Positions 1-64,000 of a stretch of DNA of 64,000 nt are shown here, piece by piece (the stretch's first letter is position 1; each line of letters opens with the position of its first letter). The translations under genes were made by a program, and so were the position numbers. Below the pieces are notes generated by a model. The model had not been told where the DNA came from. It saw nothing but the letters and a program-made list of their open reading frames with translations, and made no database searches. Origin of the DNA: Heterobasidion occidentale (taxonomy: Eukaryota; Basidiomycota; Agaricomycetes; Russulales; Bondarzewiaceae); NCBI GenBank assembly GCA_039111635.1, contig JBCAQO010000007.1:372001-436000 (forward strand). The letters are read 5' to 3'.

Positions 1-1940
1 GCCCACATCAGCTGAGGATGATCTGCGTGACAAACGAGCCTTGGATCCCAGCCTGATGCTCAGTCTCAGAGTTGTACATGCGGTCCATTGATTAGTGCTA
101 CCATCTCTGACTTCAAGATACATAGATACAATGACAGAACGACTCACATGGACCAACAGGTGACTACGGCACAACCTCTGTCGATACACCTAGATAGCAG
201 TGAGCACAACATGTGCTGAAGAGCGCATATATGCGGACATCGAGGCAGCAGGGAGCATTGAAAGAGCCGTGTTTGCAGAGAATGCGAAGAGGAGGAAAAT
301 TGTTATGACTTGACCGATCGGGGCCCTTCACGGCCGGTCTAACCGATGGATCAAGCATCACATGCTAGGCGGCTCCACTACGGAGCGTACATCAAGGTAT
401 TCGGCATGTCCTTAGGAGCCGACAAGACCGATGGTTCTTCAAGACATCGGTAAAGGCTATATGAGAGGGACATGAGGCTTACGAAGTTCACACAGTGATA
501 AGGGAGGCATTCACATGCCATGGGCTTAGGGCTTATGGGTAAGCACCTCGTCGCACCATGATGGATCAGTGCGACTGGAGAAGTACAAGAGTAGGCACCG
601 GCTGAGAGAGACGGCGACCACAGCTCTCCTAGGATGGAAACCTGGAGAAGCACACGGACTCTTACCCTATACCCCATACAGTATATAAGGCCCATAGAAT
701 AGGCTGAGGATCTTCAGTCTATTCTCTTTCGTTCATTCGTATCTTCGAATACGAAGCTCTTCACTCCCCCCTGTATCTACACATACGGGACTCTTAGAAG
801 CCAATCATTATCCCCTCCTGTATCAACGTCTGGTACAGACGAGACTCCGTCCACCACTCAGTCCATTGTGCGACCTAGGGAAGAACCTGTTACTCTTGGG
901 TTACTGAACGAGCAGTTCGTAACAAAAATGATCTTGAGAGAGGTTCAATGGCTTGCTGGCAAAAGAGGTTAGTATATGCGGGGAAAGCAGCTGATGTTGT
1001 CTTGGCCTTTTTTGCCCTCGAACAGTTGTTACTGGAGCCTCTGTTGACTTTTCCGATGCTGCATCATTGGACTTCCAAAGCTGGTGTTAGTAGTCTCTCG
1101 TCATCGACAGGTTGAGAGCTCTCAAAGGAAAAGGGACGACGACAGGGGGACATGATGGAGGTCAGGAAGAAGATGTGTTTGATGACGCGTAGCGATCTGT
1201 TGTGACTTGACAGCGGGATAACGTGACCGTGCCAGTGCGACTTCGCAGGACTTCGCGTTTCTGGACCTGTCACTCTGTACAAACTCTGATTTACGAAGTG
1301 GAACTCCTGTGTGTATGCTCTGCTGCCACCCTTGCATAAATTGAAAGCATGCTCAGCTATCAAGCTATCAAGACTTACCAATAGGGTTCTTCAATTCATT
1401 GGTAACTCCTCGAAGTTGGAGTTCCATCCCTACAATACTAGTTGATCCGGGATGGCAAGAAGGCCCGATGGCGATAGAAGCGAATCAACAGAGGGAAGTA
1501 GAGGTGGGTAGCCCGAATGCTCAATGAGGAATAACAGGAACGACAAGGGGATCTTGAGGGAGGCTCGTAACACATCAGCAAACTAGTAGCCGAGCCCCAG
1601 CTGCCCCAGCTGCCCCAGCTACTCCTAGATGCTTATGTCATTCGAGACGTCTGTACAGAAATGTGGGTCTGTTTAGATGGTCATTTTATTATGTCGTCTT
1701 CCCCAAAGCGGCTAGCTAGTCCAGGTCTCCTTGCGGGTCTGTCTAGTTATGCCTTCTTGTGCTTGTTATTATTGTCACACTTAACATCAATCATATCTAC
1801 GTTAAATTTTCATTTGTGTACCAAGGGTCGAGAGATAGACCGAACAGTAATATAGATGGAGCTTTCATGATGAGGCATTCTCGGAGAAGTACAAACTATT
1901 TAGAGTAATTGTGCACAGCCTCCGTGCAACGGTAGTATGT
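1..1940. other. Gene-poor leading segment
   Basis: I see no supportable protein gene here. The only structured part is about 660-924, where a TATATAAGG box at 682-690 is followed by a pyrimidine-rich leader-like stretch and a GTAACA at 919-924. That arrangement resembles the U3/R/U5 end of an LTR, but no second copy, start boundary or primer-binding site could be found. A short CCCAGCTG triplication lies at about 1597-1622. Confidence 0.3.
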
Positions 1941-1943
1941 AAG

Positions 1944-2146
1944 AGTCCTCGAGAGGGACATTAGGGTAGATTCACTAGTGTGTCTTTAAGTAAAAGTCTC
2001 CGCGAGAGACAGAAGGGCAGGTTCACTGTGCGACTGTAGGCAGAAGTCTCCGAGAGAAACATAAGGGCAGGTTCACTGGTGCGACTGTAGGTAGAAGTCT
2101 CCGAGAGAGACATAAGGGCAGTTGAACTCGTTCAACGGTGCGATTG
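1944..2146. repeat. 51-bp minisatellite, four degenerate copies
   Basis: Four head-to-tail copies begin at 1944, 1995, 2045 and 2096, giving periods of 51, 50 and 51 bases. Each starts with AGTCTCCGAGAGA or a close variant, followed by ACATAAGGGCAGGTTCACT. Copies 2 to 4 are much closer to each other than to copy 1, and the last copy breaks up after the AGGGCAG motif. Confidence 0.85.
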
Positions 2147-2195
2147 TCGTCGAGCTAGTGAGGTGATGATACCAAGCCGAATCGACACAGACTTA

Positions 2196-2312
2196 CATTG
2201 TAGTTGAGCCTGGTCCACTTGCAGAAGTACTCGACTGAGCCATCGGCTGCCTTGCACTGCACAACAATGCGCTCGGCCATCTTGTGAGTCTCAAGCTCCT
2301 CCGAGCACTCCC
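2196..2312 (-). pseudogene. CHD1-like chromodomain exon fragment
   Basis: One open exon on the minus strand reads ELETHKMAERIV, then DGSVEYFCKWTRLNYN, and ends at a good GTAAGT donor. Spacing and key residues (ERIV, EYFCKW, LNY) match the second chromodomain of fungal CHD1 chromatin remodelling ATPases, nuclear proteins that read histone methylation. Neither the neighbouring chromodomain nor the SNF2 helicase exons can be found next to it: downstream is the minisatellite and upstream no recognisable coding. It is therefore best read as a stray exon copy, not a gene. The family call rests on about 38 residues recognised from memory. Confidence 0.5.
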
Positions 2313-3168
2313 ATACCAACAACAATATCTAGCCTGGCCTGTCGAGGTGAACCGAAGCGATGTGACGGTCTGGAAAAAGGTCGACCAGTAAGTGTAGGGA
2401 TCGAGAACTGTTCCTAAGGCGGTAGAGACGAAGAACAGATAGGTTGAAGACGAGGTCCCGGATGTGATGGAGTCACGCCTCACGGAAAGAATTTGGAGGG
2501 GGCATAGGGTGGGAGCGGCTGTGGTTCGAAAAGGGCGGTCTGGTGGGCGGCGAGGACTCTGAATGCATTGACGTGCAAAAGGCTTCCCGAGGAATGCTGG
2601 GGCAGTGTTCGCGTGCCTGTGACTAGAGGAACAATCGTTGAGCAGCCACGCTGTGATCTCAAATAGGGGATAGGACATACCTTGGAGCTCTCCGCAGCTT
2701 CTTCATCGCGAGACACCCGCCCTCTGATAACTAGAGCTCTGTCATCGACTGATCGACGACCTAGAGCCGTGGACGGCCACTGCATCAGTCCTTCGTCGAT
2801 AATGTGTGCAATCCCGACGGGCAAGGTGGTGAGTCTCATCGGCGAGCGCAGGGGTCGAACAGGGCCATCTTGGGCACTGACAGAAACAAAGGGAGTGTCG
2901 AGAATGGGAGGGGCTAGGGAAGGTAGATCTCGGGCTCAGCCGGGATGGAAAAGCTGGGTAAGACATGTGTCTTCAGCGGCAGGATGGCGGCGAACAGCAT
3001 TGATTATCTGTCAGGGAGAGTGAGGAGAGCAGCCCGCAGGCTCGCCCACGTCATCCTCCAGACCGACCCCGGAGGTGCCCCAGCCCCCGATCTCTCTCGG
3101 TGCGGATGCCATCTCCAACGGCTCCTTTCGACTGCAAAGTTCAAATGACAATCCGAATAGCACGGCGA
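2313..3168. other. No recognised gene
   Basis: Short open frames occur on both strands but none matches a family I know or shows a convincing exon structure. A Pro/Ser-rich frame on the plus strand at about 3040-3145 has coding-like composition and could be another fragment. Confidence 0.3.
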
Positions 3169-4605
3169 TTACACCTTCTCGATGCTGTGCGCGTCGTGGT
3201 CAACGCGTGAAGACACCTTGGCGATCGCCTCGGGATCCGAGGCATTCTTGGCAACGAGGCGGCGACAATACTTGACGGAGCGGATAGGCGTCGTATTCTG
3301 GTAAAGGATGTCGACCTGCTCGAGAGAGAGGCCCTTCGTCTGAAGAGAACCTCTGTCAGACAGGCAGAAGAGAGACGGGGTAACAGGAAATCACGTACCT
3401 CAGGAATGCAGAAGTAGGTGAAGAGGATGCAGCAGAAGCAAGTCAATCCCCAAATGAAGAACACCTTGACAACGAGGTTGGCGTTGCCTGCACCAGGGTT
3501 GACGAGGTAGGGCGCTGATGAAAAGCAAAAGACAATTAGCATCGCCAGAGATCAAGAGGTACACGTGACACGCACTGGCATAGCCAGAGCCAGTTGGACG
3601 CGGTAGACATGGACATGGCTTTAGCGCGGACGTTGAGCGGGAAGATCTTGCCGGTGACAACCCAAGCAATGGAACCCCAGGTGGAAACGAAGAAAGCGAT
3701 GTAGATGCAGACGAGAGCAATAAGTGCCTTCTGGCCAGCCTGGTTCTGAACGGAGATAGTGACACCGATGATAGCCACCAGGTACTCGCAGATGCACATG
3801 CCGACAGCGCCGACCAGGAGCAAATGGCGACGACCAAAACTCTCAACACCCTACATGCCGGGAAGGGTCATGAACACGTTGACGATGTTGGTCGCAACAG
3901 AGATGAGGAAGGGGTCGTGGATGCTGGAGTTGGTGAAGGTCGTGCCGTAGTAGAAGATGAAGTTGATACCGGTGAGTTGTTGCCAACTATAGCGAGGGTA
4001 AAGGTCAGAAAAAGTAATCACCGATGAACAGGAAGGAGGACACTTACCCTTGGATGAGGATCCCGGTCATGGTATGGAAGAGGTTTTTGTTGTGGCCAGG
4101 CCTGAAGCAGTCGAGGTAAGAGCTTTCGCCAAGGGCGGTCTCGGCTTCCAAGTTCACACGGATGTCGTTGAGTTCCGCCTGGAGCTCTGGGTCATCTTGC
4201 AAAAGAGAAGTGAGGCGAGAGAGGGCGAGGGCAGCATCTGCGTCACGACCACGCTTCACCAACCAACGGGGAGACTAAAACATGGTTGTCAGGCGATGAA
4301 CTCCGAACTCCATCTCAGATGCGTACCTCAGGAAGCCAGAACATGCCAAACGCGAGGACAGTAGCCCAAACGAACTGAACGGCGATGGGAATGCGGTAGG
4401 CCGATTGGTTGTCACGGTTCTGGGTCGCGTTGTCGACAACAGAGGCGAGCAGAAGACCGATGATGATAGCCCACTGATAGGCCGACACAACGGTTCCACG
4501 AATCCATTTGGGCGAGCACTCGGACTGGTACATGGGGATGAGGGTGGAGACAAGACCGAGACCGAGACCCGCGAAGACATGACCGACAACGATCGGCAAA
4601 GACGG
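3169..4605 (-). pseudogene. MFS sugar (hexose) transporter, 5'-truncated and broken
   Basis: This is the C-terminal two thirds of a 12-helix major facilitator sugar:proton symporter, a plasma-membrane protein. Visible family signatures include the loop MYQSECSPKWIRG (about 4490-4530), SAYRIPIAVQFVWA, the central loop with ELNDIRVNLEAE, a late helix GSIAWVVTGKIFPLNVRAKA, and a C-terminal tail ETKGLSLEQVD ending at a TAA (3169-3171). The first two to three helices are absent, because homology stops at about 4600 where unrelated trpE sequence begins. A conserved Trp in LPGMWGVE is a stop codon (TAG, 3852-3854). At about 3570-3590 a segment expected to encode NFAIG is missing and the frame shifts. 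Introns at about 3365-3410, 3505-3565 and 4000-4045 still have usable borders. Three independent lesions make a functional product very unlikely. Confidence 0.8.
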
Positions 4606-5095
4606 CCATGAGCGCTTCGTGTCCACCCTCAAGGAGCACATTGTCGCCGGCGACATCATCCAGACCATGCTCCACTAGCGCCTCCAGTGCCCCACCCAGC
4701 TCCACCTGTTCAACGCCAACCGCACCCTTCGCCAGATCAACCCAAGCCCATACAGGTTCTACCTCGACTGCGGCAGCCTGGAGCCCGTCAGTGTGAGCCC
4801 CGAGACCCTCTGCAAGGTCGAGGACAACAAGGCGTACAAGAACACCATCTTGGGCACGACAAAGTGGGAGAAGACCGCGGAAGGTGCGCCGTATGCGCCG
4901 CCGTCGCGTTCCTCGCTCGACGTGTGCGTCCTGACCTTTCGTCTTCTGCAGAGGATGAGTGGCTCGGAAAAGGATCGCGCGGAGCACATCATGCTCGTCG
5001 ACCTCATGCGCAACGACGTGAACCACGTCTGCCAGCCCAAGACAGTTAAGGTCGACCACCTGATGCGGCTCAATAACTTCAGCCATGTAATCCGA
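4590..5095 (+). pseudogene. trpE: Anthranilate synthase component I (TrpE) fragment
   Basis: The plus strand encodes an internal piece of the chorismate-binding domain of anthranilate synthase, the first committed enzyme of tryptophan synthesis. Segments seen in order are LKEHIVAGDIIQ, FNANRTLRQINPSPYRFYLD, VSPETLCKVE, then after an intron-like gap (about 4885-4952) SEKDRAEHIMLVDLMRND, VCQPKTVKVD and NNFSHVI. The ASPETL, RAEHIMLVDL and KFSHV regions are diagnostic for the family. An in-frame TAG at 4676-4678 replaces the Gln of the usual SQRL motif, bases are missing between the EDEWLG and SEKDRAE segments so the frame changes, and homology ends abruptly after FSHVI at about 5092. Both ends of the enzyme are missing. 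It abuts the truncated transporter head-to-head. Confidence 0.8.
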
Positions 5096-5429
5096 GCTGC
5101 TGTGGAAATGAACAGGGAAAGTGTCATAGGTTCAGGGAGTGTGGGTGTGCAGACCAAGCGAGCATGTGTTGGGGCAGGCGTCGATGATGTCGTAGCAGGC
5201 GTCACAGATGCGTGCATCGCATACGGAGGACTCTGGGGATTGCGTAGAATGTGTCATCTTTGTCCGATAAGTCTTCCTAGCTTTGTGAGTTGTTGTTGAG
5301 TGCGAGAGGGACTCTACTTACTACCGAGGATGAGAACGGAAAGAAAGATTGATGCGCTTACCAATATCAACTTGCCACGTCACCCACCTCAAGTTCAACG
5401 TTCAACATTCACACAGCCAACCCTCGTCA

Positions 5430-5657
5430 ATGCCTGCCTTTTGTCCAAAATGCGGCAAAATATTCGTCTCTCAGACACGCGTTATTCAGCACCTCAACAG
5501 TCGACAATCCCCTTGCAGTGACTGGCTATCAGAACTTGCCAGCTTGGTTGCTGCCGCGGATGTTGCTGATCGGGCTACTGGGCAGACTCAAGATGGACCG
5601 ATACTTGCAGGGATTGGAGGCGATATGGATCTTGATTGGGCTGCAGACTGGGACAAG
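5430..5657 (+). CDS. Small C2HC zinc-finger protein, cut by assembly gap
   Basis: An ATG at 5430 opens a frame that runs into the N gap. Residues 5-29 form a C-x2-C-x12-H-x7-C finger (Cys5, Cys8, His21, Cys29) and an acidic stretch follows (GGDMDLDWAADWD). A single finger at the extreme N terminus followed by an acidic linker is a layout I associate with N termini of basidiomycete DNA transposon proteins such as Plavaka-like elements. The rest of the protein is not visible, so the link to a mobile element is inference. What lies right of the gap does not look like a transposase. Confidence 0.4.
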
Positions 5658-5757
5658 NNNNNNNNNNNNNNNNNNNNNNNNNNNNNNNNNNNNNNNNNNN
5701 NNNNNNNNNNNNNNNNNNNNNNNNNNNNNNNNNNNNNNNNNNNNNNNNNNNNNNNNN
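5658..5757. other. Assembly gap (100 N)
   Basis: Exactly 100 unspecified bases, the conventional placeholder for a scaffold gap of unknown length. Gene continuity across it cannot be assumed. Confidence 0.99.
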
Positions 5758-6560
5758 GGTACCCACCGGCGCCCACCTCACACCCTCCGCCTCCGCCGCC
5801 GCAATAGGCGGCCGCTCCCCGCTCTACCGCGCCCCCTCCACTTCCTACCTACTTCCCGGCCTGCATGGGCATGGGAGCGTGCACTTAACCTACCGCCGTC
5901 CCATCCGCACCCGTCGCTGCCATCGGTGCAGCACAGCGCAGTCTGTGGCCTCGCGCTCCAGAGCTACCAGACGCACGTCTTTGCGCGTCAAGTGGAACCC
6001 CCAGACTCCACCCGCCCAGCTCACCCTCATCCTCTTCATCGTCCTCCATGAAAACGAGGACTTCGAGCACAAGCTCCACACCACAAAGCGCCGCACAGAC
6101 CGTCTCGACTACCTCCTCAATGTCATCTCCGCCAACGAGCAAGAGTCCTCCTGCCGTCCTCCCCAGTCTTCTCTCCCCCAAAACCTGCACTCAAGGACAT
6201 CCTTGACCTCGAGGCAAGGCTCGACGCAGAGCGCGCAGCCTACCTCGATGCCGCCGCGCGCATCTGCAGCCTCACAGACGCTTGGGCCGACCTTGGTTGC
6301 TTCTTGCAGCACGCAGAGCTCCGCGCCCCCCGATGCCTGCGCCGGCTTTGCCCATGTTGTCATAGCGCCGCCAAGCTCGCTCTCGACGGCACAGCGTCTA
6401 GCCCTGCCGCCTCTCCCTCTGCCCCCAACCACAGCGTCCTCCAACACCGGCACCATCACCAGCAGACCTACCCCTCGTCCAAATTGCCACGGCCGTAGGA
6501 CGACTCGTCGTTCCCCTCCAACGCCAGCAGCATCACCATCATACCCTCGTCCTCGGCCGC
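5758..6560 (+). pseudogene. Pro/Ser-rich coding remnant with frame breaks
   Basis: The stretch is GC-rich and protein-like, but the plausible reading moves between all three plus frames. Recognisable pieces are SPLYRAPSTSYLLPG (from about 5815), SHPHPSLPSVQ (about 5900), ENEDFEHKLHTTKRRTDRLD (about 6050) and a helical, coiled-coil-like segment DILDLEARLDAERAAYLDAA (about 6200-6260) followed by SLTDAWADLGCFLQHAELRA. No intron set that I can see joins them. I do not recognise the family. It may be a decayed conserved basidiomycete protein, or a real gene carrying sequencing indels next to the gap. Confidence 0.35.
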
Positions 6561-8024
6561 CTGTTACTCGTAGCAGCAGTATAGCACCGCATTCGCAGCA
6601 TGCGGCCCCACTTCACGCAGCACGTTTTATCAACCCTTTCCGTCGCTTATGTCGCTTCCCTTACTCCCTTTACCGAACCTGCGTCAGCCCGCGCGACGAT
6701 GCCGCAGACGACCTTGGGCCATTCACCAAGCGGCATCGCAGCGCCCGCTATAACGACGCCCGTCCCTCCTTCCTGCATGTCTTTACTTCCTAGTGCTCAC
6801 CTCTCTCCCTCTGCCGAACCCCTACCTCCATCTCCTACTCATAAATCCACCACGCACACACTCACCCGAGCCCTTCCCCGCTCCATGCCCAGCGCCACTA
6901 CATCCCCGCCTCTTCCCAATGGGTTCGTGCACCTCAATTTCAGTCAGTGTGCCCCACTGATTGTTTTGTCTCCACTTTAGAGTGCTTGTTCATATGGCAG
7001 ACCATCTTGCAATAATCAGAGGTGTCTACCACATCCGAATTGCGTGCGTCCTAAGAATCGATAAAGGGTACGTCTCTCTTTCTGTGACAGGTGCAATTAA
7101 GTATTGGAACCTATTGGAGCATGCTGACGGACATCATTCGAGGCAAAGTCTGCCCACCCGCCATCCACACTTCTTGCCCACTTCGCATCCACCCACCATC
7201 TCTACTTCTATGCACCACTCACAGAATCTCCTACCATGGCCGCCTCTCGCACGCCGCTAGTTAATCTCCTTCTCTTTCACCGATCGCAATCAAATCATGT
7301 TGTACTCCTATATTTTTGATTGCAAGTGGGGCCGTACACATATTGCAGCGAGAATGGTGCATCGGACGGCAACAGGGCTCTGATTGAGTATGACTAGCAC
7401 AAATATATGTCAAGTTACTGCAATCTATCTCAATCGATACAGAGGTTCTTGAGATTAGCTCCTTCTCACTCTAAGGCAGAATGCACAGTAAATTTGGTAG
7501 AAAAGGCTCTAGTGGATATTTGAAAAGGTACAGTCAGCCTTGGTTATTGTAAAGTACCCTATTCGATCTGAATCGATCTGAACGCTATCTGACCCGAGGC
7601 AAACACGAATAGACAAACTTAACGACAAGAAAGATTAGTTCGCTTCTCGGTACAAACTCCCCGCAAACTAAACCGAGGACATCCCGCCCCGCATTTGAGA
7701 CCATTCGCTAGCATTAGTCCTCGGTTTCATTCCCCGACAGTCATTCGCCAGGACTCGTTCTCGTCGCAGCTCAAACGAGGGCGTTCTCACTGGGGTTGAT
7801 GCCCTAGGGCGGCGAACAGAACGCTCAAATCCGTCCATTTCATTTGAATCTACCATGATACCATGAACTAATTTTCTCTATTTAGCACTCCCGAAACAGC
7901 AAGGCGTTGTGCTTTTCTGATGTTATCCGCCTTTGAGCATCCGTGGGATTTTTGTCACCAGCCTCAGGAGCGCAGTATAAGAGCAATCAAACATTACTTG
8001 CAGATCTTCCAGCGCCCGTCTAGT
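6561..8024. other. Intergenic, no recognised gene
   Basis: Composition changes from Ser/Pro-coding-like to AT-richer non-coding after about 6960. I see no family match, repeat or RNA gene. The stretch immediately before 8025 presumably holds the promoter of the methyltransferase-like gene, without an obvious TATA box. Confidence 0.4.
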
Positions 8025-8796
8025 ATGTCTCATCCCACCCTTGAGCTTGTTCTACTCATTTGCGCACCATGTGTATACTACATCTCCATAACGCCCCCAA
8101 ATCCACTACCAACTCGCAGGGACAAACTTTACAAGGGACAGTTATTTGAGCAGATCGTCCGGCGGCTTTCCTTTATTTCCAGGGTACATTCGCAGTACAT
8201 TCTCAGATGTCAAGAAGACGTGTGCTGACGAGTTCCAGATCGCCGTGTTGACGGCATTCGTTTGCGAAGCTCTTGTCGTCATATCCCTGAGTTTTCCAAG
8301 CTACATACCTGAGAGTGTCCAGCCTGCACTATGTCCCCGAGGCATATCTGACCCGGCACTGTTGCTGTCCATCACCCCATCATTTTCCCTCGGATTCGCA
8401 CTCTCGATGCTTTCCACGTTCGTTCGAGTACTCTGTTTCAAAGAGCTTGGAACGCTTTTCACTTTCGAGGTCACAATGCGACCCGGGCACAAGTTAGTGG
8501 CGACAGGCCCGTACGCATATGTCCGTCATCCTAGTTATACAGGAACGTTCCTGAACATCAGCGGCGTCGTCATTATGCACTTCGCTCCGGGCGGCTGGAA
8601 TCGTGCATGCGGCATCATGCGGACTGCGGGGGGAGGAGGGATGGTTGGGACGTATCTGTTTCTGTCGGTGTTCTCGATCGTATCATTATGGAAGAGAGCT
8701 AGTGTGGAAGACGCTCAGATGCGGGAAACCTTTGGGGAGAAGTGGGTCGAGTACCGCCGTGCCGTCCCATACAGGTGCTTCTGGGGTCTCTTCTGA
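8025..8796 (+). CDS. ICMT-like isoprenylcysteine carboxyl methyltransferase
   Basis: Two exons (8025-8183 and 8239-8796) with a clean GT-AG intron give a protein of 238 residues. It is a multi-pass membrane protein of the isoprenylcysteine carboxyl methyltransferase family, which transfers a methyl group from S-adenosylmethionine to a carboxylate, classically on farnesylated proteins at the ER. The family signature GPYAYVRHPSYTG is present at about residues 146-158, preceded by ELGTLFTFEV, with a C-terminal GEKWVEYRRAVPYR. A second, diverged copy lies at 44378-45145, has the same length of 238 residues, and has its intron at the same place. As it sits among terpene-tailoring type genes, it might methylate a small molecule instead of a protein; that is inference. 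The start is the first ATG giving the MSHPTLEL... hydrophobic N terminus also seen in the paralogue. Confidence 0.8.
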
Positions 8797-9051
8797 CATA
8801 TTTTTGTCTGGTTACATGTAGTGGCGCCATAATATCGGATATTCCGGATGTGATTTTCTTCGCAGCTGCACTGTTAAACAGCTGTATCATACCCACAGCG
8901 ACCACTCCAGGTCATCCGCCGTATGGTTCTTCCACTGTTGACCGGGCATTTCAGGAATCCCTATCTCTTGCTGCATAAAAGTGCACAACCATTTCGTTGT
9001 GTATACTGTTACATGAGAAAGCGTCACGAATGTTACCTCGTCAAGACTACA

Positions 9052-10243
9052 TCATAGGGAACTCTTCTCATACTCGATTCCACTCACGTCTGCCCAATCG
9101 TTCATAGCCTTGATAACAGCCTGACACCTTTTCTTTATGACTGTCACCGCATCCTCTCCAAGCGCAAGAAGGGTTGGCCAAGGCTTGCCCCTTGCAGACC
9201 CTTCATCTCTCACCACATCAACGATCACCTCTGCGGCCTTCCCTGGATCACCAGGCTGTGTACCGTCTAGTTCGTGAATCAGTTTCACGCCTTCTGCGTG
9301 GAATGGTGCATAGGAAGGTATCGCAGGAGCGCCATACTGGACGGCGGTGGCGATGACTCTTTTGAGGCTACTGGTGCGGAGACTGCCTGGTTCAACGAGG
9401 AGCACCTTGATCTTGAATGGCGCTAGCTCCGCGGACCATGTTTCGGCTACAGCTAAATAAAAATAGAAAATCTCGCGTCATCATACGCAAGGTGGTGACA
9501 AAATAGGGACCAACAATGTATCGCAGCCTTGGAACTGCTGTACGGCCCTAAAGCGAGGAAGTGCGCCAGACTGAGTCAACCATTAGTGGCTTTCCTGTGC
9601 GAGGTATGACCTACCCATCATCTATCCATTTGCTGTGCATTAGCAAGTTACCATATAGTGTAAGGAAGGCACGGCTTACAGGCACTCCTGCTTGCCAAGC
9701 TGACTGACTTCCAATGACCACGATGGTTCCGCCCTGTTTCTCGCGCATGAATGGAAGGAAGGCATTTGTCACATTAATGACGCCGAACACGTTTGTGCGA
9801 TACTCTGCCAGAAACCCTTCGCCTCTACACACCAACGCAGTGCGGATCAGGTGGTTGATCATAAGGGGTGATGATTGATCGGTACCACGAAGACGCACCC
9901 GAGCTCTTCGACACTGCCAAGGAGGGCGATGGCAGCATTGTTGACTACGATATCAACAACGCCGAAGATTGACAAAGCCTGCCTAGCCTTCTCCTTCAGA
10001 ACATCAGGTAGTGCAGTGACGTCCAGCTGAAGGGCTTTGCACGCCTCTGAGCAAATATCTTGTACTTCGGATACATCTTGAACAGCAGCAATGACTCGGT
10101 CTCCTCGACGGAGGGCAGCGAGAACGATCTGCTTTCCTAATCCACTGGAAGCACCTGGAAGGAGGGAGTCAATCGCGACCATGAAGCTCCTGCACATTCT
10201 CCTCACCGGTCACGAACCAAACTTTATCAAATGATGTCGACAT
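9052..10243 (-). CDS. Short-chain dehydrogenase/reductase (SDR)
   Basis: A classical NAD(P)-dependent SDR of about 300 residues. Exon 1 (10243-10207, MSTSFDKVWFVTG) joins exon 2 (10154-9899) to complete the cofactor motif TGASSGLG. Exon 2 also carries LDVT and the NNAA motif (VVNNAAI). Exon 3 (9824-9680) has NVFGVINVTNAFLP and the strand with the catalytic Ser (VIGSQSAW). The active-site YSSSK lies at about 9530, and the last exon encodes LLVEPGSLRTSS and runs to a stop at 9052. The joins between about 9680 and 9500 could not be resolved with certainty. The substrate is unknown. It is transcribed convergently with the ICMT-like gene, about 255 bases apart. Confidence 0.8.
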
Positions 10244-10389
10244 CTCAGAGGTCTAGTTGAACGTCGAAGCTTGCAGGACTGCTTTCTGAGTGATCTTGCA
10301 CAGTATCTCAATGGTTCTTGTATTTATGTTCATAGATTGTTGAGACTTACCCCCACGACGCATGATTCGATAATCTATTTTTGAGATGG

Positions 10390-11042
10390 ACTAGACATCG
10401 GTGATACATATGAGACGTTGAACTTCTGAGACCATTAGGTTCGGCACCTTTTTAGCATCGCAGATTAGCATGCTGCGGATAGGCGATAACACGTTTCCCC
10501 ATGAATACTTCACAGAGCCGACCGCCTTCCTTGGACTTCGCTCTTCAGTCGTTGCGTGAATGCACGTATGTTGGACCAACACTCTTGGACTTTGGACAAC
10601 TCTGTAAGAAAACAGATATAACACCAGATGAAGATCTCACCAAATGCAGTGTAAAAGAGCATTGAAGTTTGAATTTGGTGGCATCGAAGCGCCTCATGGG
10701 CACTGTCTATAAGTCTTGAACTATATTTCAGGTTAGTGAAACCTTCGACAAAATCAAGCACTGACAGCACGGCAATGACATTTTGCATTGACTTTGGGTA
10801 TACTTGTGAAACCGGAGAGACTGTACCAATGCTCTGATGACAGAATGATCTTTGTGTTGCGAGTGGAAGTCAAGGAATATACAAATGATCATGGCTCCTG
10901 GATGAGAGCACGATAAATGAATATTAGAACGAAAACGGACGCACATTGTGGAGACGACGACTTCAAATATGCAATTCCAAAGGTTGTCGATGAACATATC
11001 AGTAGAAATCAGAAGCATAGCGGTTTCTCCATGACAGTCCAT
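10390..11042 (-). other. Uncharacterised coding-like stretch
   Basis: Overlapping open frames of about 100 and 92 codons on the minus strand contain hydrophobic helices (FGEIFIWCYICFLTEL; FEVVVSTM) and start with ATG at 11042. I cannot join them with convincing introns and do not recognise a family. It could be a small membrane protein, a decayed relative of the neighbouring DUF6533 gene, or chance. Confidence 0.2.
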
Positions 11043-11877
11043 CTGATATCAATTCGTGTTTAGTCGAGTCGTATTCGTAATGACCATTAGCAGCGCTTTG
11101 TGAAATTATAAGAGTCACAAAAATCATCGTCTTCAGCGCATCACGAGTGCGCTTTTTGGTTTGGTTCATCTATGACATGTCAGCCAGCTTCTGGAATGTC
11201 AATGAGAAGCTCCGGACGAATAAGTCAGACCTGGAGGCCCATGGAGGAGTGAGGGTCCTCGAGACCAGTACATTGATGGTGATGCAAATCGAAAGATGCA
11301 TTCATCGAACGCACTTCCAAGCAGAGATGAAGTTAACTGGACACTCGAAAAGGTCAGTGGGGTTCAAATTGGCTCCATCGTCGGCTGACGCTTCGTATTG
11401 CGTAGATGTCGTTACTGTACCGTCATGATACGAGTTGTTCAGTATCGCACACACCTAAGCATCACTGATTGAGGCGGGGTAAGGATTCGCCCAAAGGGCC
11501 ATGGAACACCAACAGAATTGCGAGAGACGTCGACGCTTATGATGGTGCAGCAGTGCGGCGTCCATTATTGAACCACTAGTAGCGAGCATCTGACTTCAGC
11601 GCTTGAACGTTACAACTACAGGCATGTGGCTGAGAAAGTACTAGCGAGCCCGCTCCGACCAGATAAATCAGCATTATGGGGAGACAACAAAAACGCACAC
11701 CATGAGCACCTTCGCGGTCTTCAATGTGCTGTTCTACTACTGACACAGAGTGTATAACACATGTTGGGATGTGTAGAACGTGATTCTCATCAACTGCATG
11801 TACAGCGCCAAATGCATATCATTGTCATCCATCGCAAGACAAAATTCAAGACAAACCAAAAATGCCATATTTTATAC
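11043..11877. other. Intergenic, nothing recognised
   Basis: A 93-codon plus-strand frame (11147-11428) has no family features I know. No repeats or RNA genes are seen. Confidence 0.3.
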
Positions 11878-13332
11878 CTAAGCTGTTGTGGTGAGCAATG
11901 CGCCGGACTTTCTGAATGGAGCAGCCACATTCTCTAGGCGTAGTAACATCCGCGTTACGACGACTGAAACAACCGCCCAATGGAAGCTGTACGAACGAAT
12001 ATCAGCCAGCGTGAAGCGGGACGTGTAGAATACATACAAGTATCCCAATGATTGAAAAAAAGCCTGGAGTGATGTCAGGGAAGCTAGGGTAGATAAAAGA
12101 CATGTATTGATGCTCACTTTGTGGAAGAAACACAAAATGAGATTCCCCACACGAAGTGCTGAAGTGAGATTTGTTCAGCATCCACTGAACCATCAGAGTA
12201 CGTGAGTTTAGTCACCAAACAGGACCTAGATATAACCGTATTGAGAACTAGGATAATTTGCTTGATTTAAAGGAGCCATGACTCACACAATACCACAAAA
12301 ATCCGTCTCGCAATAAATCTGAGATAAGCCTGATCTTAGCTGGTCGCAGACGGTCTGCAGCATTCCAAAGGGTCAAGACGCCCACAATGACATCAAACGC
12401 GACCTGGTGTGTTGCTAAGGATTAGCGAGTCCGAAAGCTTGTAGGAAAACTGCTGACCTGAGATCCCCATGCAGCAGTGAACGCCGCAGGGGCTTTCTGG
12501 CCCATACAGCTGTGGAAGATGGGTCCATCAAAGTTTACGGTACCTATTGAACGAACATTGAGCTGGACGCATTACCGCGTGAAATGTTATTAAAGAGGTA
12601 CCAAATTTGAAATGTGCCGTACGCGATGCATACTAGCAACGAAAGGTACGAGACAGTGAATACACACATTAAAGCTCTCAGCACCCAACGTCGATGATCC
12701 CAAAGCGAATACACCCAGGCGATGAGAACCCCTGATAAAATTTCAATGGTTTTGTCTATGCGCCATTCGAAAAGGACACACAGTTCGCCAATGATAGTGA
12801 GATTGCACATACAACCTGCTCACATATATACCAAGCCCTACAGCTTATCGCAAACATTAGCAGCGATTATGTACAGATTAAAAGACAAGCTTACTACTGT
12901 GAAGAAATCAGCCTTGGGCTGACATGATGGATCAGCAAACACATTTACAGTGCCGGAGATTGTCGGAGAAAACCCAGCGGTCACTGCAAAAGGCAAATAA
13001 GGATCGTCTGTTATGTTCAAGGAGTCGAAACCATACCATATAGGGAGAAACAATGAGACACTATCGCCACATAGCGAATAAAGACGTAGCAGAATCTGGC
13101 GAGACTCCACGGACCCTTCACCCAAATGATGGTCCTCTCGCGTTCAAACGTCAAACACCAGTCCCAGAAGAGGATGCAGGCGCCAGCAGCTGTCCGAGGG
13201 CGTGTGATCACACTGGATACATTTGACAAGTCATCACTGACCATTCATATATCTCGCCGCAAGTACTCCAGGCCCCATAGATGCATACTGGGAGACGGTG
13301 AATGGTAAATCGCTAGATGATATGTTAGTCAT
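11878..13332 (-). CDS. DUF6533-type multi-pass membrane protein
   Basis: The start ATG at 13332 opens MTNISSSDLPFTVSQYASMG, and an intron (about 13238-13188) leads to the DUF6533 signature: AARYMNAAGACILFWDWCLTFERE followed within 10 residues by WSLARFCYVFIRYVA. Later exons encode further helices (VLIAWVYSLWDHRRWVLRALM), a Cys/Asn-rich loop (DPSCQPKADFF), the VNFDGPIFHSCM loop and a helix with VIVGVLTLWNAADRLRP. The last helix, AVVSVVVTRMLLRL, precedes the stop at 11878. The family consists of seven-helix-like proteins expanded in mushrooms, with no established biochemical role. Helix layout and length (about 330 residues) fit a complete member. At least six introns are inferred. Confidence 0.7.
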
Positions 13333-15459
13333 GAGGTTTTCGTCTGTAAAACGTATATAGGTGAGCAGCTTCTGCAGCGACTCACAGTCGGTCCCCTTTT
13401 AAGCCATGAAGACAGTGCGAAAGATCGTATCTTTTTACTGCAGTCTGATTGACCATACCTTCCGAGGTGGATCAATACACCGGTTTGAGATCCATCAACG
13501 ACTTGAGAGGCTGTATCACACAAGCCATGGAGGGATGTCCTGATGTATCGCAACTTCGGTCACCGTGCGGCTGCCCGTCGATCAGATGTTGGAATGGCAG
13601 TGCTGAAGCATGGAAGCAGATGGAGCAGGTAATGCCTATATTAAGAACAGGTCTTTTTTATGTGTATCTCCGTGACTGCGAAGCTTGCACCAAATAACCA
13701 CTGCGTAGACTCGAGTGGCGAAAGCCTCACATAGATTGGCCATCGCACAGGCGTTGTGAAATTGAATTTCATCTGTATGATGTTCAAATCGGCCGGTTTG
13801 ATTTATCGGCCTCTCTTTGAGTGACTCTTATCAATATCTGATCCTCTGTTCCACATCAATCAGTGCGAGGGCTATGTAGATGAGCGACACGCACCACCTT
13901 AGCATTCATGATATGAGCTCCGAAGAAGCTGATCTGCGTCCGGTTACACGAACGGAAGCTTGATGTCTGTTTCACATACGTATTAATCCCATCTTGGCTC
14001 CTTTCAACTATGAGTGCACGAAACTGGTATATTTCGTGAAAAACTCAAAATAATTTTCATAAGCTGGAAATTCTTGGTGCAGCTGATCGACAGACCAAAA
14101 ATGCGCCTAGAGAAACAGAGACACTCGACCCCTGTAGTGCACAGGAGGGTAGCAAACTATACTGACACTAGATTGGCTCTATGATAGGCGTCAACCGTGA
14201 ATTGACGAGCGCGCCTGCGGCTCGCGTACGAGGCTTGATCGCACATTCGATCAGCCCAAGATGTCGTGTCGACTAGAAAAATACCATCAAGTCAGCACCG
14301 AGGGTTCCACAAGCGAAAAAATTAAAATTAAAATGACAAGGACCCTATGAGAGAAAATTAAAATTGGAAGACTCTGCACACCCGTTAAACTAGTCTGTTC
14401 ACATGCCGTTGTCCCTGACAATAGGGTGGATGTCGAAAGCCGCGGACACAGATACGCAGTAGCCGTATCGGCGCACCGGCGAGGTGGATCTTGAAAGTCA
14501 CAGCAACTTGAAGGTGGGGCTCCGGAGCCCCGATACCACATGAGAGGATGAAAATCTCCTAAAGAATGCGCCGGGAACTTTTAGTAAAAGAGGAATTTGT
14601 CGGGAAACATTGAATGATTCGATGAATACTGAGCGAGGGATACCGCTACTTAGAGAGTCACCTTCGGCTTGCGTTGAGATTGTATTGGAATTACCATTTG
14701 CTACAGGAGGAACATCTATTTCATAAAGGAAGTGAACTCCTGAGAGCCCGAGTACTCACAGGCCTCGCAGATATCAAAAAAAAACCTGCGGGATAGGCTT
14801 GTTGAAGTGCGATGGGAAGCAATCAGTATAAGTTCTCGTGGCGATCCGGCCGGCCCGATATACTCTGACGTGTCGGCCCGAGTCCTCTCCGACAGCCTTC
14901 ACCACCACGATTGACCTCTTCAGCCTATTCATATATACGAATCAGCCCATTTTCGACATCGGACAATCGACTGGGATATGGAAATAGGCAGGCTTGTCTG
15001 AGATGTCGAAATTGATAGTGATCAGGGTATGCAAGGCGCGTGAGTGTGCAAAATTCAGTTGTCTCGACGGAAGGCTCTGTGCGGTTTGACACCAGTACAG
15101 CGTAGGGTCCTCCATCGGAGGTTGAGGTTGTCAAGTTGGAGCAGCTGTGGACACATGAGGACGAAAGTCGCGCGGGTGGGTGCAAAGGTCGTGTTGAGTA
15201 GGGAGGAACAACGCACTCTCGAATATGCATTTGCGCGCCGACAAGGCATTCAGTACGATCAGCTTCGTTTCGCTTCAGAACACGGCATACTAGTTCCAGA
15301 AAACCAGCTGACGCGCTGGGCGCTAATGATGTTGAAGAGAAGTAGTTCTGTGCACAATGCTCTGACGCAGAAAAATCAATCTCATGGTGGCCCGTTCCAA
15401 CTCCCTCCATTCTACCGTCTTTTATCGACCACTGCGGTATTCCACCACTGTCACCCACC
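13333..15459. other. Intergenic, no recognised gene
   Basis: About 2.1 kb with only short open frames. A 220-codon minus-strand frame (14925-15587) overlaps the start of the P450 gene and is probably a shadow. An A-run lies at about 14778. Confidence 0.4.
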
Positions 15460-17731
15460 ATGTTTCCTACCGCTGTAATCGTGCTATCAGCCATCATTGC
15501 CCATGTCGTCTTCAATCGCCTTGAGCCTCGTGCGCCACAGCTGTCATTGGAATCTCTTGATACTAGGGATCCCCGCCACACTGTCAATCGCTCCTGCGCG
15601 CATCCTTCACCTCCCTGCTCTCTAGTGCCGCATTCACACTTTCGAACTATCTCCTATCTTTGATCAGCTCTCTGTGTATTTACCGCCTGTCGCCTTTTCA
15701 CCCACTGGCTCGATTCCCTGGGCCCGTACTCTTCAAACTCTCCCGCATTCCTGCCTGGATTCTCGCTCGAAGCGGTGGCCAGCATCACTACTATCTTGCT
15801 CTTCACCAACGCTTTGGACCTTACGTACGAACAGGTACGTTGACGTGTCTGTAAAGAATACTGTTGGATGACAATCCGGGCGATAGGCCCGAATCACTTG
15901 CATGTTTCAGATGCGTCTGCCATACCCGTCGTACTCGGTTCTCGTGCTTTTACGAAAGGCGGTCGTGAGTACTGTAGCTCAAAGCTTCATTCATTCTTCG
16001 TGAGTGATGACCGTCAACGGCTCTCGCATCCAGGGTACAGTGCTATTAAGAGGCCAGGATCCCAAGGGAGCCTCCTCTCCATGAGCAACCCCACGAACAC
16101 TCTCAAAGGCGTCGCATATGGGATCGAGCCCTCAATGCGACTGCGCTCAAAGACTATCAAGACTCACTGGCCAATCGTGTGGCGCAGCTCGTGACTGGCC
16201 TCGAACAGCGAGTTCAAGACGGGCCACTGGACTTATCTGAGTGGATCAGCATGTTCTCGTATGCGCCGTTGTTCGTTCAAACCCATTTTGTACATGTACT
16301 CAACAAAGACCGTACACAGATTTGACTTCATGGGTGACCTAGCGTACGTGAATATTCATGGTGCTTCATTTCCCTACTAACAGGGGACTCTGTAGTTATG
16401 GCAGCGGATTCAACTTGCTAGAACAAGGCGAGGATGTGCAGGATCTCATCCGCATCGTGTCTGCAGGTGTTCGGTAGGACATACTCAGTCGACTCCCGAC
16501 ATGATGATCAATGACTGTATCTCAGCCAACAGGAGCTGGCAGGCGCAATACCGTGGATCAAACCATTCTACGACATGCTTCCTACCTCATCCAATGACTT
16601 GCGTTTTGTACAGTTTGCCAAGGAAATGGTCTTGAAGCGGAAGGCTCAGGAGACGCCCGTTCGAGACATATTTCTTACTTGGTCAGTGTCATCGCTTCTG
16701 TGATACTATTGAATTATCTACTGGAGGCTAGATGGACGAGGACGGTTCAGGAACGCCGCCCCTTGCTTTCCCCACACTGGTGCAAGAGTCTAGTCTCGCC
16801 TTGGTGGCTGGTGATTACTTTTAAATCAAATATTTCCAGAACAGTCTTGACACTTGAATTGACTTCATAGGCTCAGACACCTCCGGTACCTGCCTCGCGA
16901 ATATCTTCTATTACCTCCTCTCGAATGTGGCCGCATACCGGACATTGCAAAGCGAAATCGACAAAGCTGAGATGGACTCTACGCTCGACAATGCTACGTT
17001 AGCTGGTCTTCCCTACCTCAACGCCGTGATGTAAACCTGCACTTATACCTATCATCATTGTCTAATTACTGCCCGCTTAGCAACGAAACTCTGCGACTGC
17101 AGCCTGTGGTTCCGAATGGCGTCCAGCGCGTCCTCTCTTCTAAGAGCGAGGGGGTCATAATTTCCGGCAAGTGAGTGTGGGTTCGGCTCGTCTCTCGTGC
17201 TCTCACTAACGAGTGTTCATTCGATAGCTACATCCCACCCTCGACCACGGTTCAGGTTTCGACATATATTGGTACGATATTGCCCATCCATGACACACAG
17301 TCATGATTAACGTTCAGTGTTTCCAGTCCACCGTGATCCAGGCAACTTCTCCCCTAATCCGGACGCTTTCATGCCCGAACGCTGGCTGGCGAATCCCATG
17401 ACCAAGGTGAAAGGAAGTACACCCTCCGATCACGATTTCGCTCTCAATCGCGATGCGTACTTTCCCTGGAGCTATGGTATGTCGTGAGTTCATCAAGGTG
17501 CTATGTTGATTTCCTTAACCATCTGTCCACGAAGGCGGTACAAGCTGTGCTGGGAAGAACCTCGCTTTGATGGAGATCAGGGCAGCGACCGCGGGCTTAA
17601 TGAGTCGCTTTGAGATGCGATTCTCATCAAGGTGGCTCCCAGAGGAATGGGAGCGCAACCTGAAGGATTTCTATGTGTTGATGAAGGGGCAGATGATGGT
17701 AGACCTGCGAGTGCGCTCAGGCAAACAATGA
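15460..17731 (+). pseudogene. Cytochrome P450 with apparent frameshifts
   Basis: The gene encodes nearly all of a microsomal P450 monooxygenase: membrane anchor and FHPLARFPGP hinge (about 15700), HLHVSDASAIPVVLGSRAF, FDFMGDLAYGSGFN, the I-helix GSDTSG (about 16870), ExxR as ETLR (about 17090), PERW (about 17375) and haem loop WSYGGTSCAG. It ends at TGA 17729-17731. Splice sites are mostly clean (15834/15887, 15964/16034). However, the N-terminal anchor is readable only by changing frame twice between about 15545 and 15610. A third shift falls in a CCCC run at 16089-16092, between GSLLSMSNP and the conserved HSQRRRIWDRALN. One missing base would repair the last, so sequencing error cannot be excluded. 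It is related to the P450 at 46092-48143. The first residue of the haem loop is Trp, not Phe. Confidence 0.7.
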
Positions 17732-19544
17732 TATATCGGTCGTTTGAACGGCTCAAGTGCTCAATGCTCTGCTCGCGATTCTGCCAAACTGACTGACCTC
17801 TTGGTGTCATGACGCTACGCTGTTGTGCGAAATTGGAGTCGTCAATCGTTTCGTTCGTCAGGTTGGTGTCTTGGAAGATCAAAGCACTGTTGACCACTCA
17901 GTGTAGGGTTTTTCTACTCGATCGATGCAGATGAAAAACCTATGTGATGCGCGTACCCTACAATAGCTAACGAAGCTTAGTTTGGGCCAAGAGCTCGTAT
18001 TGGTGTCGAAGAAAAACCATTGCGCTGCATTAACACACCACGACTTCCGACCCTGTCTGTCGACTACGGTAAAAGATCCCAATGTTGGCCAAAGAACTTG
18101 CCAGTACGTGTGATAACATCGTTCGTGCATCGACATTACAACTCCAGCTTTCATTCTAGCTGTTGATACTGCATGGAACCAAAGACGAGGCAAGTTCGTC
18201 CGTCGTTAGTACGACATTTCGATGAGCAACACCCGGCGACAAAATCCTTGTTCAAAATTCTACAATCTTCTGATAAGACGCTCACCCTTTATCCCGTATG
18301 TCTGCCGCCTTGTGAACACAATCTCAGGATTGACGGTTCTTTTAAACGTCTTTGTCATGCGCTCGCCGCTCTGCATATCAGGGCACTTGGCACGACCTCA
18401 TGAGCGATCCAGAAGGGGTGAAAGGAAAGTACATCAAGGACTGCGTGTCCCGGACTGAAGCCCATTTGTCGCAGGCAGCGACTTAGCAATAGTCACCACT
18501 ATACTGCAAAACGCACGCTTTCTGGCTTCTAATCTGTGAAAGAGGCCGTGCAATCGAGCATCTTGTTGTTTTCTGGTGCTCTCGTAGCTTGAATCTGAAT
18601 GAATATGTGCAGATATGTTCAATGGTGCCTAGAATGCGTGCGCGTGATGATCTCGAATATGTACCTCCAGAACACGCACCTCCTTTGTCGTCTCGTGCAC
18701 TGGGGCTGATGCGCGCGATGCTGTCAAATTGGGACCCAAGGCTGCTGAGAGAAGAAGGGACAAAGAAGGGCAAAATGGCATGGGCAGCGAGCTCATAACA
18801 AAACACGTTGTCACTGGACTGTGTACCAGATGAGACTGCGATCGTATGGTGCAAGTTGTTTGAATGTCACGCACTTCACAATCACCGAAAGCCGTACGCA
18901 AGAGATATCGCAGCCTGAATGAGCATCGAGAGAGATGAAGATCGATGAGAGTAACAAGGCCCTGTGCTGTACCGCTGTCTCTAGGTGGAGGTTCGCAGTT
19001 ACCGATGTAGTAGTGACATGGCAGCTCTCTCGCGCAGGAGAATGCCGCTGTATGTCGTCCAGCAGTATCCAGAAATGAGCGAGTGGACGTACATGACACA
19101 CATCAGCGCTTCGCTGAAAGTGCCTCTCACCGCTTCCTTGTTGAACGTCCTTATCACTATGGTGGCAATGCAAGGCCTCTTTAACGATCGACGTAGGTCT
19201 TTTGAGCGACCGACAATTTGCGCGGTATGACGTACGGAGTGTCGAGAGGAATGTAGGTGTGGTGCAGAAAAAAGATGCGGAATGCAGCCAGACGACAACT
19301 GGCGAATGCCCGGGCCGGCCGATGCTGGCCGATGAGCTGTTTCTTCTCATCACATGATCTCAAGATTCAACTTTGGATTCCCCCACTGGATTCGACAGCG
19401 CACACAGAGATTAGTAAACAGAGAAGAACGATGCACGGAGGATATTGGAAGCGGGAATGCATGTAAGTACGCCTCCAGACATCTATCACTATACCCCTCA
19501 GCGTCGTGGACGCTCGCACTAACAGAGAGCTCCGTCACTTTTCA
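17732..19544. other. Intergenic, no recognised gene
   Basis: Several overlapping frames of 60-180 codons occur on both strands around 18430-19360, none with family features or convincing introns. The left arm of the inverted repeat begins at about 19545. Confidence 0.35.
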
Positions 19545-20108
19545 TCGGGTCGGTCTACTACCAAGCCCTTGACGTTCCTCTCTTTTGGTAACTCGATCAA
19601 GTGACGCAACGTACGAATCGATGCTGACGAGACTTACTTGTATCAGGCCTCCGAGGTTTTCTGTGCCCGCCCTTGCCAATAAGATCTATTACTTGGTATT
19701 GTTGGTACAAGCCAAGCGCGTTCATGGCTGACCCAAGCATCTGGAAGTGGCGAAATTGATGTCAAGTTGTTTGGCCTTCTGACGCCTCAAAGAATGAATC
19801 AAATCGTGCCCTCCGGGAAGGGTCCATCCTTTGTAGACTGTCTGTATTCCTTGTACATGAGCGTTTGAGTACTGATTCATTTCACACTGCATAGACGCCA
19901 ACTCCATAACATACTGGCAGGAGACCAACCGTTTTGATCGAACACAGGGCTGTCGCTGAAGCATACATCGGTTTGAATGTCTTTACTCGATCTTTTAGTC
20001 ACCTGCCAACCTGCTTCCTCTCGTGTGCGTGCATAGAATCATGTCGCACGTCATATAAGTAGCGTCTCCTTTGTCGACTGCGCTTCACCTGTCATTGGCA
20101 TCTTCACT

Positions 20109-20311
20109 GTGACTAAACATCCCCAATCGATCCAGACGTTTCGTGCTGTTGGCAAATATAACACAGATGATATCCCCAACTTCACCCCTTTGTCATGGTA
20201 TGCATTCTATTTTCTGTGCACGCTTCACACTGGCAGATACCTGGATACTCTGATACCTTCAACGACTGTGGGCTTGGCGCTCCTCTATAGCTTTCGAGCA
20301 CTTATTCTAGA
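20109..20311 (+). pseudogene. Truncated desaturase copy (left arm)
   Basis: This is a remnant of the 5' end of the desaturase at 48408-50020. It retains the segments TDDIPNFTPLSWYAF and CTLHTGRYLDTLIPSTTVG-LALLYSFRAL. The start codon is GTG where the full copy has ATG. About 160 bases between PLSWYAF and FLCTLH are missing, and the sequence stops after the FRAL codons at about 20303, before any of the three histidine boxes. It then continues directly into the middle of membrane gene A. It cannot encode an enzyme. Confidence 0.85.
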
Positions 20312-21668
20312 TTAATTTGCTCATTGCCGTCCATTTTCTGTCTTGCAGCAGTGTCGCGCCGCTAATCCTGGTATAGGCTTTTGTTCAAGTCATTGTTCAT
20401 TAGTATTTGCTTATCGGATGACAATTCGTGAGTAGACCGTTTCCCTTTTTTGTGACGCTCCTTGGAGTGACCAGAGGGAACTGGATTCTAGTTTCTATCA
20501 TCGTGAGCATATATGTCTGCACATTGTGAATACTTGCTAACGGCGATTTCGTTCTAGAGTTTCTTCGCTTTTGGCAGTTTTAGAGAGTTCAATTTTGTTC
20601 CCCGGGATGAATCACAAGTCTAATATTTTAGCATGCAAAAGGTACGACCGCAGGTGTGTCCATGTCTCCCTTACATTCCTTGCCGGTTTGAACCCCTGTC
20701 GAGCAGCTACATATGCTTCAATGTCAGCATTCAAAGTATGCTCTGGTCGTTTTATCGAACATTGCAACTTTCACAGCATCACCGACAGGACATTTTTGAA
20801 CATAGAAAACAATAAGACTCACGTGAATGTATGACTCCTCAACTTCGACTTTGTACGCATTGACTCCTCAATTTACAGGACTTCTCCACCCCAGCGTTGA
20901 CGTGTGCAATTGTCACAGATCTATGCGTCACAACCTCTTTGATGTTTTACCTCAACGAGATCAACTGTGGAGGTTCTAGGTTAGTGAAAAAATTGTTACT
21001 TCCGGTGCTTTTGACCACAACTTGCGCTGAGTGCACCTTAGACGGAGAGCCATGATCAAACGTCTGATTTCTACGCAATCAATATCGGAATAATTGCAAG
21101 GTACGGAATCCCTGAATGTACTAAATGCCCGCCAACTCGCGCCTGCTTAAAGCACGGCAGATGTTGTAGTCATCACCCTGGTGCGCATTTCCGTTTCATC
21201 GTATTTTATGGAAGGATATACTGATGGATCTGTTATGATTTACACTCCAGTCCTCGATCAGCCGCAAAACCTGAACTCATAAGGGTCTTTACTACTACGC
21301 TATCTACGAAATATGGGGGCTGTACGTTTTTATTTTCGGTTCTGAAACCCTCACTCATTGCTATTCAAGTCTACGCAAGCTTGCTGCTTGATACGTGCGT
21401 AAGAGCACTGGTTCCGATCGGAGACAGATCCTGATGCGTGATCCAGCAGTCTGAATGCAAGGAAAAGCATACGAGAGTTCGGTCTAGGCGCCGAAATCCA
21501 GATCTCGTCGCCTTCAATGCAGATTCGGCACCACGGACGATACCCGAGGTAGGGTCGTCATTTTCTCACGTCAACAGGCGGAACTGTTGAGATGCGTCGT
21601 CGTCGTTACAGCATGATGCCATTGTCATCTCCCAAATAGTCTCCAATGATATGAGCACTGAAAGATAG
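20312..21668 (+). pseudogene. DUF6534-type membrane gene A, 5'-truncated
   Basis: Homologous to the minus-strand gene at 41752-43737 but entering at the exon matching about 43155, so the signal-like first exons and first helices are absent. Retained parts include the VQVIVH-like exon (about 20390), the SRGNWILVSII exon (about 20465), the later helices around 20880-21330, SLNARKSIR (about 21450) and a final exon HDAIVISQIVSNDM ending at TAG 21666-21668. Without its start it should not be translated as the family protein, unless fused to the upstream desaturase remnant, for which I see no open frame. Confidence 0.65.
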
Positions 21669-22083
21669 GGTACAAGAAAATACCGTTTTGATTTTATAGG
21701 AGAATAGCTGCATAGTTTCAAGCCCGAATGATCCGCCGTCAATGTCGTTTGGAACTTCGTGCCACGCAACGCGTCCAGTTCTCACCTTGACTATTTCCTA
21801 AGGTTACGGTCAATATTTCAAGGCCAATGAAGAATAAATATGCTGCCTCTTCTCTTTCATAAGGTTTTCTCGTTATTTATCCTGTGTTTAACATGTCTCC
21901 TTGATGCTTAATTCATTCGCAAGGCTTCGAGGCAAAGGCATAGATGCTCGGCTGCAAAGGTACTTGATTCGACATACATTTTAAAACTCGATTCTTGTCT
22001 ACGAAATGCCGGTACACCCGCCATTGCACACGCTGCTTGCTAATTTACATGAGAACTTGAAATTCAGACACCAAACGCTTGCT

Positions 22084-23517
22084 TCAATCCCATCCTGCTT
22101 CAGCTTCGATCAAATCAGTAAACGTGTCAACGACCATCTCCTCCCACCCGATATACTTCGTCATCTTCAGGTCCGCTTCAATCTGACTGGTATCAGTGGT
22201 CGAGAAGGGGCCTGGGGCAGCAGGCGCGTTGTCCAGCGAAGGAAGCCTGTCGACCACGCCAGGCCATTTCTTGGCTAGAACACGGACGGCATCCTGCCAG
22301 AGGAATTGTCCCGCGCACATCAGGTATCTCTTTGACTGGATATCCTGAGGGGCAGGGGGGACGTTCAAGACTTTGACGTGGGCGTCAGCAACGTCACGGA
22401 CGTCGCAGAAGTAGGGAGCAATCTGGTACGGGAGGGGTCCGCCTTTCTCTCCTGCGATGAGCTGGTAGAGGAGGCCGTTGGCGCCGATTTCCGATCTTCC
22501 AGGGATAGGGAACCCCTTGGCGAATGGGCCGTAGACGAACGGAGGGTTGACTAGCGAGTTGACGGTCAGACGCGATTCAAGGAATGTGGGGTGGACGCTC
22601 AACTAGACGCAACGTCAAGCTCCGGGTGCTCTGCAGCGAATTTCCAACTGGCCTTCTCGGACAAGAGCTTCGTCGCACAGTATACCCAGAACGGTTCGTG
22701 CGTGCCCTTGATGACCTCTTCACTGGTGACATGGCCCCAATCTTAGACAGACATCATCAGGGGACTGGGATGCCAAAGGCGTGTTGGAGCCACACCTTTG
22801 TAGGTGATTACTTTCCTGTCCAATAATCCGTGGGATCACCAGCTAAGAGTAGGAATCAGATGATCCAGAACTGCAGCGAGCGGGAGAGAGACTTGCGCTC
22901 CAAGGTGCTAGCCCAGGTGGCCGTCATGACGAACTTTTTGACCTTGTATTTGACAGCCTGTCGTAAGACGTTCAGCGAGCCCTCAAGAGCGCTCTGAGAG
23001 GAGCATCAGTGCATCACGCAATCAGGAGGTATAGAAAAGGCCACGTACTGCCAGAGACGACTTTGCGTCGGCTTGACCGGCAAGAGGCGACGCGGTATGA
23101 ATGATTGCGTAGGCATCTGAAGGACAGCACCGCGTGAGCTGTTGCTTTCTGGATGACGCACGGGGAATGACCGACCTTTGAATGCTGCCGCAAAGTCGTC
23201 GGTTGCGATGTCGGTGATCTCAACTACCGTGGCATGGGCGTTGTCCTTTGCGATCGTGTTTCGAAGCTTCTCGGCCTTGAGGCCACGGGCAAGACTGTCA
23301 AGGCATCGTAGGTCAGTTAAGTGCGGGATCGTGAGATGAAGGCACGGTCGTGTACATACAGGCGGACGTTGTATCCTGAAGCAAGCAGCTTCAATACGAT
23401 ATGAGAGCCGATATTTCCAGATGCTCCAGTGACCTGCGGTGTTGTTTCAGCATGCGCCTATGATACCACGCCGTTTGGGAGATTGAAACGCACCACGACG
23501 ATCCGTTGATTCGACAT
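22084..23517 (-). CDS. NAD(P)-dependent epimerase/dihydroflavonol-reductase-like enzyme
   Basis: An extended SDR of the dihydroflavonol 4-reductase/epimerase type, probably reducing a ketone or aldehyde with NADPH. The start is ATG at 23517 (MSNQRIVVVTGASGNIG). Following elements are LKAEKLRNTIAKDNAHATVV, DAYAIIHTASPLAGQAD, the strand VKKFVMTATWAST, the catalytic YCATK within FWVYCATKLLSEKASW, and NPPFVYGP. A short intron (GTTGAG...CGCTAG, about 22608-22553) restores ASINPPFVYGP. The C-terminal part has YFCDVRDVADAHVKVL and ends at 22084. The gene appears intact, in contrast to its inverted copy at 39995-41417, which carries indels. Its neighbours are truncated membrane gene A and a P450 remnant. 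Confidence 0.8.
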
Positions 23518-23934
23518 GAGCGACTTAGAGAAGCTGGATCGCAGGTCAATCTAGTGGCGAGGCTCATTCACCTCTTCCAGACTCACGAGTTAGGTGGTTG
23601 AACAATGGGTCACCCGGCGCGAGCTGAGGTCCTGTGAGGGCCGTCCTGTCTCTTTCTAGTACGGACACATCCCCATACAAGGCTCCGTGACGTCACCATC
23701 TATGGTCACGCAATGCCTGGAACGGCTAATCGCAAGGAATCTCATTTATTTACCGGGTTTCTCGTCATCGGACTTCCAATCCTGATGACGCGGTGATCTC
23801 GGATCTCAGGCTCTCAGCGCTCAGCGCCGCTTCCAATTTATGTGATCTAGTCTATGGTGCCTTGTTTACCGTCCCAGCCTCTGACACTGCCATTGATTCG
23901 GCTCATTCCTCACGGGTCCATCTATCATATCTTT

Positions 23935-24035
23935 GTTTCCTGTCATGATCGGCTGCATTGTGCTCTTGATGTCCCTCTTGAAGACTCGTCCCTCAAATCC
24001 AAATTGCCTCCCGTTAGGCTCACCGTCAGTCCGTG
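23935..24035 (+). pseudogene. P450 N-terminal remnant
   Basis: Starting at the ATG in CATGATCGGCTG (about 23945), the sequence matches the anchor of the right-arm P450 (39525 leftward): MIGCIVLL versus MIGWIVLL, then LKTRPSN and the KLPP hinge codons in the AAATTGCCTCC segment. The remaining 2.5 kb of the gene is missing; homology resumes at about 24290 with sequence that in the right arm lies beyond the P450 3' end. It is therefore a deletion scar, not a gene. Confidence 0.7.
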
Positions 24036-24850
24036 CGCTGCAAAACTCAAAGCTTCCCAAAAGCCTCCGCCATGGCTTGCTAAGCCTATGGGAGTTCAGC
24101 GCTCGGCGCTCAGCGTCAGGCCATGTGGTAAACAAGATCGATGCAGATCACTTTCATGACAAGAATAGATAGCAGCACGATCCATCAGGTGCAAATATGG
24201 TCAACATTAAAGAGTCTTAATCAAACGCCACGAAGCAGCCAGTTCGGTCCCCTGTCCATGATCAGCGCCTCAGTCCTGGATCTATTTGCCACGTAGTAAG
24301 CGCCAGGCATCACAATCGGGATTGAGTAAGCAACGCTACATTTGGTCCTGTTTGGTCAAGTCTTCTCTTCCTGCGAAAACAGCCGCCGACACACCAGTAA
24401 TGGAAGCGTTCAGCATCTCCGACGATGGCCTACGCATTGATGGCTCCTCCCGCAGCTATTCTCGAGCAAGGATATTCTCGGCCTTGCTCGAGTGAGGTTC
24501 GGGCCCGATTGAAGAATGACATTGGCTTCCACATACCATCAATAAGCGCTCTCTCTTCCACGGTTGGGCTCAATGCGCTCGATGACGAGCTTTCCATCGT
24601 GATACAGGGATTTTGAAATGACCTTCGAATCACCTTCTGAAGGTGTTGGCTGATACGTCGCACGCAGCCTCCAGGGTGTCGTACCTCTTGATCGTTCTTC
24701 GAAGCTGCGCATATCGATCTGAGTACTACCGGACTCTACATATTCCGCTCTCGCGCTCTGTTTCTTCGCGTATTCTCCACCCCACCATTCGCCGCAGTCG
24801 CCGTCAAGCCTAGATCTTCGTTACATCGCTCGTATTTTCAAGCTATCAAC
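24036..24850. other. Non-coding inverted-repeat sequence
   Basis: About 24290-24420 matches 36610-36740 in inverse, sharing a block around CTACATTTGGTCCTGTTTGG. The rest up to 24850 is promoter-proximal to membrane gene B. No gene is seen. Confidence 0.5.
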
Positions 24851-26840
24851 ATGTCGTCGTGTGTCCCCACGCCGCCTTCCGATCATGCCCTCGTCGATAT
24901 CCAAAGTACGTACGGGGCTCTCTTCCTCGGCGTTGTCGTTTCTGTGTCGTAAGTGCTTCCCTGTGAGCTTGATATCGTGCTAGCTGACTCTCTGTAGTTT
25001 TCTCGGGATAGTGACTGTGCAGACTTGGATTTACTGGCTAAACTACCCTGACGATCATCTCCGTACGAAGGCGACAGTACGTTTTTTCACCTGTTCACCT
25101 AGACCGACGTTGACTACATTTCTACAACTGATAGGTCTTTATAATATGGTACAATCCCCCTTTTCTCTGTTCCACTGCTTGGTTCAAAAAATGTCACACG
25201 ATTCCGCAGGATCCTCGAAATTATCAGATCAATGTTCGGTATACATGCCGTTTATCATTACCTTGTACTTCAGTGGGGAAACACAACCGCGCTAGAAGCA
25301 TCTATATGGTCAGTGCACTCTGGATCATTTCAGTCAAATTCCCCAATTGACATGAAATTATTGAACAGGAGCGTTGATGTTCGTAAGAAGACAATACTGT
25401 TGGCCTGATCACTGACCTGATTGTACCGCCCGCAGATCAATTTGCTCATCACAGTCAGCTATCTAGGCTGTAATCATGACCTGCCGCTGCTAATTCTGTT
25501 GTAGGCATTGATCCAAGTAACCGTCCATTGGTATTTTGCATATCGAGTCAAAATCCGTACGTACATAATTTCTATCTGATTATCTCGATATCTGGAAATG
25601 TCTTTAGTGAGCAGAGGCAACTGGATTCTAGTCTCGGTCATTGTGAGTACATGTTACGGCGCATTCGAACATATGCCAATCGAGGTTTTAGGGCGTGCTG
25701 GCTTTCGGAAACTTCAGTCAGTCTGATTGTTCCCTTTCTGAATGGCCCTGAACCATTGACAACGAGTTTAGGTATGACGATAGGTACGCCTATCCTAGTC
25801 CTCACCGCAGTCTTGATTGATATCGAATATCACTATGTCGAGCAGCGACTTATGGTTCGACGTGAGTTTTCTCAAACTGAGATCTTTTTCACAGACTCGT
25901 CTCACATTCTCTTTTCTGTCTGATAATACCAGCATCGCTGCCGAGACGTTCTCCAAGATCCAAGGCAAAACCTTTCCAGGCGTAATAATTAGCATTGCCG
26001 GTCTCTAGGTGCTTCAAGCTAATTATAGCTCTCAGGACTTTTCCACCGCCGCGTTGGCATCAGCTATCGTTACAGATATATGCATCGCATTTTCGTTGAT
26101 CTACTATTTAAATCAGATCAACCACGAACTTTCTGGGTGAGCTTGTTGAGTTTTTGCTGCTGTAGAGTGCTGTACGCTAAACGGAATGCAGACTGAGAGC
26201 TCAGGCTAATCATCTCATATTCTATGCGATCAACATCGGGGTCATTACAAGGTGCGGCGATTTTGCGTCCTTTGGAGTGTTCTGACATCAGATATATTTC
26301 CGCAGTGCGGCAGATATCGTTGTGCTTGTGCTGGTTCGCAATAACACAATTTCCTTGCTCCTGCCTGTGCTCATCATCTGTGCTCCAGAGCTCGATCAAG
26401 GGTCAAGGCCTGTGGTATTTCGCAATATATGAAATAGTGGGCGGCTGTACGTTCTTATTTCGATTCATCGGAATTGTTGGTCACAGCGTTCAACAGTCTA
26501 TGCAAATTCTCTCCTCGCGAGGTAGGTGTTTAGCTCTAGTTACCAGATCCGGGAGAACTGCATAACGAGACTCACACGTAACAATCTAGTTTGAATGCCA
26601 GGAAGAGCATCCGGGATTATGATCCCCGCAACGATATCCATATGTCGACACTCCGAGTGGCTTCACCTCCACAGACAGAGCTTGAGGTAATGTCTTCGCT
26701 GTTTTGACCCCATGTGTACTGCTATTGAGAATCGACAATCCTTCCAGCCAAATGCAATTAGTTTCTCCCAGATGGTGACAAAGAGTACTGCCAGTAGCGG
26801 AAAAAATGTGGCACGTGAATCTCCTGTTGTCTCGATATAA
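24851..26840 (+). CDS. DUF6534-type membrane protein B (left copy)
   Basis: ATG at 24851 opens MSSCVPTPPSDHALVDIQST, then GALFLGVVVSVS. After an intron (about 24949-24998) comes the family hallmark FLGIVTVQTWIYWLNYPDD. Further exons encode VHWYFAYRV, SRGNWILVSVI, a Gly/Thr-rich helix, GLWYFAIYEIVGGCTFLFRF and, after the SLNARKSIRDYDPRN segment, a final exon ending SPVVSI at TAA 26838-26840. Proteins of this type have seven predicted helices and are greatly expanded in Agaricomycetes; function unknown. Seven or more introns of about 50 bases are inferred. It is the better-preserved copy, since the right-arm partner has a shifted C terminus. Some internal joins (25280-25460) were not resolved. 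Confidence 0.7.
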
Positions 26841-26860
26841 GAAGCTGACCTCGCGATTCA

Positions 26861-27514
26861 ACAGCCCGAAATCTTCTCTGTGAGCTGAATCCTTTGATAC
26901 GTAGTATATCATGATATGTGTAGATCTGCCTCCGTCTCGTAGTTTTCTATTGGGCTCAATTCCTTCTATGTCAGTATTTATTCCCGGCTTCGCAAAATGT
27001 GGAGGAGGGTTGTGTGGGAAAGATATGCATAGACCTTAATTACATCAATGTCGTGAATGTCCTCCGTTCCATTATCGCAACGCTTATTGGCTGTTGTCCT
27101 CGCTGCATCAGCTGGCTATCTAAGAAAATGAACGGGGATATTGAAGCGGAGTCTCAAACGAGTTATCCATACGCGCCCATCTGGATTCGGGATATAAGCC
27201 AGTGATGCATTGATCCTCGGCAATAATTCGGAACCGGAATCGTAGTCCCTAAGCCTAGGTGCCTCCTGGGTCTAAGCGCTTGAGCCGCTGATTTGGGGTC
27301 TTGCGACTTCATGGCATACCGCTCCTTCGGGTCTATGATGACTCTGCGGAGCGCTCGAGATGCTTCGATTCTGGGTGATCGTGTGTACCTATGTTTACTC
27401 CCCAGCTTAGCAGCCGCACCCTGGGAGTTCTCTCGCTAGGAACAGCCTGCAGGCCTGAAGGCTGTATCCCAACAGCCATTTCGTGCACGACGATTGTCTA
27501 GACTCATCTCTCCT
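26861..27514. other. Start of spacer, no recognised gene
   Basis: Inverted homology ends at about 26860. Nothing recognisable precedes the P450 start at 27515. Confidence 0.4.
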
Positions 27515-29839
27515 ATGTTTTCCTCGATCATTGTGTGGGTCGTACTCTTTGTCTCAGCATGGTTCATTTTGAGGGGCCGCTTCTCAAACTCCAAGCTGCC
27601 TCCGGGGCCGCCCAGGGGACTGTCTGGAGACAATCGAGGGCAGATACCTCTCGTTCAGCCTTACAAGACTTGGTCTCATCTGGCGAAGACATATGGTGCG
27701 TTGACGTCTGGAAGCTTAACACTGGCTTCATGATACATGGGGAACTAGGAAACATATTTTCTTTCGTTATTGGCACCAAGGTGGTCATCGGTAACGACAA
27801 TTTACTGTGAAACTGCGGACACATCCTGACATCATTTCGAAGTGCTCAACGATGCCCGGACCGCATGGGAGTTACTGGAAAAGCGAGGGGAGATATACTC
27901 TAGTCGACCGAGATCCATCGTGGGGTCTGTTCAACGCGGTTTATATGGATGAGTGACTGCTGCTGACAGAAACCGCCTGCTATTTTAGCCAAGAGATCCT
28001 TTCTCGCAACATGTGGGGATTGGGCATGGCGTACAGCGATAAGTGGCGGAAATGGCGAAAGGTATCTGTTTTGAAATCGTCCTGCACTGTCGCTTACTTA
28101 GCATCGACTTCTCAGCTTCAGCATTCCTGCCTCAACGCAAAGTATGCTGTCAATTACCGCGCTTTCCAGACGCTTGAATCTTCGGTGCTGCTACGCGACC
28201 TTCTTGACGACGCCGGAAATTACGCGCATCATTTCACGAGGCAGGCTCTGATCTCCACTCGGAAATTCTACTAGTAATAATACGCTTGCTTTAGATTTGC
28301 GACCTCAGTAGCTTTCTCGATAAGCTACGGTAGTAGGATCAAGAGCCTGGATGATCAGATAGTCAAGGACAACAATGAAGCTGGAAGAGGTATGCGTAGT
28401 TTCCGCCCTCTTTCTTATTTTCTTCTCATCATCTTTTCTCAGCATTTGGAACTGCTCAGTAAGTCGCCTTCTTCAATATCGGGCCAAGGGCACCTAGTGA
28501 CAGAGATGTTGGCTCCAGAATTCCGGGAAGATATATTGTCGAGTCCGTGCGTGCCATTCATCGTTGTCAACAATTATATAGCACTTACTGGCATTAATTG
28601 CTAGTGGCCTATTCTTTTGTGGCTTCCCGTGCGTTTTTCTGAAATTAATGTTCAGGGTGTTTCCTTCACAAATTGTGGATCTTTGCTAGAAATTCTTGCA
28701 ATGGTTCAGATGGGAGGTCGAGAAGAGACGACTTATAGACATACAACTTTACCTGAGCTGCTTTCGAGACGTCAAGCGCAAGATGGAAGAGGGCACCGCG
28801 AAGCCGTCTATGTCGACGAAGATGTGGGAAGAGGGGCCTTCTGAAGACATCGGCGAAATCGAGATGGCATATCATGTTGCAAGCCCGTTTGCCGCCGGTA
28901 TATCTACGGTACACCCTTTCACAACCATCACAGACCTGCGTATTGATGACGCCCTGTTTCCTTCGCAAGATCTCTTCTACACTGGACGTTTTCCTACGTG
29001 AGCCACGACGTTTTGTCTCTTCGATTTTTCTTGTCTCATATCGTTTTCTTGATCGAGTCGTTATGATCCATTTTCCCGATTGTGCACGGCGTGCTCAGGC
29101 TGAGCTGGACTCGGTCGTCGGACGATCTCGCATGCCGACCTTCGACGACGAATCTTCTCTCCCCTACCTGCAAGCTCTGATCAAGGAGATAATGAGGTAC
29201 GCTCTTGCACCCATTGCACGAAAATATGACTAACAGGTTTTGATTATAAGATGGAGGGTTGTCGCACCCATGGCTATGCCTCACGCAACAACAGAAGACG
29301 ATATTTACCAAGGATACCATATTCCCAAGGGGGCTACTGTGTTTGCGAATCTATAGTACGTCGTCCGATCATACCTGCTTCACTGTGATTTGACTGCCAC
29401 GCAGTATGATTTCTAAAGACCCTGAACTGTTCCCTGAGCCCGAAGCGTTCAAACCCGAGAGGTTTTTAGACACGACGGAACCGAGGCTTGTGAACTTCGA
29501 CCTCCCTTTCGGTTTCGGCCGACGCATCTGCCCCGCACAATTTGTCGCAGAGAAATCTCTGTTCATCACCATCTCAAGGTCGGTGTAAATTCCATCGACT
29601 AAGCTCCGCACCTCTGATCATTATTGCTCTCATTTAGAATGCTTTGGTCGTTTGACATTGCTCCTGCGTTGGATGAAGCAGGAAATCCGCTGCTCCCTGA
29701 CCCTGATGCGTTCAAGAGCAACTTGACTGCACGCCCTGCCCCGTTCAACTTTCAGCTCACCGCTCGCAACTCCGAAGCAGGCAAGGCAGTGTTAGCAGAG
29801 GCGATTCAGAGCGAAGATGCGCTGAAGGAGTGGGAGTAG
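27515..29839 (+). CDS. Cytochrome P450 (spacer paralogue P)
   Basis: ATG at 27515 opens a membrane anchor (MFSSIIVWVVLFVSAWFIL) and the KLPPGPPRG hinge. Internal exons encode EILSRNMWGLGMAYSDKWRKWRK, LQHSCLNAKYAVNYRAF, FSISYGSRIKSLDD, WEEGPSEDIGEIEMAYHVASPF, and LDSVVGRSRMPTFDDE. The ExxR motif is EIMR (about 29190), PERF is at about 29455, and the haem loop is FGFGRRICPA (about 29510). It ends with KEWE and a stop at 29837-29839. The last conserved Gly/Ala pair after the haem Cys reads Pro-Ala, unlike the usual C-x-G. It resembles fungal P450s annotated as O-methylsterigmatocystin-oxidoreductase-like. The right-arm P450 (37194-39525) is a diverged paralogue in opposite orientation. The region 28390-28650 is poorly conserved and its exon structure is uncertain. 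Confidence 0.75.
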
Positions 29840-30981
29840 AGCATGGGTTTACCAGGCCTACTTCTGATATCAGAATCTTCGACAGCATCAGGATGAGCGT
29901 GCTGTATAGAATATCTTCTCCTATCGTCCTTGCTGTCTGTGTCATTTATGAATGAATATGTCACGTCAGATTCTGTAATTGATGAATGGTAGAGAGAAAG
30001 ACCAGACAGGAAAATCAAAATACCCTGGTAGCGACAACAGAGCGGACGTATCTGAAATTGGGGAGCACATTTAGTGTTCAGTCGGACTTTCTTTGGCATT
30101 GAACAAAAAGTTGTACAGGACTGATGATGGAGCTCCATGTGAGAAAACAGAATCCACCTTGCATATGGGCTCCAGGAAAGAGACCAAGGAGCTGTCAACA
30201 CGATATCGGTTGTTTGATGAGCCCGACTACAACGGTGCAAGAATGTGTTCTGCATCTTGATTGGTCAATAGATTCGAGCTAGGTCCAATTGCAGAAGAAC
30301 CCTTCAATGAATGTGTTACTGAGTCTATCTAGCGCACACTACAAACAGCATTGCTATAAGGAACGAGTTCCGCGGCCGCCGGGACCGCCGGGATTACGAT
30401 TCACCCGAGCCGGACCTTGGACTGACTGAGTCCACCCGCCAAATTTTAACCCACGGTGCACTGAACGATACCAGCAAACCTCTATTCGAAAGAAGACGGT
30501 GGAAATCCTTTTCCTGAATGTGCTAACATCATTCTCCGTGAAATTGGGGCCGCTGAAGATTGAAGATTGAGCAGCGCACAACGAAACGCGACGAGTTTTG
30601 TAGGCCACGTCGCGTCCCGCACTACATCAATCCTCCAAGCATCCTACCGTCGCACAGCTATATCAGTAGTGATATCAGGTGTTCTACGTGTTGAAACCGA
30701 TCCGATACCACCGGCTCTAGGACGCTCCGCTCCTGCTGATGGGATGACAAGTCAGCGTCGTTTTCCAACAGCCCGACCGCCCACCGTGATTGCGCAGTGG
30801 GCCTGAATCAATCAAGGGTAGCGAGCATGTAATTGTGAGTACTGAATATGGGGCCCTCGGATGCGTGGAATTTGTGATGGCGAATTGATCTGACGACAGA
30901 GTCTTCTGTCTAAGAGTCGTTAAAATGCGGCCCATTATGGCATGTATCACGCATTCAATCCTCACCGGAAAGATATCCTAG
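29840..30981. other. Spacer intergenic
   Basis: About 1.1 kb without a recognisable gene. The 84-codon minus frame at 30354-30608 shows no family features. Confidence 0.4.
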
Positions 30982-33687
30982 ATGCTACTCTTGCTACTCG
31001 TCTCACTCAGCGTCATCGTTGGTCCTTCTTTTCAACTGCCGTCCTCTGCGCAGTGGAATTCTCTGAACGCCACCGTCCAAGGACGCCTTCTCCGAGGAAT
31101 ACCTTTTGCACGTCCTTGTTATGAGCTCGTTAGTGACGTGGAAGGACAAGCGGACACTCAAGAATGTTCTTCTATTATCGAGGGATATTCAAGTACCAGT
31201 ACGTTCCAAGCCGTCTCTTCCCAAACGGTATGCTAAATAGATACTAGCATTGAGGGCCAGCAATTTCGGAGCCTACATGAATGTAAGTCTGCCGGGCTCT
31301 TGGTTTGTGACGTCTCTTGTGAACATATTTGTAGACACAATGGGAGACATGCCAAGTGAATTCTAGCCAATGTCTCCTGAACTCCGCTTCACCTAGCGAC
31401 ACTGGTGCTTTTATGCCACCCCGCGTCTGTCATCAAGGGAGCGTACCAGATTATGGAGTATGTAGTGGTACTTTCATTTTTACAAAGATTGTTCTTATGC
31501 GTTGAAGATCGACGTTCGTTCCGCCGAAGACGCGATCACCGGTTTTAGTTTTTCCAGGGCTCACGGTGTTCGCCTTGTCATAAAGAATACGGGGGTAAGT
31601 CATCCCAAGCTTTCTTCTACCGACTCTCAGCTCAGCATGTGTCCTGTGAGAATTAGCATGACTTCATGGGTCGCAGCAGCGCGCCTGGCTCTCTTGCACT
31701 ATGGGTAATATGGATATATGTACAGCAGGGCAATTCACGCTAACAACTGTCGCGTTGGAAGGTGCACAACCTTCAATCTGTGAGTGCGCTCGCTCCACAA
31801 TGCTGTCATTTGTAAAGACTTCTAGAGCTCGCCCCCGGAACCACGACTTTCGAAGAGCACATTGACAATTTATTCGATAGATTACATCGGAAGGCGAATT
31901 TGTTCCTGCAGGCTGCACTGCAACGAAACAGACACAAAAAGTCCCGGCAGTGACCTACGGTGTAAGGCTTCTTGGTGATTTTCTCAATGTCTTGTATTTA
32001 TCACTATTGTCAGGCCGGCGTATCATTCAAAGCATTAATTGATTTCGCCGAGGCCAACAACTTCACAATACCGACCGCAGGAGACGCATCGGTGGCAGGT
32101 GGAGGCGGATACGTTCAAGGTGGAGGTCATAGGTGAGCTCTCATCCCTTACTTGCGAAACGTCGCTGATAGTGTTGCAGCGTCCTTTCAAACTCGTTGGG
32201 ACTTGCCGTAGACCGAGCTGTGAGCTTCTAATCTATATTTTTCTCGACCGCACAATCCTCTCAGCCCTTTTTACCAGCTTCAATTCGAAGTCGTAACACC
32301 AACTGGGAAGCACGTAAATGCCTCTGAATGTCACTACTCCGATCTTTTCTTTGCCTTACGAGGAGGCGGAGGGGGCACATTCGGTGCTGTCCTAAGTGTT
32401 ACAACCTTGGCGCTCCCGAAGATGTCAATTAATGCGTAAGGGTTTTCTTACATTCTGTTCTTCGAAACTGGGAGGCTAAATTGATTACCATCCAGTGTCC
32501 AAGTTGATATCAAATCTAACCGAGACGATCAGCGGAGGTTGATTCACTTCATGGCGGCACATGCCCTTCAGTTTGCACAGGCAGGTGAGCCAACGCGTTT
32601 GTAAGCATATAATCTGCTTGATTTTGAGTATTGTGAAGGATGGGGCGGTTTTACGTTGGTAAGTTGCAATGATCTTGATAGTTATCGTTGTGGACCTTAT
32701 CCTGAATCTGGGTAGCCACTCACTGGAGTCATATTTGCCAACCCTGTGTTGAATGCTACGCGGGCGAACGAAACGATAGAACCACTGCGCAAGTTCACTC
32801 AGGAGCTTGGAGGAAATTTCACCTTCGCCGTCGAGCCTTCTTACAAATCGTTCTTTGATAATTTTGGAGCGAATGTGGTGAGGACGCTCTGCAAATATGC
32901 CTCGTCTACGTGAGCTGATGTCATGATAGCCTGTCGGGACTCAGCTCGCGGTTTCTTCACGTCTCATCCCTGTCGAAAATTTCAAGACACCTCAGGCAGT
33001 TGAAACCTTGGCCAATGCGATTGATGAAACTTTAGATCAGGTCTCCCTCCCCATCTTATTTGCTTCGACTCCCTTTCTCTACGGAACCAAAGGGAGGACG
33101 AGTGTGACACCTAAATGGAGATCGTCTCTATGGCATGTGAGTCTGGGGATTAAGCAAGGGCGGTACCTGGTCGTCCACTGATTTCCGTTTACGTCAAGGT
33201 CGCATTCACGGAGGGCTGGTCTTTCAACACATCTGTATCAGATTCTGCAACGATGTACAAGAGACTTAGCACCGCCGCAAATACATTGAGAAATATAACA
33301 GCCGGATCGGGAGCATACTTGGTACTGATCATACAGCCATCTCATGTCGACATTCTTTAACTTATCTACCTTTGCATTCCTTTAGAACGAGGCTGACATC
33401 TATGAGCCCGATTTTGAAGGTGTGTTTCTCTTGTGTTAATATATTTCCTGGTCTCCTCACGTATCGCTTTCAAGACTCTTTCTGGGGCGCCAACTATAAT
33501 GAACTAGTCGCAATCAAGAAGAAATAGTGAGCTCGCTCAAGTCTATGATTGAGTCTGGTAAAGCTTGACGCTCATGGTCATTGATACAGTGATCCATACA
33601 ACCTTCTGCACTGCTGGCGATGCGGTGAGTATCAATTGTTCAATTACTGCATCTTGACCACGGTCAGCTGATTTTGGTCTGTGTTGA
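30982..33687 (+). CDS. Secreted FAD-linked oxidase (berberine-bridge type)
   Basis: ATG at 30982 starts a signal peptide (MLLLLLVSLSVIVGPSF). The protein has an N-terminal FAD-binding PCMH fold: CQVNSSQCLL, IDVRSAEDAITGFSFSRAHG, RLVIKNTG followed across an intron (to about 31659) by HDFMGRSS. That His is the usual covalent FAD attachment residue. GDASVAGGGGYVQGGGH follows, where bicovalent members have a Cys, so a single flavin bond is predicted. A BBE-type domain with DDQRRLIHFMAAHA and EGWGGFTLPLTG leads to the C-terminal DPYNLLHCWRC. The last exon (33668-33687) adds ADFGLC and stop. Several N-glycosylation sequons support secretion. About fifteen short introns are inferred. The gene is single copy in the spacer between the repeat arms. 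Substrate unknown; such enzymes oxidise alcohols or close rings in fungal metabolite clusters. Confidence 0.8.
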
Positions 33688-34189
33688 GTGGGATGGTCCG
33701 GACCCACCGATGGACAGTATCAATGCTATCTGCCCCAGTAGTGTTTTTTCGCAGGATCACGTTCGTCATTCTCGTCAAATTTGAATGTCTTAGAGTTTTT
33801 GTACCGTGGAGGGATAACTCTGTATATCCGCGCTTTAGATTTACAAGTCCGTCTCGCAGAACAATGAGAATTAAACATACGTACACACGATCATCGAAGC
33901 ATCGAGCGCCCTGCAGAGTCGTAATGGACCCGAATCAGCTGTCTTCAGGACTCCGAATCAGCGGCTCAAGCACTCAGGCCCGGAAGAGGCTCGGGCACTT
34001 CATCCGTCAACGGCCATTCCGCTCCTGAATGACTGCACACGCGACCTCACAAAAGAGTCATTGAAGAATCGAGCCCAACAAGAAAGTACGAAACGTAGGC
34101 AGAAGAAAGCATCGTAAGATCTGCGCATGTCATGACGTTCGACATAGAGAAAGACTCAGGCAACAGAGAAGCCTTTGGGCTTTTGAATC
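33688..34189. other. End of spacer, no gene seen
   Basis: No recognisable coding. Inverted homology to the left arm resumes at about 34190. Confidence 0.4.
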
Positions 34190-34239
34190 GTGTGGTCAGC
34201 CGCCTACGCTAAGATAACAGGAGCTTTACGTACCGTATT

Positions 34240-36172
34240 GATTGTGGAACTGACAGTGCTATCTGTCACCATACGGGAGAAACGGATTGCATTGGGCTGG
34301 AAGGATTACCGAGTCTCAACAGGAGCACAGATCTGGTCGAATAAGCGAAAACATTACCTGAGGCTCTGTCTGCGGAGCTGAAGCCATTTGGAGTGTCGAC
34401 ATATGGATGTCGTTGCGGATCATGATCCCGGATGCTCTTCCTGGCATTCAAACTAGATCGTTACGCGTGAGTCTCGTTATGGAGCTTAGAGCCAGAGCTA
34501 AACACCTACCTCGCGAGGAGAGAATTTGCATAGACTGTTGAACGCTGTGACCAACAATTCCGATGAATCGAAATAAGAACGTACAGCCGCCCACTATTTC
34601 ATATATTGCGAAATACCACAGGCCTTGACCCTTGATCGAGCTCTGGAGCACAGATGATTAACACAGGCAGGAGCAAGGAAATTGTGTTATTGCGAACCAG
34701 CACAAGCACAACGATATCTGCCGCACTGCGGAAATATATCTGATGTCAGAACACTCCAAAGGATGCAAAATCGCCGTACCTTGTAATGACCCCGATGTTG
34801 ATCGCATAGAATATGAGGCGATTCACCTGAGCTCTCAGTCTGCATTCCGTTTACGTACAGCACTCTACAGCAGCAAAAATCCACAAGCTCACCCAGAACG
34901 TTCATGATTGATCTGGTTTAAATAATACATCAACGATAATGCGATGCATATATCTGTAACGATAGCTGATGCCAACGCGGCAGTGGAAAAGTCCTGAGAG
35001 CTATAATCAGCTTGAAGCACCTAGAGATCAGCAATGTTAATTATTACGCCTGGAAAGGTCCTGCCTTGGATCTTGGCGAACGTCTCAGCAGCGATGCTGG
35101 TATTATTACACAATATGAGACGAGTCTCGAAAGAATCCCAGCTTTGGAAAACTCACGTCGAACCGTAAGTAGCTGCTCGACATAGTGATATTCGATATCA
35201 ATCCAAATTGTAGTGAGGACTAGGCTAGGCGTACCTATCGTCATACCTAAACTCGTTGTCAATGGTTCAGGGCCATTCAGAAAGGAAGAATCAGACTGAC
35301 TGAAATTTCCGAAAGCCAGCACGCTCTAAAACCTCGATTGTCAATTTGGCATATGTTCGAATGCACCGCAACATGTACGCACAATGACCGAGACTAGAAT
35401 CCAGTTGCCTCTGCTCACTAAAGACATTTTCAGATATCGTAATGATCAGACAAAAATTATGTACGTACGGATTTTGACTCGATATGCAAAATAGCAATGG
35501 ACGGTGAATTGAATCAATGCCTACAGTGGAATGATCAATAGAGTATGATGCTCACAGCCTAGATCACTGACCGTGATAAGCAAATTTATCTGCGGGCGAT
35601 ACAATTGAATCAGTGATAAAGCCGAAAAGATTGTCTTTCCACGAACATCGACGCTCCTGTTCGAGAGATTTCACATCGATCAGTAAAATTTGACTGCAAT
35701 CATATCGAGTACACGTACCATATAGATGCCCCCAACGCTGCTGGGTTTCCCCATTGGAGTACGAGGTAATGATAAACTGCATGGATACCGAAGATTGATC
35801 TAATCAACTCAAGGATCCTAGGGATCATGTTATGTACGTTAGTCCCGCGGGATGAAGAGAAACGGGGGGTGAACAAACCATATTATGAAGACCTATCAGA
35901 TGCAGTGGTTATCCAACCGCGGCCGAGTTGGACAGGTAAAAACACACCGTCACTTTCGTACGATGATGGTCGTCAGGATAGTACAGCCAGTAGATCCAAG
36001 TCTGCACAGTCACGATCCCAAAAAACCTAGGGAGAGTCAGCCGGCACAAGAGATCAAGGTTACAGGGAAGCGCTCACTCCACAGACACGACAACGCCGAG
36101 AAAGAGAGCTCCATACGTACTTTGAATATCGACGAGGGCATGATCGGAAGGCGTGGGAACACAAGAGGACAT
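34240..36172 (-). CDS. DUF6534-type membrane protein B' (right copy)
   Basis: Inverted copy of the gene at 24851-26840. The start ATG is at 36172 (MSSCVPTPSDHALVDIQSTYG, one Pro shorter than the left copy). The helix exons and GLWYFAIYEIVGG (about 34600) are retained. In the last but one exon the codons RDYDPRN of the left copy read RDHDPQRH because two bases of a CCCC run are missing at about 34425. The tail is therefore translated in another frame (NGFSSADRASGNVFAYS...), and the intron donor is read through. The protein core may still be made, but the C terminus differs from that of B and A'. Function unknown. Confidence 0.6.
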
Positions 36173-37193
36173 GGCGACAGCTTCCTGATATGAGCGATAC
36201 AGCGAAGTCTCGGGCTTAACTGAGCCTGTGGCGGAGGGTGGGCTGTAAGAGATGCGAAGAGTCGGATTGGGAGAACAGAATCAGTAGAGGCTAACCTGCC
36301 GACAGGTGACATCACAAGCCTAGTAGTTGATCAATAACTATGGCGCCCTGGGTGTCACGTACCCGGCTACACCTTCGGAAAGCAATCGTTCCTGAATTCA
36401 GGGAATCATGTGAAGATCCTGCATTTCGTAGTCTGCCCCGTATCAAGACGGACGGCTCTTAATCGAGCGCGCAGTGTTCAGCAATGTGTCGTATTTACCA
36501 TAGAAAAGGGAGCGCCCACCGGCAGGGCTAAGGGCATATCTATGTTCGCCTTCAGAGAATGTGAACCTTGATTAGAGCAAAGATCAGAATTTCTGCGGAA
36601 AGAGCGGCTCTGGCCGCCGGAATCTCTGCATCGCTTCCAGTCGAACTGGAGCGTTCTGGCAGAGAAGGTCGCTTGACCAAACAGGACCAAATGTAGAGCT
36701 GCTTACTTAAATTCGGAATGGCGCGGAGAGCATTGGGGTCCAGGGCTGAGGCGTTGAATCTGGGCAGAGGGGACCGACCGCTTGACCGGATTGCGCTGTT
36801 GTCCCGTCTTGGCATAAAAACGATCCGCTGCAATCACCGCATACCCTAAAGCTGGGCGCTCAACGCGAACGCCTGTGAATCTAGTGAGTCATAGGATTGA
36901 GGTCATCTAGATGCTGCTGTCAATCTCATAGCGTGCGGACTCATGAGCAGAGCGCCCATCAAGTGTCCGTGTACCGACTCGAATTCACATTTGACAGTGA
37001 TCCATGGAATCGTTTGACCTACATGTCTGCGCCTCGCAGTCAATGTGTCAAGTCTCGCGGGCGTGTTCCGCAGGAAGTTCTTTGTTTTCAAACAAAAAAC
37101 AAAAAAACAAATAAAACAAAGAACTGAGTCCCGAGGCATGGAGCCGAACCGTTTGGATCACCTTGATCCGTCACAGAAACCGCTACGACAGGG
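36173..37193. other. Non-coding right-arm sequence
   Basis: Contains the block 36610-36740 shared inversely with 24290-24420. An A-rich run of mixed AAAAC units lies at about 37087-37122 and could be a decayed poly-A tail or simple repeat. No gene seen. Confidence 0.4.
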
Positions 37194-39525
37194 TCATCCC
37201 TCCCACTCTTGCAACGCATCCGCACTCTGACTCGCCTCTGCCACGATCACCTTACCAGTCTCGGAATCGCGGACGGTGAGCTGCAAATCGAACGGCGCAG
37301 GCCGCGCAGTCAAGTTGCTCCTGAAGTCGTCAGGGTCAGGAAGCAGAGGCTTGCCCGCCTTGTCTAACACGGGAGAGATAACGAATGACCAGAGGATCCT
37401 TGGCAAGCGTATGAGCACGATGGCAACGATGTAGCTAGGGAAAGTTCAACGGACGGAGTTGCTTACCTTGCGATGGTGATGAACAGAGTCTGCTCTGCGA
37501 CATGCTGCGCAGGGCAGATGCGGCGGCCGAAACCAAACGGTAGATCGAAGCTCACGAGCCTCGGATCCGTCGTGTCTAGGAATCGCTCTGGCTTGAACGC
37601 TTCGGGGTCGGGGAATAACTCGGGATCTTTAGAAATCATACTGCACGGTGGTCAGGGCACTATAATCCAGATATGACTTTGGCTAACTAAATGTTCCCGA
37701 ACACCGTCGCTCCCTTGGGGATGTGGTATCTCTCGTAGACATCGTCTTCCGTTGTTGCGTGAGGCATCCCCATCGGTGCGACAACCCGCCACCTGTGAAT
37801 TGTTGTTCAACGGGTCGTGTTTTCACCACACATAAGGTAGACGCATACCTCGTTGTCTCCTTGATCACTGCGCGCAGGTATGGAAGCGATGATTGGTCAT
37901 AGAAGGTCGGCATGCGAGACCGTCCGGCAACGGAGTCCAACTCAGCTTGAGCGCGCCGTGCACAGTCGGGAAAATGTAACATGGCGACTCAAAAAGGAAC
38001 CAAGGTCCGCTCAGAAAATTTACAATGCAAGACAGCCCAACTCACGTAGGAAGACGTCCAGCGCAGAGGAAATCTAAAGGGAATGCAGACGAATACGTCG
38101 TCAGTACAGTTCTCTGCGATGGTGTGCGAAAGAAATACAGTCGAAATTCCAGCGGAAAATGGGCTCGCGACATAGTAAGCCATCTCGATCTCGGTGGTCT
38201 CTTCAGATGGGCCCTCTTCCCACATTTTTGTCGACAAACATGGCTTTACGATGCCGGAATCCATCCGACGCTTGACATTCCGAAAACAGCTCAGGTAGAG
38301 CTGCAAGTCTATCAAGCGCCTCTTCTCAAAATTCCATCTAAACCACTGCAGACGCTTCTGAAAGGTGATTGAAGTCGTAAAGCCAACAAGACCTGGAAAA
38401 GGGAAAAACTCACCGGGAGCCATAAGAGGCTGGGCCACTACGATACAATGAATGTGAGTGGAAGGAGACGACGACGAGAAACGCGCACGGATTCGACGAT
38501 GTATTTCCCGGGAATTCTAGAACCAAATCACCTGTCGAGCGATCCCGGTGTGACATCCAGAGCCGAGACTCACTGAGCGCTTCCAAATGCTTGAAGAGGC
38601 CATGAGAACAGATAAGTAACGCTTCCGATGTGAGTGACATACCTCGTCCAGCCTCCGCATTGTCTTTGACAACTTGATCGTCCAAGCTTCCGATCCGACC
38701 ACCATAGCTGATAGTGAATGCCATAGACGTTGCGAATCTGAGGAGTATGTCCCGCAGTCAGTCGTGGATGAACATATGAACGAAAAATAGGCTCTTGCCT
38801 TTTGAAATGAGTTGAGTATCTTGCGGGATCGTCGAGGAGGTCACGTAGCAGAATAGAAGACTCGAGCATCTGAAACGTCTGGTAATTGACCGCATACTTT
38901 GCATTCAAGCAGGAGTGCTGAAGCTGCAGGTCGACAGTGAGCGAGCCGCGTTGCGTGGTCGTTGTGGATCTTACCTTTCGCCATTTGCGCCATTTATCAT
39001 TGTACGCCATACCCAATCCCCACATTTTTCGAGAAAGAATCTCATGTCTGCATTCAAAGGCACAGGGTTGTGAGAAATAGTCGATTGTGCGCACACGAGG
39101 CTATACTGGAACGTACCCCATGATAGATCTTGGTCGACTGGAGTAGATCTCTCCTCGCTTTTCAAGCAGATCCCATGCAGCCTGTGCAGTGTTGAGGACT
39201 GTGAGGACAGGAGAATGATATGAGGACATTCTCGGGATCGCATACGGAACAGAGTTACCAATGACGACCTTGTTGCCAATGACGAAGGAAAATATGTGTC
39301 CTGTTCATTGACCATCTGTTTCTCGATCGAGCCTCCTTATGTCTGCTATAAGAACGCACCGTATCTCTTCGCTAACCGTGTCCAAGTCTTGTAGGGCTTG
39401 GCAGACATCTGTGCTCGATTATCTCCAAAAAGACCCCTTGGTGGGCCTGGAGGCAATTTTGAATCCGAGAAGCGACTCTTCAAGACAAACAGTGCTGACG
39501 CCAAGAGCACTATCCAGCCGATCAT
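37194..39525 (-). CDS. Cytochrome P450 (right-arm copy P')
   Basis: ATG at 39525 opens MIGWIVLLASALFVLKSRF and KLPPGPPRGLFGDNRAQ. Later segments are MWGLGMAYNDKWRKWRKV, LQHSCLNAKYAVNYQTFQ, FTISYGGRIGSLDDQ, LDSVAGRSRMPTFYD, ExxR as ETTR (about 37870), PERF (about 37590) and haem loop FGFGRRICPA (about 37525). The stop is at 37194-37196. It is an ER-anchored monooxygenase of the same type as P in the spacer, with the same Pro-Ala after the haem Cys. Introns appear clean. It sits back to back with the epimerase E' (start to start about 470 bases), so the two could share a promoter region. The left arm keeps only its first 30 or so codons. Confidence 0.75.
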
Positions 39526-39994
39526 GGCAGCAAAGAAGGGTGTATGCAGTTGGTGTGAGGGACAGCTGCCTGTGGATGCAATGAATCATGGCAGGGTCAG
39601 AGGCTGGGAGGGCAAACAATGGTACATAGACTAGATCACATCTTTTCGAAGCGGCGCGGAGCGCTGAGATCGCATCACCGGGTTACCGGGATTGGAAGCC
39701 GTTTGGTGGGAGACCCGGGGAATAGATGAGATCCCTTGCGATCAGCGGCGCCTCAATAAGGAACACGCGTCACAATGGTTCCGTTGCGCGCGACATGTCG
39801 AAGCCTTGTATGGAGACATGTCAGTGATATGTCTCCCTGGAACGAGAAGGCTAGAGAGGGACAGGACAGCCTTTGCAGGCGCTCAGCTCGCGCACAACAA
39901 ACCATCCTCTAGAATATGGTACGTGAATCTCGAACAGATGCACGGGCTTGCCGCTTCACCACTAGACTGACGGTCTAGCTTTTCCGAGTCGTTC
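39526..39994. promoter_or_regulatory. Divergent promoter region between P' and E'
   Basis: Roughly 470 bases separate two divergently transcribed genes. The stretch 39610-39720 is conserved in the left arm (23740-23860), including the AGCGCTGAG and ACCGGG segments, although the P450 there is deleted. No specific binding site was identified. Confidence 0.4.
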
Positions 39995-41417
39995 ATGTCG
40001 AACGAACGCATCGTCGTGGTGCGTTTCAAGCCCCCGAGTGTCGTTATATGCTGACGCGGCACTGCAGATCACTGGAGCATCTGGAACTATCGGCTCTCAT
40101 ATTGCATTGAAGCTGCTTGCATCCGGATACACCCTCCGCCTGTATGTACACGACTCTGCCGTCATCTCAAGATCCCGTGCTTGCTGACCTACGACACCTT
40201 GACAGTCTCACCCGTGGTCTCAAGGCCGAGAAGCTTCGAAACACGATCATCAAGGACAATGCCCACGCCACGGTGGTAGAAATCACCGACATCGCAGCCG
40301 TTGACTTTGCGGAAGCATTTCAAGGTTGGTCATGCCCCACATGAGCTGTTGCTTGCTAGACGACACGCGGTGCTGTACTTCAGATGCCTACGAAATCATT
40401 CATACCGTGCCGCCTCTTGCCGGTCAAGCCGACGCAAAGTCGTCTCTGGCAGTACGTGGCCTTTTCTATACCTCCTGATTGCATGATGCACTGATGCTCC
40501 TCTCAGAGCGCTCTTGAGGGCTCGCTGAACGTCTTACGACAGGCTGTCAAATACAAGGTCAAAAAGTTCGTCATGACGGCCACCTGGGCTAGCACCTTGG
40601 AGCGCAAGTCTCTCTCCCGCTCGCTGAAGTTCTGGATCATCTGATTCCTACTCTTAGCTGGTGATCCCACGGATTATTGGACAGTAAAAGTGATCACCTA
40701 CAAAGGTGTGGCTCCAACGCGCCTTTGGAATCCCAGTCCCCTGATGATGTCTGTCTAAGATTGGGGCCATGTCACCAGTGAAGATGTCATCAAGGGCACG
40801 CACGAACCGTTCTGGGTATACTGTGCGACGAAGCTCTTGTCCGAGAAGGCCAGTTGGAAATTCGCTGCAGAGCACCCGGAGCTTGACGTTGCGTCTAGTT
40901 GAGCATCCACCCCACATTCCTTGAATCGCGTCTGACCGTCAACTCGCTAGTCAACCCTCCGTTCGTCTACGGCCCATTCGCCAAGGGGTTCCCTATACCT
41001 GGAAGATCGGAAATCGGCGCCAACGGCCTCCTCTACCAGCTCATCGTAGGAGAGAAAGGCGGTCCCCTCCCGTACCAGATTGCTCCCTACTTCTGCGACG
41101 TCCGTGACGTTGCTGACGCCCACGTCAAAGTCTTGAACGTCCCCCCTGCCCCTCAAGGATATCCAGTCAAAGAGATACCTGATGTGCGCGGGACGATTCC
41201 TCTGGCAGGACGCTGTCCGTGTTTTAGCGAAGAAATGGCCTGGCGTGGTCGACAGGCTTCCTTCGCTGGACAACGCACCTGCTGCCCCTGGCCCTTCCCG
41301 ATCACTGATAACAGTCAGATTGAAGCGGACCCGAAGATGTCCGAATATATTTGGTGGGAGGAGATGGTCGTTGACACGTTTGCTGACTTGATCGAAGCTG
41401 AAGTGGGATGGGATTGA
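39995..41417 (+). pseudogene. Epimerase/reductase E' with compensating indels
   Basis: Inverted copy of the gene at 22084-23517. The start ATG is at 39995 (MSNERIVVVTGASGTIG). LTRGLKAEKLRNTIIKDN, FWVYCATKLLSEKASW and NPPFVYGPFAKG are intact. At 41155-41156 an extra A (CTCAAGGAT versus CTCAGGAT) shifts the frame. At about 41291-41295 one C is missing (GGCCCTTC versus GGCCCCTTC) and the frame returns. Between them about 46 residues are replaced by unrelated sequence, after which the ending SQIEADPKMSEYIWWEE is normal. At the intron donor after DYWT (about 40683) one extra base also disturbs the join that works in the left copy. Probably non-functional, though a protein with a scrambled loop cannot be excluded. 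Confidence 0.65.
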
Positions 41418-41751
41418 AGTAAACGTTTGGTGTTTGAACTTCGAGTTCTTGTGTATATTAGCAAGCACGTAATCGTGTTCAATGATGGGTGTATCAGAAT
41501 TTCCGTGGACATGAATCGAGTATCAGCAATCAAATGGAGTACATTTGCAGTCAGGTAACTTGAAAATCAAGCACTCGTGAAGTGCGTAGCATAAAAAACG
41601 AGGAAATCCAACTGAGGACATGAGCTAACATATTCATCCTCAATTGACGTCAAGGTATCGGCCATAAAATCAGACAAAATGAAGGACACCACGACTGTTG
41701 GTGCAGCAAGAATATTAGACGACACTGACGGCGAATCCCTTGGACTGGAAA

Positions 41752-43737
41752 TCATGACGTCAGGCTCCTGATATAATGAAACACTGTAGTTTCTCGTACC
41801 CTATCTTTCACAGTGCCTAAGTTATTGGAGGCCATCTGGGAAATAACAATGGCACTATGCTGTGTCGCGTCTGAACAGGTGTGCTGGTTTGCTCGAGGAA
41901 AATGAATCTACCTCAGGTTCCGTCGATGGAGGCGAAGCCGCTTGAAGCGACGATACATGGGCATCAGCGCCTCGTATACCCTTCCTAGCGTTCAAACTGC
42001 AGCATCGTGTATCAGTATCCGTCTCCGATCGAAATCAGTGCTACTACGCACGTAGCAAGCAGCGAATTTACGTAGACTTTATGTGCATTGAGTGAGGGCT
42101 TAGGAACCAAGAAATCAACACGCACAGCCGCCCACTATTTCATAGATAGCAAAATAGTAAAGGCCCTTTTGAGTCCAGCTCTGAAAGTTCAGTCATGCGT
42201 AATAGTCACGATAGTGGTTCTGCAAAACATAAAGGAGCGCGCACCAGTATGAGCACTACAACGTCTGCCATGCTTCAGACAGGAATAAGTTGGTAGGCAT
42301 CCGATAGACTCAAGGGTGTGGTACCTCGTTATCACTCCAATGTTTATCGCGTAGAAGATGAGTCGGTTGACTATGGCTCTGAGTCTACCGTGCATCCGGT
42401 GCGAGTTATGATTAGAAAGTATAGGAAGTAGCGATTTTTTCACTAACCCAGAACCTCCACGGTTGATTTGATTGAGATAATACATCAAAGAAAGTGTGAT
42501 GCATATATCTGTGGTGATCGCGCATGCCAAAGCTGCGGTGGAGAATGCCTAAAAAGCCGGTGAGTTTCATATGTACAAAGCCAATGGCGAGGAACTAATA
42601 CGGTCGATAATGTCTTATTGCCTTGGATCTTCGAATATGTACTGGCAGCGACGCTAGAAAGATAACCAGAGACAAAACGTTGAAATAAAATGATCACAGC
42701 ATCATGAATTCAGAAACCAACCTTGCACCATATGTAGCTGTTCGGAAGGAGATTCGAGAAAACTTTAAAAGGTAGAGATTAGACATGGACGCACCTGTAG
42801 TCATGCCTTTCCCATGTCAAAATGTAAGACTTAGGATTGATCTCGAAAAACAAAATGGGGCTGACTAAAATTGCCGAACGCCAAGATACCCTAGAACGGA
42901 ACCACCGTTGGTAAGTGCTGACGATAAGCAGCCACATATACTCACAATTATCGAGACTATAATCCAATTCCCTCTGCTTACTGATAGGAGCATCAATTGT
43001 TGACGGAAAAGAGGGAAGAAGTCAACGCACGAATCTTCACCCGATACGCAAAATACCAATGAACAATGACTTGAACCAAAGCCTACACCATAATGAGGAT
43101 CAGCGGTGCGACACAAATTCAGGTTAGACAACTGACGGTGATGAGCAAATTAACCTGAAACAATGTGACCAAGTCAGCAGAGATGTTCGGCCGGTAAGTT
43201 AACAGTTGGACAAACGTCGCGACTCCTTCTCGTAAACATTTATATCAATGAAAACGTCTGACTAGGAAGGAAACACATTACGCGCACCATATAGATTTCG
43301 ATAATGCAGCCGGGTTTCCCCATTGAATGACGACATAGTGGTACACAGCATGGACTCCAAAAGAGCACCGAATGAACTCAAGAATCCTGAGTACGTCTTT
43401 TCGTCAATTCAAGCTCGGAGACGTTTTTGTAACAAACACCGTACCAGACTACGAGGACCTATGACATGCCCTCGTATAGTCACCTTCGATAGATTCGAAG
43501 AGATCGATAACGTACCGTCAGTTTCGTACGGAGAAGATCATCTGGATAGTTCAGCCAGTAAATCCAACATTGCACGGTAGCGATTCCAAGAAACCTGGAA
43601 GATCCAAAGTTGTGCCAATGAGGGAAAATCACCAAGAATACTCACGCTACAGATACGATGACGCCGAAGAACAGAGCTCCGTATGTAGCTTGAATATCCA
43701 CGAGGGCATGGTTTGAAGGTGAGGGGACACAGGACAT
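41752..43737 (-). CDS. DUF6534-type membrane protein A' (complete copy)
   Basis: The start ATG at 43737 gives MSCVPSPSNHALVDIQAT and GALFFGVIVSVA, paralogous to the starts of B and B'. Later exons contain the GNWIIVSIIVS segment (about 42955), the helix with SLMYYLNQINRGGS (about 42450), SLNARKGIRGADAHVSSL (about 41990) and, after an intron (about 41916-41867), a final exon HSAIVISQMASNNLG that ends at TGA (41752-41754). Seven helices are expected for the family; role unknown. It diverges from the B pair, so A and B were separate genes before the inverted duplication. The 5' 600 bases have no counterpart in the left arm. Confidence 0.65.
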
Positions 43738-44377
43738 GACGATAGCTCTCAAGCCGTTAAAATGAGGGGCAGAAACTGTACGATGGTGCCCTAGGCTTAT
43801 CAACTACGCACGGTGAGCGGTTTACCCCCATCGAGGTTCTTCAGTAGAGCAAATAAGTTACTGTACCTGGCGAAGCGTATGCATTCAGTCAGCACTCAAA
43901 TCAATCCCGTCTGGGAGCTATACGAGCCTAATCAATCCGGACAACAACCCATCGCGCGGCGTGTGAAGTATCAACGTATCAACCGCTGGAGCAGGGATAT
44001 CTAGTCCGAAATACAAGGAAGGTTCAAACTTGCGTGGTCTAGTTGTCAAACTGAGTTTAAGACGGCACACTATGACGGAACACCCCATAGAACAGACCCT
44101 CGTTGTCTTCCAGGGTCTTCCGACGTTCAATGATAAACGCAGATGGACGCGGAGCGCTGAAACAAATCCTTAGCTTGATGCGCGCACGGGGCGACACAAA
44201 AATGGAGATTCAATTCCGGCAACTTCCGGCTATTGTGGCGTGGATTTGGAATGCTCAAGCGCTCAAATCCGATCCGACCGTGTGCAAGTTGGGGGTCATG
44301 AGTCCAAAATACAACATGACTGCCGGGAACGTGAATTGACCATACATTCCGAGAACTTTGTCGAAAAAAAGCTGATA
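43738..44377. other. Intergenic
   Basis: No recognised gene; minus-strand frames are short and overlap promoter sequence of A' or the 3' side of the ICMT-like gene. Confidence 0.4.
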
Positions 44378-45145
44378 TCAGTATATACCTGGTATGAACC
44401 TGCGCGAAACATCTGCACAATAACGATCCCATTCGCTCCCAAACCTCTTCCTCAGTAGCTCATCTTCAACTATGCCCCTTTTCCGCCACGACATAAACGA
44501 AAATAAGGCCAAACCTACGTACGCTGAAACTGCCCAACCGCCAGGAGTGGTCATGATCTCACACTGTCGATTCCACCCTGCTGGAGAAAAATGGGCCAGG
44601 AAGAGCCCTCCAATCTGCAGAACGCCACCAGAATAACTTGGGTGGCGGACGTAGGCATATGGACCTGTCACGACCAATCGATGTGAAGGTCGCGTTGTCA
44701 CCTCAAACGTGAAAAGCGTCCCCAGAGCCTTAAAGCACCAAACTCGAATACAGAACCCCGTGAGCATGAAGGCGATGCCGAAGACGAATGATGGGTGAAT
44801 GGATGCAATGAGATCAGAGTTGGGCATATTGTGAGGACACAATATGGGGAGGATATCGTGTTCGGAGAATGTGTGCGGAAAGCCCACTGCAGCGACCACT
44901 AGGAACTCGCATGTGAATGCTATAACGACAGCGGTCTGCGCCAAAAAGATGAGAGTCGTTGTGCAAGAATAAATCATTGAGCGAACCTTAGTGACGATAG
45001 AAAGACCTCGAACAATACGGTCGAACAGTTGACCGCCGTATACTCTGTCCTCGTCGGTCGGTGCTGGGTTTGGTGGTGTGAACGAGACATAGTATGATAT
45101 TGCACCTGCTACAAGAAATGCAAGCTTGATCAAAGTGGAGGACAT
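44378..45145 (-). CDS. ICMT-like methyltransferase, second copy
   Basis: ATG at 45145 opens a membrane protein with SYYVSFTPPNPAPTDEDR, ALGTLFTFEV and the signature GPYAYVRHPSYSGG; the stop is at 44378-44380. The frame is open throughout, but 44936-44986 has GT-AG borders, is exactly 51 bases long, and corresponds in position to the intron of the copy at 8025-8796. Removing it gives 238 residues, the same as that copy. Retention would only add 17 residues, so both isoforms are possible. Membrane enzyme predicted to transfer methyl from S-adenosylmethionine to a carboxylate. It is in the right arm only; the left arm has lost it. The protein resembles the first copy along its whole length but is clearly diverged. 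Confidence 0.8.
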   Translation of the reverse strand: MSSTLIKLAFLVAGAISYYVSFTPPNPAPTDEDRVYGGQLFDRIVRGLSIVTKVRSMIYSCTTTLIFLAQTAVVIAFTCEFLVVAAVGFPHTFSEHDILPILCPHNMPNSDLIASIHPSFVFGIAFMLTGFCIRVWCFKALGTLFTFEVTTRPSHRLVVTGPYAYVRHPSYSGGVLQIGGLFLAHFSPAGWNRQCEIMTTPGGWAVSAYVGLALFSFMSWRKRGIVEDELLRKRFGSEWDRYCADVSRRFIPGIY

Positions 45146-46091
45146 CAGAGATGTGGTCGTGTTCTAACTTTCGTACGAAAATTGGGCACGACGAACCCGG
45201 TCACAAGACTATATATTTACAGTTAAAACAAATGAAACAGCCTACCAAAAACACTATTGTTGTCGCTCATGCTTTCAGATGCCGGACCTGATGTGATGAA
45301 ATCGAGCACGTTTAGTAGCAGAAGGATATCCGGATGACCTATTGGACCAAAAAAGGCGCAATGCGAGGCCAGGCTTCATGGCCATGAAGCAGCATCGTTC
45401 GAAATCATTGTCCAAGTAGGGGACCTATCATTCTGATCTCAGTCGATAAACGCTCGTATGACCAGCCCTTGTATCAAAGTTCAAATGGAGATCTCGGGCC
45501 CGGCGGCTGACTTCGTGGCGTGCGGAGAAAGTATCTGTTGTGAAGGATATCCAGGAATAGGAGGTGAAATCGTACCCCTGGAAACGTCACGCAAATGCCA
45601 GATCATACCGGTGTTACAGCCATACGTGGAAGAGCGCTAAAAGATCATCAGTCTGCGGAGCAGAAGGGTCTGATTCTGGAACTCATTTCACATGTTGGAC
45701 GTGCTATGAATACACAGGCCAGCCCAGCGTTAAGATAGTGAGATACAGAGGACCGCATCCATCAAGTGCATCGTGTTCGGGCCAGTTCGTCACCGGCACT
45801 TGGGATGAAGCCCGACCCGCGGGCAGCGATGAACTCCTCGTTGACACTGACATCGCCGCCATGGAGCGTCGGAGTATAGCGGAGCGGCATTGGAAAGACC
45901 GGCCATGTCCGACCCTACCGCACAACGAAGTTCCGCTTCCCCTTCAACGGTAGATATCTGATGCCATTGAAGGGGCCGCAGCTTCGAAATCTTGTGTTGC
46001 TGCGTTCAGATAAATATAGAATCGCTGCAATTATGGCGTGCGCCAGTCATAACCGCTCTAGCCTCTCACATCTGCCCAGGCAGCATTTTCC
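45146..46091. other. Intergenic between divergent ICMT-like and P450 genes
   Basis: About 950 bases, with a 129-codon plus frame (45564-45953) that shows no family features. It presumably contains both promoters. Confidence 0.4.
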
Positions 46092-48143
46092 ATGGACTAT
46101 GCGGCCCCACTCCTTGCAGGCTTCGTGAGTTTGAGTTTTCGATCTCTATGGGACATGACTTACGCGTCAGTGATCGCTGTTTCAGCTGACCTGTATATTT
46201 CTGCATAAATGCCCTGTGCGGGGCGACGTGGCACTGGCGATCCATATGGCCATTGTCTTCGGATGCTATCTTATCAGATTCTTTGACGGCTATGTGGAGA
46301 GATGGCAGCTCCTCAGTGACCCACTCAAGACCATCTTCCTGCATGACAGCGCCATTGCTCTCACCACCATCGCGTATCGGGTGTCACCTATCCATCCGCT
46401 ATATCGATTCCCTGGGTCACTCATCCATAAGATGACAAGTCTGCAAACAGCATACATCGTCTACTCAGGGCGCCGCCATTTGATCGTGGCAGGCCTTCAC
46501 GCGAGATACGGAAAATATGTTCGCACAGGTCAGCTTTTTTTACGCTTCCAATTCACTGGCTGAAACTGCGAAAATGAGGCCCCAACACGTTGTCCATCAA
46601 CTCTCATGCCGCAGTCTCTCCCATCTATGCCAGTGCTGTACCTATGGACAAGAGCCGTGCCTACCAGTTTGGCGATGCGAAGGGCAAGGGATTATTCTTT
46701 ATGAGGAAGGTTGAAGAGCACAACAGTCGACGTCGACAGTGGGCAGGTGCATTCTCAGTACACAGGTATGTTCATTTCCAGTCCCAATGACTGCAATTGA
46801 CTATCAGAATTGAAAGCTTGAAGGAGCACAAAATCACGTTAGAGCGGCGCGCGTTCGAGCTCGTTGAATGCATAGGCATGCGGCACGATGGAAACAGTGT
46901 GGTCAACCTTTCTCAATGTTTGCATCACTTTGCGTATGATGCGATGGTAAGTGATCATACTTATCGTGGCGTTCAACTAGATTGACTCACCGATCAGTAG
47001 GGTGACATCGTATTTGGAAACTCTAGTCGAATGGTTCGTTGCCTCTTCTCATACTCTGGGAGATACCGATTCGTCGACAGGATCTCATGAAAGAAGGCGA
47101 TCCTCAAGGCCTGATCGCCAGTGGTCTGTCTGCAACCATTGCGTTCGAGATGTGAAAACTTTCAATCCTCTTCGTTGACGAGACGTTGATATATTCCTCG
47201 ACAGCCTCGGTGAAGTCCCTTCGCTCTCCGAGATACTTTGGTATTTTCCCGTTACAGACCGATTACGACGCCTGGAAGATTACGCAGGGAAATTGATGAC
47301 AGCTCGCCAGAACATGGATTCGTGTGCAGAGTATCATGACTTGGCGTCGCATTTAGTACGCATTTTTCAGGTGTTTTCAATGCAATGATTGACCATGAGC
47401 TCTCACAGCTGTGCGCTACTGATCCGTCAATGCAAAAGCTGTCACCAGAAGATCTACGCGCCGACGCCCTCTTTGCCATTCAAGCCGGCTCAGATACTCC
47501 TGCCGGAGTCCTCACCTTCCTATTCTACTTCCTTCTGTCACGTCGCGATGCCTACGATAAGCTACGCGAAGAGTTGGACGAAAGCTTCTTCACACAGGAA
47601 GAAGGATTTATTGATGGGACTTTGGACGATCTTCCTTACCTCAACGCGGTAGTAAATGAAACCCTTCGCCTTGGCACACCGTTCGGCGGATTTCCTCGCG
47701 TAGTTCCCCAAGGAGGAATTGTCATCGACAATGAATTTATTCCCAAGGACACGATTGTCAGCGTACCAACTTATACTCAAGAGATTTCGGAGGAGAACTT
47801 TTGGCCAGAACCTCTATCGTTCAAGCCAGAGCGGTGGCTGCCTGGAGGGCTTGGCCCTGGGTCGAGAGCACGCAAGTCAGCCATCATGGCCTTCTCATAC
47901 GGTGCGCGCTATGAACGATGAAAGACATGGTCCTGATGAATCTGCACAGGGCCTTTTGGATGTTTAGGCAAATCATTAGCAATCCATGAGCTTCTCATAG
48001 TCACGGCGCGATTACTGCTGAACTATGATCTCATGTTGGCTCCGTCGTTCGACCACGAAGCATTTTCTGCGGGAGTTTATAACATTCGAGCCGCGTTGTT
48101 TTCATATCCACTCTTAGTTGTAGCTACGAGACGTCGAGGCTGA
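46092..48143 (+). CDS. Cytochrome P450 (right-arm, complete)
   Basis: A tiny first exon (46092-46124, MDYAAPLLAGF) is spliced in phase to 46186-46528, giving LTCIFLHKC, several hydrophobic segments and the hinge HPLYRFPGS. Exon 3 starts at 46579 and completes GPNTLSIN. Further signatures are HNSRRRQWAGAFS, ILWYFPVTDRLRRLEDY, I-helix QAGSDTPAG (about 47490), ExxR as ETLR (about 47660), PERW (about 47828) and, across a last intron (about 47905-47954), the haem loop FSYGPFGCLGKSLA. The stop is at 48141-48143. It looks intact and is ER-anchored. Related to the frame-broken P450 at 15460-17731: both are next to an ICMT-like gene in the same neighbourhood, suggesting an older duplication of an ICMT-P450 pair. 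Confidence 0.8.
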
Positions 48144-48407
48144 CCAGTATGCGTTAGAAAAAAGAGAAATGTAGTTGAGTATCCTCTAGATGTGTTGGAC
48201 TGATTGATATCAAGAACTCAAAATGCACAAATCGAGATTCCGCTTGGAACGAGAACGATAAGTGAACAATTTGAACACATTCTTCGACACTGCTTAGTAC
48301 ATAACGAGTTTAACCTCCATCCCGAAACAGACTGCGCCCCTGCTTGTTCTTGTAGAACACGATATCCCCTTGATTACAAAGACTTGATCAATCTTGTGAG
48401 TGATTAT

Positions 48408-50020
48408 TCACTGTAAACGCGACTGACCTTTGTCCTCAACAAACTGACAATTGTTATAATTATCCCAAAGTGCCTGGAACACCGGTTTGCTCGAGCGATG
48501 ATAGTGTTCCCCGAGTAGTCTCTGCAGGTGCTGCGTTGCCTCCCGACCATGATCTGTGTCGTGCATCAGTTTACATCAAAGAATGAACGTCGTGTTACGG
48601 ACAAAATGGCATCTTGGGGAAAAAATGATGTATGACGTGGAAATGCGCGACATCGTGAAGGAAAAAATGTCCGATGAACCCGAGGAACTCTCGGTCCATG
48701 GTCGCAGCGGCGCCACGTTGAAAGTTCCATTGCCCGGAGCGGTAGTGCGGTAGGGCTGGATCGGTATGCTGCAGGTAAGTGATCATGACAAACCAGTGAT
48801 TGACGCAAATCCAAGGCATAGCGTAGTATTGAACGACGGTCGATGTACCCCATCGAGAGCACCCCCATTTCAAAGCGAAGACCATAAAAAGGATGCCCAG
48901 GTTGGACATCAAAACGGCGGGGCGTTGTTCGCGCGTGAAGAGCACGCTGTCGGCTAATGTCACACGTGCAATTTAGCTACATTTCAAGGTGAAACGAAGC
49001 TGTGCTTACGATTGTAATGGTTTGTCCACTTTGGATAGCGCGCCTGTCCAGACACATTGGAAACTGAAGTAAAGGATAATAGGAGGTATACCCAGCCGTG
49101 TATGAGCAAGATATATTAGTTGCAGCATACCAAGATACGCGGGAAACGCGAGTAGTTGTTGACGAATAAGCATGAAGAGTGTGTAGATCGGGGTGTCGCC
49201 GAAGTAATCCTCGTAATCGATCTCGTCTTCGCCCTCAGAAGGGATTCCAAGGTCGCTCCTAGCCTTCGGGATGTACGGCTCGTCGTACTCTATGGAAGCG
49301 TGCTTCATGTGGTGTCGATGGTGGGATATCTTCCAGCTGAAGTATGGTGTCAAAAGAAATGTATGGCAGGCCTAAAGTTCACATTCGCATTAGCGAACGA
49401 ACATAGGAATAGAATGGGGGAGGATGAAGTGACCTACGTATCCAAGGATGTCGCATAGCCAGCCGTGGGCGGAAAATGCACCATGCCCGCACTGTACACG
49501 ACTTCGTAAGATGAAAGATCAAGATTACTGTAAAGAAAGACCAAACCTCGTGGCCGATGACCCAGATTCCAGTGAAAGCGAAGCCTTGTAAAATCCAGCT
49601 GTATGACCGAGTAAGCACCCAAGCAAAGTCCTGAAAATCGAGATACACTCACTACGTGCACCACAAAAGTGCTCGAAAGCTATAGAGAAGCGCCAAGCCC
49701 ATAGTCGTCGAAGGCACTAGAGTGTCCAGGTATCTGCCAATGTGAAGCGTGCACAGAAAAATACTGCAAGCTACAAGTATGTCCCGTCCGAGAACTAACA
49801 ATCCTCTGCAGGTATTCCGGACCAAGAGGTGCGAGGGTATGACCTCTCGAATATCCTTCATGGACCTGACACGAATCCACCTGAGTACGTGGTATATCTG
49901 GCAGGTATACAAGGCGAATGCATACCATGACAAAGGGGTGAAGTTGGGGATGTCATCTGTGTACAATTTGCCAACAGCACGCGAATCCGTCCGGATCGAT
50001 TGGGGAGATGTCTTGTCCAT
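48408..50020 (-). CDS. Delta-12-type fatty acid desaturase
   Basis: A membrane di-iron desaturase of the delta-12/acetylenase family. ATG at 50020 opens MDKTSPQSIRTDS; TDDIPNFTPLSWYA is spliced to IREVIPSHLLVRNT. Histidine box 1 is created by splicing (GHE joined to CGHGAFSAHGWL across about 49547-49492) to give HECGH. Box 2 is HHRHH in TPYFSWKISHHRHHMKH (about 49330). Box 3 is HVIHH in HDVAHFHVIHHFFPKMPF (about 48610). The final exon (REATQHLQRLLGEHY, WDNYNNCQF) ends at TGA 48408-48410. These enzymes sit in the ER and desaturate oleoyl lipids; in mushrooms, relatives also make acetylenic fatty acids. Whether this one is metabolic or part of the cluster cannot be told. A truncated inverted copy lies at 20109-20311. 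Confidence 0.85.
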
Positions 50021-50600
50021 AGTGATAATGACAATGACAGGTCAAGCACATTCGACGGAGAGACGCTTTATATGACGTGCGACATGATTCTATGCACGCA
50101 CACGAGAGGAAGCAGGTTGGCAGGTGACTAAAAGATCGAGTAAAGACATGAGAACCGATGTATGCTTCAGCGACAGCCCTCTGTTCGATCAGAACGGTTG
50201 GTCTCCTGTCTGTTATGGACGTTGGCGTCTATGCAGTGTGAAATAGGTCAGTACGCCAGCGCTCATGACCAGGGAATACAGACAGTCTATGAAGGATGGA
50301 CTCTTCCCGGAGGGCACGATTCTGACTCATTCTTTGAGGCGTCAGAAGGCCAAATAGATTTCGCCACTTTTAAAAGCTTGGGTCAGCCATGCACGCGCTC
50401 GGCTTGTACTAACATTACTACCAGCGATATCCAATTGCAACGACTTGAAAGGCAACAGATCTTATTGGAAAGAGCAGACACAGAAAACATCGGAATCCTG
50501 ATACAAGTAATCCTCGTTAGCATCGATTCGTACATCACGTCGTCTGATCGAATTACCGAAAGAGAGGAACGTCAAGAGCTTGGTAGAATCAGGCAAAGTG
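50021..50600. promoter_or_regulatory. Conserved upstream region of the desaturase
   Basis: About 580 bases upstream of the desaturase are conserved in the left arm (20108 back to about 19545), even though the gene there is destroyed. A plus-strand frame of 168 codons (50162-50668) is matched in the left arm only in its first third and then with shifts, which argues against a protein. Blocks such as GTCAGAAGGCCAAA and AGAGAGGAACGTCAAG are shared. It may simply be repeat-arm sequence that includes the promoter. Confidence 0.45.
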
Positions 50601-53600
50601 AAGAATCTATGGAAGCAGACTTAATCAAGCACGTGGAGCTTTGGAAACTTTACCGGTCGACTAGTTGATTCCCTATCGGGAGATTTGGGTGAGCATTTTA
50701 CCGACCAATCGAATACGGGTTATCCAAGAATACGCGCTAGAGAGCGCAGATATGTTGCATATTGGAATCAGAAGATGTCTTTCGAAAATCTAGTTCCGCA
50801 CGCATCAATCCCTGGATGATGTCTGTTTGGATACCTGGATGGTAGCATTGGATACTTTATGCACGAAAATGATGGTTCATCTGGTACCAATTTCATACAA
50901 GTATCGGTGAAAGCTGCGATCTCCGCTGCAGTCGCAGTCTTGTTCGAAAGCCTTGCCGTTGGCGTGATGCATAGTCGCGCGGAGAGTTAGGAAGATCCCG
51001 TGCATCAGAAATAGTGAAGCACCTCATGCATGGGCATGCTATAAATCCAGAAGGATGACCTGGGAAGTATCTGGGTCAGAGGCATGGCTTGCGAGTGAGA
51101 GTTTCAGAATCACAAACAGCGGCATACCTTGAATGAAAAGGGACTCCACGCTCTAAATCATAGTTCGAGCGATGTGATTTGGTGTTTTCGAAGAGTGACG
51201 ATATGCCAACGAGCACCGCACGCACTCACACATCTAGAAGACACTGAGATTTAGTATAACAGAGGGCGTAAAGAGACAATGATGATTCATGTCCTACCAT
51301 CAGATCTAAGAATGAATGGGAGAGAAAAGTGTCTCGCATGGCAGCAAGACTAAGACGTTCGAACTTGCTCGAGTCTCCGACCATACATACGCGCCATTTT
51401 AGTATGTTGTATAGCACTCTTCTGCGGGATGAAGCGTTGAGGAGATCGGAATGAGCGAGCGGAGATAGAGAAAGTAGCGACAGTATCGTCACCCGTGCAA
51501 CCTTTACACCTGCGTTGTTTGTCTGTGTTCATGAATTCTGCGCAGGAGCATCATATTTTCAACGATTTAGAGTCTTCATACGCCATGATAAATGACTGCC
51601 GCACTGTATCGTCAGAGTAAGGAGAGAGTGGAGAGCCCAGAAAAAACGAAGAGTTTATTCAGGTTTATGCGCCGAAGGAGCTCGGCAAATGCCGACGGTG
51701 AATCTTGGCGAATCTTATTGAGCTGCCCTCTCCTACAGTACCTTGCCTTTGGATTCCTCTCATTACCACTAACTCTTGAGGCTTGCAGAGCAACAGACGA
51801 TGCAAGGAGTGGATGGGACGGTGCGTTAATTGGGGACGAAAATGCAGGATACATTTGAAAGGGATCAGAGATCTACTGGTGAGTATCCTTGACTTCCGTC
51901 GTTCCCTTGTCTTTTTGGTCGGCCTCGCAGTGTTCGTGTTCTTTGAACAAGTCTTGGGTGAGCATGGGTTTCATTTTTATTTGCGTTCTAATACAGTTGC
52001 GACATGGCTATCTATCGCTGTCTAGTGACGGCGCATCAGACAACTTGCCGCAAAACGTGCATGGAGCCTTCGCATTGAACATTCCCCGCAACTTTGATAT
52101 TTTCGCCCTCCATCCCCTTCATTGGTTTTTCGGCCTTGCCTTTCCATGATCTCTAACAGACTGCAAGCATGTCGGCCTTCGTCGCGACGCTTATAGGCCG
52201 TCGGTGTCCTGTCCGTTTACGAGTTAACCTCGTGTTCGGATAAATTCATTTTGTTAGTGTTTTATTCGGATGCGTACAGAAGGGAACATGAGGCGGGTCC
52301 AAGTAGCATAAGACGTCGCATCGAGGGCCCCGGACCACAACAATAGTGAACCGAAGATGCCCAAATGCGAGAACGTCCTCGCAATGCTGATGTTGCACAA
52401 GCATTAGGACGAAGCAGAGGGTATCTTGTTGTTCTCACACTCGCAGAACGTGTCGCTAACGCTTGTATGAAGGCGCGACGCGCATCTGTTTATCCATAGC
52501 GCATCAAACATGCTCCAGTCCTTGCCTGTCCTCATGCGATGGGAGATGGGCTTTTGTGTGTTGATTTACTGTTGAGCACCTTGTTCTTTTGTGCGTGTTT
52601 ACTATTATATTTTGAGTTTTACTTGGACTACTGGACACTGTCGTCCGCTCCGTACGTCCCTGGAAGAGCGTCTCTAGTCGGACTTAGTCCTGACTGCTTG
52701 AGCGTACAAAAGGAGGAGTCAAGTTAGAGCATGAACAGACTGTCACAGATACACGAGGATACCATACGACTGACCGAAAGACTGAGGATATGGTTTAATG
52801 CGAGCATGACAACGCAATGCGAAAGCATAGCATTGATAATTTTACGAGAGTCGGTACTCTGCCATGCGAGTCTGCATTGTATTTCTTGAGCCGTGTGCGA
52901 AGCATATGAAGGCGATAAATCATGATGCCTGCAATTTGAGCATCACATGCCGTTTCAGCGGACAGAGCACTGGCAGTCCCGGGCTATTGCTGACATCAAC
53001 ATGAAGCCTTGAGAGCAAAGACGTCAGTTTGAGAAACATGAGGCGAAAACTGAGAGAAGCTCTGTACAGTCAGCGATGCAAGCAAAGAAAATATCGCAAT
53101 GCCTACGCCTTAATCATAAAATGTAATTCATGCAGGACGAGATTTTTGTCAGACATGAAAGTGCTTTATATTAGAGGCATCTTCGCAAGAGAAGTTGGAC
53201 AGATCCTGAGCATCTGCAAACTCGTCAGCCACTAGCGCGACCGACGATTAGCGAAATCATGCGCACCCTGTGGATATGATGACTCTGATAAACACTGCAC
53301 CGGGGACATGATTGAGAAGGCAAGTTTGCTGCGTGTTCGCGATACGGCCTCAAAGTTCATGTTGGAGAGATATGCCCCCTTGACAATCGTCAATACACCG
53401 ATGACTAATGCATAACGTCTGCTTCACATTAACCTCGGATCCTGTTGTACTCGAAGTATTCTACAGCTAGCTTCACGAGATTCGAGAACAGACAATGTTC
53501 TGTACAATGCGAAGGCGTACTTGGTCGATGCTGACATGAATAAATGATTCGTAGAATGGATCATGGCTGACCGTATATTGGATAGTACATCGTGGAAGTG

Positions 53601-54944
53601 TTAACCATTGGCTAGTAGTGATTCCTTGTCGAGAAGATGGTCTACTATCAGACGGTTGTTGCACTAGAGTGAAATGACAAGAACTCACAGAATCTATAGC
53701 ACTCTACTCTTGTTTGATTTGAGACTGACGTCAGCTGAGTACTAAACAAATTGCCCAATGTTCGATGGGACGATAGTTCAATTGAAGATCATGAACAAAT
53801 TGGCATCGTATGGCTGATACCTTCCAAGTCAATTCTTGAGGGCGAAAGTTAATGTAAATGACAGCTGCCAGACCAGGGCAGATATTTCCATACTACAGAC
53901 ACGTACATCGATGCCTTAACCTCCGATAAGGTGAGTCGATGTCAGAGAGGATCATACCTGGCACAACCCAAGAAGTCATCAAGACCAAAATAGTACCAGA
54001 AAATTGATCGGTGACCAAATACTCAATCTAGCGTTTAGTGGTCATACTGGAGCGCCTCGCGACCACGAACAACGCCAGTCTTGAAAGGCAACATGAATTG
54101 GGAGGCGTGCTTTGAGAGGAATGGGGATGGTCATTGGGCTGCACAGCTCCATGATACCTGATCCAAATAGACACTCACATGTGCAACTTCTAACCAACCA
54201 CAAAAGTCCAGTACGGCTCCACCGTTTCAATCGCGTCGAGCCATGGCTTCCCACTCACTGATATTTGAGCGTCGGGGCTAATCTGGGCTTTCTACCTGTA
54301 TTTCGCCATAGATCTATCGCAAGTACTGAGGTTGTGTGTTGTAGAGCTGTAGAGCTGTAGAGCTGTAACAAGTTGACTCTTGAGGGGAAGTGAGTCCACT
54401 GAGTGTCCACTGTCGTCGCAATTGCACAAAAACCAACAGAAACGGCTTCGGCTAGCTCCGGCTCAACGCTATTTGGCGGTCCGGGTGACGCCGAGCCCAT
54501 TGCCGTTTGCCATTGCCACATCATCTTCTCGACTTAAATGAACTCTGAAAGAATCCCAGTGTCGAATCCTGCTGCCGCTGCCGCTGCTAAATTGACCGCC
54601 ATCTGTCTAAATCTTTGGCGAATCACCTGAATATTGAAGACGAACAATAGCCATGGTCGTTACGTTCAATGCGCATACATGGTCTGAACGCTCGTTTCAA
54701 CATCTTGATCTTGATCTTCCAAATGGACACTGCATACATGTATTCTTGAATGAGAATGGTACGTTTCCGATATGGGAACTTGCTGCGGACTGGAGTCTCT
54801 TGACGCCTAACCTCTTCGCCTTATGGGGATTTTTGTGGACTCAGCATGCTTTGAAGATCCGGGTTCCTCGGATACGAATCTGTGCTCTTATATCTGGCGG
54901 CATTTCTAGGCTGAGGCTGTTGGTGCATCTCGTCTCTCCTCGAA
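50601..54944. other. Gene-poor 4.3 kb
   Basis: Many short frames, none recognisable. A 9-base GTAGAGCT-type tandem run lies at about 54340-54368. A 217-codon plus frame from 54653 overlaps the dehydrogenase start and is probably leader sequence. No RNA gene or mobile element was identified. Confidence 0.4.
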
Positions 54945-56317
54945 ATGTCTTTGCCATCCTCTCAACTCGGCGTTTTCATCAAAAGCTCAGACCCTATGTA
55001 CGCCGTCGAGCGTCATCCTGTCCCTTCACCAGGTCCAGGAGAGGCTCTCATCAAGATCGAAGCAGTAGCTATCAACCAGACCGATTGTGCGTCGAAATTA
55101 TCATCAAACATTACAATCTTCGTCCCGTTCATCGTTGGCATTGGACCCCTCGGTTCGTGGGCACAGGGAAAATTGTGGTTTTTGGAGGAGCCCAGCCGGG
55201 CAACGGATCTGGCAATGACTTCGTAGGCAGAATAGTTGCGCTTGGGCCTGGCGTGCACGATGTGGCAGTAGACGACAGGGTACGTGTGTCACGTCTTCCC
55301 AACTGAAGTCAGACATCTGACTTGGACGCGCGTATATGATTTATCAGGTTGCTGGATGGGTGCACGCCGCATTCGACAAGACACATTTCTCATTTCAGGA
55401 GTATCTGGCGACGCGTTCAGACCTGTTGATCAAAGTTCCTAGCAATGTATCGGACGAGGATGCTGCAAGTATTCCTGTCGGCGCGACGACCGCATTGTTG
55501 GGCCTGTCGCGTCTATTCGACTTCCCACAGAGGGCGCCGCTGGGAAAGACGATCTTGGTCTGCGGGGGCGCATGTGAGTCACCCATGTCGTGTGTTGCGT
55601 ACTTTTCACCTTCACATCATCGAATTTGTTTTCGTGTATCAGCGTCCGTCGGCATGTACGTTTGCCAACTGGCAAGCATAGCGGGTCTGCGCGTCATATC
55701 TACGGCCTCGCCACACCACTTTGACGTTGTCCGCTCTTTCGGCGCGTCCTCTGTCATAGACTATCACGCTTCTGACGCCCTGCAGAAGATTCTTCACGAG
55801 GCTGGCCCGGGCGGAGTTGACTACGTTTTTGACGCCATCTCGTTCGGCGATAGCATCAACCTCGCGAATGAAGTCCTCAAATCGAAGATAGGAGGACTCC
55901 GGAGGGCGGCAGTTGTGCTGCCTGTTCCACCGACCAGCCTCGACCCGTTAGTGGAGTACCACGCTGTAGGGATTCAGACCATCTGGGACAAGCCATACGA
56001 GTTCTTGGGTGTCAATATTCCGGTTAGCTCTCCTTGCCAGCTCGTTTTACAAATTGTACTCATGTAGCGTAGGCGATGCCGCGGGATCTGGAGACTGCAA
56101 AGGCTGTGTACAGGGCACTGAGCCACTGGTTGGAGAGAGGCACGTTCAAAGCGGGCCCTGTAACGCTGGGCTCTGGCGGCTTACACGGGATCCCGGAAGG
56201 GATTGCGCTTGTGAAGGCAGGAAAGGTACATGTATTTATCGCTATTGTATGCAAATTCGCCTGCTCATCGTGTCAAAGATCTCAGCATCGAAGTTGGTGT
56301 ATAGAATTGCAGCCTAG
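54945..56317 (+). CDS. Medium-chain dehydrogenase / trans-enoyl-reductase-like
   Basis: ATG at 54945 gives MSLPSSQLGVFIKSSDP and the GroES-like start PGPGEALIKIEAVAINQTD, spliced (about 55088-55177) to WKIVVFGG, then GSGNDFVGRIVALGPGVHDVAVDDR. After the next intron come AASIPVGATTALLGL and the Rossmann motif, formed across an intron at about 55573-55643: LVCGGASASVGMYVCQLA. Then FGASSVIDYH, VDYVFDAIS and a C-terminal exon ending SASKLVYRIAA at 56315-56317. It belongs to the NADPH-dependent medium-chain reductases of the ToxD/trans-enoyl-reductase type, cytosolic, without the Zn-binding Cys pattern of alcohol dehydrogenases. Length of about 350 residues is normal. Substrate unknown. Confidence 0.8.
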
Positions 56318-57325
56318 TGCGAGGGAGCGTCGGAGAGAGCATGATGAGCCCGACAGCATCCATGTTCCTGCAGGTGACCCCGTAACGTTAGTGATTAGAC
56401 TTCCGGTTGTTGTCTGCGTCGAGCACGGCGATGGTCAGAGCTGATCAAAGCGGGGAGAATTGCATCACTACGAGTTGGACTTTACACTGGTTAGAGGCGG
56501 CCGCTGGCGTGAGAATTTCCAACCCCGAGACCTCCACAACTTTGTATCAGACCGATCAGATCGTTCCAGATCGTTCCCCGCTCTCCCCGCGGGGATATCT
56601 TCCTTATTTCACAGCGCCTGGTGACTGGTCCTGTTAAGGAACAAGCCTTGCGCCATGCTCAAAGGAGCCCGCTTCCCGTCGATCGGTATCTCCCCGGCCC
56701 CGAAGGGAGGTCTACCCACTCCAAGGTATTCGTGTCCTGCTCCCGACCACCATGGACAATTGGACACGTTCGCCCCAGGTTCGATTGAGTCAAATTGACT
56801 TTGTAACCACCTTCAGTTGCACACACCGTGGAATATTACCTATCAGTAGTCAAGAACTTCGCCGTTGCTGGCGTTCGGAATGTTGGATGATTTAACGTTG
56901 AGTATTGCTCAACTAGAAAGTGGCAAGAAGCTGTTTTGAACGACGCCTCAGGCATTGTCTGGTTGGCTTGTGCCATGGGTCAAGGGGAAGGCTCGCGTGA
57001 GCTTGCCTATTCATAGTTCCCAGAATTACATCTGAAGACGATGACAGACCCGCTTCTAGGTTGAGGGCTTTGTATCTTATTGTCCTACGAGGCCAGCTGC
57101 GTGTTGATTTTGATTTGTATGTCGCGATCGACTCATCAAACTATAGAAGACTACCGCTCTCGCGGTGGTCACCGCCATCTATGGCTTGCAGCTGGCCTCT
57201 TCCTCTTAACACCCACAAGATTGAGTAAATTATTTGAAGCATACACGAAAAGGCAGGCTCAAAAAAGGCTAATGAGCGGAGAAATGAACGATGGGCTGGC
57301 ATGTTACACGGCCAGCTCCAGAATG
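56318..57325. other. Intergenic between convergent genes
   Basis: About 1 kb between the ends of the dehydrogenase and the glycosidase. Nothing recognisable. Confidence 0.4.
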
Positions 57326-58928
57326 TTAGACCCTAAGCGAGGTTCGGTAGTCTCGATAAGCGGATTGGAGCAACAAAACGAAGGTCTGAGCAGAAGAGCT
57401 AGACGTGTGCCCTCCCAAAGTGAACTGGGCGACAGTGTTCAGGAGCCAGCCATCCTCGTCGATGCTATCAAGTACGAGTGTAGTCGCGTTGTTCGCTGAA
57501 AATATTATGAGAAAATCTAGTCTGTCCAGAGAACATAAACGTACCATGGTCGATGTATAAAGGCACGCCAGTTGAAATGGCCATGCGATATGTGACAGCG
57601 GCGAGCAGTGCGGTAGCCGAGGAGTCAGATAAGCCTAAGTCATTGTCGATGTAGTTGTATAGAGTGCCATTCTCTCCCTATCATTTTCCGGTGCATATCA
57701 GAGCAAAGTATTCACAGATAGCTTCGGCCTTACTTGGTGCTTCCAAACGCCATCCAAGACCTCGTAGATCCAGTGTATGAGATTATTACGCTCGAGAACG
57801 AAGTCCTCAGAATCACACGCATTGTGGATCGTATCCATGACCCTAAGCATACCGGCAGCAGCCCAGGCATTGCCTACGATATCGATATCGGTCAGCACCA
57901 TACGTCTTCATAGGGTTCCCTTGAGTAGATGCTCACCAGTTGCCCAATGTCCGGAATCCGGATTTGTTCCATTAGCCTGGTGTCTCCAAAGACTTACATT
58001 CGCATCGAATAACCCGTCATGATAAAGGCTGATTTGATTATAGGCTTTCTGAATCAATGCCTTTCCTTCCTTGCCACCCCTGAGTGCACCGTAGTATGCG
58101 ATGAAGGGGGGAACCATATATATAAAGTCGGCCCTATGGACATGAAATAGTCAAAAGAATGGATATTCCTACACTCATTCTCAAGGACAAAGCACGTACA
58201 CTAGCTGCACCTCGGAATCGATGGCAGAAATGACGCCACGAGCCCCTCGCGGAGCAACATCAAGAAGATATTCCAGCTGATCAGCTGCAGTTTGCGCGAA
58301 GCTGATGTCGGAAAGATTGGTGCGAGTCCAATTGGCCAAGAGCACTCCAACCCCGAGACCTGCACAATGAGTCGAACCCCACTCTTGGGGGAAGTTTATA
58401 ACACGCACTTGCAGGGTCAGCGGTCGAACCGTGTCCATCCGCGAGCGGCAGCGTACCCTCGCTCTTATTTGCGACAACTCTATATCACAAGTCATTATAA
58501 CGGGACTGACACTACACCGTTGGTGAATCAATACTCACTGCGTAGCATAATCAATCACATCAGCTGCCTCGCCGGACTCTAACATCGATGGCGGTGGGAT
58601 AGAGCCCGGCGTGAGCACCGAAAGCACAGGCTATGGTCACTCTTGTCATTTCAAGAAATTATAAAGTGTGCCAAGGTGTGACACACCCACTCGAGCTCCA
58701 ACAGTCCCTGCATAAGCACACCATATTCCCAGCTAGATATGCATGAGAGGCCGGCAGAGGAGACATAGAGAAACGAATATCGCACCTAGCAGATGCCATT
58801 TCTTCCGCGTGAGCCTTCACATTCTGTATCGTGTCGTTGCTGAGTATTGAAGGTTCTGCGCGACAAGTTTGAGGAGTGCACAGAATCATGGACATGCCCA
58901 GTAACACGAAAAGTAGATGCAAATGCAT
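57326..58928 (-). CDS. Secreted six-hairpin glycosidase (GH105/GH88-like)
   Basis: ATG at 58928 starts a signal peptide (MHLHLLFVLLGMSMILC, cleavage probably after CRA). Catalytic-domain segments are VINFPQEWGSTHCAGLGVGV (about 58400), ARGVISAIDSEVQLV, the family's YMVPPFIAYYG (about 58110), GLFDANVSLWRHQ, NPDSGHWATG spliced to NAWAAAGMLRVMDTI (about 57860), and a C-terminal exon with NNATTLVLDSIDEDGWL that ends at 57326. The (alpha/alpha)6 barrel and the MVPPF and HWATGNAWAAAGM motifs place it with fungal six-hairpin glycosidases related to unsaturated glucuronyl or rhamnogalacturonyl hydrolases, secreted for polysaccharide breakdown. Exons 2 to 4 around 58560-58790 were not fully resolved. 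Its role next to terpene genes is probably incidental. Confidence 0.75.
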
Positions 58929-59320
58929 AGCTGATAGAAATACAGGTAGGGAAGCGGGCTGTAAAACTAGATGAAAGTCCTGCGCGGTTCGATTGTTAGT
59001 TCAAAGGATGCGAGAAAACCTCAATAAATGGTACTATAAGTTTGATATATGAGCGACCGCAGCAGCAGTGTCAAGGTGCACCGCCTCGATATGTCTTCGG
59101 ATTAGCCACCATCATGGTGATGGATTACAGGAGGCCCAAGACCATCCAGATGGACGAAGCAGAGCATAAAAAAACATGACAATGCGCCATGACGAACGGA
59201 ACATTTGTATTTTCCCACGCGTGCTCCGCACAGCTGATTTCTCAAATGCGAGACTACGTTCTGTATACATGTTCTACAAAATACATCCCTGAAACCCGTT
59301 CCTAGACATCCATTCGACCT
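58929..59320. other. Intergenic, 392 bases
   Basis: Upstream of the glycosidase and downstream of the P450. Contains the presumed glycosidase promoter; no site identified. Confidence 0.4.
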
Positions 59321-61386
59321 TCATGATTGTATATGAGACTCCTTCTCCTGCTCCAGCATAGAGATCGCCTGTGCATGCCTAGGGGTGATCTTGCAATTGA
59401 ATGGGACAGGATGGCTTGAACCGGATACCATAAATCAATCGCATTTCACAGTAGATGAGGAGACCCAGAGAAACTTACACGGATAGCCCATCGTCGACGC
59501 AGCCGTCAATATCCATTGGCACCGGTTCTCCTTTCTCATTGGTTGGACGCTCGATGTTCATGGCCCAGAGCATCATCGCAATCTGGATGAACAGAGAGTT
59601 GTTCGCGACGTGGCGTCCGACGCAGATCCTCCGGCCAAACCCATACGTGAAGTGGCTCTCATCCTTCGTGTCCGCAAGCCCGGGAAGGATGTGTCCCTTC
59701 TCATCGAGGTGACGAGATGGGTTGAACTCTTTCGCGTCAGCGCCATAAATCCTCTCGTCGCGGTTGAGGTGCCAGACGTTCGCGATGATGGTAGTACCAG
59801 CGGGTATGAAATAACCTTCGTACCAGTCATCCTGAAATAGTCGCCTTTTCAGCAAGCCTCTTTCTCATAAGAACGAATTATCTACCTCGATAGACCTGTG
59901 AGGTATTCCAACGGGATCCTGTGCGGCTTTCAGATGAAATCCGAACTACCAGTGAACAATTGAAGCACATACGATTGGACGCCATCTCAAACATTCTTTC
60001 ACCTAGAGGAAGTCAGATGATTGAAGAGTGCAAATGGGTTCGAAGGCACTGACCATGCCACGGACGTATGGCAACTTGTCGAAGTCTGCAAAAGTCGGCA
60101 GCCTGTCGCGCCCAACGACCGCATCAATTTCGGCTTGGCCACGCTTTTGGACTTCAGGATAAAGAACCATCGCGAAGATCCACCAGGACATCACTGTTGC
60201 ATTCGTGTCCGTGGCAGCCCCACTAAAGGTAATGAGCGTGAGTAAAAAGAACATGATGCATATAAAAAAGGGAGACGTACTACATAGTCCCGGCCAGCCA
60301 AGCGTTCTCCCTTTCGGAGAGGCCATGACGACCAGCATCTTCTATGAGACTGGCACAAAGGCTCGGGCGGTCTTCGCCTTGTTCCTGCATGCAATTCAGC
60401 GTGGAAACGACTAAGAAACTGAATCAGAACATACGACGCGATCTCGTACACCTTTGAAGAGGCCCTCGAATAAGATCGAATCTTGGGCAAAATAGTCAAG
60501 AGCCTGCCGCTTCCATTTAGCGAACCTAAGTAGATGAAGACGGCCCTTCAGCCTTTCGATATCTCTACAAAAATGAGGGAGCTCACTTGCTGGGGATGTA
60601 GATCATCCATGGGAAGAATTCTACTAAATGTGCGCCAGGAAGTGCAGCTCGTGTGAGACGGATGACGAAATCGTTGATGCGCTGCACAGTAGGGTCTTCT
60701 TCCGAGGCGATGGGGGGCGTATCGTAGAGCATTGACATGATAGAAGAAACGGCGGTGCGACGGAGATGAGCCTCCCAATGCTCAGGATCAGTCAAAACAC
60801 CCAAGGTAAGAAGTACGGCCTCGACAGCCTGAGTAGGATGATACTTGTGCGCCACAGCCTTGTTGAGGGCCTCGTGAGCGGCTTTGCGCAAGCGACGCCA
60901 TCTGGATGCAGACGTGTCAACGAAATATGGGTAGCAAGAGTAGTGAGACTAACACGTCGTTATAATGCGTAAAAGTGATGAGAAGTCCGCCCGTCATCAG
61001 ATCGTTCGGGACAATGTTCTGTGGTCTGTCAGAATATATTGTAGCGCGGCGATCCATAAGATCCCCCGCAATCTTCTGTGAACTTATGACCACGAGAGGT
61101 TTGCCGGCGACGTTGACGTAGATGAGGTCCCCTGGACGCAAAATCAGTTCAATTCTGGAAATTCTGAGCAACACTGACCATATTTCTCTCTCCATTCAGA
61201 AAAAACGAGCCATTGCTTCTCTTGAAGCTGTAGCAGATTCCCTATGATCGGAAGTCCGCGTGGTCCAGGAGGGAGTTTTCGTCTTGGACTATTAAAGTAT
61301 CGCACTGCAAAGTATGCGGCGATGCCAACGGACGCGACGAAGGACAGAGGCTTGTTGTTCTGAAACAGTTTGATCACGTCAAACAT
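59321..61386 (-). CDS. Cytochrome P450 (microsomal, near terpene synthase)
   Basis: ATG at 61386 opens MFDVIKLFQNNKPLSFVASV and the hinge KLPPGPRGLPIIGN. It is spliced from KYG to DLIYVNVAGKPLVVISS (about 61137), then LMDRRATIYSDRP, WRRLRKAAHEALNKAV, LPGAHLVEFFPWMIYIPSK, I-helix AGAATDTNATV (about 60220), and ExxR ECLR on a small exon (about 60000). Then follow GTTIIANVWHLNRDERIYG, FNPSRHLDEKG and haem loop FTYGFGRRICVGRHVA (about 59640). The stop is at 59321-59323. All P450 landmarks are present, including the C-x-G that P and P' lack. Resembles fungal CYPs of the O-methylsterigmatocystin-oxidoreductase-like group. It is co-directional with the sesquiterpene synthase 2 kb upstream and is a good candidate for scaffold hydroxylation. 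Confidence 0.85.
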
Positions 61387-63421
61387 GATGGCAGCCGAAG
61401 AAGCGAAGGTATTCTTGTATCACTATGAAAATGGTTATATGGCCATTGACTGCAGATAAGCGCAGATGCCCTCATGAGGTGAGGATGAAGGGCGTGTCGT
61501 AGAATCGTTTACGGAGTGGTGGAGCCTACGGCTCGGAGTTCGAATGGATGTGGGTCTCTTGTGGGTCTCGTTGCATATCCGCTGTCACCGTGATCACCAA
61601 GGTAAAGAACAAAGTTGTCAATTTGCTTCCAAAACGAGAGAATTTCCCCATGTAGAATTAAGGGTCGTCAGTGGATCAGCGCTCTGCGGCCTCTTCAAAT
61701 TAGCTCTTTCTCCATGAAGCCATCAGCTGCTGCAACCTTATGCCAAGGGATGCCGTGGGTAGCTTCACCCATTTGACGAGCTTTGGAGCAGAGTTCAGCC
61801 TGGTTGACACTTCTTGTTTGTATGTAGGTGGTTCTGCCGTTCTCACTAAACGCCACCGTTCCACGGTCAATTCCAGAGCTTGATGCTGAGAAATAGTTCT
61901 GTCGCTGGGATGCTTACCTCCACAGCGCGGCCCCATTATGTCTATGTTTGCAATCACCCATCGCTCCTTCAGTCCAGGCGCTCGAGGATTTCTTCGCTCC
62001 TTTGACGCGAGCTGCATTAACCGGGTCGTGTTGTCAAGTTCTGCCCACAGATCGTATACATCCGAGTTGATAGGAACTTACACGGTGTTTGGAATTGAGG
62101 TGGCGCCCCCGAAGGTCTCAACTACACACTCACCTTCATTCTGACTGGATCTCGGAGGCCATGCACAGGATCCAATTGGACTCCCTGATTTCTCAACCCC
62201 GGTACGTTACTCATCTGGTCCTTCAAAGATTATCATAAAGCGATCACTTAAACATCTCAGGATGACTGGGATGATGACCATCGCATCCATCGTCATCGCC
62301 AATGCTAGGTGGTTCGATTTCACCCATAACTTGAGGGGGCTGACGCAGTGTAGCTCAATCATGCATGACACCTCGAAGAAAAGACCAGATCAGGCTCAAG
62401 CCCCCAACTTAAGGATTTAAGGGAAGATAATCATGGAGCTTACGGATTTGGGCAAAATTTGCATTGAGCGTCGACTCTGTCCATTCATGCTCCAAATCTT
62501 CCCCCACAATCTCTGATATCTTGAGAGTTACTGTCCGTGATCCCAGTCGACCGATTTTGCGACGATATGGCCTCCTACTTGGATGGTCAGTTGTTTCGCT
62601 TCAATGGGCAATGATAGTAGGCGGTATTTGTGTATGACTATTTCAGATGTCTTGGAAGGACTGTGGATTTCGAATCCGGCGTGCAGACCTGGAAGGGAAG
62701 TAGGCGATCGTCGACATTGCGTTGAGCGACTCCGACTTCGGGAGCTGGCGCGATCTCATGAGCGTTTCTCTGTGATTGATATCAAGATGATACGATCTGG
62801 AATGAATATCATGGCATCCAACGGAATCAGTCCTAGGTGAATAGTTAGGACGGAGCATTGACAACAAGTTCTGTGAAGGTGGATGAGAGTGGTGCCGAAT
62901 TCTGCCGAATTGTGGAGAGCTGTGGCGATCTTTCATGACCCTAACCCTAGTTATCATGTGTCCAACTGCCAGCAGTTAACATTTTTCGGCTACAGACAGC
63001 TACAGACCCACTATCACTGTATCCCTTGAAGACGATCTAAAATCAGTGATCTATCTGTGTTCATTCAGCGCATAGTCAGTCCATTCACTCTACATACCCT
63101 TCACACTGTTCCAGCTGATTCTTGTGCTCATGTTCGCCTCGCTCATAACGACTTTTGGTTCATGTGCTGTTTCTAGTTGTTCTCCTCCCGACGAAGGAAT
63201 TGAAATGCGAGGACTCCTCCATATAATGTTACCTGACAGTGCTACACCTGGTTCAGTACCTCAGTCGACGTTCGGCCAATTCCAATCTACACACGACTGA
63301 TCTGCACTAATTGCTTGACGTGTCTAGTTCCTCATAACGACATCGGTGAGTGAAAACGTACACATTTCTACTTCAAATCTATAGTCAGAGACATTGATAC
63401 TGGAGCGCATGAAGATAAATA
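61387..63421. other. Intergenic between P450 and sesquiterpene synthase
   Basis: About 2 kb. A minus-strand frame at 61700-62017 continues upstream with protein-like composition (LWAELDNTTRLMQLASKERR, RNPRAPGLKERWVIANID) and may be a remnant of an unrecognised gene. The rest shows no features. Confidence 0.3.
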
Positions 63422-64000
63422 TCACAAAATCGATCCATTGACGACCTGAGGACCTATATCCTCCGTGCGCTCCTTGGGCATCAAGGTAACCCATCTCGAT
63501 TTCATGATCTCAACCCCCCTCGTCCCGAAGTATCTCTCGCTCTCGAAGCTCCACTGGTCATTTGCTCGCACCCAGTTTCCCAAGCCATCGCAGTACTCGG
63601 CCACCCATGAGTCGATCGGCTCTCCCCACTTTGGCACCCTTCCTAGGGCGTCGAAAAATTTAGTCTCTAGCTCCACATGATACTTGGCCACCCAGTCCAT
63701 CGCGCCTTCGACGTCCGTCTTCAACTCGTTCATGACGATTGTCACGATGTTATGAGAGTCGTCTCCTCGAGCCTGCTCGAGGTTATACGAGACGATGTCC
63801 TGGAGAAAGTGAACAGTGCGCTGTAGCTTGCTCGCACTCAGGTGATCATGGACACTCACGTTTCCAATGCAGAGCATGTCAATGGTTGCTAGGTGCAAAT
63901 CTTGCATGACCGGGTGCTCGAAGACCTTGTCAGGAATATCCATATCCTGCTCCAGGATGGTGAAAGAAGGCTTGGCCCCGATCGTGTCCCGGCGAACCTT
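63422..64000 (-). CDS. Sesquiterpene synthase, 3' part (protoilludene-synthase-like)
   Basis: The window ends inside this gene; the N-terminal half with the Asp-rich metal motif lies outside. Seen are [11 protein letters not shown] at the edge, then [14 protein letters not shown] and DMLCIGN spliced (about 63860-63801) to [17 protein letters not shown]. That join creates the NSE metal-binding motif NDIVSYNLE. Further on are [41 protein letters not shown] and the RY pair in [11 protein letters not shown], with [12 protein letters not shown] before the stop at 63422. The enzyme is a cytosolic class I terpene cyclase acting on farnesyl diphosphate. The GAKPSF, DMLCIGND and [13 protein letters not shown] segments resemble clade III basidiomycete enzymes, which include delta-6-protoilludene synthases. 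The precise product cannot be assigned from half a sequence. Confidence 0.85.

Follow-up and report, generated by a model that had tools for sequence, protein, structure and literature searches.

In the 64,000-nucleotide stretch of Heterobasidion occidentale DNA analysed here (the window), comparison by blastn of the left arm with the reverse-complemented right arm revealed an inverted duplication forming one collinear chain, in which positions 19558-27397 pair with 50586-33872 (Table 1). The arms are collinear and in opposite orientation, their non-exon divergence is homogeneous in six segments, and elsewhere divergence changes stepwise in a mosaic that includes introns and has unequal plateaux. 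We propose, with a probability of about 0.84, that a candidate secondary-metabolite tailoring block underwent a single inverted duplication, followed by loss from the left arm and by repeated ectopic conversion between the copies.

Table 1. Coordinates of the arms, matching pieces, genes and conversion-like tracts in the window.
Feature	Position	Strand	Remarks
Left arm	19558..27397	+	~7.8 kb, decayed; blastn vs reverse-complemented right arm
Right arm	33872..50586	-	~16.7 kb, near ancestral content; blastn arm vs arm
Single-copy spacer, strict limits	27398..33871	.	no arm-to-arm match inside
Desaturase start pair	left 19558-20303 ~ right 50586-49667		opposite orientation
Membrane gene A, epimerase E and region to P450 start, pair	20309-23899 ~ 43156-39583		single alignment, 76%, 3700 columns
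P450 first exon pair	23933-24011 ~ 39537-39449		opposite orientation
Extra short match	24322-24371 ~ 36710-36658		extends symmetry
Membrane gene B pair	24734-26970 ~ 36289-34059		83%, 2269 columns
Extra short match	27268-27397 ~ 33981-33872		extends symmetry
Desaturase remnant	19558..20303	+	upstream region, exon 1, part of exon 3; lacks exon 2 and everything later
Desaturase upstream plateau	within 19558..20303	+	10.9% of non-exon sites differ
Membrane gene A (DUF6534) remnant	20309..21500	+	lacks 5' exons
Epimerase/dehydratase E, left copy	22084..23517	-	PF01370 family found on right-copy model
Conversion-like tract in E	left 22308..23063, right ~41193-40437	.	11/756 sites differ; non-exon 5/239
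P450 first-exon remnant	23933..24011	+	blastn; counterpart of right 39448-36711 missing
Membrane gene B (DUF6534), left copy	24851..26686	+	PF20152, 58 bits, cut-off 28.2
Older conversion-like plateau in gene B	25544..26225	.	non-exon 30/395 differ (7.6%)
Younger conversion-like tract in gene B	26226..26540	.	non-exon 4/181 differ (2.2%)
Spacer P450	27515..29839	+	gene model and alignment; older paralog of right-arm P450, dS 1.37
FAD-linked oxidase with BBE domain	30982..33750	+	PF08031, 29.5 bits, cut-off 20.6
Membrane gene B, right copy	34204..36172	-	gene model
P450, right arm	37194..39525	-	PF00067, 223 bits
Epimerase E, right copy	39995..41417	+	PF01370
Membrane gene A (DUF6534), right	41808..43737	-	70.5 bits, open model
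ICMT-family methyltransferase	44381..45163	-	PF04140; right arm only
Second P450	46092..48143	+	PF00067, 170.5 bits; right arm only
Fatty acid desaturase, delta-12/acetylenase kind	48310..50020	-	PF00487, 82 bits, open model
Terpene synthase fragment	63425-64000		PF19086; 13 kb beyond right arm

The chain consists of seven pieces (E-values 0.0 to 5e-6, identity 71-91%), and eight further arm-to-arm matches, between the A and B membrane genes, fall outside it. All five mirrored blocks of the original prediction were recovered in opposite orientation, and two short matches extend the symmetry beyond its list. On the other strand, the same search found no direct-orientation match between the arms, and the two 10-kb outer flanks did not match each other. 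The homology runs through introns and intergenic DNA and not exons alone, which bears out the predicted inverted duplication at DNA level, with genes in its spacer. The spacer indeed carries a flavin oxidase and a paralogous P450, the latter identified by alignment to the right-arm P450 and without a Pfam scan of its own; for the oxidase, PF01565 scored 21.1 bits, under its cut-off of 26.4, and the 3' end is approximate, one gene model ending at 33527. Of the predicted 7.3-kb centre, the gene content stands but the size does not, the spacer measuring 6.5 kb by strict limits and 7.1 kb when counted from the strong-match edges. Similarly, the blocks are mirrored but the arms are far from equal in size, and although all left-hand blocks are present, membrane gene A, the desaturase and the P450 are remnants there. 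Neither this asymmetry nor the conversion-like mosaic figured in that earlier account. All gene models were built from hand-chosen anchor peptides, without transcripts.

The left arm lacks counterparts of three right-arm pieces of 155 b, 6.5 kb and 2.7 kb, with deletion junctions near 20305 and 24100. Because each of these losses cuts into one or more genes whose right-arm models are open, we take the left arm to be the derived state. The losses are established for this haplotype; a second haplotype of window positions 7795-23092, contig C101 (~98.5% identity, same orientation as the left arm), shares the first two of them and also the desaturase remnant state. In the left remnant of membrane gene A, 22.9% of exon and 28.3% of intron sites differ from the right copy, i.e. 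near-neutral divergence. In this haplotype a short exon of the left E copy is missing one base, and the E of C101 is open over the portion that C101 covers. In the right copy the frame changes by 1 base around 41157 and by 1 base in the opposite sense around 41297, which leaves about 46 codons out of frame.

Two regimes of divergence can be distinguished between the arms. Six segments spread over them differ at 28.3, 27.4, 23.8, 26.0, 28.8 and 23.9% of non-exon sites (620 of 2307 pooled, 26.9%) and are mutually homogeneous (chi-square 3.7, 5 df, P 0.59), the segment limits for this and the following segment test having been chosen after the divergence table was seen, so that these tests are not unbiased. 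In four other segments, introns included, the difference falls to 10.9, 2.1, 7.6 and 2.2%, and a fifth, with 1 of 37 sites differing, is too small for any weight to be given to it. The four low segments differ among themselves (P 6e-6), which points to more than one conversion episode. The lowest-divergence tract, 22226-23089, has 18 differences in 866 columns and scored 136.6; none of 1000 shuffles, which do not model rate variation, exceeded 12.4; exon columns alone (22308-23089) scored 47.8, against at most 14.4. The sole abrupt edge of the E tract, and the only one of any tract, lies at 23064, where identity drops from 99% to 78%; the other side and all remaining tract edges are more gradual. 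Per 758 columns of the E tract, left and right arms differ at 13, left arm and C101 at 8, and right arm and C101 at 13 positions, and these similar counts would date the conversion roughly to the allelic divergence. The best epimerase relative among the 21 listed is 48% identical, and the donor arm is not assignable from it. The relatives listed for two of the proteins suggest a polypore-like Agaricomycete. Judged from the alignments, this mosaic appears to be what repeated ectopic gene conversion between the arms would leave.

Strong functional constraint, in place of conversion, could be thought to maintain the high-identity tracts, since E and B both encode proteins with dN/dS under 1 (0.33 in the 5' part of E, 0.08 in that of B) and segment rates vary even at synonymous sites. 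However, intron sites within the tracts differ about as little as exon sites (2%), whereas beyond the tracts the introns of these two genes show 17-24% difference: inside versus outside, 5/239 versus 41/172 sites differ in E (P 4e-12) and 4/181 versus 131/763 in B (P 5e-9). Exon constraint does not conserve introns, and we therefore consider constraint very unlikely as the cause of the tracts, even if the desaturase-upstream plateau could derive partly from it. It is just as hard to credit that the tracts are a consensus artefact, one arm having been polished with reads of the other. Arms and alleles alike come closest in the E tract, and the end of C101 lies just past it; yet 13 differences in 758 columns persist there between the arms, plateaux of 7.6% and 10.9% are unlike polishing products, and at sites diverged by about 25% read mixing would hardly be possible.

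The arms might also stem from more than one duplication, or be older paralogous clusters that merely look mirrored. Evidence on a common age is divided: non-exon sites are homogeneous in the six segments, but synonymous sites, compared by DNA alignment outside the tracts, are unequal, with dS 0.257 in the 5' part of E (90 codons) and 0.685 in that of membrane gene B (117 codons; Fisher P 0.003); the 3' end of E gives 0.268 (39 codons). An earlier one-event argument from near-equal dS values (0.402/0.418) was dropped, as it arose partly from misaligned out-of-frame E codons and averaging across the B plateaux. The region holds other duplicated enzymes, a second desaturase and ICMT lying ~18-23 kb before the window and another ICMT at 8092-8793; membrane genes A and B (dS 1.87) and the spacer and right-arm P450s (dS 1.37) are more diverged than the arms. 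Nevertheless, intergenic DNA is alignable across several genes in one order, divergence of non-exon sites is equal in segments spread over the arms, and the low dS of E is also explicable by an older, partial conversion; separate origins thus seem very improbable. A mis-assembly joining the two haplotypes of a dikaryon in inverse orientation, raised in the original prediction, is the least credible reading of all. An alternative-haplotype piece does exist in the assembly, and the end of C101 falls within the epimerase block, near the tract with the greatest similarity both between arms and between haplotypes. But C101 proved to be allelic to the left side, runs the same way and shares two losses, with 0.3-3.6% difference per full kilobase from 11001 to 23000; the arms are not as alike as alleles, their non-exon sites being 24-29% different in six segments and the three losses setting them further apart. 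A search of the assembly gave no other allelic contig for 23000-37000 or 43200-56000, where a missing match is not proof of absence. Both arms lie on one 3.04-Mb contig, the window's only N run is 100 N at 5658-5757, and the mirrored arrangement looks real and not an assembly mistake.

Under the favoured history of one inverted duplication, a block of ~16.7 kb with the desaturase, P450-2, ICMT methyltransferase, membrane gene A, epimerase E, P450 and membrane gene B would have given rise to an inverted second copy, separated from it by ~6.5 kb of single-copy DNA. The simplest single event would be a fold-back during replication, or a template switch, with the loop left in single copy. Arm edges were inspected by eye for mobile elements over about 50-60 bases each. 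The left arm would then have lost three pieces and become mostly remnant, retaining E and membrane gene B. As the arms would persist as facing homologs on one chromosome, ectopic conversion may have overwritten stretches of E, B and the sequence upstream of the desaturase more than once.

Palindromes with arm-to-arm gene conversion were reportedly described by Rozen et al. in 2003. In Aspergillus parasiticus the aflatoxin cluster is partially duplicated, likewise a segmental copy of part of a fungal cluster, in another phylum and with other chemistry. Inverted repeats of the mammalian X and Y and of willow likewise comprise two homologous arms that face each other across a spacer and are homogenised through gene conversion. 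Mammalian palindrome arms are kept above 99% identical (PMC8981503); only patches are homogenised here and one arm is mostly lost. Raised identity that includes non-coding sites, as in gene-converting palindromes, is present in these patches, and near-complete homogenisation was not found between the arms, 3586 of 6275 compared sites falling in segments whose overall difference is 16-27%. In Cryptococcus mating-type loci, divergent pheromone gene copies may act as inverted repeats and gene-conversion templates (PMC12510652). The shared elements are a basidiomycete host, inverted duplicates on the same chromosome and a proposed intra-chromosomal conversion, whereas the Cryptococcus copies are small single genes of a mating locus and ours form a multi-gene metabolic block whose mosaic is seen directly. 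Among titles in the open-licence literature searched, there was no clear parallel for inverted duplicated metabolite clusters, for a basidiomycete cluster duplicated in inverse orientation, for fungal gene conversion involving inverted repeats and metabolite clusters, or for basidiomycete ectopic conversion. The locus is a readable case, in a mushroom-forming fungus, of conversion-like exchange within a metabolic gene block duplicated in inverted form, calibrated in part by an allelic contig. It illustrates that a duplicated block can decay one-sidedly while parts of the kept genes stay similar, and cautions that identity between arms dates duplicated clusters poorly.

The block sits in an oxidoreductase-rich region with P450s and dehydrogenases nearby and may be part of a wider oxidoreductase region near the terpene synthase; judging from this gene neighbourhood, it probably tailors a secondary metabolite. 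The lesions of the two E copies differ, one lying inside and one beside the shared tract, so that conversion could bring back functional copies or recombine them. That the facing arms serve as a standing repair and shuffling store for tailoring enzymes is a doubtful suggestion; if true, allelic diversity of the epimerase would be created within the species.

The mirrored gene blocks of the original prediction were visible when the window was compared with itself, and aligning the left arm (19558-27397) to the reverse-complemented right arm (33872-50586) with greater sensitivity yielded seven collinear match pieces running from the outer edge (19558/50586) to the inner edge (27397/33872). Eight more arm-versus-arm pieces lay off this chain, all of them pairing A with B, two paralogous membrane genes. 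No matches were found between the arms in direct orientation or between the 10-kb outer flanks. The block encodes, according to Pfam, a delta-12/acetylenase-like desaturase, two P450s, an ICMT-family methyltransferase, an NAD-dependent epimerase/dehydratase (E) and two DUF6534 membrane proteins (A and B). The predicted spacer content was likewise recovered, namely a P450 (placed by alignment rather than Pfam) and a BBE-domain flavin oxidase (Pfam). The contig, C7, in which the window spans 372001-436000, measures 3.04 Mb in a genome of 45.05 Mb and 159 contigs, and the window's sole N run (100 N, 5658-5757) lies outside the inverted duplication. Judged by their titles, the open-licence papers searched include no account of a basidiomycete metabolic block that is duplicated in inverse orientation and undergoes gene conversion.

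The arms differ in size, 16.7 kb on the right and 7.8 kb on the left, and it is the left that has decayed, because the genes cut by its three losses have open models in the right arm. Losses 1 and 2 are common to the allelic contig C101, loss 3 lies past the end of that contig, and at loss 3 the left arm has about 310 bases without a match. Compared with the right copy, the remnant of membrane gene A has differences at 126/550 exon sites (22.9%) and 183/647 intron sites (28.3%), as expected of a gene under little constraint.

Features of the duplication and its surroundings (window positions unless another sequence is named)
Feature	Position	Basis	Remark
Loss 1	right 49915-49761	arm comparison	no left counterpart; within desaturase, removes exon 2
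Loss 2	right 49666-43157	arm comparison	no left counterpart; from inside desaturase to inside A
Loss 3	right 39448-36711	arm comparison	no left counterpart; P450 body gone, part of first exon kept
Low segment	upstream of desaturase		non-exon difference 10.9%
Low segment	middle of B		non-exon difference 7.6%
Low segment (tract)	E, 22308-23063		non-exon difference 2.1%
Low segment (tract)	B, 26226-26540		non-exon difference 2.2%
Desaturase relic			non-exon difference 1/37 sites
E 3' end			zero non-exon sites; overall difference 9.4%
ICMT	8092-8793	Pfam	
Short-chain dehydrogenase	9862-10209	Pfam	
Zinc dehydrogenase	55321-56064	Pfam	
P450 piece	59478-59864	Pfam	
Terpene synthase fragment	63425-64000	PF19086, 72.6 bits	13 kb outward of right arm
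Desaturase	L033 about 4972-6202	Pfam	about 18-23 kb before window; 71-72% DNA identity to right-arm desaturase
ICMT	L033 about 8938-9531	Pfam	about 18-23 kb before window
P450	L034	Pfam	before window
GMC oxidase and two P450 pieces	L035	Pfam	after window

The original prediction had also offered a mis-join of two haplotypes in inverse orientation. The left side has its own allele in C101 (26,634 bases), in unchanged orientation, which aligns to 10650-23092 (12.5 kb) and 7795-10651 (2.9 kb) at about 98.5% identity, with differences of 0.3-3.6% per full kilobase from 11001 to 23000, whereas left and right arm diverge by an order of magnitude more; the mis-join is thereby contradicted. The highest divergence from C101 was seen at 12001-13000 (3.6%) and 20001-21000 (2.2%), the remaining full kilobases of this range giving 0.3-1.2%. 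No further allelic contig was found by queries covering 23000-37000 and 43200-56000. C101 also carries a heterozygous insertion of ~4.5 kb (C101 9694-14171) at about window position 10650, missing from the window haplotype. Inverted repeats of about 366 bases (96% identity; C101 9906-10268 and 13641-13280) sit slightly inward of the insertion ends, which themselves match briefly. Its open frames presumably resemble a Tc1/mariner-type transposase, and it is probably a DNA transposon.

Six high-divergence segments across the arms, each with 24-29% non-exon difference, have a pooled value of 620/2307 (26.9%) and are equal among themselves (chi-square P = 0.59), which fits a single duplication. 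Synonymous sites are less uniform: on the DNA alignment, arm-versus-arm dS was 0.257 in the 5' part of E, 0.268 at its 3' end and 0.685 in the 5' part of B, the two 5' parts being unequal (P = 0.003). The lower dS of E could reflect an older, partial conversion there. Apparently equal values for E and B (0.402 and 0.418) were discarded because E held misaligned out-of-frame codons and B averaged unequal plateaux. With protein-guided alignment, dS reached 1.37 between the spacer and right-arm P450s and 1.87 between B and A, and both pairs are therefore older paralogs. The dN/dS of B between left and right (0.08 in the 5' part, 0.19 in the middle) is consistent with past selection on both copies.

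Identity changes stepwise along the arms. The minimum-divergence tract (22226-23089) differs at 18/866 columns. Its score of 136.6 compares with a maximum of 12.4 across 1000 shuffles, and on exon columns only it reached 47.8, the shuffle maximum being 14.4. Introns within tracts are much closer than introns of the same gene outside them (Fisher P = 4e-12 for E, 5e-9 for B). The four low segments are unequal in non-exon difference (P = 6e-6), so that conversion likely took place in more than one episode. Since segment limits were picked after inspection of the profile, the tests on the segments are descriptive. The E tract ends sharply at 23064 (99% to 78%), the remaining tract boundaries being more gradual. 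Over 758 columns of this tract, left and right differ at 13, left and C101 at 8, and right and C101 at 13, hence arm and allele divergence are similar there. Repeated ectopic conversion between the arms, the latest near the time of the haplotype split, is the simplest reading.

Both E copies carry single-base lesions, which may be assembly errors: in the left copy of the window haplotype a short exon within the tract is missing one base, the C101 allele being open across the portion present, and the right copy has two opposing 1-base changes with about 46 codons between them out of frame. Searched with a chimeric query, E gave 21 hits among 3482 candidates; its closest named relative, at 48%, is from the polypore Trametes cingulata. 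Among the best 120 of 928 hits for the desaturase, the leading named one is from Dichomitus squalens (58%), likewise a polypore, and an unnamed sequence reaches 83%.

In the flanks, 11 of 20 open pieces, hand-picked from a list, had a Pfam match. The terpene synthase fragment, with a P450 piece nearby, is possibly a core enzyme of the region, and a terpenoid or lipid-derived metabolite would be a plausible product. Desaturase and ICMT-family genes recur near the block, the same kinds of enzyme being duplicated repeatedly in the region. A tandem array with a 51-bp period (3.4 copies) occupies 1950-2121.
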